Shown in pieces: positions 1 to 64,000 of a stretch of 64,000 nucleotides of DNA (the stretch's first letter is position 1; each line of letters opens with the position of its first letter). Position numbers and translations under genes: made by a program. Where the stretch lies: contig JBAMJV010003290.1 in the NCBI GenBank assembly GCA_037951105.1, positions 124,001-188,000 of the forward strand. The letters are read 5' to 3'. Origin of the DNA: Echinarachnius parma (Eukaryota > Echinodermata > Echinoidea > Clypeasteroida > Echinarachniidae). The notes under the pieces are model-generated. The model was not told where the DNA came from. It saw nothing but the letters and a program-made list of their open reading frames with translations, and did no database searches.

Positions 1-1931
1 ACACATATTTCTTTGGTAAATTATTACAGGCACTGTGATCAGTTTGTGGTATTAAAAGTCTAACTAAACCCGGACGAATCTGGCAGCAGTTTCCTACATG
101 TATAATATAACGGTATATTTACTTCTTGTTGCTTCCTTACGATATATTTTTTTGTCTTGCTTCCTTCTAAAATGTCATGCAATTAAAGAGTATATTATTA
201 TTATATGTATTTAATTTATTTTTTGTTACTAGACAACAACAATACTCTGCAAGCATAGAATCTATATTTTCTACTCGTTTTCTTTTGTAGCCGTGAAAAT
301 TGTGTCTCTCCGCTATTAAAAAGAAATATTCCACACTTTCTGCTGATTCGTCCTCTTAAATGTGTATGTTTCTGTGAAGAATTATCAAATTATTTGAATC
401 ACGAATTAATCATATTGTTTTAATATGAGTGGTGTAGGTAGACTCTTTTTGTTTTTTTTAAATGCCAACATTAATGTATTTTGCCACAAACAGCTCATGA
501 ATGCAATTACAAACAAGAAAAAAATGATAGAAATGTTGCAAAATATATTGGGTAGATTATTTCCTACTGACTAGCATCCACCAGAACAATGTATACCAGA
601 CTTAAACAGTATTCAACATTATATTTATTTTTATTTTTGAAGAATCGCAAAAGAAAGAAGAGTATATATATTATGTAGCGATGAGACGTACGATGGGGTT
701 ATTACCATGATTATTGTTATTATTGCTTGTTATTCTTGTTATTACGGTTTTAACTGTATTGAGGGGAAAGAAGAAAAGATGAAAGCGAAAAAATGTTAAA
801 ACCGAACATCAATTTAACGCCTTGAATCACCTTGTAGTCGTAGCAGTTTATATTTTGTGAATTATTACTAGAATTGTGAATCAATGAATGATGCCTTACT
901 GTCCTTTTTCTTCGCGTCAACTAATATTTAATCACAAAAGAAGCATAATTACCATTATTACTATTATTGTCACTGTTTTTGTGGATCTTTTAATTTCTTG
1001 ATTTTTTTGCGATGCGATTTAAAGAGGTATACCATTTTTTTTTTTCTTGGTACGTAGACAAGTAATTTTTTAGTTGATTGTATCGTGTATCTTATATATT
1101 AGCTGAACGAGAACTAATTATTAAAACTGCGTGTATGTGGAACTTGCTTAAAAAAACGTGATTTGAGAAGAAAAGATCACATGTATTGATGTTATCATTA
1201 AAAAAAGGAAGAAAAACTTAAAAAATTGAAAAGTGGTTTACTTCAATGTGATCGAAATAAATGTGCTCATTTCTTTTCCGTGCCAAACCGTAACAAAAAA
1301 TTGAAACAATATACCAATATATCTTACAGTCTATAGTATGATACTGAGAATAAAAATATCGTCGAATGGCGCTTACATAGCCAATGATTTTTGTTGATGT
1401 GTACAATTTGTTGTCTCCATGGAGATAGTGTGTGGAGGGGAGCATGTGTCAAGTATGAGAGCTTCCAAATGATGAAGCGGTGTTTTTGTGTTGAAAATTG
1501 TAAGAGAAATTAAGTGTATAATACCTGTCACATTTAGTAGTATATTTCCTCTTGGGTATCACTAATAATGGAAATAATCAATATTTTTGAAATAATGATC
1601 AACTGATTTGACCGACCACTGGAGACTGCCATGTTTTCCAACGGTACTGCCTGAAACGTCATCCGAGTGTGCACAAACAAAAGTGATTATGTAACCGGCG
1701 TTGTTGAATCTGCTGCTATGTCCGTGGTTTAATACGTAACCCTCTTTTGTTAGTGCAAGGTCAGATGAGGTTTCATATGGTACCATAACATTGATTATTT
1801 CCATTATTAGTGATACCCATGAGGAAATATGACTAGAAGTGAAAGGAATAATGAACTTAACAGTAACAGTATTGTAAGCAAAAAATGCCAGCATTTCTGA
1901 GTCCTACCAAGCATCTAAATGCTGGCTTTTT
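1..1931. other. Intergenic AT-rich flank downstream of copy I
   Basis: No gene seen. From 793 on the sequence is repeated at 38679-41440, interrupted there by three extra insertions. Inverted copies of CTCTTGGGTATCACTAATAA (1551-1570 forward, about 1803-1822 reversed, a diverged third near 2101) frame 1543-1832 and look like a decayed transposon. Confidence 0.6.
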
Positions 1932-2089
1932 AGGCCCCGTTGCAGAAAGATGCAATCAATTGTAAAGTTGCAATTAAATTGCAAGTGAGGTGATGTGACT
2001 ATTAAAATGCACTGTTAAATCTGATTGGTTCAAATATGTTCTGACTTGCAATTAATTGAAACTCAACTATTGATTGCAAACGGGGCCCT
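1932..2089. mobile_element. Palindromic MITE, about 158 bp
   Basis: Ends AGGCCCCGTTGCAGAAAG and a reversed TTGATTGCAAACGGGGCC form an imperfect inverted repeat, with AT-rich CAATTAA-type sequence between. The paralogous place at 41442-41570 keeps the left end and has lost the right end in a deletion. No coding capacity. Confidence 0.65.
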
Positions 2090-2629
2090 TGTCATATATT
2101 TCCTCTCGGGTATCACTGATAGTTGATATAATGATTTTGGGGACCACTCTTCTCTGCTCTTACTGCCCACCGGAGGCGGCTATGTTTTGAAACTATAGAA
2201 TCAACAACCACTGATACAGCAGCAGAGGCAACAACAGTGGTTACCTGCTTTTACAGGGTTCACACAGGGCCTGGAAAACCTGGAAAGTCCTGGAATTTGG
2301 TTGTGTTTATGTTTTCCAGGCCTTGAAAATTGTCAAATGATCTTGTGTCATGAAAGCACCGATTTTGGTATGAAAAGTAATGAAAGACATCAAAGAACCT
2401 AATTTACGTACTGTGGTGGAAAGTCATGGAAAGTCATTAAATTTTACTTGAAAATAAGCGTATGAACCTGTTTTATTTTCATATGATGCAACATCATTTG
2501 AACGGTGCCATTCTGAACTTTCCTAACATAGCAGCCTCCATGGACAGCCAATCAGAGACCCCATATTCAATTTTTTTCCCCCCAGGCAACAAACTTCAAG
2601 TAAACAGCAACCAGGGTTTTTTTTTTCTT

Positions 2630-4587
2630 TCAGCTCAATCCTTTATTATACAAATTTTCGAAACAAATACACATTTACGGAGTCTAAAAGAAAAAATAAT
2701 AAAGGCAATATATAACAACAAAACAGAAAATAACATATTTTGATTGAAATCATTGTACATTTGATGTCACTATTGAAACAAAACAAAACAAAATATATAA
2801 CCGAACTTTTGAATACTGGGTACTTAAAATGTGCAAGACAAGACAAAATGGGGCTGTAAACATCAAAAGGCATTAGATTAAAATTTCTTCCCACATAAAA
2901 CAAACAAAAACATATGCTCCTTTTTTTTCTTAAAGATTATTTTGAATCTTTTATCAGTCCAATAGATTCCTATAATTTTGAGAAGAAAAAAAACAGGGAT
3001 GTCGGTGAACTGCAAGTAGAGGGCCTGAAAACAGAGTCATGTTACTTGATTTGTAAGGAAAATGTTTAGAGTGAGTCTGAACTTCTAGGTGACCAAGGCC
3101 CAGGGGCGCGATTACGGACCACCAACATTAGCATCATTGGCTCGAACTCATCGATGTCAATTTTGCTAGAATAACACACAAATCAACATAACGTACGTAG
3201 CAGAGCACACATACAGCCCTTACTTATCCAACCATAAAGGATTACACAAGAATATCTAGAGATCAGTTGAACTAGGGCTGGTCCTGGGACACGATCGTGC
3301 TCTTGGCCACATGGCCTGACTTCAGACTTATGCCTGAAAACTGACATTCCTGTACAAGTACATTTGTACATGTATTGATAAATACATCAGGAGAAAAAAG
3401 ACAAATGTACAGTTTCCCTTCAAAATAGATCACAGTGGAACATAAGGTACAATGTAATTCTGCTGGTCCCAGCCCCTTTTATATTCTTTTGAGGTTTTTT
3501 TGACCCTAATAACAAGGTGATTGCCATGGTCCAAAGGATCTCATTATAAAGAGGTTCCACTGTGCAGACAAAAAATAATAAAACATGATTAAACAGAAAG
3601 GAAAACATTTAATAAGCTGCATCGTTCTTGAAAAAACATAGTTGTCTTAAAAAACAAACATTAATATGCCACATAATTTTGAATAACTACAAAAAATGTT
3701 TAGGTCATGATATCAAAATTAAGATTTAATTGCCTGTTTAGTAATACCTCAAACGTGCATGATTCAACAAAATTCAACAAAATTATTCAACAAATGTAGG
3801 AGACGCATGATATCAATATTTCATTTTGAATTCAATCGACATGTCCAGGTCTGAAGGGCTCAATTCTTTAAGAACAAAACGGAAAAGTTATTTGATTTAT
3901 TAAGAAGTTAATTTGATATTGATATTTCATGAGGTTAACTCTTATCAAACGTCTTTATTTGTTTTTAAAAATTAGTTTTTTTTAATAGAATGCCTTCAAT
4001 TCATAATTCTAGATGTTTATCTTTCCTCTTTTCCAATTAATGCTTCTACAAATACATGTATATGTGTATAAATGCAATAACATACTATTTGTGCCAATTT
4101 CATTTAAATATTGACATTCATTTACATATCTAGGAAACTTATCAGTATGAAACACTTTTTATGATTCCTCTCTCTCCACTTTATCCACTTGTTTTTAGGA
4201 GATATATTTATGACTTCAATTTGTCGGCTCTTATTGGTAACATTAATTTTAATTTCCCTTTTTTTGACCAGTTACCACTAGATTTTGCAATTCCCTTTAT
4301 AGAGAGAATACAGGACCCACATGGTTCCTGCAGGCAATAGGTTCATTAAGTAAAAACTTGATTGTGACGAGCCAAAGTTCATGAAGCATATACGTATTTC
4401 TTCTAATTCAATCTGAACATATTCATTATTTCTTCTTTAAAAAAAAGACAAAAATGTGTTCTGGCAAAACATAATCTAGAAAATATATCATAAAACAAGG
4501 TTTCCTCTCTTGCTAGGTTTTCTCCTCAGTATTCATGTATTTCTTTATATTTCCTTCTTCAATCTGAATGCATTCATTATTCATTCT
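2630..4587 (-). other. Probable 3'UTR of copy I
   Basis: AT-rich, no credible coding. Possible AATAAA signals on the minus strand at about 3955-3960 and 2642-2647, so the true end is not settled. The whole stretch has a paralogue at about 41900-43772 behind copy III. Because flank and UTR were duplicated together, that similarity does not prove function. Confidence 0.45.
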
Positions 4588-4904
4588 TTAAAGAATAATA
4601 CAAAAATGTATTTTATCTTCCGGGTCCTCGTTTTCATCAACGTTTGAGGACGTGGAAGCGGTTTCGGAAGTCGGGGTCGAAGTTCCCGACTTTTCGCTTC
4701 CGTTAACTGAGATCGGATTACCAGCATCGTCGACGGCGCGTTGGTTTCCATCTTCATCCTCCTCCCCCTCCTCCTCATCATCAACAAACTCGTAATCTTC
4801 ATCGTCTTCCTCATCATCATCATCGTCATCGTCATCCTCATCTCCTTCTTCATATTCCTCTTCATCCTCCTCTTCTTGCTCTGTCACTTCTGTTTTCTGT
4901 TCGT
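4588..4904 (-). CDS. RanBP2: Copy I last exon: acidic C-terminal tail
   Basis: 317 nt from acceptor AATACAG to the stop; with the phase-1 base it is 106 codons. It starts [10 protein letters not shown] and then has a long Glu/Asp run ([20 protein letters not shown]), followed by [20 protein letters not shown], a Ser/Thr-rich stretch and EDPEDKIHF. No cyclophilin domain follows, unlike vertebrate RanBP2. The Asp run is coded by GAT/GAC repeats and differs in length among the copies at 4.8, 44.0 and 46.6 kb. Confidence 0.8.
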
Positions 4905-7900
4905 CTGTATTGGACAGATAGGGAAAGAAATACAAGGGTTGAGTTCAAAAGCTAAAAAGCAGTTGCTGGAAAAGTTTTGTCAAACATAAATATTGGCCCC
5001 ACTATTTGATTAAAATTGTTCAAGAACATGTACAAAGCCTGCCTAATAGCCCTGTACGTACACCATCCTTGCCATGTACTTTCCATAATTATGCGACGTA
5101 GTTTATGGGGCACATACAATTAAGAGCACCACATCCAGCAAGTGTCTTGCTGAAAAACACAGCCAGGGGGAGGGGAGGGGTAAATCCTTAGAAAAATAAA
5201 GAAATACATATAATGTATTATTTTTAAAACTAGATGGATCTTCGACTGCGCGCAGTCGAAAATGATGCCTCCGCCATTACGCGATTTATATCAAGCCCAA
5301 ATCAACATGTACACTGAATTAATTCTGTCAACTCAATTTTGATGGTACTCTGTCTTAGATCTTGACATATCACAATTATGAGCTATAAGTGACCTTGACC
5401 TTTGACCTCATGACCCCCAAAATCTAATCAGTTCACTGGCTCTCCAAGGAACATACATGTACCAAGTTTGGTCAGAATCCGTCAATCCGTTCTTGAGATA
5501 ACGCGATCACAAGCTATTTTTGCATATATAATGAGCTCTGTGACCTTTGACCTTTGACCTCATGACCCCAAAATCTAATCAGATCATCGGCCCCCCAAGA
5601 TACATACATGACCCAAGTTTGGTGAAAATCCGTTTATCGGTTCTTGAGATAACGCGATCACGAGAACGGGACGTACGTACGTACGGACGTAAATGTACGT
5701 ACGGACGGACGGACAACCCGAAAACATAATGCCTCCGGCTACTTCGTTGCGGAGGCATAAAAAACAGACAAATTACAAAATATGCGTGCCTTCCCCGATC
5801 AGTGGTATCACGCTTCATATTCAAAGTTTTCTCTGTAGTCATAAACCATACACAAATGTTATATTCATGTATATTATCTAAAGAGTAATTCCACTAATGC
5901 AATGGTAATGAGAGTCTACTACTATTTAAGACAAATATAACTAATACACCATGATAAATTTTTTTAAAAGAGCAAATTTAACAAGAACTTTTTCTTTTAC
6001 AGTACCGCAAATAAATCTGTATGAGTTTCTAGCAAAAGGATAACACATTAAATATGGTATAGTACTGTTAACTAATTGTACTATCCATTATGCTTTATAA
6101 GAATGGATTATTAGAAGTATTAAGCCCTCTGCAGACAGGGCCGATTCGACCCGATCCGACTGGTTTTCATTCGGATCGGCTCAGTTTTCAGTGCCTTGCG
6201 ACACACATTTTGCCAGTCGAGAGAGTCGGATGCCAGTCGGGGCCGATTCAACACGATGAATCGGCTCCGACAGACCGGGCCCTACTCTAGCGTGATTGTC
6301 GGATCGGTTCGAGTCGGGTCTGTCTGCAGATGGCTTTACACTATTATGGACATTACATTACAAACATTACAAAAATACAAAAGAGATCACAAAGTTAGGA
6401 CTTGACGTACATAGATGAAAATGGGTTAAACCTGTTAGGCTAGCAATAGTATGTCAAACTAAACTACCATGGATGGACATGAAAAATAAAAATATACAAA
6501 ACCAACCATATTCCATTATAATCTACATCCAGTAAACGGCCTTTTGGCTATTAAACTAACAAGCTAGCCTTACAAATGAACACATACAAATGCAGCTTGC
6601 CCTTTATGGCCTAGTCCCACTACAGCGAATCCCTTCCGTTTCCTATCCGTTTAATATCCGGAAGGTACCAGCAGAATACTGGCAGGAAACGGAATGAGGG
6701 GGACCAAGTGTGGAATGGACTAGTGGGATACTAGTTTTGGCTCCGATTTTGCGTGAAACGAGCCAACATCGGAACACACTAACATGAAACGGATCGCAAC
6801 TTAACGACCGGGCGAAGCACACGGAAGGGAACTAGGCGGATGCTGGGGGTATACTTTTTGATCGGATGGGAAACGAAAGGAGATACGCTGCAGTAGGACT
6901 ACCCCATTAGTAATTACAAAGATTTTCTTCCACATTTGTATGTACAACAGACTATAACATTGAGAGATATGAATGTACATCATATGAATAACTGACAACA
7001 ACGTAAGTGTTTAAACCTTTGACTGACAAATTGAGTTGAAAGAAAAAGGGTTAGTGTTTAGCATTGAGAGTGGAAGAAATAAACTTGTATAAAAAATATA
7101 GTAGTTCTTGTAAAGCATTCTCTATCAAACAGACTATAGTAATGGATAGCATGAAATTAGACACAACTACATGTACAAACCATCTAATAATATATACCTG
7201 TACAGATATGTTTTCCTTGGTTATTCTCCGTAATATTCGTACAATAAGTATACTTAGTAACACCACCAATGAACTAACCATCTACACATCAAAAAGTTTG
7301 TTTAAAACGAGAGTTTGCATTTTTTTCCTCTCTGAATTATCCTCACATTAGATCTCCGTAATATTCATACAATAAGTATAATTAGTAACACCACCAATGA
7401 ACTAACCATCTATCTACACATCGAAAAGTCTGTTTAAAACGAGAGTTTGCATTTTTTTCCTCTCTGAATTATCCTCACATTAGATGTCCGTAGTATTCAT
7501 ACAATAAGTATAATTAGTAACACCACCAAAGAACTAACCATCTATCTACACATCAAAAGGTTTGTTTAAAACGAGAGTTTGCATTTTTTTCCTCTCTGAA
7601 TTATCCTCACATTAGTCACCTTTGCCGTCAGCAGACGTCGATGTCGATGGCGGGGCGTCGCCCGAAAGACTTGTGGGCGTGGCCTGCACAAGACTAGTGG
7701 GTGTGGCCTCCACATCGCCGTCGGTTTTCTCCGCATCGCCGGCCTCATTCTGCATGATCTTCTCCTGCGCCCCTTCGAACTTCTCCTTGAAGGTAGTGGC
7801 CATCGCGGCGTCTTTGAATTTGATCGCGAGTTGCTCGGAGGTCGGTTCGCCGTCGGAGGCGTCCATCGCGTGCCAGACCCAGGCCCGGTCCGAGCTTGAC

Positions 7901-10900
7901 ATCAGGTTCAGCGTCATCGTCGTGGTGATGTAGTGGTTGGCACAAACCTGAGGGACAGAAGCAGTTTACATAGTTTATTACTGAATTGATGACGAGTGTA
8001 AGCATTCCATAAATTTGGGCTACGAAGTAATAACCTGGAGAGATTGTAATGACAGAATGACATGCTAGAAGACATCAAAACCAATCTTTTAAAAAAAAAG
8101 CAAACATGTAGTTCATAACTACTGGAGGAGTGGGCACGTTTGAATGTTGAAACAGATATCAATGGCGCAAAACAAGTGCTATAGATCATTGTCATTACAT
8201 CAAAATCATCCTCTTCAATGTTGTTATCAAAATCATCATCGTTGTCGTCATCATCATCATCATCAAATACATTCATCTTCCCTATCTCAATATGGACATA
8301 AAACGAGATTCCACCGTGCATACACTTTCAAAACTTTATAACATGTGAATGATACGTAGGTATGCGGTACGAAGGGAGGACACCACCATGGAAGCCTATA
8401 ATTACAAGCAACATCTAACATGAGGAATAACCAGCCATAAAAGGGTCTAAAACTCATCACGGTTAAAAAGATCATCTGTCCCATTCCATACCTTGTGTAT
8501 CTGTTCACATCGCATCACGAAGGGAAACTTGTTTGTCTCTTCTGAGTGCATAATCTTGATAATCCATGACAAAACTTATATTAGTACAATGAGCAAATCA
8601 GCCATAAATGGGTAAATAACCCAATTAAAGTGTAAAAGATCATTCCTCCCATACCTTGTGTATCTGTTTGCGTCGCATCACGATGGGAAACTTGTTCGTC
8701 TCTTCCGAGTGCATAATCTTGATATTCTATGACAAAACTTAGTTAAAATGAGAATATCAGCCATAAATGGGTAAATAACCCAATAAAAGTTTAAAAGATC
8801 ATTCCTTTCCATACCTTGTGTATCTGTTCGCGTCGCATCACAATGCGGTACTTGTCTGCCTCTTCCGAGTGCATGATCTTGATGTCGCCGACCCCGCGCT
8901 CCTTCCACTGCCGCCCCGTGACGTCGAACCGGTAGAGCTTCCCGCGGCCGACAAACGCAACGGTCTCCTCCTCCTCCCCGGTAACCAAGTCAACCTTGTC
9001 GGGGAGCTTCACGATTGGCTGGAAGTGAATGTCACACTCTTCCTCTGGGTTCACTTCCTCCCCTGGAAAATTAAATATGAATATATATGTCAATGACAGA
9101 CACAAAACAATATAATTTTCCACTAATTTCAACCTTGTAGGGCAGCTTTTCAATTGGGTGGAAGTGAATGTCACACTCTTCCACTGGGTTCACTTCCGCT
9201 AGGTATTGGGGGGGTATTTTGGGGGCTATATTGCCACGAGCCCAGTGTATTTGGATAAAAGTAGAATCTTAAACTGAATTGTATAATTCAATGCTAGAAA
9301 TTGACCTTTTTTTACCTTGTGGCCCAGTCGGGCAAGTTTTTTTCAAGATGTTTCAAATTCAAGTGGCCCCCCAAAAAGAAAAACAAATTCTGTTATATTT
9401 GGTTGCCCATTAGGGCTAATAACATTTAGAATCATTTGGTATCCTGAAGCTAATTTTTTAGTGGCCCCATACCGGAGTGGCCTGTGCTGATTTTGAGCAC
9501 TGCATAGGTTTATTTACCTGTAGAACTGATGGCGGCTGTTATCTTGGCAACGGCTGCTGCCTTGTTGGTGGCTTTCTGCTCGCTCTCCAGGTCATCTTTA
9601 GCGTTCTCCACTGCCGCCTTGAACGCCCCCGCCGTTTCCGCCGTCTTGAACCGGACGGCCAGCTGCTCCATTTGGGCGATTCCGTCGGACGCGTCCATCG
9701 CTGACCAGACCCACGATCGGTCGGACCCCGCGTTCGGTTTCAGCGTGAGGCCCGGGGTCACGTAGTGGTTGGCACACACTTTGAACACCTGGGAAAACAT
9801 AACAAATGGATTATATAATAATAGTTTTGATTGCACCTGATATGAACACCTGCAGTAATAAAAGATAGATACAAAACTGAATGAGAGAATTTGTCTGCGT
9901 TTTCCTGTGTTTGATAGGGAGTAAAAAAAGACTTCCCATCATGGTCATCAGCGTTGTAGAGGATCTTGATATGATATCTCCCACACCCATCTCCTTCCAA
10001 CTGTTTGGACTCAAAATGGCACCATTCAACTCAGCTCAAATTAATTAGAATACAATAAGTTAACCCATTGCCTTCAGGAAACTGGTGGGTTGAATTAACT
10101 CTATGGGAATTACAAAATCTAGTAGGGAACAGGTTTTTAAAGGATGTAATTAATTACCTGTTCTCGCCTCATGACAATCCTATAGGCATGGTCAACAGCG
10201 TTGTAGAGGATCTTGATATCCCCATCCCCTCTCTCCTTCCACTGTTTGGAATCCAAATCGTAGCGGAACAGCTTGGCTCTGTGGCTGAACTTGACTTCTT
10301 CGCCTTCCTCTCCTGAAAAAGACAAACAAAATATAACAGAAAATGACACTTTTAATACATTTCACAGACATTTAACATGACAAGTGACATCCATTATCCT
10401 CACAGATTTTTTCTTCTTTCTCATCTACATATCTCTTTTTGCACTCATCACTGTTTCTACTGCTTTGATTCCGAATCATTACGGAACACCTTGGCTCGGT
10501 GGCTGAATTTAACCTCCTCCCCTTTCTCTTCTGAACAAGAAAAAAAACAACAAGGTTAAATGAAATCTTCAATACTAGGCCTGAGGCCCATTTCATAAAA
10601 CACTTGCAATTGTTGTAAGTGTCCAATTATTGTAACTACCATGGCAACAGCTGTAATGCTCCATGCTGATTGGCTGTTGACAAAATAGTTACAATAGTGG
10701 GACACTTACAACAATTGCAAGTGTTTTATGAAATGGGCTACAGATCATACCAAAGATGTTATAAATGGTCCGTAATGCTTTCATGCCAGTCACTCTGCAT
10801 TCATGTAAAGAGAAGGAAAGTTAAAGGAAAATGTGCAGTACTGACCTGTCTTAACTTCGTAGTCATCTGCCAGTTGCACGATGGGCTCGAAGTAGATATC

Positions 10901-13900
10901 GTCCCCCTGCTCGACCACTTCCTCCCCGCCGTCCGTCCCGGTCGAGAACGTCCTCGTCCGACCATGGGGACTGCTCGAGAACGACGTTTTCGGGGAGCGT
11001 CCCCCTCCCGGCGACTTGGCGGGACTCTTCGCAGTGACCTCCTTGACATCCATACGGAACGAGAATGAAGAGCCCTGCGACTTGGCGAGGTCGGCGAACG
11101 AAAGTGCCGGTTTCGTTGTTTCGCCCGGCGTCGAGGCTGTTGGCGTCTCACCACCCAACGACTGAGGATGTTTTAAAAGACAATGATATATAAACGCTGG
11201 TTATCGTAGTGCTATTATAAAAGAGCTTCAGTATCACAAAATTTGATTTGGCATGGTCAGCAAACGCAAGTACCAGTTTTATTGAGTTTATTCACTTGAT
11301 GTGTTAAGTAGAAAAGGACCTGTAACATATGTGTATTCACAATTAATTTTATGATCAAATGATTTATCATACAATTGATGAATTGATTGTATGATTCTTG
11401 CATTTCCCATAGAGTTTATTACAGGGCCTAGCGGGTTTCCTGTAGGCAAAGAGTTAACACTGGTTTAGACAGTGCCATCCAATATATACAGAGACACAGA
11501 GCAATCAAGCACATGAAAAGAGCAAAAAAGGCCATGAAATGAACAAAAATAATCTCTGCGTCAGTATTCCAGGATGCAACACCCCTTCCCTGTTTCTCTG
11601 TTATAGTTTTGCAGTTGAGGTTTAGAGATTACTTGGAAAATCAATGCTGATTATTATCAAATTGTCACAAACTGTTGATTAGTTTTTTGGGGAATGAAAT
11701 CAGAATAAATAATTGATACTTGATTTACTATTCAGTATTGCGCTCAATGATAAATAAAAGTCAGGAAATAAATTTAATTAAAAAAAAAAAAAAAAGTTAA
11801 TTTTATCACAAAAAGTGAGAAACATGCAGAGGTTCCAGAAATACAAGTATAAGTATCAGTATTAATATCAGACCTTAAATGCATCCGACAATGAGTAGCC
11901 TCCTTGAGCAACAGCAGGTTTTACAGATGGCTGGATCGCAGCAGTGCCAAAAGCAAATCCTGTAGCAGGAGCAGCTGGGGTCTTCTCGGCGACTTTCGGA
12001 GGGGGGGCACCACTATCGGGAAATGCAAACTGGGGCATCCCACTACCACTACTGAAGGTACTGCCAGGAGTAGTGGCACCGGATGTGGTTGTCGGTTGTC
12101 GGAAGTGAATATCACACTCTTCCTCTGGGTTCACTTCCTCCCCTGTAAAATCAATTTGATTTTTATTTGATTTTATTCATTTATTTTCAACATAATTTCA
12201 TGGTACAAATAAATACATATGATAAAGGAATGATAATTATGAATAAGTCAATTACAGAAACAAAAGAATATACTTTTCATTAATTTCAAGCTCGTAAGGT
12301 AGCTATTTCGATTGGGTGGAAATGAATGTCACACTCTTCCACTGGGTTCACTTCCTCGCCTGGAAAATACAGAAACATGTTTTTATCAAAGGAATAGTAT
12401 TGTAAATAATTCAAGAACAAAACAACATCATTTTAATCATCCACTCTCTGGTTATCACTCTTTTCAAGGAGCTTTGTGATTGGCTGAATTCAAATGAAAC
12501 AACTATTTTCACTAAATCATATCTTTTAATATTACTGTGACCAACTTAACCTTGTGAATGTTACGTTCTTCCATGGGGTTTACTTCCTCCCCTAGAAAAT
12601 AACACAAAATATGAATTATAGGTACAATTATTTACTCAATCGAAAAAGTTAAAAAAGCAAAATAACTACAGCATGTTATGACTGACAAATGCAACCATCA
12701 TCTCCATCTGGATTAGTTTAATACTAGAAAATATAGAAATCCTTTTCTACCAAAATATAATTTCAACTTCATTGACCAAATAAACTTTTCTAGAGAAAAG
12801 GAAGTCTTACCCTCATGGCTCGTAGATGCTGTGGACGTCGATGGTTTGGGCTTTGCTGCCTCCGCTCTTAGGATTTCTGCGAACGCAGATGAAATCTTGG
12901 GGTCGCATGACTTGACCTCTGGCATTGATGTCTGGCTCTCTGCAAATTACAATGAATCATGGAGAAAATTACCATAATTATTTGGGGGGGGGGCTACTTT
13001 TCAATGCTGCCTGCATTAAAAATCGCCTTCAGTAATGTGTTTGCATTGATTTCTTTGTGGGATTTTACACAGTTTTTTAAAATGAATTTCGGGAGCTCTT
13101 TTTGGCATTTTGGGGGCTTAACCCTAAAAAGACTGGGCTATTTTGAACCTTTAAAAAACTGGGGGGGGGGGGGGGCTAAAAGGGCCCCCCCCCCTAAGAT
13201 CTCAGCAACCGAAACTCTGATCGACTCCAAATTTGGCATCGTGATAGATGTCCATAAGGTCTACAATATTGCGTAGTTAAAGAACAAAATTAATTAGAAT
13301 ATGCTAATTAGAGCTAATTAATTATGCAAAAATTGTAATTGTTTGTATTTTTTGTAGTTTTCTCGGCCATCGAAACTCTGATCGACTCCAAATTTGGCAT
13401 GGTGATAGATGTTCATGAGCTCTACAATAATGCATAGTTAAATGTGTTGTTTTAATTATAATATGCTAATTAGAGCTAATTAATTATGCAAAAATTGTAT
13501 TTTTTTCGTATTTTTTTTCTTTATATTTGGTGATTCTTATCAAACAAAATTGTATTCCTGGTGCTGTATACATGCTAAGATTATTTAAATTTACCCAATC
13601 TCTGAAAAAACAACAGGATAATCATGAAAATTTATTTAGTTTTACCGTTTTCTATGTTTTTTCTTTGTTTTTATCCTTTTCTTTGTTTTTCTTTGTATTA
13701 TTCTCTATAAATTGTATTGTTTTATGCAAGTTTGTTCACCATGCCAAAGTGGAATACTAACATTACTTGTGAAAAGATGGGTGTAAAACTGAAACATAAA
13801 AGGTGCATGTAAAAACTGTGTATGTTATATACATGGAAGAATTAGAAGAAAAAAAAAAAAAAATCAAATTTTCTGTGACACGCGATCGCAAAATGTTACA

Positions 13901-16900
13901 TAACACATGGTTCGTTGACCCGATGTGCGCAAATTTGGTATCAAAAGTTGCGCAAGACTCTAAGGAAAAAAGTCTTGAAGTGGCACCGTAAAATATTTAA
14001 GCGTTGCGAAGTAATCGCAAAAATAGCGGAGGGGGGGCTAAATCAGCCCCCCCCCCAGTCTTTTTATGGTTAATCGACCCGAACCCAGTGTATTTTGTTC
14101 ACTGCAATTGATAAAAGTAGAATCTTAAACTGAACAGCATGCATTTATTTACCTGTAGAACTGACGGCAGCTGTTATCTTGGCAATGGCTGCTGCCTTGT
14201 TGGTGGCTTTCTGCTCGCTCTCCAGGTCATCTTTAGCATTCTCCACGGCCGCCTTGAACGCCCCCGCCGTTTCCGCCGTCTTGAACCGGACGGCCAGCTG
14301 CTCCATTTGGACGATTCCGTCGGACGCGTCCATCGCTGACCAGACCCACGATCGGTCGGACCCCGCGTTCGGTTTCAGCGTGAGGCCCGGGGTCACGTAG
14401 TGATTGGCACACACTTTCAACACCTGGGGGAAAAGTGGGAGGGGGGGGGGGGGAAACATAACAAATGGATTATATAACAATAATAACAGTTTTGATTTAT
14501 ATAGCGCCTGATATGATACAATATCATCTCTAAGCGCTTTACCAAACCTACGATCGGTCAGATCCCACATGGCATGAGGCCTACGGTCACATATTGATTG
14601 GCACACACTTTGAACACCTGGGAATACATGTAGTGTTACTAAGTGTTACTAAGGGGGGATATGGAAAATAATATATTAAAATAATAATAAATTCACCAAA
14701 CCCATGATCGGTCAGACCCAGCATTGGGTTTCAGTGTGAGGCCTGTGGTCAGTTAGTGATTGGCACACACTTTGAACACCTGGGGAAAAAATAGCGAAAA
14801 TATGAAATATGGATAATAACATAATAATCATAGTTTTTATTTATATAGTGCCAGATATGATACAATATCAACTTTTATTTTTAATATAATGATTTAAAGA
14901 AGGATGAAATGAATTACCTGTTCTCTCCTCATGACAACCCTATAGGCGTGGTCATCAGCATTGTAGAGGATCTTGATATGATATCTCCCACACCCGTCTC
15001 CTTCCAACTGTTTGGACTCAAAATGGCTCCATTCAACTCAGCTCAAAATACAATGAGTTAACCCATTGCCTTCAGGAAACTGGTGGGTTGTATTAACTCT
15101 ATGGGAATTGCAAAATCTAGTAGGGAACAGGTTTTTAAAGGATGTAATGAATTACCTGTTCTCGCCTCATGACAATCCTATAGGCATGGTCAACAGCGTT
15201 GTAGAGGATCTTGATATCCCCAACCCCCCTCTCCTTCCACTGTTTGGAATCCAAATCGTAGCGGAACAGCTTGGCTCTGTGGCTGAACTTGACTTCTTCG
15301 CCTTCCTCTCCTGAAAAAGACAAACAAAATATAACAGAAAATGACACTTTTAATACATTTCACAGACATTTAACATGACAAGTGCCATCTATTATCCTCA
15401 CAGATTTTTTCTTCTTTCTCATCTACATATCTCTTTTTGCACTCATCACACTTTCTACTGCTTTGATTCCAAATCATTACGGAACACCTTGGCTCGGTGG
15501 CTGAATTTAACCTCCTCCCCTTCCTCTCCTGAACAAGAAAGGACAACAAGCAAGGTTAAATGACATCTTCAATACTAGGCCAGATCATACCAAAGACGTT
15601 ATAAATGGTCCGTAATGCTTTCATGCCAGACACTTTGCATTTCTGTAAAAAGAAGGAACTTTGAAGGGAAGTACTGACCTGTCTTAACTTTGTAGTCATC
15701 TGCCAGTTGCACGATGGGCTCGAAGTAGATATCATCCCCCTGCTCGACCACCTCCTCCCCGCCGTCCGTCCCAGTCGATATCGTCCTCGTCCGACCGTGG
15801 GGGCTGCTCGAGAACGACGTTTTCGGGGAGCGTCCCCCTCCCGGCGACTTGGCGGGACTCTTCGCGGTGACCTCCTTGACATCCATACGGAACGAGAACG
15901 ACGAGCCCTGTGACTTGGCGAGGTCGGCGAACGTAAGTTCCGGTTTCGTTGTTTCGCCCGACGTCGAGGCTGTTGGCGTCTCACCACCCAACGACTGAGG
16001 AAGTTTGAAAAGACAATCGTATCATCAACACTGGTTATGGTAGTGCCATTATAAAAGAGCTTCAACATCAAAAAATTTGATTTGGCAAGGTCAGCAAACG
16101 CGAGTACCAGTTTTATTTAGTTTATTCACTTGATGTGTAAAGTAGAAAAAGACCCGTTACATGAAAATTCACGATTAATTTTATGATCAAATGATTTATC
16201 ATACAATTGATGAATTGATTGTATGATTCTTGCATTTCCCATAGAGTTTATTACAGGGCCTGACCTCCTTGACATCCATACGGAACGAGAACGAAGAGCC
16301 CAGTGACTTGGCGAGGTCAGCGAACGAAAGTGCCGGTTTCGTTGTTTCGCCCGACGTCGAGGCTGTTGGCGTCTCACCACCCAACGACTGAGGAAGTTTG
16401 AAAAGACAATGATAATATCAACGCAGGTTTATTTACTTGATGTGTAAAGTAGAAAAAGACCCGTTACATGAAAATTCACGATTAATTTTATGATCAAATG
16501 ATTTATCATACAATTGATGAATTGATTGTATGATTCTTGCATTTCCCATAGAGTTTATTACAGGGCCTGTCAAGTTCTTGTAGGCAATGAGTTAACACTG
16601 GTTTTAACAAAGCCATCCAATATATACAGAGACACAGAGCAATCAAGCACATGAAAAGAGCAAAAAAGGCCATGAAAGGAACAAAGGAAGAAACGCCGTG
16701 TCAGTATTCCAGAATGCAACCCCTTCCATGTCTCCGTCATACTTTTGCAGGTGAGGTTCAAGAATTACCTGGAAAATCTATGCTGATTATTATCAAATTG
16801 TTTATTAGACATTTGGGGAATAAAATCAGAATAGATAAATAATTTATACTTGATTTAATATTCGGTATTGCACTCAATGATAAATAAAAGTCAAGAATTT

Positions 16901-19900
16901 TTTTTTTTATTTAATTTTTTTTAAAAGTTAATTTTATCACAAAAAGTGAGAAACATGCAGAGGTTCCAGAAATATAAGTATAAGTATCAGTAATAATATC
17001 AGACCTTAAATGCATCTGAGAATGAGTAGCCTCCTTGAGTAACAACAGGTTTTACAGGTGGCTGGATCGCAGCAGTGCCAAAAGCGAATCCTGTAGAAGC
17101 AGCAGCAGCTGGGGTCTTTTCGGCAACCTTCGGAGGGGGGGCACCACTGTCGGGAAATGAAAACTGGGGCAACAAACTACCACTACTGAAGGTGAATTTA
17201 TCAGTTACGAGGGTACCGCCAGGAGTAGTGGCACCGGATGTGGTTGTCGGTGCGATAGCGGTTTCTCCTTTGGGCTCGGCGTCGTCTTTCTTGGCAGCGC
17301 CGAAGGCGAAGGAGGTGGACTCCGTTGATGGTGCAGATGGCGCGCCAAAGTTTGAAGGGGGCTTGAACGTGGTGCTCGGGGCACCACCATCTTTAGCGGT
17401 AGTGTCTGCAGTCCCTGTGTTAGACATTTGTGCCAGGTTGAAACCAGAGGGCACATTGAAGGGTGCACCATCATCACCACCAGATGCACCGCTGCCGGTG
17501 CCAGAACCAAATGATACTCCAGTTCCACTGCCGGCACCTGAACCGAAAGAGAATCCTGTTCCGGTGCTGCTAGAACCCGAACCGAAACTGAAGCCGGTTG
17601 AAGGAGCACTCCCCTGCTGCCCGAGGCTGAATCCTGCTGGCAGTTTAACAGCGGCACCAGCAGGGAGACCAGCAGTACCTCCACTTGCACCGGTGGTCGC
17701 AGATGTTGGTGCAGGTTCAGCACCTGGTTGGGCAGAACCACATGCTACGCAAGCCAGTGAATCCACAGAGTTATTTGAGTAGCACTCGTCGCAATCCCAC
17801 GTTCCAGACTTGTTGGCGAATCTTGCTGCAATGGCACCACCAGCAGCACCTACACTCACGGCTGAAGGGGCGAATTTCGGCGCAGCAGGAGCTGCAGAAA
17901 CTGGCTTGGATGAACCTGGCTGTGCGGAGCCACAGGCAACGCAAGCCAGTGAATACACAGAGTTATTTGTGTAGCAGCCGTCGCAATCCCACGTTCCAGA
18001 CTTGTTGGCGAATCTTGCTGCAATGGCACCACCAGCAGCACCTACACTCGCGGCTGAAGGGGCGAATTTCGGCGCAGCAGGAGGTGCAGAAACTGGCTTG
18101 GATGAACCTGGCTGTGCGGAGCCACAGGCAACGCAGGTTGGTGATTCTGCAGAGTTGTTTGAGTAGCAGCCGTCGCATTCCCACGTTCCAGACTTCTTGG
18201 CAAACCTTGATGCGATACTCGATGGAGCCTGTGGAGAGCAAGAAAAAACGTTTTAGGAAATCTTAATTAACAAGAGATACATTTGTATGTTTTTGTAATT
18301 CTGTGTACTTTTACATATTTAATTTTTTGTGATGGATATCATGCTTTGTCTGTCATTGTCAAATAATTCCGCTTGTGTTTTTTATTCACCTCTTGCTTTT
18401 TATCACCTCCCATCAACAATCCAAGGAGCTGTGGGTTGGCTTTCGTTGCCGGGCTTTCTGGCTTCTGCACAAGATTAATCGAATGACAAGAAAACAAGAT
18501 CAATACATTGAGGTTTAATAAAGTTGAACAGATTACACAACACAACAAAATTGAATCTTTATTATAATCACCTCCGCTGCCATCAAAATCATGATCCTAA
18601 TCACCATCATCTTTGTTGTCATCTTCATTACCATCACCATATCGTCATCATCAGCATAACTTTCCTTCTTTTTCTTGTCATCATCATCAACATCATCATC
18701 ATTATCAACATCATCACCATCACCATTGTCATCATCATTATCATCATCATCATAGTCATCATCGTCACCATCATCATTAACATTGTCATCATCACTCTCC
18801 TCTTCCTTAACACTATCATCATCATCATCGTCATCATCATCATCATCATCATCGTCAACATCATCATCATCATTACCCCTCTCCTCTTCCTTATCACTAT
18901 CATCATCATCATCATCTATCTATCCTCACCTGCGCACTTCCCAAGAGCAAACTGGTCAGTTCAGGGTTGGCTTCCGAGACCGAGGGTGTCACGCTGTCTT
19001 TCTTGGGCTACATGACAATGGAACAAAATATGAATATAAATTCATGGTACAAAATATGAATATAAATTCATGGAACAAAATATGAATATAAATTCATGGA
19101 ACAAAATATGAATATAAATTCATGGAACTACTGCATATAAGATCTTTGCACACTCTGCAGTAAGTCAATGGGAGTAACGATACAATTTTTTCTTCATTTT
19201 TTGTGGTTGCTATGGTACAGAGTATGCGATAATGCTGCATCTCAACAAAAAAACATGACAATTTACCCATTGCTTGAGACAAGGTGATGTAGCTTGTATA
19301 TTATATATAAACTTGTGGTATTAAATTTATTTTTTCAGGAAAAAAGGCACCTTAGCATTTTACTAAGCATTAATTATTATAAACAAAACAAACAGAGTAC
19401 AGATCTACTATTCACAGCAAATCTACTGTTCAGCATCACATTGAATAGAATCAAATAAGATTAGAAATTAGTTCACCAAACAAAAGTTCAAAAATACACT
19501 TTTCTAATAGTTTATAAACATCAAGAAAAATAGTATGTGTGTGTGCAAATGAGATATAATGTATATATTCAATCAAGTCATTTTGGAAATAGGGGCATCC
19601 CGAAAAGCTATAATGCTTGAGTGTTTTGACCACCTGTCATAAATATACATGTACATATACAGTTTCCTTTATGTGGGAAGTTCAAAGTTATTTGCCTGGT
19701 TTAATTCTAGTCGAGATTTACGCATATATTACTCGTAGTTGAACAGAAATGTCAGTCGCCAGATTGGGCAAACAATCGAGTCCATTTGTGAAATTGTACT
19801 TGCCCAACATAAATTCTGGCAAGTGCTATTGACAGCCCTGCAAAAGGTCACCCTGGACAAAACCAACTATCAACCATCCTTTGCTTCTGTACAAAATGAT

Positions 19901-22900
19901 TTACAAATTAAGAAGGACTCTAGAGGACCTACCTCGACTTTCTGGCCGAGCATGTTCTGCGCCTTGTCAAACGCCTCCTTGAAGCGGCGCGCGTCCTCCG
20001 CGTGTTTGAACTTGACGCACAGCTGCTCGTCTTTGGCCTCCTCCTCGGAGAAGTCGACGGCGACCCACACCCAGGACGTCTCGGACGACTGCATGGGCTT
20101 CAGCTCCATCTCCTTAGTGATCCAGTGATTCGCGCAGAGCTAAGGGGAGGTCAAAGGTCAATATTTATATGAAAAACAATGTTTTAGCGATTATGAAAAT
20201 GAGGAACAGTGGCAAAATTAAAACTCAGGACATCTCAGATGACTGCATGAGCTTCAGCTCCATCTCCTTGGTGATCCAGTGGTTTGCACGCAACTGAGGG
20301 GAGGTCAAAGGTCAAAGGTAAATGGTCAAATGTAATCAAGATTTATTTTTCATGTTACAGGTAAAAATATAAGCACTGAGGCAATATTTCCAAAAATTTA
20401 ATCCTACAATCTCTCCCAAGACTGCATGAGTTTGACCTCCATCTTCTCGGTTATCCATTAGTATGTACACAACTGAGTGGGAGGTCAAAGGTCAATATTT
20501 AATTTGTTTTTCCGATTAAGAAAATGAGGAGCAGTGGCAAAATTAAAACTCGGGACGTTTTGGATGACTGCATGGGTTTCAGCTCCATCACCTTGGGGAT
20601 CCATTGGTTTGAACACAACTGAGGGAGGTCAAAGGTCAGAGGTCAATATTTATATGAAGAACAATTCATATTTCCCACTTTGAATATGAAAAACAGTTGC
20701 AAAACTAAAACTCAGGACGTCTCAGATGACTGCATGGGTTTCAGACCCATCTCCTTGGTGACCCAGTGATTTGCACACAACTGAGGGAGGTCAGAGGTCA
20801 GAATTAAAAGGTTTAAGGTCGAGTTGCAAATTTCCAAAAAAACAACTCAATGTCTCAGACAACTGCATAGGTTTCACTTCCTTCCTTGGACTTAGGTTAA
20901 TAAAGGATAAATTGTTGTCAGAGAGAAGATCAAAAACCCAGATAAACGCCACGTCACTCACCTTATAGACCAAGCATGGTGGCATAGCGGTTAGAGTGTC
21001 CGCTTCATGCACAGGAGGTCCCGGGTTCAAACCCAGACCGGGTCATACCAAAGACTTTTAAAATGGTACCTTCTGTCTTCTAGCCAGGCGCTAGGCAGTT
21101 ATAGTATGGAGAAGGGAGATTTAATCACACAAGTTACCAGAGGACTGGCCCCCTTCTGTACATTCTACATTTAATAGTAGATGTTTGGCCTAGGGCTAAT
21201 GAATCTGAGATAGGCGCCGCCTTATGTGCCAAAATTGGCACGGTAAGGACTTTAAACTCACCTTATAGATCTGATCCCTCCTCATCAGGACGCGAGCGGT
21301 GCCCGTCCTGGGGTTGCGGTGAATCTTGATATCGCCGACCCCCCGTTCCTTCCACGCCTTGAGGTCGCTGGCGTAGCGGTAGAGCTTGGCGCGATGACGG
21401 AACAACTCCTCCTCGTCCTCCTCCCCGGTGCTGATAGTGCCGATGTCGGGCAGCGAGATGATGGGCTCGTAGTGGGGGTCGTATGCGTCGTCGTGGCCAT
21501 GGTGGTCATCGCCGTCCTCGCCATCGTGGTGCGGCTTGCTGCCGGCGCCAAATATAGGGGCACCGGCGTTGGCGAAATGGAACGGCTTGTCAGTTTCTGA
21601 AAGGAGGTTATCAATTTGAATCATTAACATCACCATACTTGTATTGATGAATACAAAAAGTACTATGTCTCGTAATTACGGATGAAAAATAGTTAAAATA
21701 AGTATTTAGAGATCATGTACTCGTATAAATGTTACTTATTATAATTATCATTATCTCGTAACTTTGTTAAAATGTGCAAAGTGTGATGAATGTGTAAAAT
21801 TAATGTATAAAATGTGTATTTTTGTGATATGATATGTCCCTTAAGTGATTTCACGCTAACAGCAAAGTGGTATGTGCTAACTCATTACACTGACTTTGAA
21901 AACAGTTATTATTTTCCAGTGGATAATTACAAATTACTTCAATTGTGAATTTCTTTTTAACGACCAAAATAAGTTCCAAGCATCTATTGGTAATACGAAA
22001 ACAACAAGGTATGGGAGAACCACTAGAGTTATAAGTAAGTTTTGTGGATTTGGACAATGTTACTAGATCTCATCAATTATAAATAAGGACAACTAACTTG
22101 ACAAATGACAAGAATGCTATCGAGAACACTAAACAATTCTCACCCTTTTTGCCAAAGCCTTCTCCGAAGCTAGATGCTGTGTATGCCGCTATCATCGCAA
22201 ACGAGATCCCCACGCTGGAGTCTCCGCCGGCAAATAAACTACCACCTGTGAGAAAATAATAAATAAAAGCATTGAATTCTAAAAAAGCATCTATTGGTAA
22301 TACGAAAACAACAAGGTATGGGAGAACCACTAGAGTTATAAGTAAGTTTTGTGGATTTGGACAATGTTACTACATGTAGATCTCATCAATTATAAATAAG
22401 GACAACTAACTTGACAAATGACAAGAATGCTATCGAGAACACTAAACAATTCTCACCCTTTTTGCCAAAGCCTTCTCCGAAGCTAGATGCTGTGTCTGCC
22501 GCTATCATCGCAAACGAGATCCCCACGCTGGAGTCTCCGCCGGCAAATAAACTACCACCTGTGAGAAAATAATAAATAAAAGCATTGAATTCTAAAAATG
22601 GAATTTTCACACTGGAATAATTGCCAGTGAATCCCTTCTTCCTCAAGCCATTGGCCAATTTGGAGATTTCCTCTTCAAATTGTACAGTGTATATATTGTA
22701 CCTTTTATAAGATCAATAAATAATGAATGAATGAATTAAATATATATATTGTACAGTGTATATATTGTACCATTTACAAGATCAATAAATGATAAATGAA
22801 TAAAATATATATTTTAGTAAAAAAAAACAAACAATACATTACCAGGTGGGTTTGCATCGAAGGACTGTGAGCTACTAGCCAGAGCGCCAAAGCCAGTCAG

Positions 22901-23597
22901 AGCAGCGGGTTCTGAATTGCAGAGATTACAAAAATAGATCACAATTGAGTTCAAAACAAATATGCAATCATATTGCAAATCATAATTCATCCGGTTGAGA
23001 TAAAATTATAAAGATCAGCGTCCAACTCTGTCTGTTGCCAGATGTCGGTTGCAAAATGTTCCACTTACAGAAATAAGTCGTTCAAGTTCATTAGTTAAAA
23101 ACAATGGTAACTATTCAATCACAACTTTAAGTCCCCATTTGATTTTGCATTTTATCCCCCCCACCCCCCCCCCCCCCCCAAAAAAAAGGGAACTTCATGA
23201 AACAAAATAATAAGGGGAACAATATTTGAGTCAATAATTAAGTGCGTTAAAATCATATTTATAATTTAAACTTACTCATGTTTAACAGTTCTTTAGTAAA
23301 CCCTCTGAAGTTTCAATTCTGATTAAAGTCAATACCTCTGAATTGTATAATAATATTTAGTTTTTAAAATTACCAGATGGTTTTGCTGCCGGACTGCTAA
23401 ATGACAATGAACTACCAGCAGAGGATCCAAACACAGCTGGTGCTACAGGTTCTAAAATTATTTTAAAAATAATGAATCATCATCACCGTCACCATCTCCA
23501 TCACCATCACCACCATCATCATCATCGTCACTGTCACTGTCACTGTCACTGTCACTGTCACCATCACCATCACCATCACCATCACCATCACCATCAC

Positions 23598-23630
<33 letters not shown>

Positions 23631-25275
23631 TTCCCAAATCAAAGTCATCATCACCATATACCATCATCATCATTTTGCAAAACAAAGTAATCATCATCAT
23701 CATCATCATTTTCCAAATCAAAGTCATCGTCTTAATCATCATCAACATTATCATCATCATCACCACAATTACCATGGTTACCTTTTGGCCTCACAGCAGG
23801 TACAGTCGCAATCTTATCCGGTGCGCCATCCTTTTTGTAGAGGGAGTCGATATCCAGATCCTCAACACAGCCCCTGCACCCACGGCAGGGCGGGGCGTTC
23901 TCGTAGAGGTAGAACCCAGGGGGGAGGAGCAGCTCATTGGCTTTAGCCACCATCTCTGGGGGAGGCAGCGTCATGGCAATGAAGATAACATCATCATCTG
24001 GAAGGAGAGACGGAAAGGAGAGGGAGTTGAGAGTAACTGTCCTGTGGGGGGGGGGGGGGGGGGGGGGGGGTGTTGCATAAAGACTTGCGTTTAAACACAA
24101 GTCCAAAGGATCAAATGAAAAATTCAAGCATTCATACCTATTGAAAAGTTTGATGTCTTTTAACTTACAAGTAAATAATACAGACAAATTTCCACCTTGT
24201 CGGACTGATACACTGAAACTTGAAAAGGAAAATATAAACATGGACATATTTACCATCGATTTCGGGCTTGAATGTGACCGACCTCTGGGCAGCATCTGGT
24301 GTCTTGGCGAGGGGGCTCTGTCCTGGTTTCCTGGTGGCAATGGTAGAGGGGCTAGCCTGCCCCCCTTGTGGGGTGCCAGGGTGCACCTTTGGCGAGGCAT
24401 AGAACACGGGGTACGCTGGCGACATGGCCCTCGGGTCCTGAGAGGCGTCCTGAGAGGCACCACCAAAGACACCCTGAGAGGCGAAGGGGGTCTTGGCAGC
24501 AGCGGGTGCCATCGGCTTGAAGACACCCGTGGACGAAATGGCCGATGAGGACGACGGGGAGGCAGTTGTCGTGGTTACATTGAATGAGAAGCCGGCAAAA
24601 GGCGACGAGGTCGTGGTCGCCGCGGTGGTGACGGCCGGTTTGTCGATCGAGGCGGCCGGTTTGATGGCGCTTCCGGCGGCGAATGAGAAGTTGCTGAAGG
24701 TTTGGCTCGGCTTTGGCGCAGACCCAACAGCAGCGGTAGGACTGGCAGAGAATCCAGAGGTCTGGATGTATCAAACATAACAATTATATTTATTAAACAT
24801 CATAACAATAATATTCTGTCAAACGTAATAAAAAAAATTCTATGAAACAGTAATATTCTATCAATAATATTATATTAAACATCATAACAATGATAGTGTA
24901 TTAAACATAACAATGATAGTGTATTAAACATCATAACAATAATAATCTATTAAATATTACAATAATATTCCATAAAACATCATAACAATAATATTCTATT
25001 AAACATCATATCAATCAATCAATCACTGAATAAATAGTCAAAATCCATTACCTGAGGTTTGGCAGTAGCTGTCCCTTGCCCGGCATCTGGCCTGAACAGG
25101 GGCTTCACAACAGACGGCTGAGAGGGGGCAAGAGGGGGTGTCACATTCTCTAAGCCCCTGTCTGGCGCTCCTGCCAGAGTCTTTGCGGGGGCAGCGGAGG
25201 CTGATGTTGGGGCAAACATTGCTGGAGGGGTGACAACGGGAGAATTGGTGGGTGTGCCACTGGTGATGGAACCAC
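4588..25275 (-). CDS. RanBP2: RanBP2/Nup358-like gene, copy I (23-exon model, 5' end missing)
   Basis: Overview of the exons listed below. Joining 23 GT-AG exons from 25275 down to 4588 gives 5,993 nt, which with one base from an unseen upstream exon is exactly 1,998 codons ending in a stop. Every intron phase matches. Approximate residue layout: Ser/Thr/Pro linker 1-244; acidic DDDV segment 245-316; small FG exons 317-433; RanBD-A 434-614; spacers 615-665; three RanBP2-type zinc fingers and FG repeats 666-1073; RanBD-B 1074-1320; spacer 1321-1363; chimeric FG exon 1364-1453; second RanBD-B 1454-1700; RanBD-C 1701-1892; acidic tail to 1997. Four RanBDs with zinc fingers after the first one is also the order in vertebrate RanBP2. 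The N-terminal TPR part lies outside the window or was not duplicated with this copy. There is no cyclophilin domain. The family identity is firm; the exact transcript is inferred. Confidence 0.85.
5231..5758. mobile_element. Non-autonomous element with ATGCCTCCGC ends (insertion in copy I)
   Basis: Ends carry ATGCCTCCGC and the reverse GCGGAGGCAT. Inside are repeats of TGACCTTTGACCTCATGACC and an ACGTACGTACGGACGGACGG tract. The matching intron place in copy III (around 44437) lacks it, giving an empty site. A longer, diverged relative lies at 33609-34515. No transposase frame is seen. Confidence 0.75.
6124..6334. mobile_element. Palindromic GC-rich MITE, about 210 bp
   Basis: Outer arms CTGCAGACAGGGCCGATTCG and its reverse (CGAGTCGGGTCTGTCTGCAG) make a long inverted repeat rich in CGATCC/GGATCG words, in contrast to the AT-rich surroundings. 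Paralogous copies lie at 44812-45022 and 47430-47640. Confidence 0.7.
6606..6903. mobile_element. MITE with long inverted ends, about 298 bp
   Basis: Left end GGCCTAGTCCCACTACAGCG and right end CGCTGCAGTAGGACTACCCC are near reverse complements. Both also carry related CCGTTTCC-type words inside. The copy at 48638-48873 has an internal deletion. Confidence 0.65.
7195..7615. repeat. Three tandem intronic repeats of about 126-130 bp
   Basis: Units starting near 7226, 7352 and 7482 share CCGTAATATTC, AATAAGTATA and ACACCACCAATGAACTAACC, then a pyrimidine-rich end. They lie directly behind the donor of the RanBD-C exon. Copy III keeps two units in each of its tandem blocks (for example about 49595-49845). 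Confidence 0.75.
7620..7947 (-). CDS. RanBP2: Copy I exon 22: RanBD-C, C-terminal half
   Basis: 328 nt, phase 0 in and phase 1 out. It encodes [54 protein letters not shown] and a Thr/Ser/Pro-rich tail ([14 protein letters not shown]). The frame would stop two codons later, but AAAG|GTGACT is a good donor and the phase fits the acidic last exon, so I end it at 7620. Confidence 0.85.
8160..8290. repeat. Short CAT-rich repeat in RanBD-C intron
   Basis: Interrupted CAT/CATCGT runs. Paralogues in the three tandem blocks of copy III lie at about 50400-50460, 52685-52745 and 54980-55040. Confidence 0.6.
8815..9062 (-). CDS. RanBP2: Copy I exon 21: RanBD-C, N-terminal half
   Basis: 248 nt, phase 1 in and phase 0 out. 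It encodes [52 protein letters not shown] and [12 protein letters not shown]. The acceptor is TTTTCCAG and the donor AAG|GTATGG. Two partial copies of its 3' part, with donors, lie downstream at about 8490-8575 and 8655-8735. Copies of its 5' end lie at about 9150-9200, 12300-12362 and 12540-12594. Confidence 0.9.
9518..9788 (-). CDS. RanBP2: Copy I exon 20: C-terminal part of second RanBD-B
   Basis: 271 nt, phase 0 in and phase 1 out, near-identical to 14153-14423 ([18 protein letters not shown] to ISSTG). It ends in phase 1, which is what the RanBD-C exon at 9062 requires. Confidence 0.85.
10158..10312 (-). CDS. RanBP2: Copy I exon 19: core of second RanBD-B
   Basis: 155 nt, phase 1 in and phase 0 out, encoding [20 protein letters not shown] and [11 protein letters not shown]; one Val of the usual RGVGDIKI is Asp here. 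Splice sites match 15156-15310. A truncated copy with an in-frame stop (SESKQ then stop) lies upstream at about 10450-10532. Confidence 0.8.
10585..10739. mobile_element. Palindromic MITE in RanBD-B intron, about 155 bp
   Basis: GCCCATTTCATAAAACACTT and its exact reverse AAGTGTTTTATGAAATGGGC bound a hairpin with further matching arms (CAATTGTTGTAAGTGTCC). Also present in copy II at 26875-27030. The matching intron in the first RanBD-B of copy I (near 15579) is an empty site. Confidence 0.85.
10846..11161 (-). CDS. RanBP2: Copy I exon 18: lead of second RanBD-B
   Basis: 316 nt with the same borders and phases as 15679-15994 and only a few base changes. It encodes the same S/K/P-rich lead and [21 protein letters not shown] palindromic MITE lies in the following intron (10585-10739) and is absent from the matching place in the first RanBD-B. 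Confidence 0.85.
11874..12142 (-). CDS. RanBP2: Copy I exon 17: chimeric RanBD-C start fused to FG exon end
   Basis: 269 nt, phase 1 in and phase 0 out. The first 14 codons ([14 protein letters not shown]) equal the start of the RanBD-C exon at 9062. From [11 protein letters not shown] on, the sequence equals the 3' part of the FG exon, ending [10 protein letters not shown] with its donor AAG|GTCTGA. So an in-exon recombination joined the acceptor of one exon to the donor of another and stayed in frame, with an internal shortening of the FG part. It precedes the second RanBD-B, exactly as the FG exon precedes the first. Confidence 0.75.
12811..12939 (-). CDS. RanBP2: Copy I exon 16: spacer between the two RanBD-B domains
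   Basis: 129 nt, phase 1 in and out, encoding [31 protein letters not shown] and a Ser/Thr-rich end. Borders are TTTGCAG|AGAGCC and GAGG|GTAAGA. It has one copy in the window. Its phase fits both neighbours, which supports the model. Confidence 0.65.
13119..14072. mobile_element. Non-autonomous DNA transposon, about 954 bp, G-runs next to ends
   Basis: Left end TAACCCTAAAAAGACTGGG and right end CCCAGTCTTTTTATGGTTA are inverted repeats. Just inside are a run of G, then GGGCCCCCCCCCC-type sequence, and at the other end CCCCCCCCCC. Two internal repeats share CGAAACTCTGATCGACTCCA. No transposase frame. The element at 47731-48557 has the same plan. Confidence 0.75.
14153..14423 (-). CDS. RanBP2: Copy I exon 15: C-terminal RanBD-B exon
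   Basis: 271 nt, phase 0 in and phase 1 out, encoding [50 protein letters not shown] and an Ala/Lys-rich helix ending ISSTG-like. The acceptor is CCCCCAG and the donor ACAG|GTAAAT. Truncated duplicates of its first 60 nt sit upstream at about 14540-14620 and 14700-14780. Confidence 0.85.
15156..15310 (-). CDS. RanBP2: Copy I exon 14: central RanBD-B exon
   Basis: 155 nt, phase 1 in and phase 0 out. It encodes [36 protein letters not shown] and YRIVMRREQ, the core of the Ran-binding domain. The acceptor is TTTTTCAG and the donor CAG|GTAATT. Confidence 0.85.
15679..15994 (-). CDS. RanBP2: Copy I exon 13: lead and first strand of RanBD-B
   Basis: 316 nt, phase 0 in and phase 1 out, acceptor CCTCAG and donor ACAG|GTCAGT. 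A Ser/Lys/Pro-rich lead ([38 protein letters not shown]) is followed by [20 protein letters not shown], the first strand of a RanBD. The SP and RSP motifs are candidate kinase sites; that is only a pattern match. Near-identical copies lie at 10846-11161 and 27136-27451. Confidence 0.85.
16259..16387 (-). pseudogene. Truncated copy of the RanBD-B lead exon
   Basis: The first 43 codons of the RanBD-B lead exon (acceptor CCTCAG, then [18 protein letters not shown] through FRMDVKEV) run straight into intron sequence (GGCCCTGTAATAAACTC). The break leaves GAG|GTCAGG, which looks like a donor in phase 0, but the next exon needs phase 1, so inclusion would shift the frame. I treat it as a decoy or relic. 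Confidence 0.65.
17005..18228 (-). CDS. RanBP2: Copy I exon 12: three RanBP2-type zinc fingers plus FG repeats
   Basis: 1,224 nt (408 codons), phase 0 on both sides, acceptor CTCCACAG and donor AAG|GTCTGA. Three fingers of the form W-x-C-x2-C-x10-C-x2-C with the signature Asn (as in [14 protein letters not shown] then [12 protein letters not shown]) lie at about 18105-18195, 17925-18010 and 17730-17820. In vertebrate RanBP2 such fingers bind RanGDP. After them come Gly/Ser FG repeats ([29 protein letters not shown]) and the end [10 protein letters not shown]. Copies II and III have two complete fingers. Confidence 0.9.
18390..18464 (-). CDS. RanBP2: Copy I exon 11: small spacer exon
   Basis: 75 nt, phase 0 on both sides, encoding [20 protein letters not shown] then DKKQE. 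Borders are TGCAG|AAGCCA and GAG|GTGAAT. It leads straight into the zinc-finger exon. Paralogues: intact at 57108-57182, cut at 29690-29755. Confidence 0.7.
18560..18925. repeat. CAT/ATCATC microsatellite, about 370 bp
   Basis: Long interrupted CAT repeat in the intron between the two small spacer exons of copy I. Open frames of Met, Ile or His in this stretch are artefacts. The paralogue is at about 57290-57670; copy II has lost it. Confidence 0.9.
18930..19007 (-). CDS. RanBP2: Copy I exon 10: small spacer exon
   Basis: 78 nt, phase 0 on both sides, encoding [20 protein letters not shown] then LLGSAQ. Borders are TGTAG|CCCAAG and CAG|GTGAGG. The A-N-P-x-L-x-x-L-L-x-G core is echoed in the next exon, so the two tiny exons may be old duplicates of one short helical motif. 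Present in copy III and deleted in copy II. Confidence 0.7.
19933..20139 (-). CDS. RanBP2: Copy I exon 9: RanBD-A, C-terminal half
   Basis: 207 nt, phase 0 on both sides. It encodes [28 protein letters not shown] and the final amphipathic helix ([20 protein letters not shown]), the closing half of a RanBD. The acceptor is CCTTAG and the donor GAG|GTAGGT. The intron between the RanBD-A halves holds several truncated copies of the start of this exon (20215-20900). Confidence 0.9.
20215..20900 (-). repeat. Array of about five truncated RanBD-A exon starts
   Basis: Five degenerate copies, about 150-170 bp apart, each with an AG acceptor, a CANHW-like start, [10 protein letters not shown] and then an in-frame TGA in place of the Trp codon of SWVW (TCCTGA). 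They share the same truncation point followed by GTTTTAATTTTGCCAC, so a truncated exon was amplified. Equivalent arrays are at about 31490-32165 and 62370-63035. Confidence 0.75.
20973..21190 (+). mobile_element. tRNA-derived SINE
   Basis: The head has box A (TGGCATAGCGG) and box B (GGTTCAAACC) of an RNA polymerase III promoter with tRNA-like spacing, followed by a non-tRNA body (CCTTCTGTCTTCTAGCCAGG) shared by all three copies. It is in the same intron position in copies II (about 32250-32410) and III (about 63110-63335). The copy II element has lost the tRNA head. Confidence 0.8.
21262..21596 (-). CDS. RanBP2: Copy I exon 8: RanBD-A, N-terminal half
   Basis: 335 nt, phase 1 in and phase 0 out. 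A Gly/His/Asp-rich lead with an FG-like AGAPIFGAG is followed by the first half of a Ran-binding domain: [11 protein letters not shown], then [22 protein letters not shown] and LMRRDQIYK. These are the standard RanBD blocks, a PH-like fold that holds RanGTP. The donor is AAG|GTGAGT. Paralogues are at 32478-32812 and 63404-63732. Confidence 0.9.
22144..22245 (-). CDS. RanBP2: Copy I exon 7: symmetric FG exon, second tandem copy
   Basis: Near-identical to the exon at 22457-22558; the visible coding difference is one Asp-to-Tyr codon (TAC instead of GAC). Both splice sites are kept. It is followed by the RanBD-A exon, which also enters in phase 1. Confidence 0.65.
22457..22558 (-). CDS. RanBP2: Copy I exon 6: symmetric FG exon, first tandem copy
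   Basis: 102 nt, phase 1 in and out, encoding [18 protein letters not shown] followed by a [13 protein letters not shown] end with two FG-like pairs. Borders are CACAG|GTGG and AAGG|GTGAGA. The exon and its introns are duplicated in tandem (second copy at 22144-22245). Since the exon is symmetric, including one or both keeps the frame. Confidence 0.65.
22843..22911 (-). CDS. RanBP2: Copy I exon 5: small FG exon
   Basis: 69 nt, phase 1 in and out. It encodes [14 protein letters not shown] with flanking Pro/Ala. Borders are CAG|AACCCG and CCTG|GTAATG. The paralogue at 37205-37282 is intact apart from a 9-bp in-frame insertion. Confidence 0.65.
23374..23451 (-). CDS. RanBP2: Copy I exon 4: small FG exon
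   Basis: 78 nt, phase 1 in and out. It encodes about 26 residues with one FG ([13 protein letters not shown]) and a PAAKPSG end. Borders are AG|AACCTG and TCTG|GTAATT. The paralogue at 37718-37791 has a 4-bp deletion that breaks its frame. Confidence 0.65.
23466..23760. repeat. CAT/CACCAT/TGTCAC microsatellite
   Basis: Interrupted CAT, CACCAT and CTGTCA runs in the intron after the DDDV exon. His-, Asp- and Met-rich open frames here are not genes. The paralogue is at about 37845-38115. Confidence 0.9.
23782..23997 (-). CDS. RanBP2: Copy I exon 3: acidic DDDV / LPPGFYLYE segment
   Basis: 216 nt, phase 1 in and out, 71 codons. It begins DDDVIFIAM and contains LPPGFYLYE, then CRGCRGC, then an acidic [14 protein letters not shown] stretch. 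A D/S-D-D-V start followed by a hydrophobic strand and a PP-x-F-x-x-Y motif resembles the conserved segment that precedes the SUMO-ligase region in vertebrate RanBP2. The CxxCxxC cluster is an extra feature here. No IR1/IR2 repeats are recognisable. A damaged paralogue lies at 38144-38427. Confidence 0.75.
24043..24070. repeat. Poly-G run of about 28 bases
   Basis: An almost pure G tract in an intron. The paralogue at about 38477-38500 is similar in length. Such runs are prone to sequencing error, so the exact length should not be trusted. Confidence 0.85.
24254..24761 (-). CDS. RanBP2: Copy I exon 2: disordered FG-type linker
   Basis: 508 nt, phase 0 in and phase 1 out, with the acceptor at ATCCAG and donor G|GTAAAT. 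It encodes about 169 residues rich in Ser, Thr, Ala and Pro, with scattered Phe motifs (SGFSAS, SNFSF, FAGFSF, STGVFKP, GVFGG) and a basic end (VTFKPEIDG). It is single copy in the window. The duplication junction near 38679 cuts in the intron just downstream of this exon, so copy II lacks it. Confidence 0.75.
25052..25275 (-). CDS. RanBP2: Copy I exon 1 (first visible): Ser/Thr/Pro/Ala-rich linker
   Basis: Acceptor AG after a pyrimidine-rich tract at 25276-25277 and donor GT after a CAG codon. It enters in phase 1 and leaves in phase 0. It encodes about 75 residues rich in Pro, Thr, Ala and Ser (starting [13 protein letters not shown], ending ATAKPQ), with no globular domain; this is the low-complexity linker typical of nucleoporins. 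There is only one copy in the window. No ATG or promoter-like context is seen upstream, so this is an internal exon. Confidence 0.75.
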
Positions 25276-26364
25276 CTGTTTGATAAGAACAGATACCATT
25301 TGGTTGTTTTTTTTTCCATTTTTTTTTCCACTAACTACATTTAAACATGTCTAAAGCAGCCAACCTGCCTATAGTGGCCACCTAAAGAGATCCGCTGCAG
25401 AGAAAAAAACATGCAACCTGTTTACAGTGGTCACTTTTCTTGTTTGATGTACATCTACCATGAACAATTACAATATTTGTTTATTTTTAATTAAAGGGAT
25501 CTAGTGGCTTTGTTGATGTGCAAAAAAATGATGTAGGGTTGATAAAATGTGTATTTCTGTGATCTGATATGCTAACTGAGTGATGTGTGAAAATTACATC
25601 ATAACAATGCAAAGTGGTATTTGCTATTTAACTCACTGCACTTACATTTGTACACAGCTGAAAGTCTAGATACTTGAGATTTGAAAATCTCAACACTTCA
25701 ATCATAAATAATATATCTCTATAATGAAAGAGAAATTCAGGAAAAATGAATCCTGCTCCATGTATCTGGTAACACCGGTAACACGATTACAATAAGGCCA
25801 TGAAAAATAAATGGTTGGATTGGCGTAACCCGCCCGCCCCTAAGAATACCGGCGCTAATGCACGCCGACCCTAGAGGTTTTTTCTGAATTTTATTTTTAA
25901 CAAAAAAATAAAAAATAAATAAATAAATAAATAAATAAATAAAAAATTGCAATAGAATTTGCAATTGCGATGAGTTATGTGTGTGTTTTTGTGTATTTGG
26001 TTGCCCGTTACTCCAATCAAACAATTTTTTTTTTTGGCCTAAGGTCTGTGAGAACCACTAGACTATTGAGCATGTTTTTATGGCCAGACGTAGGGCAAGT
26101 CCTCCAAAGCGATGGAACAAAATGCCTGAAAGTAGACTGCACTAAAATTAATTTACACACAATAGCAGAGGCTAGTTTCCTTAGCAAGAGACTGGAAAAA
26201 AAAAGCAGGCAATCACAAAGCGGATGCCACTATACTCAACCCTTGGTTGGAGTGAACGACGAGAGTCAAGTCAAGTCAATACTAAGATAGGAAGTCTGAA
26301 TTATTTAGTGACTAAAACTATTATTACGGATATTATATATCTTTTTTTGCACTCATCACTCTTT
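25276..26364. other. Junction region between copies I and II
   Basis: No credible gene. It holds the left end of a TTAA-type MITE (from 25495, AGGGATCTAGTGG), an AAAT simple repeat (about 25911-25946) and unassigned AT-rich sequence. The joint between the two gene copies must lie here, but I could not place it to the base. Confidence 0.55.
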
Positions 26365-26438
26365 CTACTGTTTAGAATCCGAATCGTAGCGGAATAGCTT
26401 GGCTCTGTGGCTGAATCTGACGTCCTCCCCTTCCTCTC
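26365..26438 (-). pseudogene. Copy II RanBD-B core, truncated by stop
   Basis: From acceptor TTTTTCAG it encodes [19 protein letters not shown] then SDSKQ and a TAG at 26365-26367, where intact copies read SKQWKERG. The same truncated form occurs at about 10450-10532 and 15453-15532. Further decayed pieces lie at about 26567-26620 and 26734-26820. Confidence 0.75.
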
Positions 26439-26874
26439 CTGAAAAAGACAAACAAAATGACACTTTTAATATATTTTACAGAAATCTAACATGACAAGTG
26501 ACATCTATTATCCTCACAGATTAGTTTTTCTTTCTCATCTACATATCTTTATTTTTCACTCATCACTCTTTCTACCGCTTTGATTCTGAATCCTAGTGGA
26601 ACAGCTTGGCTCGGTGGATGAACAGTTAGGAAGGAAAATTAAATTTGTAATACTTTTTTAATATGTAAAGTGAATAGCGTAATCAGCTGGGCCAGGTTCT
26701 CTCACATAACATTTTTCTCCCGTATCACTCTTTCCGCTGCTTTGTTTCTGACTCATAGCAGAACTCAACTGCTTGGCTCCGTGGCTGAACCTCCTCCTCC
26801 TTTTCCTCCCCTACCTCTCCCGACAAAGAAAAACAACAAGCAAGGTTAAATGAAATCTTCAATACTAGGCCTGA

Positions 26875-27030
26875 GGCCCATTTCTTAAAACGCTTGCAAT
26901 TGTTTTAAGTGTCCAATTATTGTAACTACCATGGCAACAGCTGTAATGCTCTATGCTGATTGGCTGTTGACCAAATAGTTACAATAATTGGACACTTACA
27001 ACAATTGCAAGTGTTTTATGAAATGGGCTA
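26875..27030. mobile_element. Palindromic MITE, copy II
   Basis: Same element and same intron position as 10585-10739, with small differences such as TTTCTTAAAACGC on the left arm. Shared by descent with the second RanBD-B of copy I. Confidence 0.8.
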
Positions 27031-27135
27031 CAGATCGTACCAAAGATGTTATAAATGGTCCGTAATGCTTTCATGCCAGTCACTCTGCACTTATGTAAAG
27101 AGAAGGAAAGTTAAAGGAAAATGTGAAGTACTGAC

Positions 27136-27451
27136 CTGTCTTAACTTCGTAGTCATCTGCCAGTTGCACGATGGGCTCGAAGTAGATGTCATCCCCCTGC
27201 TCGACCACCTCCTCCCCGCCGTCCGTCCCGGTCGATATCGTCCTCGTCCGACCGTGGGGGCTGCTCGAGAACGACGTCTTCGGGGAGCGTCCCCCTCCCG
27301 GCGACTTGGTGGGACTCTTCGCGGTGACCTCCTTGACATACATACGGAACGAGAACGAAGAGCCCTGTGACTTGGCGAGGTCAGCGAACGAAAGTGCCGG
27401 TTTCGTTGTTTCGCCCGACGTCGAGGCTGTTGGCGTCTCACCACCCAACGA
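27136..27451 (-). pseudogene. Copy II RanBD-B lead exon (open)
   Basis: 316 nt, phase 0 in and phase 1 out, with [19 protein letters not shown] in place of [19 protein letters not shown]. Splice sites are intact. Confidence 0.75.
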
Positions 27452-28022
27452 CTGAGGAAGTTTGAAAAGACAATGATAATATCAACGCAGGTTTATTTAC
27501 TTGATGTGTTAAGTAGAAAAGGACCCGTTACATGAACATTCACAATTAATTTTATGATCAAATGATTTATCGTACAATTGATGAATTGATCGTATGATTC
27601 TTGCATTTACCATAGAGTTTATTACAGGTCTTAATGGTTTTCCTGTAGGCGATGAGTTAATACCAGTGGTTTTGACAAAGCCATCCAACATATACAGAGA
27701 CACAGAGCAATCAAGCACATGAAAAGAGCAAAAAAAGGCCATGAAAGGAACAAAGGAATCTCTGCGTCAGTATTCCAGGCTGCAACCCCTTCCATGTTGA
27801 TTATTATCAGATTGTCACAAACTGTTGAGTGGTTTTTGGGGGAATAAAATCAGAATAAATAATTGATACTTGATTTACTATTCAGTATTGCGCTCAGTGA
27901 TAAATAAAAGTCAGGAAATAAATTTAATTAAATTTGTTTTTAAAGTTAATTTTATCACAAAAAGTGAGAAACATGCAGAGGTTCCAGAAATATAAGTATA
28001 AGTATCAGTATTAATATCAGAC

Positions 28023-29051
28023 CCTAAATGCATCCGAGAATGAGTAGCCTCCTTGAGCAACAGCAGGTTTTACAGGTGGCTGGATCGCAGCAGTGCCAAA
28101 AGCAAATCCTGTAGCAGGAGCAGCTGGGGTCTTCTCGGCAACCTTCGGAGGGGGGGCACCACTGTCGGGAAATGAAAACTGGGGCAACAAACTACCACTA
28201 CTAAAGGTAAATTTATCAGTTACGAGGGTACCGCCAGGAGTAGTGGCACCGGATGTGGTTGTCGGTGCGATGGCGGTTTCTCCTTTGGGCTCGGCGTCGT
28301 CTTTCTTGGCAGCGCCGAAGGCGAAGGAGATTGACTCCGTTGATGGTGCAAATGGCGCGCCAAAGTTTGAAGGGGGCTTGAACGTGGCGCTCGGGGCACC
28401 ACCATCTTTAGCGGTAGTGTCTGCAGTCCCTGTGTTGGACATTTGTGCCAGGTTGAAACCAGAGGGCACATTGAAGGGTGCACCACCACCACCACCAGGT
28501 GCACCGCTGCCGGTGCCAGAACCAAATGATAATCCAGTTCCACTGCCGGCACCTAAACCGAAAGAGAATCCTGTTCCGGTGCTGCTAGAACCTGAACCGA
28601 AACTGAAGCCGGTTGAAGGAGTACTCCCCTGCTGCCCGAGACTGAATCTTGCCGGCAATTTAAAAGCGGCACCAGCAGGGAGACCGGCGGTACCTCCACT
28701 TGCACCGGTGGTCGCAGATGTTGGTGCAGGTGCTGCACCCGGTTGGGCAGAACTGCATGCTAAGCAAACCAGTGAATCCACAGAGTTATTTGAGTAGCAG
28801 TCGCCGCAATCCCACGTTCCTGTCTTCTTGGCGAATCTTGCTGCAATGGCGCCACCAGCAGCACCTACACTTGTGGCTGAAGGGGCGAATTTTGACGCAG
28901 CACGAGGTGCAGAAACTGGCTTGGATGAACCTGGCTGTGCAGAGCCACAGGCAACGCAGGTTGGTGATTCTGCAGAGTTGTTTGAGTAGCAGCCATCGCA
29001 GTCCCAGGTTCCAGACTTCTTGGCAAACCTTGATGCGATACTCGATGGAGC
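28023..29051 (-). pseudogene. Copy II zinc-finger/FG exon (open)
   Basis: 1,029 nt (343 codons), phase 0 on both sides. Two RanBP2-type fingers, one with GTWDCGDCYSNNS then LVCLACSSAQPG, then FG repeats as in copy I and the end [10 protein letters not shown]. No stop in the exon. Confidence 0.8.
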
Positions 29052-29097
29052 CTGTGGAGAGCAAGAAAAAACATTTTATAATTTAAAGAAATCTTAA

Positions 29098-29487
29098 AGG
29101 GATCTAGTAACTTTGTTGACATGTGCAAAAAGTGATGAATGGTTGATGCAATGTATATTGTTGTTATCTCATATGTCCACAGGGTATTGTGTGAAAATTT
29201 CAAGTCAAATGGACATTGCTTGGCCAAGTAATGAGCGAAAATGCAAAGTGATATTCGGGTGATATTCACTCCATCACTGCACTCACTTTGTACACGATAA
29301 GAAAAACTCTCCCGGAGTTTTTCTTATCTGAATACTTCGATCGTACATATCTTTGTAACGAAAGGGGAATTTAAAAAACCGAAACCTGTCCCATGATTTT
29401 ATTGTTAATACGAATACAACAAGGTATGAGGGAACCGCTAGAATTACAATTTTATTTTGAGGATTTGGACAATGTTTCTAAGTCCCT
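29098..29487. mobile_element. TTAA-flanked MITE, about 390 bp
   Basis: The element begins AGGGATCTAGTAAC, ends TCTAAGTCCCT and is flanked by TTAA on both sides (29094-29097, 29488-29491). The empty site in copy I near 18262-18272 has a single TTAA context (AAATCTTAATTAAC). The second copy is at 61478-61847 in reverse orientation, and partial ones lie at 25495 and 21770-22070. TTAA targets are typical of piggyBac-type transposases; the ends do not otherwise look piggyBac-like. Confidence 0.8.
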
Positions 29488-29689
29488 TTAATTAACAAGA
29501 GATATATTTGTTTTATTTTATTGCAGTTCTGTGTATTTCATATTGTATTTTTTGTCATGAATATCATGCCTTACATTACTATGAAAGATATCATAATATC
29601 ATGCCTTGTCTGTTTTTTTCATTGTCAAATAATTCTGCTTGTTGAATTATGGAAGTAAATTCAAACCAAATCAAACTTTGTAAATTCAC

Positions 29690-29755
29690 CTCTTGCTTTT
29701 TATCACCTCCCATCAACAATCCAAGGAGCTGTGGGTTGGCTTTTGTTGCCGAGGT
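29690..29755 (-). pseudogene. Copy II spacer exon, 5' half deleted
   Basis: Keeps [15 protein letters not shown] and the donor GAG|GTGAAT, but the acceptor and first codons are gone. The sequence jumps to what in copy III lies near 57850. One deletion therefore removed half of this exon, the CAT-rich intron and the whole preceding small exon. Skipping both exons keeps the frame because all borders are phase 0. Confidence 0.75.
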
Positions 29756-30370
29756 TACAATTTTTTGTCTTTTTTTTTGTGGTTGCTATCGTACAGAATA
29801 TGCGAAAATGCTGCATCTCGAAAAAAAACATGACATTTTACCCATTGCTTGAAACAAGGTGTAGGTTGTATATAAACTTGTGGTATTAAATTTATTTTTC
29901 AGGAAAAAAGGCACCTTGGCATTTTACTAAGCATTAATTATTATAAACAAAACAAACGGACACAGATCTACTAATCACAGCAAATCTACTGTTCAGTATC
30001 ACATTGAATAGAATCAAATAAGATTAGAAATTAGTTCACAAAACAAAAGTTCAAAAATACACTATTCAAATAGTTTATAAACATCAAGAACATTACAAAA
30101 TACAGCAAGAAAAATAGTATGTGCGTGTGTGCAAATAAAATATAATATATGTTCAATCACGTCATTTTGGAAATAGGTGCATCGATCCCGAAAAGCTATA
30201 ATGCTTGAGTGTGTGGGCCACCTGTGTAATAAATATACATGTACATATAATGTTTCCTTTATGAGAAAGTGGGAAGTTCAAATCGCACTTCCCCAAACAG
30301 ACAATTTATTTGCCCGTTTACTTCTAGTTGAGGTTTACACATCTAGAATTACACTTACATGTAACTCTTG

Positions 30371-30881
30371 GGCAATTCCACGGTAACGGAAGGACATTCA
30401 GACGCAATTTTAAAAATTAAATCAAATACTTCCAGGATCATGCTTATGATTCATCATTGTAAATTACTTTTCTGAGACTCTTGGTAGGACACCTTTGATT
30501 TCTTATTTTGTAATTATTTTTTTTACATTACGTTAATTAGATATGGACACTAATGAGGCCGGTAACGGAAGGACGTCAAAATGGACATGGATTTTCAAGT
30601 TCTTTAGTTATGATCCAATCTCTGTGAAGTTAAGAGGATCATGTTATATTGGCTCATAGTCCATTCCCTAATGTTCAAAGAGTATTACAACACTTATTTG
30701 AAACAAATATGTCTATTGGTATATTAATTACAAGAAGTTAATTGCTTCACTGTTCGGTAAACTGAAAGATATCATTATGTGATCATGATTTATGAAAAAC
30801 TAATCCAGAAAAAATAAACAAGATCAGAAATAATCCTCATTTGATGTTTCCACTTTATGTCCACTTTGGCGTGGAATTGCC
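30371..30881. mobile_element. Non-autonomous element with GGCAATTCCACG ends, 6-bp target duplication
   Basis: Terminal inverted repeats GGCAATTCCACG and CGTGGAATTGCC, flanked by CTCTTG on both sides. Shared with copy III (about 59463-61108, itself interrupted by another insertion) and absent from the matching place in copy I (near 19730). It contains repeats of CGGTAACGGAAGGAC. Confidence 0.75.
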
Positions 30882-31208
30882 CTCTTGACTCGTAGTTGAA
30901 CAGAAATGTCAGTTGCCTGATTGGGCCAACCAATCGAGTCCATTTGTGAAATTGTACTTGCCCGACATGAATTTGTTAACTTGCCCTGGGGCTGTCCAGC
31001 AAGTGCAATTGAGAGCCCTGCTAAAGGTCACTCGGGCCCAAATCAGTCTCCTACTATCAACCCATTCAGGACTGGTCCCGAAAATATTCAGGCTGGGTGG
31101 GGTCTATGGAAAATCCACGTTATAGCAAAATCAATCAGTCCTGAATGAGTTAAACCATCCTTTGCTTCTGTGCAAAATGATTTACAAATTAAGAATGACT
31201 CGGCCTAC

Positions 31209-31415
31209 CTCAACATTCTGGCCGAGCATGTTCTGCGCCTTGTCAAACGCCTCCTTGAAGCGGCGCGCGTCCTCCGCGTGCTTGAACTTGACGCACAGCT
31301 GCTCGTCTTTGGCCTCCTCCTCGGAGAAGTCGACCGCGACCCACACCCAGGACGTCTCGGACGACTGCATGGGCTTCAGCTCCATCTCCTTGGTGATCCA
31401 GTGGTTTGCACACAA
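31209..31415 (-). pseudogene. Copy II RanBD-A, C-terminal half (open)
   Basis: 207 nt, phase 0 on both sides, encoding [16 protein letters not shown] to [11 protein letters not shown]. It can pair with the exon at 32478-32812 to give a full RanBD. Confidence 0.8.
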
Positions 31416-31489
31416 CTGGGGAGGGGGATCAAAGGTCGAAGGTCAAATGCAATTCAGATTAACTTTAGAGGCAAGATTTCCAAACATGA

Positions 31490-32165
31490 AGACCTAGGAT
31501 CTCTCCAAAGATTGCATGGGCTTCAGCTCCATCTCCTTGGTGATCCATTGGTTTGCACACAACTGGGGGGGGGGGGGGGGGGGAGGTCAAAGGTCAGAGA
31601 TCAATATTTATATGAAGAACGATTCAAATTTCCCACTATGAATATGAGAAACAGTGGCAAAATTTAAACCCAGGATGTCTCAGACGACTGCATGGGCTTG
31701 AGCTTCATCTCCTTGGTGATCAAGTGGTTCGCACAGAGCTGGAGGAGGTCAGAGATCAAATGTTAACGGTCAAATGTAATCAATATTTATTTTTCATGTT
31801 ACAGGTAGAAATATAAGCACTGAGGCAATATTTCCAAAAAATTAAATCCTACGATCTCTCCCAAGACTGCATGGGCTTAAGCTCCATTTCCTTGGTGATC
31901 CAGTGATTCGCGCAGAGCTAATATTAAAGGAGAGGTCAAAGGTTAATTATGTAAATGAGGAACAGTGGCAAAATTAAAGCTCAGGACGTCTCAGATAACT
32001 GCATGGGTTTCAGCTCCATCACCTTGGTAATCCATTGGCTTGCACACAACTGAGGGAGGTCAGAGGTCAGAATTAAAAGGTTTATGGTCAAGTTGCAAAT
32101 TTCCAACAAAAAAATGTCTCACAATGTCTCAGACAACTGCATAGGTTTCACTTTCTTCCTTGGAT
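31490..32165 (-). repeat. Array of truncated RanBD-A exon starts, copy II
   Basis: Same type as 20215-20900, about five relics, with a G-run at about 31565-31583. Shares more detail with the copy III array than with copy I. Confidence 0.7.
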
Positions 32166-32249
32166 TTGGGTTAATAAAGGATAAATTGTTGTTAGAGAGA
32201 AGATCAAAAACCCAGATAAACGCCACGTCACTCACCTTATAGACCAAGC

Positions 32250-32410
32250 ATGGTACCGGGTCATACCATGAGACTTTAAAAATGGTACCTTCTGTCTTCT
32301 AGCCAGGCGCTAGGCAGTTATGGAGAAGGGAGATTTAATCACATGAGTTACCAGAGGACTGGCCCCCTTCTGTATCTTTCGCTACATTTGGGAGATGTGT
32401 GGCCTAGGGC
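32250..32410 (+). mobile_element. tRNA-derived SINE without its tRNA head
   Basis: The body matches 21050-21190 but CATGGT is joined directly to ACCGGGTCATACC, so boxes A and B are gone. It cannot be transcribed by its own promoter. Its fixed position shows it came along with the gene duplication. Confidence 0.7.
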
Positions 32411-32477
32411 TATTGAATCGGAGATAGGCGCCGCCTTATGTGCCAAAATTGTGGCACGGGAAGGACTTTAAACTCAC

Positions 32478-32812
32478 CTTACAGATCTGATCCCTCCGCA
32501 TCAGGACGCGAGCATTGCCCGTCCTGGGGTTGCGGTGAATCTTGATATCGCCCACGCCCCGTTCCTTCCACGCCTTGAGGTCGCTGGCGTAGCGGTAGAG
32601 CTTGGCACGATGACGGAACAACTCATCCTCGTCCTCCTCCCTGGTGCTGATGGTGCCGATGTCGGGCAGCGAGATGATGGGCTCGTAGTGGGGGTCGTAT
32701 GCGTCGTCGTGGCCATGGTGGTCATCGCCGTCCTCGCAATCTTGGTGTGGCTTGCCGCCGGCGCCAAATATAGGGGCACCGGCATTGGCGAGATGGAATG
32801 GCTTGTCAGTTT
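32478..32812 (-). pseudogene. Copy II RanBD-A, N-terminal half (open)
   Basis: 335 nt with the same borders as 21262-21596. Substitutions include STREEDEDE for STGEEDEEE and DQICK for DQIYK. No stop. The flanking insertion at 32915 is shared with copy III. Confidence 0.8.
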
Positions 32813-32914
32813 CTGAAAGGAGGTTATCAATTTGAATCATTAACATCACCATACTTGTATTGATGAATACAAAAAGTACTATGTCTCGTAATTACAGATG
32901 ACAAATAATTAAAA

Positions 32915-33611
32915 CTACCGTATTTACCGGCGTAATCACCGCATACTTTTTCCTCGAAAAAACCAAGCAAAGTTGGGGTGCGGCGCATACGCGGCGCACA
33001 CGCGGCGATAGTCAAATTTTCACTCTTGACTGACCTCAAAACAACACATTTCAGCAGGTGTGGGACTATTGGTTGTATTGCACTGTATTGTATTGGGTGA
33101 TAAAACATTATTTAGCCAAATTGTCTACGTTTACCCTGGCCTAGAGTATTCTCACCTTTTTTGCCGATATATATGGTTTTGGCAAAGACAGCAGAGCGCC
33201 GCGTACGCGTGCTAAGGCGTGCTCGCGAGCTACGCGAATGACTCGATGTACAAACGTTTACGTACGTAAATATTTGTACATGTACATGTACATGCGTAAG
33301 CCAGCTGCGCTGACAATCTCGTTAGTGCTGGCAATCTCGTAATACATCATACATGTAGCGCTAGAGTTCTCATTCCTATTCAGGAAAACTATATTTTTGC
33401 TCGAAACTAAGGTAATTCTGAATATTTTGTAACTATATTTTCGTAAATATTGTTAAAGAAATATATCAAGATGAGGAGAAAAATTTGGAAAACCATTAAA
33501 TTCCCGATTTTTTTGTCGCCAGTTTTCCTTGCGCACTTTTCTCCCACTTTTTTTTTTCAATTTCAATGCTCAAAGTCCGCATGCGGCGATTACGCCGGTA
33601 AATACGGTAGA
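32915..33611. mobile_element. Non-autonomous DNA transposon, about 697 bp
   Basis: Terminal inverted repeats CTACCGTATTTACCGGCGTA and its reverse at 33592-33611. No long frame. The same insertion starts at 63835 in copy III and runs off the window; copy I lacks it. Confidence 0.8.
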
Positions 33612-34515
33612 TGGATCTTCGACTGTGCGCATTCGAAAATTATGCCTCCGCCATCACGCAATTTTTATATCAAGCCAAAATTAAAATGCACTGAATGAAT
33701 AAACTCAATTTTGATGGTAATTCATCAACCAGATCTTGAGATATCACAATTACAAGCTATTTTGGCATACATGTATAATGAGTCCTGTGACCTTGACCTC
33801 ATGACCCCAAGATTGTAGTACTACATTGGCTCAATAAGATACATTCACGTACCAAGTGTGATTGAAATCTGACATTAATTTCTAGAGTTTTTACAAATAC
33901 AAGCTATTTTGCATAGATCTTTGAATTATGTGGCTGATCAGTCCCCTAAGATACATTCATGTACCAAGTTTGATTGAAATCTGACATTCAGTTCTTGAGA
34001 ATTTGCCATTACAAGCTATTTTAGCATGTATTTATAGAGTCCTATTTTATGACCTTGACCTTTGACCTCATGACCCCAAAATAGTATGGCTTCATTGGCT
34101 CCCTATAAAGAACATTCAGGTATATACCCAAGTTTGATTGAAATCTGACATTCAGTTCTTAAGATTGTGCCATTACAAGCTATTTTTGCATGTATTTATT
34201 GAGTCCTGTGACCTTGACCTTTAATCTCATGACCCCCAAATTGTACGGCTTCATTTGCTCTCTAAGATAAACTCGCATACCAATTTTGATAGAAATTTGA
34301 CATTCGGTTCTTGAGATTTTGCCATTACAAGCTATTTTTGCATACAGATATTGCGCCCTGTGACCTTGACCTTTGACCCCATGACCCCCAGATCATTGTC
34401 ACCCCAATATGTACACTCATACCAAGTTTGAAATTGATCTGTCAACTGGTTCTTGAGATATCGTGAAAACGACAACCCAAAAACATGCCTCCGGCCACTT
34501 TGTTGGGAGAGGCAT
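33609..34515. mobile_element. Long relative of the ATGCCTCCGC element
   Basis: Starts AGATGGATCTTCGACTG and ATGCCTCCGCC, ends GCCTCCGGCCACTTTGTTGG then GAGGCAT. Between them are about five repeats of a unit with GACCTTGACCTTTGACCTCA and CATTACAAGCTATTTT. It directly abuts the element at 32915 and the TRIM-like gene on the other side. Confidence 0.7.
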
Positions 34516-34548
34516 CAAAATGTTATCTTCTTTTGAATTGAATGTTAT

Positions 34549-35591
34549 TTAGAAGAAAATAAATCTATTGCTTTTTCTTTTCTTCTTGCCTTTCTTGCCC
34601 TCTTGTCGAGAGTAGTCAACGTGAGAAATGTCTTCTTGTTCTGGCATATCTTGGTTGTCTTCCAGATGATTGCCAATAAACCCGATGTCCCTATACAGGC
34701 TGTCTGATGGAATGGGTGGCTTCTCGAAGTAGAGCGCCCTCACCATCTTCAGGTCCCTTTCTGCATCGGTCATGTCTGGAACATCGTGCAACATGATTTT
34801 CTCCAACTCTTTGGACCAGTCCTTGAAGAACCTGACCACATCCTTGTCTGCCCCGGTCTCCATCTTGCCTTTTGCCAGCATGTGGCACTGCTTCACGTTA
34901 GATGTGTAATATTTCTCGGTCAGCAAAAGATTTTCCATGCGATCGCAGAAGAACTGTTTAGACTTGGTGACATGACCGAGGAGTCTGTCCCTGGACTGGT
35001 TGATTTGCTCAAGGCGTATGTCGTACTCCTGCAAGATGTCTCTCTCAACCAGGTCCATGGCCTGCGACCCGACCTGTTTGATGTCAGCGATAGCGTCCTC
35101 GTAAACGACATGCTGAGCGGACCAGACGTCGGCCTTCTCAAGCAAGCCCTGGACCCGTTCTTTGATAATGTCGCACATCTCCGTGATCTTCTTCGGTCGC
35201 GTCCCGTGGTCGAAATGGTCAGAAATGACGCAGTAGCAGCACACGACAATCTCACAGTTCTCGCAGTAGTAGTCTTCCTCGTTCCCAGGATGAATACTGC
35301 AGGTCTGCTCTTCATCCTTACCACTATCGGCCATGACACGAACAATGTTATTCACGATCAAGTTTTGCTTCAGAGCTCTGCTAGGCCCACCTCGAATTGA
35401 GACATTCTGTCGGCAGAATGGACACTCAATTTGCTGTAGACCAAACAGTCCTGATTTTGAATCTATCACAGCACTGATGCACTTTTGGCAAGCCCACACT
35501 CGAGCATTCTTGAGTCTTCCAAAATTCCATAACAAATGGGACATTTCAGATGCTCCTCCACCAAAGATTTATCAATTTTGTCCGCCATCAT
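34549..35591 (-). pseudogene. TRIM-like RING/B-box gene, intronless, RING broken
   Basis: Two frames joined by one lesion. From ATG at 35591 the first frame has the RING start (CPIC at 35532-35543, then MLECG). At 35491-35492 the sequence has 2 bases where a His-x-Phe stretch of 9 is expected, a 7-bp loss. The second frame then continues with the remaining RING ligands (CQKC, CPFC), a full B-box 2 (CSIH, YYCENC, CCYC, HFDH), a long helical coiled-coil region and a Lys-rich end (KKGKKKRKS) before the stop at 34549. TRIM proteins are ubiquitin ligases. No NHL, SPRY or other C-terminal domain is present. A single-exon form with a frameshift suggests a pseudogene or a base-calling error at that spot. 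Unrelated to its RanBP2 neighbours. Confidence 0.75.
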
Positions 35592-36249
35592 TTTATCAGA
35601 ATTCCTCATACACTGCACTTGTTTAACCAGAAACTGGTTCAAATAATACTGTAGTTATTGAAATGTATCCAGAGAAATTATGCATCCACACTCTCTTTTG
35701 CACACATGTGTTGGATTGTTTTATAAACTGAGCATGCATAATGAGTACATTCTATAGAACGTATCTGGACTTTGACACCGAAATTCCCCAGTTCACAGGA
35801 AGGATTCAAAGGATTATGAACCCTTTGGCTACAAAAAAAGGATACTGATTGGGCTAAGTAAGCAAAAACGTTTGTTTTCTTACTCCCTAACCATGCTTAT
35901 CTGGTTCAACACTAGTTAGCACTTGCCCTGTTGTCCATCTAAGCGACTGAAACTATGATCTTATCATCAAAACCTGATAATAAATGACTAAGCATGCTCC
36001 AATGAAGATATAAATCTGAAATAATACGTTAAGAGTAAATTTTGATGCAAAAAATGTGTTTACCTAATATTACTAGCCTATTGTTTGTGGGGAATTCCCA
36101 GTTCGTGAGGTTTCGTATATACTTGGACTATGAAATAAATATCATAGCATGTACATGTACAGTTGAAGTAATTTCGCTTTTGTACTGTACCCATTCAATT
36201 TGTGCTAGTAGAGGTCAAAGGATTTTCAGTAAAAAAAATACTGATTTAA
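35592..36249. other. Unassigned region upstream of TRIM-like gene
   Basis: AT-rich, no convincing gene. A promoter for the TRIM-like gene could lie here, but no TATA or other clear signal stands out. Confidence 0.4.
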
Positions 36250-36819
36250 AGAGATAGTTGAGCTTTGCTATAGAGAGTACAGTTTGGTTTAAACTGAATT
36301 TTAGTAACCAAAAAGTGCACCATTACATTACTTTACAAACTAATAGTTATAACTCCACCATGCTCGAAAGATAAACAAATTACAAAGCGACTAAGTAAAA
36401 AGTCTGTTATGATTAAAAAAGGGTCGTTAAAACACAATTGAGACCTCTTTCTTAAACCGCATTGATTTCAATTCTTCTTTAATAAAAAGTTGTGCATGTG
36501 ATGTTTTGTTAAAATAATGATTAAATAGAGAGATCATTAACAACTATTTACAAACTTCTTTTGTAAATTTTTGAAAAGAGTAAGCATTTTTAAAAATTCA
36601 ACGGCTGGTTCAGAATCATTGAACTGTTGTGGGGTCCCACAATAATTACAAATGATTTTATTTATGGATATCAGCCGTTTTTGAACCGATTTTGATCAAA
36701 TAAAGTTTATTCTGTCATCAAAATTGTATGTTCTTTCAAATTTGACACTCGGCTTTTCATTACCTCACAACAAAATTATTTCTTGAAGAGCCCTCTATAC
36801 CAAAACTCAACTATCCCTT
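36250..36819. mobile_element. TTAA-flanked element, about 570 bp
   Basis: Ends AGAGATAGTTGAG and CTCAACTATCCCT are inverted repeats, with TTAA immediately outside on both sides (36246-36249, 36820-36823). Related in plan to the 29098 element but different inside. Confidence 0.7.
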
Positions 36820-37204
36820 TTAAGTTAGTTACATGTATATACTGAGTAAACTTTTCTGTATACATTTCAAACTATCATATAATATGTGGACATGATTGTT
36901 ATCTGCGTAACACCAAATTCGTCAAGGTGAAATATTTTTGTTTATTTTTGCTATTCTAAGCACAAATCAAATCTACAATTAAAACTATAAATTAGAAATT
37001 CAGGGGGGGGGGGGGGGGGGCTCGAGCTCAATTGTAAAAATGACATTTTCAAATAAGAATAACTGCCAGTGAATCCCTTCTTCCCAAAGCCATTGGCCAA
37101 TTTGGAGATTTCCTCTTTTAACAGTGTATATATTGTACCATTTATAAGATCAATAAATAATAAATTAATGAAATATATATATATTTGTTTACGTAATACA
37201 TTAC
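36820..37204. other. Intron relic with G-run
   Basis: It holds a G-run near 37003-37020 and the TGCCAGTGAATCCCTTCTTC piece that in copy I lies beside the 102-nt FG exons. The exon itself is missing here. Confidence 0.6.
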
Positions 37205-37282
37205 CAGGTGGTTTTGTGGCAAGACCATCAAAGGACTGTGAGCTACTAGCCAGAGCGCCAAAGCCAGTCGCAGCAGCGGGTT
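37205..37282 (-). pseudogene. Copy II small FG exon, intact frame
   Basis: 78 nt, phase 1 in and out, encoding [14 protein letters not shown] then GLATKPPG. It has 9 more bases than its paralogue at 22843-22911. Individually intact, but inside a broken copy. Confidence 0.65.
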
Positions 37283-37717
37283 CTGAAATGCAGAGATTAC
37301 AAAAATAGACCACAATTGAGTTCAAAACAAATATTCAATCATATAAATTGATGCAAACTATAATTATAAAGATCAGCGTTCAACTCGGTCTGTTGGCAGA
37401 TGTCGGTTGCAAAATGTCCCACTTACAGAAATAAGTCGTTCAAGTTCATTAGTTAAAAACAATGGTAACTATTCAATCATAACTTTAAGTCCCCATTTGA
37501 TTTTGCATTTTATCTCCCCCCCCCCCCGGCCCCCCCAAAAAAAAGGAACTTCAAAATGAAAAGGGGAACAATATTTAAGTCAATAATTGAAAATCAAAAT
37601 CATATTTATAATTTAAACTAAATCATGTTTAAACAGTTCTTTAGCAAACCCTCTGAAGTTCAATTCTGATTAAAGTCACCTCTGAATTGTATAATAATAT
37701 TTAGTTTTTAAAATCAC

Positions 37718-37791
37718 CTGATGGTTTTGCTGCCGGACTGCCAAATGACAATGAACTACCAGCAGAGGATACACAGCTGGTGCTGCAGATT
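37718..37791 (-). pseudogene. Copy II small FG exon with 4-bp deletion
   Basis: Compared with 23374-23451 (78 nt) this exon is 74 nt: CCAA is missing after GAGGAT. The splice sites remain but the frame is lost. Confidence 0.75.
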
Positions 37792-37844
37792 CTGAAAAAT
37801 GTAAATCCAAACACAGGGGAAACCGACTAGAAATAATGAATAAG

Positions 37845-38115
37845 CATCATCATTGTCATCGTCGCCATCATCATCATCGATCATCATCATCATCATTTTC
37901 CAAATCAAATTCATCATCATCATCATCATCATTTTCCAAATCAAAGTCATCATCATCATCATCATCATCACTATATCATCATCATTATCATCATCATCAT
38001 CATCATCACTATATCATCATCATTATCATCATCATCATCATCATCATTATCATCAATACCACCATAACCATCAACACCACCACCAGCAACATTATCATTA
38101 TCATCATCATCGCCA
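37845..38115. repeat. CAT microsatellite, copy II
   Basis: Interrupted CAT/ATC runs, paralogous to 23466-23760. Open frames inside are artefacts. Confidence 0.9.
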
Positions 38116-38143
38116 AAATAGTATTGATTCATTTTATGGTTAC

Positions 38144-38427
38144 CTTTTGGCCTCACAGCAGGTATACAGACGTAACCTAACCAGGCGCCGTGCGAGCTGT
38201 ACTACGTATTACAGCGCTGATCACAGTTAGTACAGACGCAATCTTATCCGGTGCGCCATCCTTTTTGTAGAGGGAGTCGATATCCAGATCCTCGACACAG
38301 CCCCTGCATCCACGGCAGGGCGGGGCGCTCTCGTAGAGGTAGAACCCAGGGGGGAGGAGCAGCTTATTGGCTTTAGCCACCAGCTCTGGGGGAGGCAGCG
38401 TCATGGCAACGAAGATAGCATCATCAT
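38144..38427 (-). pseudogene. Copy II DDDV exon, disrupted
   Basis: Keeps both splice sites and the [23 protein letters not shown] and CRGCRGC parts. It carries a 68-bp insertion (about 38163-38230) that is absent from 23782-23997. The insertion shifts the frame and brings a TAG at 38177-38179. TACAGACG flanks the insertion on both sides, as in a small target or templated duplication. Confidence 0.8.
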
Positions 38428-38678
38428 CTGGAAGGAGAGACGGAAAGGAGAGGGAGTTGAGAGTAACTGTCCTGTGGGGGGGGGGGGGGGGGGGGGGGGG
38501 TGTTGCATAAAGAGTTGCGTTTATACACAAGTCCAAAAGATCGAATGAAACAATTCAAGTATTCATATCTATTGAAAAGTTTGATAGGCTTCTAACTTTA
38601 AATAATAAACCAAGGATACATTTCCACCTTGTTGGACTGATAAACTGATACTTGAATCTTGAAAAGGAAAATATATAC

Positions 38679-38681
38679 ATG
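38679..38681. other. Duplication breakpoint with 3-bp microhomology
   Basis: To the left the sequence matches the intron ending at 24242 (GAAAAGGAAAATATAAACATG). To the right it matches the flank starting at 793 (ATGTTAAAACCGAACATC). ATG is common to all three places. This is the joint between copy II and the downstream flank of copy III. Confidence 0.85.
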
Positions 38682-39007
38682 TTAAAACCGAACATCAATT
38701 TAACGCCTTGAATCACCTTGTAGTCGTAGCAGTTTATATTTTGTGAATTATTACTAGAATTGTGAATCAATGAATGATGCCTTACTGTCCTTTTTTCTTC
38801 GCGTCAACTTATATTTAATCACAAAAGAAGCATAATTACCATTATTATTATTATTGTCGCTGTTTTTGTGGATCTTTTACTTCCTTGATTTTTTTGCGAT
38901 GCGATTTAAAGAGGTATACCATTATTTTTTTTCTTGGTACGTAGACGAGTAATTTTTTAGTTGATTGTATCGTGTATCTTATATATTAGCTGAACGAGAA
39001 CTAATTA

Positions 39008-39407
39008 CCCGGGGGGGCCACTCGACTATATTACTGTACACACGCGCGACCACAGGTTTTTCAAACCCACCATAAACAAGTTTAATTTATCCATTGGTCA
39101 AATTTATACCCTATTCAAGTATTTTCGCGTGCTTTTTTGACAATTTTGCCCCCTAAACAAGTATAACCCTTAAAACATACCCCTAAACAAGGTCTACGTC
39201 AATTGCTCTCAACAAGTTTTGGAGAAAACCCTAAACGCGTATTTGTATAACTCCACAAACATACCCTTTTTTCTGATTTTGGCCTTTTTGACACCCTAAA
39301 CGCGTCACGCGCGTGACGCGCCGTGATCGGCAAAAAGTACCCTTTTTACGCGTTTTTTTGGTCGCGCGTGTGCATGTACAGCAATATAGTTGAGTGGCTC
39401 CCCCGGG
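39008..39407. mobile_element. hAT-like MITE, 400 bp, 8-bp target duplication
   Basis: Long inverted ends (CCCGGGGGGGCCACTCGACT and a reversed match) rich in ACGCGCG words, flanked by ACTAATTA on both sides (39000-39007 and 39408-39415). The empty site is visible at about 1111-1118. An 8-bp duplication fits the hAT group. Confidence 0.85.
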
Positions 39408-39510
39408 ACTAATTAAAACTGCGTGTATGTGGAACTTGCTTAAAAAACGTGATTTGAGAAGAAAAGATCACATGTATTGATGTTATCATTAAAAAAAAGG
39501 AAGAAAAACT

Positions 39511-39801
39511 TTAACCAGAACGTCAATGACGTAGCGCTCATCCGGCATCTCGCAACATCAAATATCGCAAATTTCATGTGGTACACTTTTCAATTGGTCA
39601 AAAAATAAAAATGTGATGCCCTGGAAGGGACATAAAAATTAATTTAAAAAAAATTAGAGTGAAAAAAATATAAATTTGACGCCCCAGAAGGGACATGGGA
39701 AAAAAAAATTAAAAATAAATAAATAAATAAAAATAAAAATAATAATACAAAAATAATAATAATAAAATAAAAATAAAAAATAAATAAAAATAAAAAAATA
39801 A

Positions 39802-39832
<31 letters not shown>

Positions 39833-40384
39833 AAATGAATACAAAATTACCATAATTAATTAATGGAGAAAATTTTCAAAATTCTGTGTAGAAGTTCAGT
39901 GTACCAAAGTTAGCTCTACCAGATAAAGCAAACCAAATAAAAATCGGTCGAGAAATGAAGGAGAAGAAGCATTTTTGAGATTTTTTGAATACATTTGCAT
40001 AAATTACCATAATTAATTAATGGAGAAAAAATTCAAAATTCTGTGTAGAAGTTTAGTGTACCAAAGTTAGCTCTACCAGATAAAGCAAACCAAATCAAAA
40101 TCGGTCAAGAAATGAAGGAGAAGCATTTTTTGTGATTTTGAATAAATTTGCATAAATTACCATATATAATGAATTTCACGATTCTGTGTAGAAGTTTTAA
40201 ATCCCCCTCCTAGCCCTATCTTATGAAACAATCAGAATCAAAATTGGTTGAAAAATAACGAAGAAGAAGCATTTTGAAAACTGTGGACGGACGGACGGAC
40301 GGAAGGACGGACGGACGGAAGGACGGACGGACGGACGCCACGCCATGGCATAAGCTCATCGGGCCCTTCGGACCGGATGAGCTA
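39511..40384. mobile_element. Repeat element of about 870 bp with GCTCATCCGG ends
   Basis: Contains AAAT simple repeats, three repeats of a unit with GTGTACCAAAGTTAGCTCTA and AAATGAAGGAGAAG, and a GGACGGACGGACGG tract. Ends GCTCATCCGG and CCGGATGAGC. Absent from the matching place at about 1219. The same element is inserted in reverse at 59901-60760. Confidence 0.8.
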
Positions 40385-40492
40385 AAAATTGAAAAGTGGT
40401 TTACTTCAATGTGATCGAAATAAATGTGCTCATTTCTTTTCCGTGCCAAACCGTAACAAAAGATTGAAACAATATACCAATATATCTTACAG

Positions 40493-40893
40493 TCGGTGAA
40501 GTGTGATGTCATAAATGATGTCATAAACATTTTTTTTAGAATTTTCAAATTTGGACTTCATTTTCAGAAAGAGCATAACAAATAATGTCCAAATACCGAA
40601 AATCAAAGGAATAGGTTACGTATTGGCCGAGATATGCCCATCCGAATGATTTTTTTGTCAATGGGCAATTAGTGTTATAGAGCACTGGTTCATAAATGTA
40701 TGAACCAGTGCACTATAACACTGATTGCCCATTGAAGTAAAATTCATTCAGATGGGCATATCTCAACCAATACGTAACCTATTCCTTTGATTTTCGGTAT
40801 TTGGACATTATTTGTTATGCTCTTTCTGAAAATGAAGTCCAAATTTGAAAATTCTAAAAAAGTGTTTTTATGACGTCATGGCTTCTGTACTCT
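40493..40893. mobile_element. Foldback element, about 400 bp
   Basis: Two arms of about 185 bases are near-perfect reverse complements, centred near 40695 (for example TTTCAAATTTGGACTTCATT and its reverse). The empty site is at about 1328-1336 (CTTACAGTCTATAG). Confidence 0.85.
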
Positions 40894-43772
40894 ATAGTAT
40901 GATACTGAGAATAAAAATATCGTCGAATGGCGCTTACATAGCCAATGATTTTTGTTGATGTGTACAATTTGTTGTCTCCAAGGAGATAGTGTGTGGAGAG
41001 GAGCATGTGTCAAGTATGAGAGCTTCCAAATGATGAAGCCGGTGTGTTTGTGTTGAAAATTGTAAGAGAAATTAAGTGTATAATACCTGTCACATTTAGT
41101 AGTATATTTCCTCTTGGGTATCACTAATAATGGAAATCAATATTTTTGAAATAATGATCAACTGATTTGACTGACCACTGGCGACTGCCATGTTTTCCAA
41201 CGGTACTCCCTGAAACGTCATCCGAATGTGCACAAACAAAAGTGATTATGTAACCGGCGTTGTTGAATCTGCTGCTACTGTATGTCCGTGGTTACGTAAC
41301 CCTCTTTTGTTAGTGCAAGATCAGATGAGGTTTCATATGGTACGTACTAGAATTGAAAGGAATAATGAACTTAACAGTAACAGTAAGCAAAAAATGCCAG
41401 CATTTCTGAGTCCTACCAATTAGCATCTAAATGCTGGCTTTTTAGGCCCCGTTGCAGAAAGATGCAATCAATTGTAAAGTTGCAATTAATTGCAAGTGAG
41501 GTGATGTGACTATTAAAATGCACTAATCTGATTGGTTCAAGTATGTTCTGACTTGCAATTAATTACATTTTCCAGGCCTTGAAAATTGTCAAATGATCTT
41601 GTGTCATGAAAGCACCGATTTTGGTATGAAAAGTAATGAAAGACATCAAAGAACCTAATTTACGTACTGTGGTGGAAAGTCATGGAAAGTCATTAAATTT
41701 GACTTGAAAATAAGCGTATGAACCTGTTTTTTTTTATATGATGCAACATCATTTGAACGGTGGCATTCTGAACTTTCCTAACATAGCAGCCTCCATGGAC
41801 AGCCAATCAGAGACTCCATATTCAAATTTCCCCCCCCCCCCCCCCCCCCCCCAGGCAACAAACTTCAAGTAAACAGCAACCAGGTTTTTTTTTTTCTTTC
41901 AGCTCAATCCTTTATTATACAAATTTTCGAAACAAATACACATTTACGGAGTCTAAAAGAAAAAATAATAAAGGCAATATATAACAACAACAAAACAGAA
42001 AATAACATATTTTGATTGAAATCATTGTACATTTGATGTCACAATAACATAACTATTGAAACAAAACAAAACAAATATCAGAACTTTGAATACTGGGTAC
42101 TTAGAATGTGCAACAAGACAAAACAAAAAGGGGTTAAAAAACATCAAAAGGCATTAGATTTAAATTTTTTTCCACATGAAACAAAAACAACTAAACATAT
42201 GATATGCTCCTTTTTTATTATAGATTATTTTTAATCTTTTATCAATCCAATTGATTCCTATTATTGTAGAAGAAAAAAACCCACTAGGGATGTCAGTGAA
42301 CTGTAAGCAGAGGGCCTAAAAACCGAGTCATTTTACCCGATTTGTGAGGAAAATTATTAGAACGAGACTGTATTTCTAGGTGACCACGGCCTGAATTCAG
42401 ATTTATGCCTGGAAACTGACATTTCTGTACAAATAATGGTATACGTAGATAAAACACATCCGGGGAAAAATAAGAGAGAACAAAATACACAGTATCCCAT
42501 AAAAAATAGATAACCGTGGAACATCGTATAAAGAGGTCTGAAAGAAAACCCTTTATATATAACGAGGTAATTCTGCTGGTCCCAGCCCTTTTTACAGCAT
42601 AAACTTTGGGTTTGTTACCCCTAATAACAAGGTGATTGCCATGTCCCAATGATCACATTATATAGAGGTTCCACTGTACAAACAAAAAATGAAATAAAAC
42701 ATGATTAACAAAAAGGAAAACATTTAATAAGCTGCATCGTTCTTGAAAAAACATAGTTGTCGGTCTAAAAATCAAACATTAATATGCATACATAATTTTG
42801 AATAACCTACAAAAATGTTTAGGTCATGATATAAAAATGAAGATTTAAATGCCTGTTTAGTAATATACCTCAAACATGCATGATTCAACAAAATTATTCA
42901 ACAAATGTAGAAGAAGACGCATGATATCAATATATGTCCAGGTCTGAGGGGCTTGGTTCTTTAAGAACAAAAAATAAGATCGGAAAAGTTATTTGATTAA
43001 TTAAGAAGTTAATTTGATATATTGATATTTCATGTTCATTGTCTTGACAATGTATTAATAATATGTACATTGTAAACTCTTATCAAACGTCTTTTATTCG
43101 TTTCAAAAAAATTATTTGTTAATAGAATGCTTTCAATTCATAATTCTAGATGTTTATCTTTCCTCTTTTCCAATTTATGCTTCTACAAATATATGTGTAA
43201 CGCAATAACATACTATTTGTGCAGATTCCATTTAAATATTTACAATCATTTACATATCTAGGAAACGTAAGTATGAAACACTTTTAATGATTCCTCTCAC
43301 TACGCTTTATCCTCTTGTCTTTAGGAGATATATGACTTCAATTTGCCGACTCTCATCAGTAACATTAATTTCAATTTCTCCTTTTTAACCCGTAACCCTC
43401 TAGATTTTCAATTCACTTAGAAACAATACAGGCCCTACAAGGTTCCTGCAGGCAACAGGTTCATGAAGTCAAAACTTGATTGTGACGAGCCAAAGTTCAT
43501 CAAGCATATACATATTTCTTCTAATTCAATCTGAATATATTCATTATTTCTTCTCTAAAAAAAAAGACAAAAATGTGTTCTGGCAAAACATAATCTAGAA
43601 AATATATCATAAAACAACGTTTTCTCTTGCTAAGTTTTCTCCTCAATATTCATGTATTTCTTTATATTTCCTTCTTCAATCTGAATGCATTCATTATTTA
43701 TTCTTTAAAGAATAATCAAAAATGTATCGTGGCAAAACATAGCTAGAAAACTTACTACAGTAGGATTTCTTC

Positions 43773-44113
43773 TCAGTATTCATGTATTTTATCAATGTCC
43801 GGGTCCTCGTTTTCATCAACGTTTGAGGAAGTGGAAGCGGTTTCGAAAGTCGGGGTCGAAGTGCCAGACTTTTCGCTTCCGTTAACTTTCTCGCGCCCCC
43901 ATTCCGTGAATGATAAGATCGGATTGCCAGCACCGTCGACGGCGCGTTGGTTTCCATCTTCCTCCTCCCCCTCCTCCTCCTCATCATCAACAAACTCGTA
44001 ATCTTCATCGTCTTCCTCATCATAATCGTCATCGTCGTCCTCATCATCATCTCCTTCTTCATATTCCTCTTCATCCTCCTCTTCTTGCTCTGTCACTTCT
44101 GTTTTCTGTTCGT
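43773..44113 (-). CDS. RanBP2: Copy III last exon: acidic tail
   Basis: 341 nt, phase 1 in, 114 codons with the carried base. Like copy I but with an extra SFTEWGREKVNGS insertion and a different end (EDPDIDKIHEY). The Glu/Asp run is slightly changed (DDDEDDDDDYDEED). Confidence 0.75.
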
Positions 44114-47100
44114 CTGTATTGTAGATAGATAGAGACAGAAATACAAGGGTTGAGTTCAAAAGCTAAAAATCAGTTGCTGGAAAAGTTGTGTCAAACATAT
44201 ATAAATATAAATATTGGCCCCACTATTTGATTAAAATTGTTCAAGAACATGTAGAAAGCCTGCCTAATAGCCCTGTACGTACACCATCCTTGCCATGTAC
44301 TTTCCATATGCGAAGTAGTTTATGGGGCACATACAATTAAGAGCACCACATCCAGCAAGTGTCTTGCTGAAAAACACAGCCAGGGGGTGGGGAGGGGTAA
44401 ATCCTTAGAAAAATAAAGAAATACATATAATGTATTATTTAAAAAAACAAACATACAAATTACAAAATATGCGTGCCTTCCCCGATCAGTGGTATCACGC
44501 TTCATATTCAAAGTTTTCTCTGTAGTCATTAACCATACACAAATGTTATATTCATGTACATTATTTAAAGAGTAATTCCACTAATGCAATGGTAATGAGA
44601 GTCTACTACTATTTAAGACAAATATAACTAATACACAATGATCAATTTTAAAAAAAGAGCAAATTTAACAAGAACTTTTTCTTTTACAGTACCACAAATA
44701 AATCTGTATGAATTTCTAGCAAAAGGATAACACATTAAATATGGTATAGTACTGTTAACTAATTGTACTATCCATTATGCTTTATAAGAATGGATTATTA
44801 GAAGTATTAAGCCCTCTGCAGACAGAGCCGATTCGACCCGATCCGACTGGTTTTCATTCGGATCGGCTCAGTTTTCAGTGCCTCGCGACACACATTTTGC
44901 CAGTCGAGAGAGAGTCGGATGCCAGTCGGGGCCGATTCAACACGATGAATCGGCTCCGACAGACCAGGCCCGACTCTAGCCTGATTGTCGGATCGGTTCG
45001 AGTCGGGTCTGTCTGCAGATGGCTTTACACTATTATGGACATTATATTACAAACATTACAAAATTACAAATGAGATCACTGAGTTAGGAATAGGCGTATA
45101 TGAAAATGGGTTAACCCTAATCCCACTGGGGGGGGGGGGGGGGGGGGGGCATTTTGGCCCCCCCTGTTGTTTTTTTCGACGTGCATCTAGACCGATTGGA
45201 ATTTCACGTTCAAACTTCAGGACTTCTTTCTCTCAAGTCTCCCGCGTGTTTTGATATATAATTCACCCCGGTCGGACATGTAGAACTGATTTTAGAGGTT
45301 GATAATTGCTCGACCGTCACAAAAAACTGCAATTTTTGTACAGGTTTCTATGTAATTCCTACATCCGATGCCATGTTAACTCCAAATCTGTTATAATTGT
45401 TACATTGAATTAAAATTTGGATTATTTCTTTGTTATTAGTTTAATTCATACACTTCAGAGATAAATTCTTCTTAAAAAAACAACAACAAAAAACAATAAA
45501 AACAATAAAATACATAAGAATGAAAACAATGTGGGTAAATCCGGGAATACTAATTTGCATATTTATGCAAATTAGTGATTTATTTTATCACCATAAAAAA
45601 CATGGATATGATGAATTACATCATTTGAAAGTATTTTTACAGAAAACCTGAAGAAATCCTGCAATTTCTCTTGATTTTAGATGAAAATTCCAATTTTCCC
45701 CCAATTCGTCAAAAATTTGCATATTCAAAATTTTAATTAATTAGAAACAAAAAAATAATAGTAAATATATTATCCATTGCGGATATAGTATCGGAAATAA
45801 TATCGCTAGTGATATTCGTTTGTCTCGCAATGTATGGTCAAACTAGGAATCTAAAAGATCATGAAGTTTCGTGTGCCGCTGCAACACTTTGTCAAATGAT
45901 ATTATCTAATGTAGACAATCGGTATTTATGCTCTACCGTGGCTCCCAACGCAGAATCTCACATAAGCGAGCATGTACCCGATAGGTCAAAAACGGGCTGC
46001 ATTGATTGGCCGGTGCACACGGGCACGCAACCAATCAACGGGACACTGGATCGGTCCGCCTACCGAACCAGCGTACGATACGTCGCCATGACACTCCCCC
46101 TACAATCCGGCCCCCCACCGGTTGATTCGAAACCCACGGTCGGGGCTAAGCCACCTTCTTGCTACAACGCTCATATCTACGTATCAATTTCAGGGCAAGG
46201 CGCCCGTATGTTCAATCAATAATAAACAAATATACCATGCACTGAGAGCCTTCTAGTTGAAATTATGGATTCCGAGGTGACAGGAAAAGCACTATGTTCT
46301 GAGGGTTGTAGACCCGAAGAACATAGTGCTTTTTCTGTCACCGAGGAATCCATAATTTCACTAGTGGCTCGAAATAGTGCATGATATATTTGTTTTATAT
46401 CCTTCGCATAAATCGCATAATCATAATCATCGCAAAAATTAATTATTTCAATTAAATTAAAGAAAAAATATAAAGAAAAACAAAACATTGATCATGGAAC
46501 CATCACTGCACTGACTATGTTCTGTTTGTGATAAGATCGGATTGCCAGCACCGTCGACGGCGCGTTGGTTTCCATCTTCCTCCTCCCCCTCCTCCTCCTC
46601 ATCATCAACAAACTCGTAATCTTCATCGTCTTCCTCATCATCATCGTCATCGTCGTCCTCATCATCATCTCCTTCTTCATATTCCTCTTCATCCTCCTCT
46701 TCTTGCTCTGTCACTTCTGTTTTCTGTTCGTCTGTATTGTAGATAGATAGAGACAGAAATACAAGGGTTGAGTTCAAAAGCTAAAAATCAGTTGCTGGAA
46801 AAGTTGTGTCAAACATATATAAATATAAATATTGGCCCCACTATTTGATTAAAATTGTTCAAGAACATGTAGAAAGCCTGCCTAATAGCCCTGTACGTTC
46901 ATCATCCTTGCCATGTACTTTCCATATGCGAAGTAGTTTATGGGGCACATACAATTAAGAGCACCACATCCAGCAAGTGTCTTGCTGAAAAACACAGCCA
47001 GGGGGTGGGGAGGGGTAAATCCTTAGAAAAATAAAGAAATACATATAATGTATTATTAAAAAAAACAAACATACAAATTACAAAATATGCGTGCCTTCCC

Positions 47101-50100
47101 CGATCAGTGGTATCACGCTTCATATTCAAAGTTTTCTCTGTAGTCATTAACCATACACAAATGTTATATTCATGTACATTATCTAAAGAGTAATTCCACT
47201 AATGCAATGGTAATGAGAGTCTACTACTATTTAAGACAAATATAACTAATACACAATGATCAATTTAAAAAAAAGAGCAAATTTAACAAGAACTTTTTCT
47301 TTTACAGTACCACAAATAAATCTGTATGAATTTCTAGCAAAAGGATAACACATTAAATATGGTATAGTACTGTTAACTAATTGTACTATCCATTATGCTT
47401 TATAAGAATGGATTATTAGAAGTATTAAGCCCTCTGCAGACAGAGCCGATTCGACCCGATCCGACTGGTTTTCATTCGGATCGGCTCAGTTTTCAGTGCC
47501 TCGCGACACACATTTTGCCAGTCGAGAGAGAGTCGGATGCCAGTCGGGGCCGATTCAACACGATGAATCGGCTCCGACAGACCAGGCCCGACTCTAGCCT
47601 GATTGTCGGATCGGTTCGAGTCGGGTCTGTCTGCAGATGGCTTTACACTATTATGGACATTATATTACAAACATTACAAAATTACAAATGAGATCACTGA
47701 GTTAGGAATAGGCGTATATGAAAATGGGTTAACCCTAATCCCACTGGGGGGGGGGGGGGGGCATTTTGGCCCCCCCTGTTGTTTTTTTCGACGTGCATCT
47801 AGACCGATTGGAATTTCACGTTCAAACTTCAGGACTTTTTTCTCTCATGTCTCCCGCGTGTTTTGATATATAATTCACCCCGGTCGGACATGTAGAACTG
47901 ATTTTAGAGGTTGATAATTGCTCGACCGTCACAAAAAACTGCAATTTTTGTACAGGTTTCTATGTAATTCCTACATCCGATGCCATGTTAACTCCAAATC
48001 TGTTTAATATAATTGTTACATTGAATTAAAATTTGGATTATTTCTTTGTTATTAGTTTAATTCATACACTTCAGAGATAAATTCTTCTTAAAAAAACAAC
48101 AAAAAACAATAAAAACAACAAAATACATAAGAATGAAAACAATGTGGGTAAATCCGGGAATATTAATTTGCATATTTATGCAAATTAGTGATATATTTTA
48201 TCACCATAAAAAACATGGATATGATGAATTACATCATTTGAAAGTATTTTTACAGAAAACCTGAAGAAATCCTGTAATTTCTCTTGATTTTAGATGAAAA
48301 TTCAAATTTTCCCCCAAATTCGTCATAAATTTGCATACCTACGGTATTCAAAGTTTTAATTAATTAGAAACAAAAAAATAATGGTCCAATTAATTTTTTT
48401 TTTCAAATTCTTATTCTACTAGACTTGTTTTACGTATGTGCCAATTTTCAAGTCGATCGGTCCATTCGTTGCCGAGATTTGAGGGGGGGGGGCCAACCCC
48501 CCCCCCCCCCCCCCCAGTGGACTCAAGTGACCAAAATAACCCAGTGGGATTAGGGTTCAACCTGTTAGGCTAGCAGTATGTCGAACTAAACTACCGTGAA
48601 CATGACATCTAGTAAATACAAATTCAGCTTGCCCTTTATGGCCTAGTCCCACTACAGCGAATCCCTTCCGTTTCCTATCCGTTTAACATCCGGAAGGTAC
48701 CAGCAGAACACTGGCAGGAAACGGAATGATGGGGACCAAGTTTGGAATGGACTAATGGGATACTAGTTTTGGCTCCGATTTCGCGTGAAACGAGCTGACA
48801 TCAGAACACACTAACATGAAACGAATCACAACTTAACGATTGGTTGAAGGAGATACACCGCAGTGGGACTACCCCATTAGTAATTACACAGATTTTCTTC
48901 CACATTTGTATATATCGTCGGTGATATCACGTACCGGCGAATGTTTGATTCTGCGCGCTAACGAGATTTTGAGAAAAACGCGTTTAAAGTTTCCCAACTT
49001 CTTCTATCATAAAATAAACAGTTTTAAACAATCAAATTGCAATAAAAGTTCGAAGGTGACGAGAGAGGAATATTCTCTTCAATATGACCCTGAAAATAAC
49101 CTACATTAGGCTCTCGATTCTGTGTAATATCACTGCATAGATCGTTCGTCGGTACGTAGAGGCACTCGCATTGAGCAGTTTGAATCCAGCAATTTGATTG
49201 TTTAAAACTGTTTATTTCATGATAGAAGAAGTTAGGAAACTTTAAACGCGTTTTTATCGAAATCTCGTTAGCGCATAATCAAACATTCGCCGGTACGTGA
49301 TATCACTGACGATATGTACAGACCATAACATGAGATATGAATACATCATATGAATAACTGACAACAATATAAGTGTTTAAACCTTTGACCAACAAATTGA
49401 GTTGAAAGAAAAAGTGTTAGTGTTTAGCATTGAGAGTGGAAGAAATAAACTTTGTATAAAAATATAGTAGTTATTGTACAGCATTCTCTATCAAACAGAC
49501 TATAATAATGGATAGCATGAAATTAGACACAACTACATGTACAAACCATCTAATAATACATACTTGTAGATATGTTTTCCCTGGTTATTCTCCGTAATAT
49601 TCATACAATAAGTATAGTTAGTAACACCACCAATGAACTAACCATCTACACATCAAAAAGTTTGTTTAAAATGAGAGTTTGCATTTTTCCTCTCTGAATT
49701 ATCCTCACATTAGATCTCCGTAATATTCGTAAAATAAGTATAATTAGTAACACCACCAATGAACTAACCATCTATCTACACATCATAAAGTTTGTATAAA
49801 ACGAGAGTTTGCATTTTTTTCCCTCTCTGAATTATCCTCACATTAGTCACCTTTGCCGTCAGCAGACGTCGATGTCGATGGCGGGGCGTCGCCCGAAAGA
49901 CTAGTGGGCGTGGCCTCCACATCGCCGTCGGTTTTCTCCGCATCGTTCTGCCTGATCTTCTCCTGGGCCCCTTCAAACTTCTCCTTGAAGGTAGTGGCCG
50001 TCGCGGCGTCTTTGAATTTGATCGCGAGTTGCTCGGAGGTCGGTTCGCCGTCGGAGGCGTCCATCGCGTGCCAGACCCAGGCCCGGTCCGAGCTGGACAT

Positions 50101-53100
50101 CGGGTTGAGCGTCATCGTCGTGGTGATGTAGTGGTTGGCGCAAACCTTGGACAGAAGCAGTTTGATAGTTAATGACTTAATTGTTAATTGATCACGAGCG
50201 TAGGCAATCTGTAAATTTGTGCTATGATGTAATAACCTGGAGAGATTGTAATGACAGAATGGCATGCTTAAAGACATCAAAACCAATCTTTTTTTTAAAG
50301 CAAACGTAAAGTCCATAACTATTGGATAAGTGGGCACCTTTTCATGTTGAAACAGATATTAATGACGCAAAACAAGTGCTATAGATCATTGCCATTACAT
50401 CAAAATCATCATCTTCATTGTTATCATCATCATCGCCATCATCATAATCATCAAATACATCCATCTTCCCTTACCTACCTGCTAATGGACATATAACAAG
50501 ATTCCACCGTGCATACATTTTCAAAATTTTATAACATGAGAATAAACCAGCCATAAAAGGGTACAAAACTCATCGCGGTTAAAAAGATTATCCATCCCAT
50601 AACCATACCTTGTGTATCTGTTCGTGTCGCATCACGATGGGAAACTTGTTCGTCTCTTCAGAGTGCATAATCTTGATAATCCATGACAAAACTTAGTAAA
50701 ATGAGCAAATTAGCCCTAAATGGGTAAATAACCCAATAAAAGTTTAATAGATTATTCATCCCAAACCTTGTGTATCTGTTCGCGTCGCATCACGATGCGG
50801 TACTTGTCTGCCTCTTCAGAGTGCATGATCTTGATGTCGCCGACCCCGCGCTCCTTCCACTGCCGCCCCGTGACGTCGAACCGGTAGAGCTTCCCGCGGC
50901 CGACAAACGCAACGGTCTCCTCCTCCTCCCCGGTAACCAAGTCAACCTTGTCGGGGAGCTTCACGATTGGCTGATAAATAAAAGTCACAATTTAATTTAA
51001 TTTTTTTAAAAGTTTATCACAAAAAGTGAGAAACATGCAGAGGTTCCAGAAATATAAGTATAAGTATCAGTATTAATATCAGACCTTAAATGCATCCGAG
51101 AATGAGTAGCCTCCTTGAGCAACAGCAGGTTTTACAGGTGGCTGGATCGCAGCAGTGCCAAAAGCAAATGATAATCCAGTTCCACTGCCGGCGCCTGAAC
51201 CGAAAGAGAATCCTGATCCGGTGCTGCTGGAACCCGAACCGAAACTGAAGCCGGTTGAAGGAGTACTCCCCTGCTGCCCGAGGCTGAATCCTGCTGGCAG
51301 TTTAAAAGCGGCACCAGCAGGAAGACCAGCGGTACCTCCACTTGCACCGGTGGTCGCAGATGTTGGTGCAGGTGCTGCACCCGGTTGGGCAGAACCGCAT
51401 GCTACGCAAGCATTCGAGAATGAGTAGCCTCCTTGAGCAACAGCAGGTTTTACAGGTGGCTGGATCGCAGCAGTGCCAAAAGCTAATGATAATCCAGTTC
51501 CACTGCCGGCGCCTGAACCGAAAGAGAATCCTGATCCGGTGCTGCTGGAACCCGAGCCGAAACTGAAGCCGGTTGAAGGAGTACTCCCCTGCTGCCCGAG
51601 GCTGAATCCTGCTGGCAGTTTAAAAGCGGCACCAGCAGGAAGACCAGCGGTACCTCCACTTGCACCGGTGGTCACAGATGTTGGTGCAGGTGCTGCACCC
51701 GGTTGGGCAGAACCGCATGCTACGCAAGCATCCGAGAATGAGTAAAAATATAGTAGTTATTGTACAGCATTCTCTATCAAACAGACTATAATAATGGATA
51801 GCATGAAATTAGACACAACTACATGTACAAACCATCTAATAATACATACTTGTAGATATGTTTTCCCTGGTTATTCTCCGTAATATTCATACAATAAGTA
51901 TAGTTAGTAACACCACCAATGAACTAACCATCTACACATCAAAAAGTTTGTTTAAAATGAGAGTTTGCATTTTTCCTCTCTGAATTATCCTCACATTAGA
52001 TCTCCGTAATATTCGTAAAATAAGTATAATTAGTAACACCACCAATGAACTAACCATCTATCTACACATCATAAAGTTTGTATAAAACGAGAGTTTGCAT
52101 TTTTTTCCCTCTCTGAATTATCCTCACATTAGTCACCTTTGCCGTCAGCAGACGTCGATGTCGATGGCGGGGCGTCGCCCGAAAGACTAGTGGGCGTGGC
52201 CTCCACATCGCCGTCGGTTTTCTCCGCATCGTTCTGCCTGATCTTCTCCTGGGCCCCTTCAAACTTCTCCTTGAAGGTAGTGGCCGTCGCGGCGTCTTTG
52301 AATTTGATCGCGAGTTGCTCGGAGGTCGGTTCGCCGTCGGAGGCGTCCATCGCGTGCCAGACCCAGGCCCGGTCCGAGCTGGACATCGGGTTGAGCGTCA
52401 TCGTCGTGGTGATGTAGTGGTTGGCGCAAACCTTGGACAGAAGCAGTTTGATAGTTAATGACTTAATTGTTAATTGATCACGAGCGTAGGCAATCTGTAA
52501 ATTTGTGCTATGATGTAATAACCTGGAGAGATTGTAATGACAGAATGGCATGCTTAAAGACATCAAAACCAATCTTTTTTTTAAAGCAAACGTAAAGTCC
52601 ATAACTATTGGATAAGTGGGCACCTTTTCATGTTGAAACAGATATTAATGACGCAAAACAAGTGCTATAGATCATTGCCATTACATCAAAATCATCATCT
52701 TCATTGTTATCATCATCATCGCCATCATCATAATCATCAAATACATCCATCTTCCCTTACCTACCTGCTAATGGACATATAACAAGATTCCACCGTGCAT
52801 ACATTTTCAAAATTTTATAACATGAGAATAAACCAGCCATAAAAGGGTACAAAACTCATCGCGGTTAAAAAGATTATCCATCCCATAACCATACCTTGTG
52901 TATCTGTTCGTGTCGCATCACGATGGGAAACTTGTTCGTCTCTTCAGAGTGCATAATCTTGATAATCCATGACAAAACTTAGTAAAATGAGCAAATTAGC
53001 CCTAAATGGGTAAATAACCCAATAAAAGTTTAATAGATTATTCATCCCAAACCTTGTGTATCTGTTCGCGTCGCATCACGATGCGGTACTTGTCTGCCTC

Positions 53101-56100
53101 TTCAGAGTGCATGATCTTGATGTCGCCGACCCCGCGCTCCTTCCACTGCCGCCCCGTGACGTCGAACCGGTAGAGCTTCCCGCGGCCGACAAACGCAACG
53201 GTCTCCTCCTCCTCCCCGGTAACCAAGTCAACCTTGTCGGGGAGCTTCACGATTGGCTGATAAATAAAAGTCACAATTTAATTTAATTTTTTTAAAAGTT
53301 TATCACAAAAAGTGAGAAACATGCAGAGGTTCCAGAAATATAAGTATAAGTATCAGTATTAATATCAGACCTTAAATGCATCCGAGAATGAGTAGCCTCC
53401 TTGAGCAACAGCAGGTTTTACAGGTGGCTGGATCGCAGCAGTGCCAAAAGCAAATGATAATCCAGTTCCACTGCCGGCGCCTGAACCGAAAGAGAATCCT
53501 GATCCGGTGCTGCTGGAACCCGAACCGAAACTGAAGCCGGTTGAAGGAGTACTCCCCTGCTGCCCGAGGCTGAATCCTGCTGGCAGTTTAAAAGCGGCAC
53601 CAGCAGGAAGACCAGCGGTACCTCCACTTGCACCGGTGGTCGCAGATGTTGGTGCAGGTGCTGCACCCGGTTGGGCAGAACCGCATGCTACGCAAGCATT
53701 CGAGAATGAGTAGCCTCCTTGAGCAACAGCAGGTTTTACAGGTGGCTGGATCGCAGCAGTGCCAAAAGCTAATGATAATCCAGTTCCACTGCCGGCGCCT
53801 GAACCGAAAGAGAATCCTGATCCGGTGCTGCTGGAACCCAAGCCGAAACTGAAGCCGGTTGAAGGAGTACTCCCCTGCTGCCCGAGGCTGAATCCTGCTG
53901 GCAGTTTAAAAGCGGCACCAGCAGGAAGACCAGCGGTACCTCCACTTGCACCGGTGGTCACAGATGTTGGTGCAGGTGCTGCACCCGGTTGGGCAGAACC
54001 GCATGCTACGCAAGCATCCGAGAATGAGTAAAAATATAGTAGTTATTGTACAGCATTCTCTATCAAACAGACTATAATAATGGATAGCATGAAATTAGAC
54101 ACAACTACATGTACAAACCATCTAATAATACATACTTGTAGATATGTTTTCCCTGGTTATTCTTCGTAATATTCATACAATAAGTATAGTTAGTAACACC
54201 ACCAATGAACTAACCATCTACACATCAAAAAGTTTGTTTAAAATGAGAGTTTGCATTTTTCCTCTCTGAATTATCCTCACATTAGATCTCCGTAATATTC
54301 GTAAAATAAGTATAATTAGTAACACCACCAATGAACTAACCATCTATCTACACATCATAAAGTTTGTATAAAACGAGAGTTTGCATTTTTTTCCCTCTCT
54401 GAATTATCCTCACATTAGTCACCTTTGCCGTCAGCAGACGTCGATGTCGATGGCGGGGCGTCGCCCGAAAGACTAGTGGGCGTGGCCTCTACATCGCCGT
54501 CGGTTTTCTCCGCATCGCCGGCCTCGTTCTGCATGATCTTCTCCTGGGCCCCTTCAAACTTCTCCTTGAAGGTAGTGGCCGTCGCGGCGTCTTTGAATTT
54601 GATCGCGAGTTGCTCGGAGGTCGGTTCGCCGTCGGAGGCGTCCATCGCGTGCCAGACCCAGGCCCGGTCCGAGCTGGACATCGGGTTGAGCGTCATCGTC
54701 GTGGTGATGTAGTGGTTGGCGCAAACCTTGGACAGAAGCAGTTTGATAGTTAATGACTTAATTGTTAATTGATCACGAGCGTAGGCAATCTGTAAATTTG
54801 TGCTATGATGTAATAACCTGGAGAGATTGTAATGACAGAATGGCATGCTTAAAGACATCAAAACCAATCTTTTTTTTAAAGCAAACGTAAAGTCCATAAC
54901 TATTGGATAAGTGGGCACCTTTTCATGTTGAAACAGATATTAATGACGCAAAACAAGTGCTATAGATCATTGCCATTACATCAAAATCATCATCTTCATT
55001 GTTATCATCATCATCGCCATCATCATAATCATCAAATACATCCATCTTCCCTTACCTACCTGCTAATGGACATATAACAAGATTCCACCGTGCATACATT
55101 TTCAAAATTTTATAACATGAGAATAAACCAGCCATAAAAGGGTACAAAACTCATCGCGGTTAAAAAGATTATCCATCCCATAACCATACCTTGTGTATCT
55201 GTTCGTGTCGCATCACGATGGGAAACTTGTTCGTCTCTTCAGAGTGCATAATCTTGATAATCCATGACAAAACTTAGTAAAATGAGCAAATTAGCCCTAA
55301 ATGGGTAAATAACCCAATAAAAGTTTAATAGATTATTCATCCCAAACCTTGTGTATCTGTTCGCGTCGCATCACGATGCGGTACTTGTCTGCCTCTTCAG
55401 AGTGCATGATCTTGATGTCGCCGACCCCGCGCTCCTTCCACTGCCGCCCCGTGACGTCGAACCGGTAGAGCTTCCCGCGGCCGACAAACGCAACGGTCTC
55501 CTCCTCCTCCCCGGTAACCAAGTCAACCTTGTCGGGGAGCTTCACGATTGGCTGATAAATAAAAGTCACAATTTAATTTAATTTTTTTAAAAGTTTATCA
55601 CAAAAAGTGAGAAACATGCAGAGGTTCCAGAAATATAAGTATAAGTATCAGTATTAATATCAGACCTTAAATGCATCCGAGAATGAGTAGCCTCCTTGAG
55701 CAACAGCAGGTTTTACAGGTGGCTGGATCGCAGCAGTGCCAAAAGCAAATGATAATCCAGTTCCACTGCCGGCGCCTGAACCGAAAGAGAATCCTGATCC
55801 GGTGCTGCTGGAACCCGAACCGAAACTGAAGCCGGTTGAAGGAGTACTCCCCTGCTGCCCGAGGCTGAATCCTGCTGGCAGTTTAAAAGCGGCACCAGCA
55901 GGAAGACCAGCGGTACCTCCACTTGCACCGGTGGTCGCAGATGTTGGTGCAGGTGCTGCACCCGGTTGGGCAGAACCGCATGCTACGCAAGCATTCGAGA
56001 ATGAGTAGCCTCCTTGAGCAACAGCAGGTTTTACAGGTGGCTGGATCGCAGCAGTGCCAAAAGCAAATGATAATCCAGTTCCACTGCCGGCGCCTGAACC

Positions 56101-59100
56101 GAAAGAGAATCCTGATCCGGTGCTGCTGGAACCCGAGCCGAAACTGAAGCCGGTTGAAGGAGTACTCCCCTGCTGCCCGAGGCTGAATCCTGCTGGCAGT
56201 TTAAAAGCGGCACCAGCAGGAAGACCAGCAGTACCTCCACTTGCACCGGTGGTCGCAGATGTTGGTGCAGGTGCTGCACCCGGTTGGGCAGAACCGCATG
56301 CTACGCAAGCATCCGAGAATGAGTAGCCTCCTTGAGCAACAGCAGGTTTTACAGGTGGCTGGATCGCAGCAGTGCCAAAAGTAAATGATAATCCAGTTCC
56401 ACTGCCGGCGCCTGAACCGAAAGAGAATCCTGATCCGGTGCTGCTGGAACCCGAACCGAAACTGAAGCCGGTTGAAGGAGTACTCCCCTGCTGCCCGAGG
56501 CTGAATCCTGCTGGCAGTTTAAAAGCGGCACCAGCAGGAAGACCAGCGGTACCTACACTTGCACCGGTGGTCGCAGATGTTGGTGCAGGTGCTGCACCCG
56601 GTTGGGCAGAACAGCATGCTACGCAAGCCAGTGAATCCACAGAGTTGGTTGTGTAGCAGCCGTCGCAATCCCACGTTCCTGTCTTCTTGGCGAATCTTGC
56701 TGCAATGGCACCACCAGCGGTACCTACACTTGCGGCCGAAGGGGCAAATTTCGGCGCAGCAGGAGGTGCAGAAACTGGCTTGGATGAACCTGGTTGTGCA
56801 GAGCCACAGGCAACGCAGGTTGGTGATTCTGCAGAGTTGTTTGAGTAGCAGCCGTCGCAGTCCCAGGTTCCAGACTTCTTGGCAAACCTTGATGCGATAC
56901 TTGATGGAGCCTGTGCAGAGCAAGAAGAAGCATTTTAAGAAATCTTAATTAAGAAGAGATACATTTGCATTGTTTCTTTGTAATTCTGTCTACCATATTG
57001 TATGGTTTGTCATGAATATCATGCCTTGTCTGTTCTTTCAATGTCAAATAATTCTGCTTGTTGAATATGGAAGTAAATTCAAACCAAATCAAACTTTGTA
57101 AATTCACCTCTTGCTTTTTATCACCTCCCATCAACAATCCAAGGAGCTGTGGGTTGGCTTTTGTTGCCGAGGTTTCTGGCTTCTGCACAAGATTAATCAA
57201 ATGACAAGAAAACAAGATCAATAGGTTTAATAAAGTAGAACATATTACACAACACAACAAAATTGAATCTTTATTATAATCACCTCCGCTGCCATCAAAA
57301 TCATGATCATAATCACCATCATCTTTGTTGCCATCTTCATTACCTTCACCATATCGTCATCAGCATAACTTTCCTTCTTTTTCTTGTCAGCATCATCAAC
57401 GTCATCATCATTATCATCATCATCACCATCACCATTGTCATCATCAATATCATCATCATCACCATCACCATTGTCATCATCATCATAGTCATCATCGTCA
57501 CCATCATTAACATTGTCATCATCTTTATCATTGTCATCATCATTATCATCGTCATCATCATTGTTGTCATCGTCGTCATTGTCATCATCATCATTGTCAT
57601 CATCATCATTAACATCATCATCATTACCCCTCTCCTCTTCCTTATCACTATCATCATCATTATCATCTATCTATCCTCACCTGCGCACTTCCCAAGAGCA
57701 AACTGGTTAGTTCAGGGTTGGCTTCCGAGACGGAGGGTGTCGCGCTGTCTTTCTTGGGCTACATGACAATGGAACAAAATATGAATATAAATTCATGGAA
57801 CTACTGCATATAAGATCTTTGCACACTCTGCAGTAAGTCAATGGAAGTAACGATACAATTTTTTGTCTTTTTTTTGTGGTTGCTATCGTACAGAATATGC
57901 GAAAATGCTGCATCTCGAAAAAAAAACATGACATTTTACCCATTGCTTGAAACAAGGTGTAGGTTGTATACAGAGCGTATCAAAAAAAGCGTTACACTTT
58001 TGAACATTTTTTCAAAATTACATTTTTAGATATTTAGAAAAAATTTTCATGTCGATGGATGCCCAATGGTCTCATCTATCAAGTGCCACTAACAAAACAA
58101 ATTTTCGTTCACGCTTGGGCGAACACTGACTGTTTTTGTACATGGTGTGAAAAATAGCTTGCGCCAATTTGAAAGAAGAGGGACAATTAAACCAGCAGAC
58201 CAAATAGGTACTCTCTTTCAAATAAATTACTCTTTGCCATTAATTTAAGATTATTTTATGATAGTGTAATCATTTTGTGGCAATTTTCTATCATAATTTA
58301 ACTGATTTCATTGCTTTATGCGTGGGTGAGAATACATAAGCCATAGATTGATAGATAATGAAAGGACTTGCATCGTTAATGACAAAATTTCCAGCCTGTC
58401 CTCATTAACGATTCAAATCCTTTCATTGAGTGTGACACATACAAAAGATGACCCAGAAGCATGAACGAATAATTGTATTCATGTTGCTAGATTGATGGGC
58501 TGATTGATTGATTGATTGGATTGATTGATAGATTAATGGATTGATGGATTGATGTATGGATGGAATGAGTGGCATGTGGTTTTGATGTGTCTGTGCTTTA
58601 AAAAAGATCTTGAAGTAATTACCCATTATTGATTCTCTCCCATGCATAAAACAATGAAATCAGTTAAATTATGATAGAAAATTGCCACAAAATAATTACA
58701 CAATCATAAAATATTCTTAAATGTATGGCAAAGAGCAATTTGTTTGAATGGGAGTACTTATTTGGTCTGCTGGTTTAATTGTCCCTCTTCTTTCAATTTG
58801 GCGCAAGGCGTTTTTGACACTCTGAACAAAAACTGTCAGTGTTCGCCCAAGCGTGAACGAAAATTTGTTTTGTTAGTGGCACTTGATAGATGAGACCAAT
58901 GGGCATCCATCGACATGAAAAAATCTTATAAATATATACAAATGTAATGTTGACAATTTTTTCAAAAGTGTAACGCTTTTTTTGATACGCCCGGTATAAA
59001 CTTGTGGTATTAAATTTATTTTTAAGGAAAAAAGGCACCTTGGCATTTTCTACTAATCACAGCAAATCTACTGTTCAGCATCACATTGAATAGAATCAAA

Positions 59101-60428
59101 TAAGATTAGAAATAATTAGTTCACAAAACAAAAGTTCAAAAATACACTATTCAAATAGTTTATATAAACATCAAGAACATTCCATAATACAGCAAGAAAA
59201 ATAGTATGTGCGTGTGTGCAAATAAAATATAATGTATGTTCAATCACGTCATTTTGGAAATACGTAGGTGCATCGATCCCGAAAAGCTATAATGCTTGAG
59301 TGTGTGGGCCACCTGTGTAATAAATATACATGTACATATAATGTTTCCTTTATGAGAAAGTGGGAAGTTCAAATCGCACTTCCCCAAACAGACAATTTAT
59401 TTGCCTGTTTACTTCTAGTTGAGGTTTACACATCTAGAATTACACTTACATGTAACTCTTGGGCAATTCCACGGTAACGGAAGGACATTCAGACGCAATT
59501 TTAAAAATTAAATCAAATACTTCCAGGATCATGCTTATGATTCATCATTGTAAATTACTTTTCTGAGACTCTTGGTGGGACACCTTTGATTTCTTATTTT
59601 GTAATTATTTTTTTTACATTACGTTAATTAGATATGGACACTAATGAGGCCGGTAACGGAAGGACGCCAAAATGGACATGGATTTTCAAGTTCTTTAGTT
59701 ATGATCCAATCTCTGTGAAGTTAAGAGGACTATCATGTTATATTGGCTCATAGTCCATTCCCTAATGTTCAAAGAGTATTACAACACTTATTTGAAACAA
59801 ATATGTCTATTGGTATATTAATTACAAGAAGTTAATTGCTTCACTGTTCGGTAACGGAAGGACAGTAACGGAAGGACAGTAACAGAAGGCCAGAGTTTTT
59901 TAGCTCATCCGGCCCGAAGGGCCCGATGAGCTTATGCCATGGCGTGGCGTCCGTCGTCCGTCCGTCCACAGTTTTCAAAATGCTTCTTCTTCGTTATTTT
60001 TCAACCGATTTTGATTCTGATTGTTTCATAAGATAGGGCTAGGAGGGGGATTTAAAACTTCTACACAGAATTGTGAAATTCATTATATATGCTAATTTAT
60101 GCAAATTTATTCGAAATCACAAAAAATGCTTCTTCTCCTTCATTTCTTGACCGATTTTGATTTGGTTTGCTTTATCTGGTAGAGCTAACTTTGGTACACT
60201 AAACTTCTACACAGAATTTTGAAATTTTTCTCCATTAATTAATTATGGTAATTTATGCAAATTTATTCCAAAAATCACAAAAAATGCTTCTTCTCCTTCA
60301 TTTCTCGACCGATTTTGATTTGGTTTGCTTTATCTGGTAGAGCTATCTGGTAGAGCTAACTTTGGTACACTAAACTTCTACACAGAATTTTGAAATTTTT
60401 CTCCATTAATTAATTATGGTAATATTTT

Positions 60429-60459
<31 letters not shown>

Positions 60460-63400
60460 TTATTTATTATTTATTTATTTATTTTTTTATTAAATTTTTT
60501 TTATTTTATTTTATTTTATTTATTTTTATTTTTGTTTTATTTATTTATTTTTTATTTTTTATTTTTTTTTCCCATGTCCCTTCTGGGGCGTCAAATTTAT
60601 ATTTTTTTCACTCTAATTTTTTTTAAATTAATTTTTATGTCCCTTCCAGGGCATCACATTTTTATTTTTTGACCAGTTGAAAAGTCTACCACATGAAATT
60701 TGCGATATTTAATGTTGCGAGATGCCGGATGAGCACTACGTCATTGACGTTCTGGTTATTCATTAAAAATATACTTTAGGGCACTCAAAAGACTGAAATT
60801 TTCATCTGAAAACATATTGTGATATTCAATCATCCAATTTGGTACCTTTAAACAGAAAAATACTAGAAAGGATTGCAAAAAATGAAGAAAATCTAGAAAT
60901 AGTCACTGTGTAGTCCCATGTTTATAGTTTCATGTATGGTGTCTGTTTCTCCTATCAGGAGACGCCCAATATTTTTTTTAATCATGTAAACTGAAAGATA
61001 TCATTATGTGATCATGATTTATGAAAAACTAATCCAGAAAAAATAAACAAGATCAGAAATAATCCTCATTTGATGTTTCCACTTTATGTCCACTTTGGCG
61101 TGGAATTGCCCTCTTGATTCGTAGTTGAACAGAAATGTCAGTTGCCTGATTGGGCCTGAATTTGTTAACTTGCCCTGGGGCTGTCCAGCAAGTGCAATTG
61201 AGAGTCCTGCTAAAGATCACTCGGGCCCAAATCAGTCTCCTACTATCAACCCATTCAGGACTGGTCCCAAAAATATTCAGGCTGGGTGGGGTCTATGGAA
61301 AATACATGTTATAGCAAAATCAATCAGTCCTGAATGAGTTAAACCATCCTTTGCTTCTGTGCAAAATGATTTACAAATTAAGAATGACTCTGCCTACCAC
61401 GACTTTCTGGCCGAGCATTTTCTGCGCATTTACAAACCCCTCCTTGAAGCTTATGTACAAAATGATTTACAAATTAAAGGGACATTGTCCAAACCCTCAA
61501 AATAAAATTGTAATTCTAGTGGTTCCCTTATACCTTGTTGTATTCGTATTAACAATAAAATCATGGGACAGGTTTCGGTTTTTCAAATTTCCCTTTCGTT
61601 ACAAAGATATGTATGATTGAAGTATTCAGATAAGAAAAACTCCGGGTGAGTTTTTCTTCCGTGTACAAAGTGAGTGCAGTGAGATAGTGAATATCACTTT
61701 GCATTTTCGCTCATTACTTGGCCATACAATGTCCATTTGACTTGAAATTTTCACACAATACCCTGTGGACATATGAGATAACAACAATATACATTGCATC
61801 AACCATTCGTCACTTTTTGCACATGTCAACAAAGTTACTAGATCCCTTTAAGAAGGACTCGGTCTACCTCAACATTCTGGCCGAGCATGTTCTGCGCCTT
61901 GTCGCAAAATCAATCAGTCCTGAACGGGTTAAACCATCCTTTGCTTCTGTGCAATATGATTTACAAATTAAGAAGGACTCTGCCTACCACGACTTTCTGG
62001 CCAAGCATGTTCTGCGCCTTGTCAAAGGCCTCCTTGAAGCTTATGTACAAAATGATTTACAAATTAAGGAGACTCTTCCTACCTCGACTTTCTGGCCGAG
62101 CATGTTCTGCGCCTTGTCAAACGCCTCCTTGAAGCGGCGCGCGTCCTCCGCGTGCTTGAACTTGACGCACAGCTGCTCGTCTTTGGCCTCCTCCTCGGAG
62201 AAGTCGACCGCGACCCACACCCACGACGTCTCGGATGACTGCATGGGCTTCAGCTCCATCTCCTTGGTGATCCAGTGGTTTGCACACAACTGGGGAGGGG
62301 GATCAAAGGTCAAAGGTCAAATGCAATTCAGATTAACTTTAGAGGCAAGATTTCCAAACATGAAGACCTAGGATCTCTCCAAAGATTGCATGGGCTTCAG
62401 CTCCATCTCCTTGGTGATCCATTGGTTTGCACACAACTGGGGGGGGGGGGGGGGGGGGGGGGTCAAAGGTCAGAGATCAATATTTATATGAAGAACGATT
62501 CAAATTTCCCCCTATGAATATGAGAAACAGTGGCAAAATTTAAACCCAGGATGTCTCAGACGACTGCATGGGCTTGAGCTTCATCTCCTTGGTGATCAAG
62601 TGGTTCGCACAGAGCTGGAGGAGGTCAGAGATCAAATGTTAACGGTCAAATGTAACTTAAAAATATAAGCACTGAGGCAATATTTCCAAAAAATTAAATC
62701 CTACGATATCTCCAAAGACTGCATGGGCTTAAGCTCCATCTCCTTGGTGACCCAGTGATTCGCGCAGAGCTAAGGAGAGGTCAAAAGTCAATATTTATAT
62801 GAAAAACAATGTTTTTCCGATTATGTAAATGAGGAACAGTGGCAAAATTAAAGCTGAGGACGTCTCAGATGACTGCATGGGTTTCAGCTCCATCACCTTG
62901 GTGATCCATTGGTTTGCACACAACTGAGGGAGGTCAGGTCAGAATTAAAAGGTTTAAGTTTATGGTCAAGTTGCAAATTTCCAACAAAAAAATGTCTCAC
63001 AATGTCTCAGATAACTGCATAGGTTTCACTTTCTTCCTTGGACTTGGGTTAATAAAGGATAAATTGTTGTCAGAGAGAAGATCATAAACCCAGATAAACG
63101 CCACGTCGGTCACCTTATAGACCAAGCATGGTGGCATAGCGGTTAGAGTGTCCGCTTCATGCACAGGAGGTCCCGGGTTCGAACCCAGACCGCGTCATAC
63201 CAAATACTTTTTTTTAAATGGTACCTTCTGTCTTCTAGCCAGGCGCTAGGCAGTTATAGTATGGAGAAGGGAGATTTAATCACACGAGTTACCAGAGGAC
63301 TGGCCCCCTTCTGTATCTTTCGCTACATTTAGTAGATGTGTGGCCTAGGGCTAATGAATCGCCTTATGTGCCAAAATTGGCACGGTAAGGACTTTAAATT

Positions 63401-63732
63401 CACCTTATAGATCTGATCCCTTCTCATCAGGACGCGAGCAGTGCCTGTCCTGGGGTTGCGGTGAATCTTGATATCGCCCACGCCCCGTTCCTTCCACGCC
63501 TTGAGGTCACTGGCGTAGCGGTAGAGCTTGGCACGATGACGGAACAACTCATCCTCGTCCTCCTCCCCGGTGCTGATGGTGCCGATGTCGGGCAGTGAGA
63601 TGATGGGCTCGTAGTGGGGGTCGTATGCGTCATCGTGGCCATGGTTGTCATCGTCGTCCTCGCCGTCGTGGTGCGGCTTGCCGCCGGCGCCAAATATAGG
63701 GGCACCGGCGAAATGGAATGGCTTGTCAGTTT
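43773..63732 (-). CDS. RanBP2: RanBP2/Nup358-like gene, copy III (5' end outside window)
   Basis: Overview of the exons below. Shortest intact path: RanBD-A (63732-63404, 62289-62083), two spacers, zinc-finger/FG exon, RanBD-C (55551-55348, 54726-54423), acidic last exon. All phases agree. RanBD-B is deleted, with FG joined directly to RanBD-C. The FG/RanBD-C block is then repeated twice more (54028 down to 49457), and the last exon exists twice. The repeats could be skipped, or spliced in to add RanBDs; phases allow both. Upstream exons should lie beyond 64000. Confidence 0.75.
45761..46520. other. Unique insert at the duplication joint, with a hairpin
   Basis: No match elsewhere in the window. 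It holds a 137-codon open frame (45809-46222, plus strand) that I do not recognise, with a mixed composition richer in GC than its surroundings, and a hairpin at 46258-46361 with arms of about 42 bases (GAAATTATGGATTCC and so on) around a loop of about 18. It may be part of a transposon; the frame is probably not a gene. Confidence 0.5.
46457..46731 (-). CDS. RanBP2: Copy III alternative last exon (truncated acidic tail)
   Basis: Acceptor AATACAG and the acidic run ([20 protein letters not shown]) are kept through GNPIL. Then a duplication joint at about 46527 leads into unrelated sequence, giving SQTEHSQCSDGSMINV, a hydrophobic run of Phe and a stop. It is met first by a transcript reading down from block 1, so it could replace the full tail. 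Confidence 0.55.
47731..48557. mobile_element. Non-autonomous DNA transposon, about 827 bp, G-runs next to ends
   Basis: Left end AACCCTAATCCCACTGGGG and right end CCCAGTGGGATTAGGGTT are inverted repeats, each bordered inside by G or C runs. The paralogous place at about 6427 in copy I is an empty site (GGGTTAAACCTGTTAGG). A 3'-truncated copy lies at 45112-45760. Same plan as 13119-14072. Confidence 0.8.
48913..49314. mobile_element. Foldback element, about 400 bp
   Basis: TATCGTCGGTGATATCACGT at the left is mirrored at the right end (ACGTGATATCACTGACGATA), and the arms continue inward for about 130 bases. Copy I at about 6940 lacks it. Confidence 0.8.
49851..50145 (-). CDS. RanBP2: RanBD-C, C-terminal half, block 1
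   Basis: Same as 52137-52431. This is the block nearest to the acidic last exons; its phase-1 donor fits their acceptors. Confidence 0.65.
50767..50970 (-). CDS. RanBP2: RanBD-C, N-terminal half, block 1
   Basis: Same as 53053-53256 shifted by 2,286 bp. Open, with splice sites kept. A partial copy of its 3' end lies downstream at about 50610-50690. Confidence 0.6.
51085..51719 (-). CDS. Possible FG exon of block 1 (cryptic acceptor)
   Basis: Equivalent of 53371-54005, with the same borders and frame, and the same doubt about the acceptor. Confidence 0.4.
52137..52431 (-). CDS. RanBP2: RanBD-C, C-terminal half, block 2
   Basis: 295 nt, phase 0 in and phase 1 out. It lacks the 9 bases coding EAG that block 3 retains. 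Donor AAAG|GTGACT. Confidence 0.6.
53053..53256 (-). CDS. RanBP2: RanBD-C, N-terminal half, block 2
   Basis: Same as 55348-55551 shifted by 2,295 bp, with an open frame and the same splice sites. Whether it is transcribed is unknown. Confidence 0.6.
53371..54005 (-). CDS. Possible FG exon of block 2 (cryptic acceptor)
   Basis: Two FG repeat units with the normal donor AAG|GTCTGA but no original acceptor. A pyrimidine-rich stretch followed by GCGTAG|CATGC could serve, and would enter in phase 1, the phase left by the RanBD-C exon of block 3. 635 nt = 2 + 211 codons, so it would be in frame. This use is a hypothesis. Confidence 0.4.
54423..54726 (-). CDS. RanBP2: Copy III RanBD-C, C-terminal half (block 3)
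   Basis: 304 nt, phase 0 in and phase 1 out, encoding [16 protein letters not shown] through [14 protein letters not shown]. It retains [12 protein letters not shown]; the other two blocks lack 9 bases here (KIRQNDAEK). Confidence 0.8.
55348..55551 (-). CDS. RanBP2: Copy III RanBD-C, N-terminal half with a new acceptor
   Basis: 204 nt (68 codons), phase 0 on both sides. The original exon start ([14 protein letters not shown]) is lost. The breakpoint leaves TTTTATTTATCAG|CCAATCGTG, where CAG is the old Gln codon of HFQPIVK. Used as an acceptor it gives [18 protein letters not shown] in frame behind the FG exon. The remaining RanBD blocks are complete. Confidence 0.7.
55666..56910 (-). CDS. 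RanBP2: Copy III zinc-finger exon with three 106-residue FG repeats
   Basis: 1,245 nt (415 codons), phase 0 on both sides. Two full RanBP2-type fingers are followed by three copies of a 318-bp unit (period seen at 55736, 56054, 56372). Each unit runs from the second half of a zinc finger ([10 protein letters not shown]) through [22 protein letters not shown] to GGYSFSDA. The FG part is shortened compared with copies I and [10 protein letters not shown] and the following 100 or so residues are missing. Confidence 0.85.
57108..57182 (-). CDS. RanBP2: Copy III small spacer exon (KPETS)
   Basis: 75 nt, phase 0 on both sides, encoding [20 protein letters not shown] then DKKQE. Intact splice sites. 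Confidence 0.7.
57290..57670. repeat. CAT microsatellite, copy III
   Basis: Interrupted CAT/ATCATC runs between the two small spacer exons, paralogous to 18560-18925. Confidence 0.9.
57681..57758 (-). CDS. RanBP2: Copy III small spacer exon (PKKDS)
   Basis: 78 nt, phase 0 on both sides, encoding [20 protein letters not shown] then LLGSAQ. Intact splice sites. Confidence 0.7.
57971..58994. mobile_element. Tc1/mariner-like MITE with long inverted ends, 1024 bp
   Basis: Ends GAGCGTATCAAAAAAAGCG and a reversed match, flanked by TA on both sides (57969-57970, 58995-58996). The arms reach inward more than 200 bases. The centre has a TTGA/TGGATTGA simple repeat (58497-58565). The copy II place near 29873 is empty (GTTGTATATAAAC). 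TA targets and such ends fit Tc1/mariner. No transposase frame. Confidence 0.85.
59463..61108. mobile_element. GGCAATTCCACG element, interrupted copy
   Basis: Paralogue of 30371-30881, split by the 870-bp repeat at 59901-60760 and extra CGGTAACGGAAGGACAG repeats and flanking sequence. A nested insertion, so the inner one is younger. Confidence 0.7.
59901..60760. mobile_element. Repeat element of about 870 bp, reverse copy
   Basis: Reverse complement of the element at 39511-40384, including the ATTT simple repeat (60425-60575) and the CCGTCCGTCC tract. Inserted only in copy III. Confidence 0.8.
61380..62045 (-). repeat. Partial copies of the 3' end of the RanBD-A exon
   Basis: Three relics encoding [14 protein letters not shown] ends, each followed by a GTAGGC/GTAGAC donor. 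One is interrupted nearby by the MITE at 61478-61847. Without acceptors they are not exons on their own. Confidence 0.65.
61478..61847. mobile_element. TTAA-flanked MITE, about 370 bp
   Basis: Reverse orientation copy of 29098-29487, flanked by TTAA at 61474-61477 and 61848-61851. The empty form TTTACAAATTAAGAAGGACT is present at several places, for example near 19898 and 61963. Confidence 0.8.
62083..62289 (-). CDS. RanBP2: Copy III RanBD-A, C-terminal half
   Basis: 207 nt, phase 0 on both sides, same protein as copy I over most of its length. Downstream are three truncated copies of its 3' end with donors (61380-61450, 61855-61905, 61975-62042); upstream are truncated copies of its 5' end. 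Confidence 0.85.
62370..63035 (-). repeat. Array of truncated RanBD-A exon starts, copy III
   Basis: Same type as 20215-20900: about five relics with an AG acceptor and MELKPMQ-like starts, and a G-run of about 23 at 62440-62462 beside one acceptor. Order and spacing match copies I and II. Confidence 0.7.
63110..63335 (+). mobile_element. tRNA-derived SINE, copy III
   Basis: Head with box A (TGGCATAGCGG) and box B (GGTTCGAACCC); here box B is a perfect consensus, unlike copy I. Body as at 21050-21190. Confidence 0.8.
63404..63732 (-). CDS. RanBP2: Copy III RanBD-A, N-terminal half
   Basis: 329 nt, phase 1 in and phase 0 out. Two codons shorter than copy I in the AGAPIFGAG lead. RanBD blocks are complete ([42 protein letters not shown]). 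Confidence 0.85.
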
Positions 63733-63834
63733 CTGAAAGGAGGTTATCAATTTGAATCATTAACATCCCCATACTTGTATTGATGAATACAAAAAGTACT
63801 ATGTCTCGTAATTACGGATGACAAATAATTAAAA

Positions 63835-64000
63835 CTACCGTATTCACCGGCGTAATCGCCGCATACTTTTTCCTCGAAAAAACCAAGCAAAGTTGGGGTG
63901 CGGCGCATACGTGGCAATAGTCAAATTTTCACTCTTGACTGACCTCAAAACAACACATTACAGCAGGTGTGGGACTATTGGTTGTATTGCACTGTATTGT
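63835..64000. mobile_element. DNA transposon start, cut by window end
   Basis: Begins CTACCGTATTCACCGGCGTA like the element at 32915 and continues the same way to the end of the window. Confidence 0.8.

Follow-up and report, generated by a model that had tools for sequence, protein, structure and literature searches.

The RGPD genes, derivatives of RanBP2 (Nup358), retain the TPR N-terminal part and have gained a C-terminal GRIP domain; tandem arrays of 3' cassettes or of repeated exon modules formed by unequal crossing-over are likewise a known kind of arrangement. RanBP2/Nup358 itself is described as usually a single gene, essential in mice, and the RGPD genes of apes as multi-copy RanBP2 derivatives that arose by segmental duplication and, in human, lie scattered over chromosome 2 (PMC6920530). 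In nuclear pores, Nup358 is reported to form pentamers displaying many Ran-binding and zinc-finger domains, and its localisation there to require the N-terminal domain (NTD) and an oligomerisation element (PMC13242641). Drosophila Nup358 is described as being without E3 and cyclophilin domains (PMC10359004). The nucleoporin variant sPom121, which is reported not to localise to the pore, arose by genomic rearrangement; it derives from another nucleoporin and is described with no mention of a tandem array (PMC4888837). No report of a tandem array of the type described below was found for a nuclear-pore gene in the literature listings searched.

Identity of the gene

The window, a stretch of 64,000 nucleotides from the 1.2 Gb genome of Echinarachnius parma (contig JBAMJV010003290.1, here C3289:124001-188000), carries three minus-strand blocks with exons of the 3' half of RanBP2/Nup358 in identical order. 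Three blocks in the same orientation with RanBD-A, zinc-finger/FG and RanBD exons in the same order had been noted in a preliminary description, and this was confirmed by tblastn, Pfam and self-BLAST. Since self-BLAST between the blocks gave E-values of 0, chance similarity is ruled out. Pfam matched Ran_BP1 in five of ten window translations (E 8e-24 to 2e-18) and the RanBP2-type zinc ribbon (Zn_ribbon_RanBP) in the zinc-finger/FG exon (E 9e-20). RanBD types A, B and C all match human and Xenopus RanBP2, and the RanBP2-type zinc fingers sit between the RanBDs, as in RanBP2/Nup358. Compared with human RBD1-4, type A scored within a few bits of several domains, type B was nearest to RBD2 and type C nearest to RBD1. 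The IR exon matched Nup358 (E 4e-6) and the RanBP2 E3-domain structure 3uin (E 4e-4), which we take to be the IR1-M-IR2 piece of RanBP2. The likeness to RanBP2/Nup358 of human, Xenopus and Drosophila thereby comprises the TPR domain, RanBDs, zinc fingers, FG and an IR-type SUMO/UBC9-binding element.

The TPR N-terminal domain exons were located at 330-319 kb of C3289, just upstream of the array and outside the window; three matches were significant, three were weak but colinear, and one was corroborated by RanBP2 NTD structures. In the genome, the TPR exon tested was placed twice, once on C3289 and once on a presumed allelic contig, and on C3289 no TPR exons were found in the downstream units. 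The homology that the first unit shares with the others ends at 310,729 and does not reach the TPR exons. The single TPR place and this end of homology exclude a duplication of the whole gene on C3289, and the earlier assignment to RanBP2/Nup358, with the 3' half alone multiplied, therefore stands. The parallel drawn with RGPD proved loose: both are multi-copy RanBP2 derivatives made by duplication, but RGPD is dispersed and reported to be under positive selection, whereas the copies here form one tandem array under purifying selection and are devoid of the TPR N-terminus characteristic of RGPD.

Layout of the array

By tblastn, C3289 carries eight RanBD-A blocks between ~124.8 and 310.7 kb, and the array runs on rightward past the window. 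Its exons follow the order IR, RanBD-A, zinc fingers, RanBD-C, RanBD-B, acidic tail. Two unit types alternate, alpha units, which contain IR, FG, RanBD-A, zinc fingers, RanBD-C, RanBD-B and an acidic tail with stop, and truncated beta units. In vertebrates, RanBP2 carries a cyclophilin domain at its C-terminus, the position taken by the acidic tail in the alpha units. Counted from tblastn matches, 20 complete RanBDs lie on this one contig, whereas human RanBP2 has four in one gene. The threefold duplication originally proposed thus describes the window, but the contig holds eight unequal blocks of two alternating types that can be joined in frame; three equal, independent copies are excluded by these differences and by the number of blocks. 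The window blocks are named a8 (left, alpha), b7 (middle, beta) and d6 (right), and the limits of the span 4588-63732 coincide exactly with the points at which the last acidic-tail exon ends and the first RanBD-A exon starts. All coordinates of blocks and their parts are window positions, and all features listed lie on the minus strand.

In d6, splice-bounded exons for the N-terminal (63404..63732) and C-terminal half (62083..62289) of RanBD-A were found by tblastn; an ORF homologous to this RanBD-A exon (copy at 21199-21675) gave a Ran_BP1 match (E 8e-24). The zinc-finger/FG exon (55666..56910) has two zinc fingers by motif count and in-frame 318-bp repeats. RanBD-C is absent, and three FG + RanBD-B modules (49851..55551) follow as 2.29-kb units that are 99.3-99.6% identical, with RanBD-B halves at 55551-55348 + 54726-54423, 53256-53053 + 52431-52137 and 50970-50767 + 50145-49851 and FG exons at 54005-53371 and 51719-51085. 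The acidic-tail exon (43773..44113) ends in an in-frame stop (...EDPDIDKIHEY*), and a second, shorter copy lies at 46731-46457.

The IR exon of b7 (38144..38427) contains an in-frame TAG, and its FG3 exon (37205..37282) is open. Between FG3 and RanBD-A lies a TRIM-like ORF (34552..35654) with a RING recognised by eye and a B-box recognised by Pfam (zf-B_box, 24.2 bits at a cut-off of 24.1); the RING frame is broken in this copy. Both RanBD-A halves (31209..32812; 32812-32478, 31415-31209) are open and carry the substitutions TGEED to TREED and QIYK to QICK, and the zinc-finger/FG exon (28023..29051) is open as well. RanBD-C (26359..27451) is broken, with an intact first exon (27451-27136), relics of the second (26439-26359) and no third; RanBD-B is absent.

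The left block, a8, has two RanBD-C and one RanBD-B. Its FG/IR exon group (22144..25275, tblastn) consists of FG1 (25275-25052), FG2 (24761-24254), IR (23997-23782), FG3 (22911-22843) and FG4 (22558-22457 and 22245-22144). Both RanBD-A halves (19933..21596; 21596-21262, 20139-19933) are splice-bounded and matched by Pfam and tblastn, and the zinc-finger/FG exon (17005..18228) has three zinc fingers. The first RanBD-C (14153..15994; 15994-15679, 15310-15156, 14423-14153; tblastn) is followed, within 9518..12142, by a bridging FG exon (12142-11874) and the second RanBD-C (11161-10846, 10312-10158, 9788-9518). Both RanBD-B halves (7620..9062; 9062-8815, 7947-7620; Pfam, tblastn) precede the acidic-tail exon with its stop (4588..4904), the final exon of the whole array. 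The 3' flank behind it (793..4587) is common to the spacer behind other units, and its homology stops at 793 (C3289:124,793), where the array has its left edge.

Reading frames and selection

Neighbouring beta and alpha units were joined in silico into single open frames. Five spliced models (a1, b2+a3, b4+a5, d6 and b7+a8) are all open, every junction in them being GT-AG, and the b7+a8 composite in the window comprises 24 exons and 2,532 codons. Left out of the models were the b4 and b7 IR exons, the decayed relics of RanBD-C second exons, incomplete first exons of RanBD-C, one FG3 copy of the two in a5 and the shorter d6 acidic-tail copy. Of four beta-type IR exons, three (two copies in b4, one in b7) contain an in-frame stop. 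Most rearrangements stay in frame because the inter-module introns are in phase 1. Since the alpha units and d6 terminate in a conserved in-frame stop in the acidic tail, one giant protein through the whole array, which would require phase-permitted skipping of acidic-tail exons, is not favoured. Neither a start codon nor a promoter was found for the downstream units.

Among the downstream alpha units, 101 synonymous and 62 non-synonymous distinct changes were counted (omega 0.20, P 5e-24), indicating purifying selection, and d6 compared with a1 gave an omega of 0.11 (P 2e-14); these counts comprise exon copies without stops that are at least 85% complete and are hence biased toward intact copies. 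The first RanBD-B exon shows no amino-acid change across the eight array copies. The beta units (8/17 changes, omega 0.68, P 0.24) look relaxed, their omega being indistinguishable from neutral. If the first unit alone worked and the remainder were decaying, the broken RanBD-C of all three beta units, the stops in the b4 and b7 IR exons, the interrupted frames of three of the four TRIM copies and the beta omega would be accounted for. The constraint on the downstream alpha units and on d6, together with the five open models, makes such debris highly improbable, although gene conversion could have carried the constraint of the complete gene into copies.

A single TPR part might also be spliced to FG1 (or IR) of various downstream units, which would serve as alternative 3' cassettes. 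Each cassette would bring its own stop, and a single anchor domain would thereby be combined with several different cytoplasmic filaments. There is one TPR part per contig, FG1 starts with a phase-1 acceptor in five of five copies on C3289, and alpha units and d6 carry the in-frame terminal stop. FG1 and FG2 alone are constrained in the downstream alpha units (29/20 changes, P 2.5e-7), therefore some upstream part must be spliced to them. However, introns of ~38 to 160 kb would be required, and the donor of the first beta RanBD-C exon adjoins FG1, is phase-compatible and yields open composites, which makes splicing from the TPR part unnecessary. We regard such cassettes as rather unlikely, and it is doubtful that one pore-anchoring N-terminal half of Nup358 is common, by alternative splicing, to four to five tandem 3' halves. 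If so, pores would have interchangeable cytoplasmic filaments with varying numbers of RanBD, zinc-finger and FG elements.

Divergence between units

Compared pairwise over the RanBD-A segment, the blocks of the window share 85.4-95.7% identity. Between a5 and a8, the zinc-finger/FG exon is 94.8% identical and two introns are 71-82% identical in longer pieces. The presumed allelic contig begins in the spacer past its first unit; that unit and the first unit of C3289 are 100% identical in the RanBD-A segment and down to 92.8% elsewhere. C3289 might string together haplotypes or assembler-expanded repeats, with the true array being shorter. The array of the other haplotype was not assembled separately, and when 40 of the 1,692 candidates for the 3' flank tested were scored, none was another full-length copy. 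Moreover, 139-153 kb and 262-276 kb of C3289 match at 99.13% identity along 13.9 kb, some tandem pieces reach 99.6 and 99.8%, and the RanBD-A segments of a1, a3 and a8 are 99.3-99.9% alike. Against this, the synonymous difference among a1, a5, d6 and beta (0.07-0.13) is far above that between a1 and its presumed allele (0.016), and the window's three blocks diverge by 4-15% inside a single gap-free contig. Inflation of the array as a whole is thus improbable; because some copies are about 99% alike, alleles may have been mixed in the case of these.

Discussion

Taken together, these results make it likely that the locus is a real tandem array produced by unequal crossing-over, which would encode one complete Nup358 and extra products of its 3' half. 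The complete gene would consist of the TPR exons at C3289:330-319 kb and the first 3'-half unit at ~310-292 kb. In a first step, unequal crossing-over between the intron preceding IR and the 3' flank may have duplicated the segment from IR to the acidic tail. A crossover between the intron after the first RanBD-C exon and the intron before FG1 would then have created beta+alpha composites, and these would have been duplicated again with additional local gains. One exon with 11 overlapping zinc-finger hits and the triplicated FG+RanBD-B of d6 are examples of such gains. The array edges at 310,729 and 124,793 match junctions that recur inside the array, and the locus resembles 3'-cassette arrays in its uniform orientation, recurring breakpoints and phase-compatible modules.

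Judged from their sequence, many of the 3'-half copies look functional. Since the downstream alpha units are constrained at the protein level, they are presumably transcribed and translated, most likely into extra Nup358-like proteins with RanBD, zinc-finger, IR and FG modules. Such proteins would be devoid of the NTD, the part that anchors Nup358 at the pore, and may act as soluble or condensate-borne binders of Ran, SUMO and transport receptors. As nucleoporin variants away from the pore, they would be comparable with sPom121.

With the Ran- and SUMO-binding half multiplied under constraint and the TPR part single, the array would be a natural experiment on the number of RanBDs needed per cell and on whether the 3' half can function elsewhere than at the pore. 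Alongside RGPD, it would also provide a second example in which to ask why RanBP2 tends to expand. Partial enlargement of the nuclear gate by repeated gene halves would be an unusual route.

Identity and organization of the locus

Contig C3289, of which the window is positions 124001-188000, comprises 344,611 bases of an assembly of 1.2 Gb in 14,790 contigs. The DNA examined consisted of C3289:104001-344611 and parts of two other contigs, C10654:1-30000 and C5657:55001-75000, and array exons were placed by tblastn using the exon proteins of the window as queries. Exons were labeled A, B and C for three types of Ran-binding domain (RanBD), Z/FG for the zinc-finger and FG exon, IR for an exon similar to the SUMO-E3 repeat of RanBP2, FG1-FG4 for small FG exons and ac for the acidic-tail exon. 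Pfam detected Ran_BP1 in five of the ten translations submitted; in the Z/FG exon it identified the RanBP2 zinc ribbon. Joined A, B and C RanBDs matched all four RanBDs of both human and Xenopus RanBP2, and the IR exon matched Xenopus Nup358 (E 4e-6) and human RanBP2 E3-domain chains (E 2e-4 to 0.02). With a human N-terminus sequence as query, TPR-region exons were found in the correct order at C3289:330,312 to 319,442; three matches were significant (E 4e-14, 1e-7, 0.002) and three were weak (0.1 to 0.9) yet colinear. The best of them matched RanBP2 NTD structures with an E value of 3e-16, an engineered TPR protein scoring higher.

The RanBP2-like exons reported in this text all lie on the minus strand, and the units are listed from high to low C3289 coordinates. 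The complete gene, formed by the single TPR part and the first unit a1 (FG1 at 309.9 kb to ac at 292.3 kb), is followed by b2 (287.7-273.9 kb), a3 (272.1-256.0 kb), b4 with a doubled IR/FG3 piece (251.6-235.1 kb), a5 with a doubled FG1-FG4 front (233.2-213.0 kb), d6 (IR and FG3 at 208.8-207.5 kb, then RanBD-A from 187.7 kb to ac at 167.8 kb), b7 (162.4-151.1 kb) and a8 (149.3-128.6 kb). The window holds d6 from RanBD-A onward, b7 and a8. Alpha units (a1, a3, a5, a8) end with the ac exon and its in-frame stop, which follows ...DKIHEY in a1, a3, a5 and also d6, and ...DKIHFCIIL in a8. Beta units (b2, b4, b7) lack FG1 and FG2 at the front and have a broken RanBD-C. Counted from the tblastn map, C3289 carries 20 complete RanBDs (8 A, 5 C, 7 B) plus three broken C, of which nine complete (3 A, 2 C, 4 B) and one broken C are in the window. 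The array is flanked by what we take to be a fibronectin-III membrane protein gene (110-117 kb, plus strand) and a cytochrome P450 gene (341-344 kb, minus strand), both judged from translation.

The Z/FG exon of b2 (C3289:274829-277756) has expanded: its open frame runs to 992 residues, includes a zinc-finger repeat of 192 bases and gives 11 overlapping zinc-finger matches in tblastn. The zinc-finger exon of the first unit, too, is not the same in C3289 and in the presumed allele. Decayed tandem copies of RanBD-C/RanBD-B exons adjoin intact ones in introns (window 8.4-8.9 k, 10.4-10.6 k, 14.9 k and 26.3-26.8 k), testifying to the birth and loss of exons. In four units a TRIM-like gene (RING, B-box) lies between FG3 and RanBD-A (window 34552-35654; C3289 284.7, 243.3, 205.7 and 159.4 kb); in three copies the RING carries a shared frame break, and the one at ~205 kb stays open with an intact RING pattern.

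Homology of the region upstream of a1 to the other units stops at 310,729, and the left edge of array homology is at 124,793. The FG1-side edge is repeated inside the array at 273.1, 234.3 and 150.3 kb and the 3'-flank-side edge at 287.9, 251.8, 247.5, 209.0 and 162.7 kb, a pattern expected from unequal crossing-over between two fixed points. The array probably originated in this way, in an order of events that we infer.

Alleles and paralogues

Contig C10654 carries a TPR exon that is 100% the same and a first unit, and is presumed to be the other haplotype; it matches C3289 at 99.85% identity along 11.0 kb and at 98.7% along 3.5 kb, and other pieces at 92.8-93.5%. Over the RanBD-A segment, a1 did not differ from its presumed allele, and a3 and a8 were 99.3-99.9% identical to a1. 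The betas shared 99.4-99.7% among themselves, d6 was ~96% identical to beta, a5 ~92% to all others and alpha 85% to beta. Synonymous difference was 0.07-0.12 among a1, a5, d6 and beta, compared with 0.016 between a1 and its presumed allele. Judged from these differences, at least four lineages of the RanBD-A segment (a1/a3/a8, a5, d6 and beta) are clearly paralogues, while a1/a3/a8 or b2/b4/b7 could partly be mixed haplotypes. A 2-kb 3'-flank query found no second full-length flank besides itself among the 40 scored of 1,692 candidates, the remaining matches among these being repeat pieces of ~80-105 bases. Other RanBD and zinc-ribbon genes were found at equal scores on the contig pairs C8395/C11434, C3809/C1971 and C5743/C6190, which suggests that the assembly contains both haplotypes. 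A TPR-less and more diverged segment of the RanBP2/Nup358 gene, with zinc fingers, FG and RanBD-B, lies at 57-71 kb of C5657 (synonymous difference 0.16-0.30).

Reading frames and selection

With exon ends taken from the DNA, phase 1 predominates among the introns that separate modules; phase 0 applies to those within RanBDs ahead of the CANH exon, from A to Z/FG and from Z/FG to C. Five spliced models kept an open frame as far as the stop, each junction having AG and GT: a1 (14 exons, 1,459 codons including the stop), b2+a3 (21 exons, 2,925 codons), b4+a5 (24 exons, 2,551 codons), d6 (14 exons, 1,730 codons) and b7+a8 (20 exons, 2,195 codons, or 24 exons and 2,532 codons with the second RanBD-C). 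As exon copies that contain a stop or are partial were left out, the models represent potential rather than demonstrated products. Directly 5' of the RanBD-A acceptor an open stretch with ATGs continues in the same frame (e.g. window 21597-21675) and is similar across the three window blocks; it is a putative alternative start.

Selection was assessed on stop-free exon copies at least 85% complete, pooling A1, A2, FG, C1, C2, C3, B1, B2, FG1, FG2 and IR and leaving TRIM, Z, FG3, FG4 and ac outside the pool. Among the downstream alpha units (a3, a5, a8), synonymous changes numbered 101 and non-synonymous changes 62 (omega 0.20, P 5e-24 versus neutrality), and d6 compared with a1 had 38/14 (omega 0.11, P 2e-14). 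For the beta units neutrality could not be rejected (8/17, omega 0.68, P 0.24), and the alpha and beta ratios differ (Fisher P 0.008). The FG1 and FG2 exons of the downstream alpha units are likewise constrained (29/20, P 2.5e-7), suggesting translation from some point upstream of FG1. The Z/FG exon is 94.8% identical between a5 and a8; for two introns identity is 71-82% in the longer pieces, with one 77-base piece at 93.5%. Gene conversion from the complete gene could mimic some of these signs of constraint.

Comparison and possible function

The RGPD genes, the RanBP2-derived family raised as a comparison in the preliminary description, are dispersed, and positive selection is reported for them (PMC6920530); in contrast, the array copies are tandem, lack the TPR part and are constrained. 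A literature search, conducted mostly outside subscription journals and preprints, found no report of such an array. Tandem duplication within a gene is of a known kind, and in RanBP2/Nup358 it appears to be unreported.

In known pores, according to PMC13242641 and PMC10359004, Nup358 is placed by its NTD together with a coiled-coil oligomerisation element, and Ran is recruited by RanBDs and zinc fingers. The units downstream of a1 are without the NTD region. Their separate translation seems somewhat more likely than splicing to the TPR part, because adjacent beta and alpha units can already be joined without breaking the frame. No start site for separately translated units was found, and the IR exons of both b4 and b7 contain stops, which argue against translation from them. 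If spliced to the single TPR part, the downstream units would give alternative filaments; if translated alone, they would bind Ran, SUMO/UBC9 and transport receptors without being anchored.
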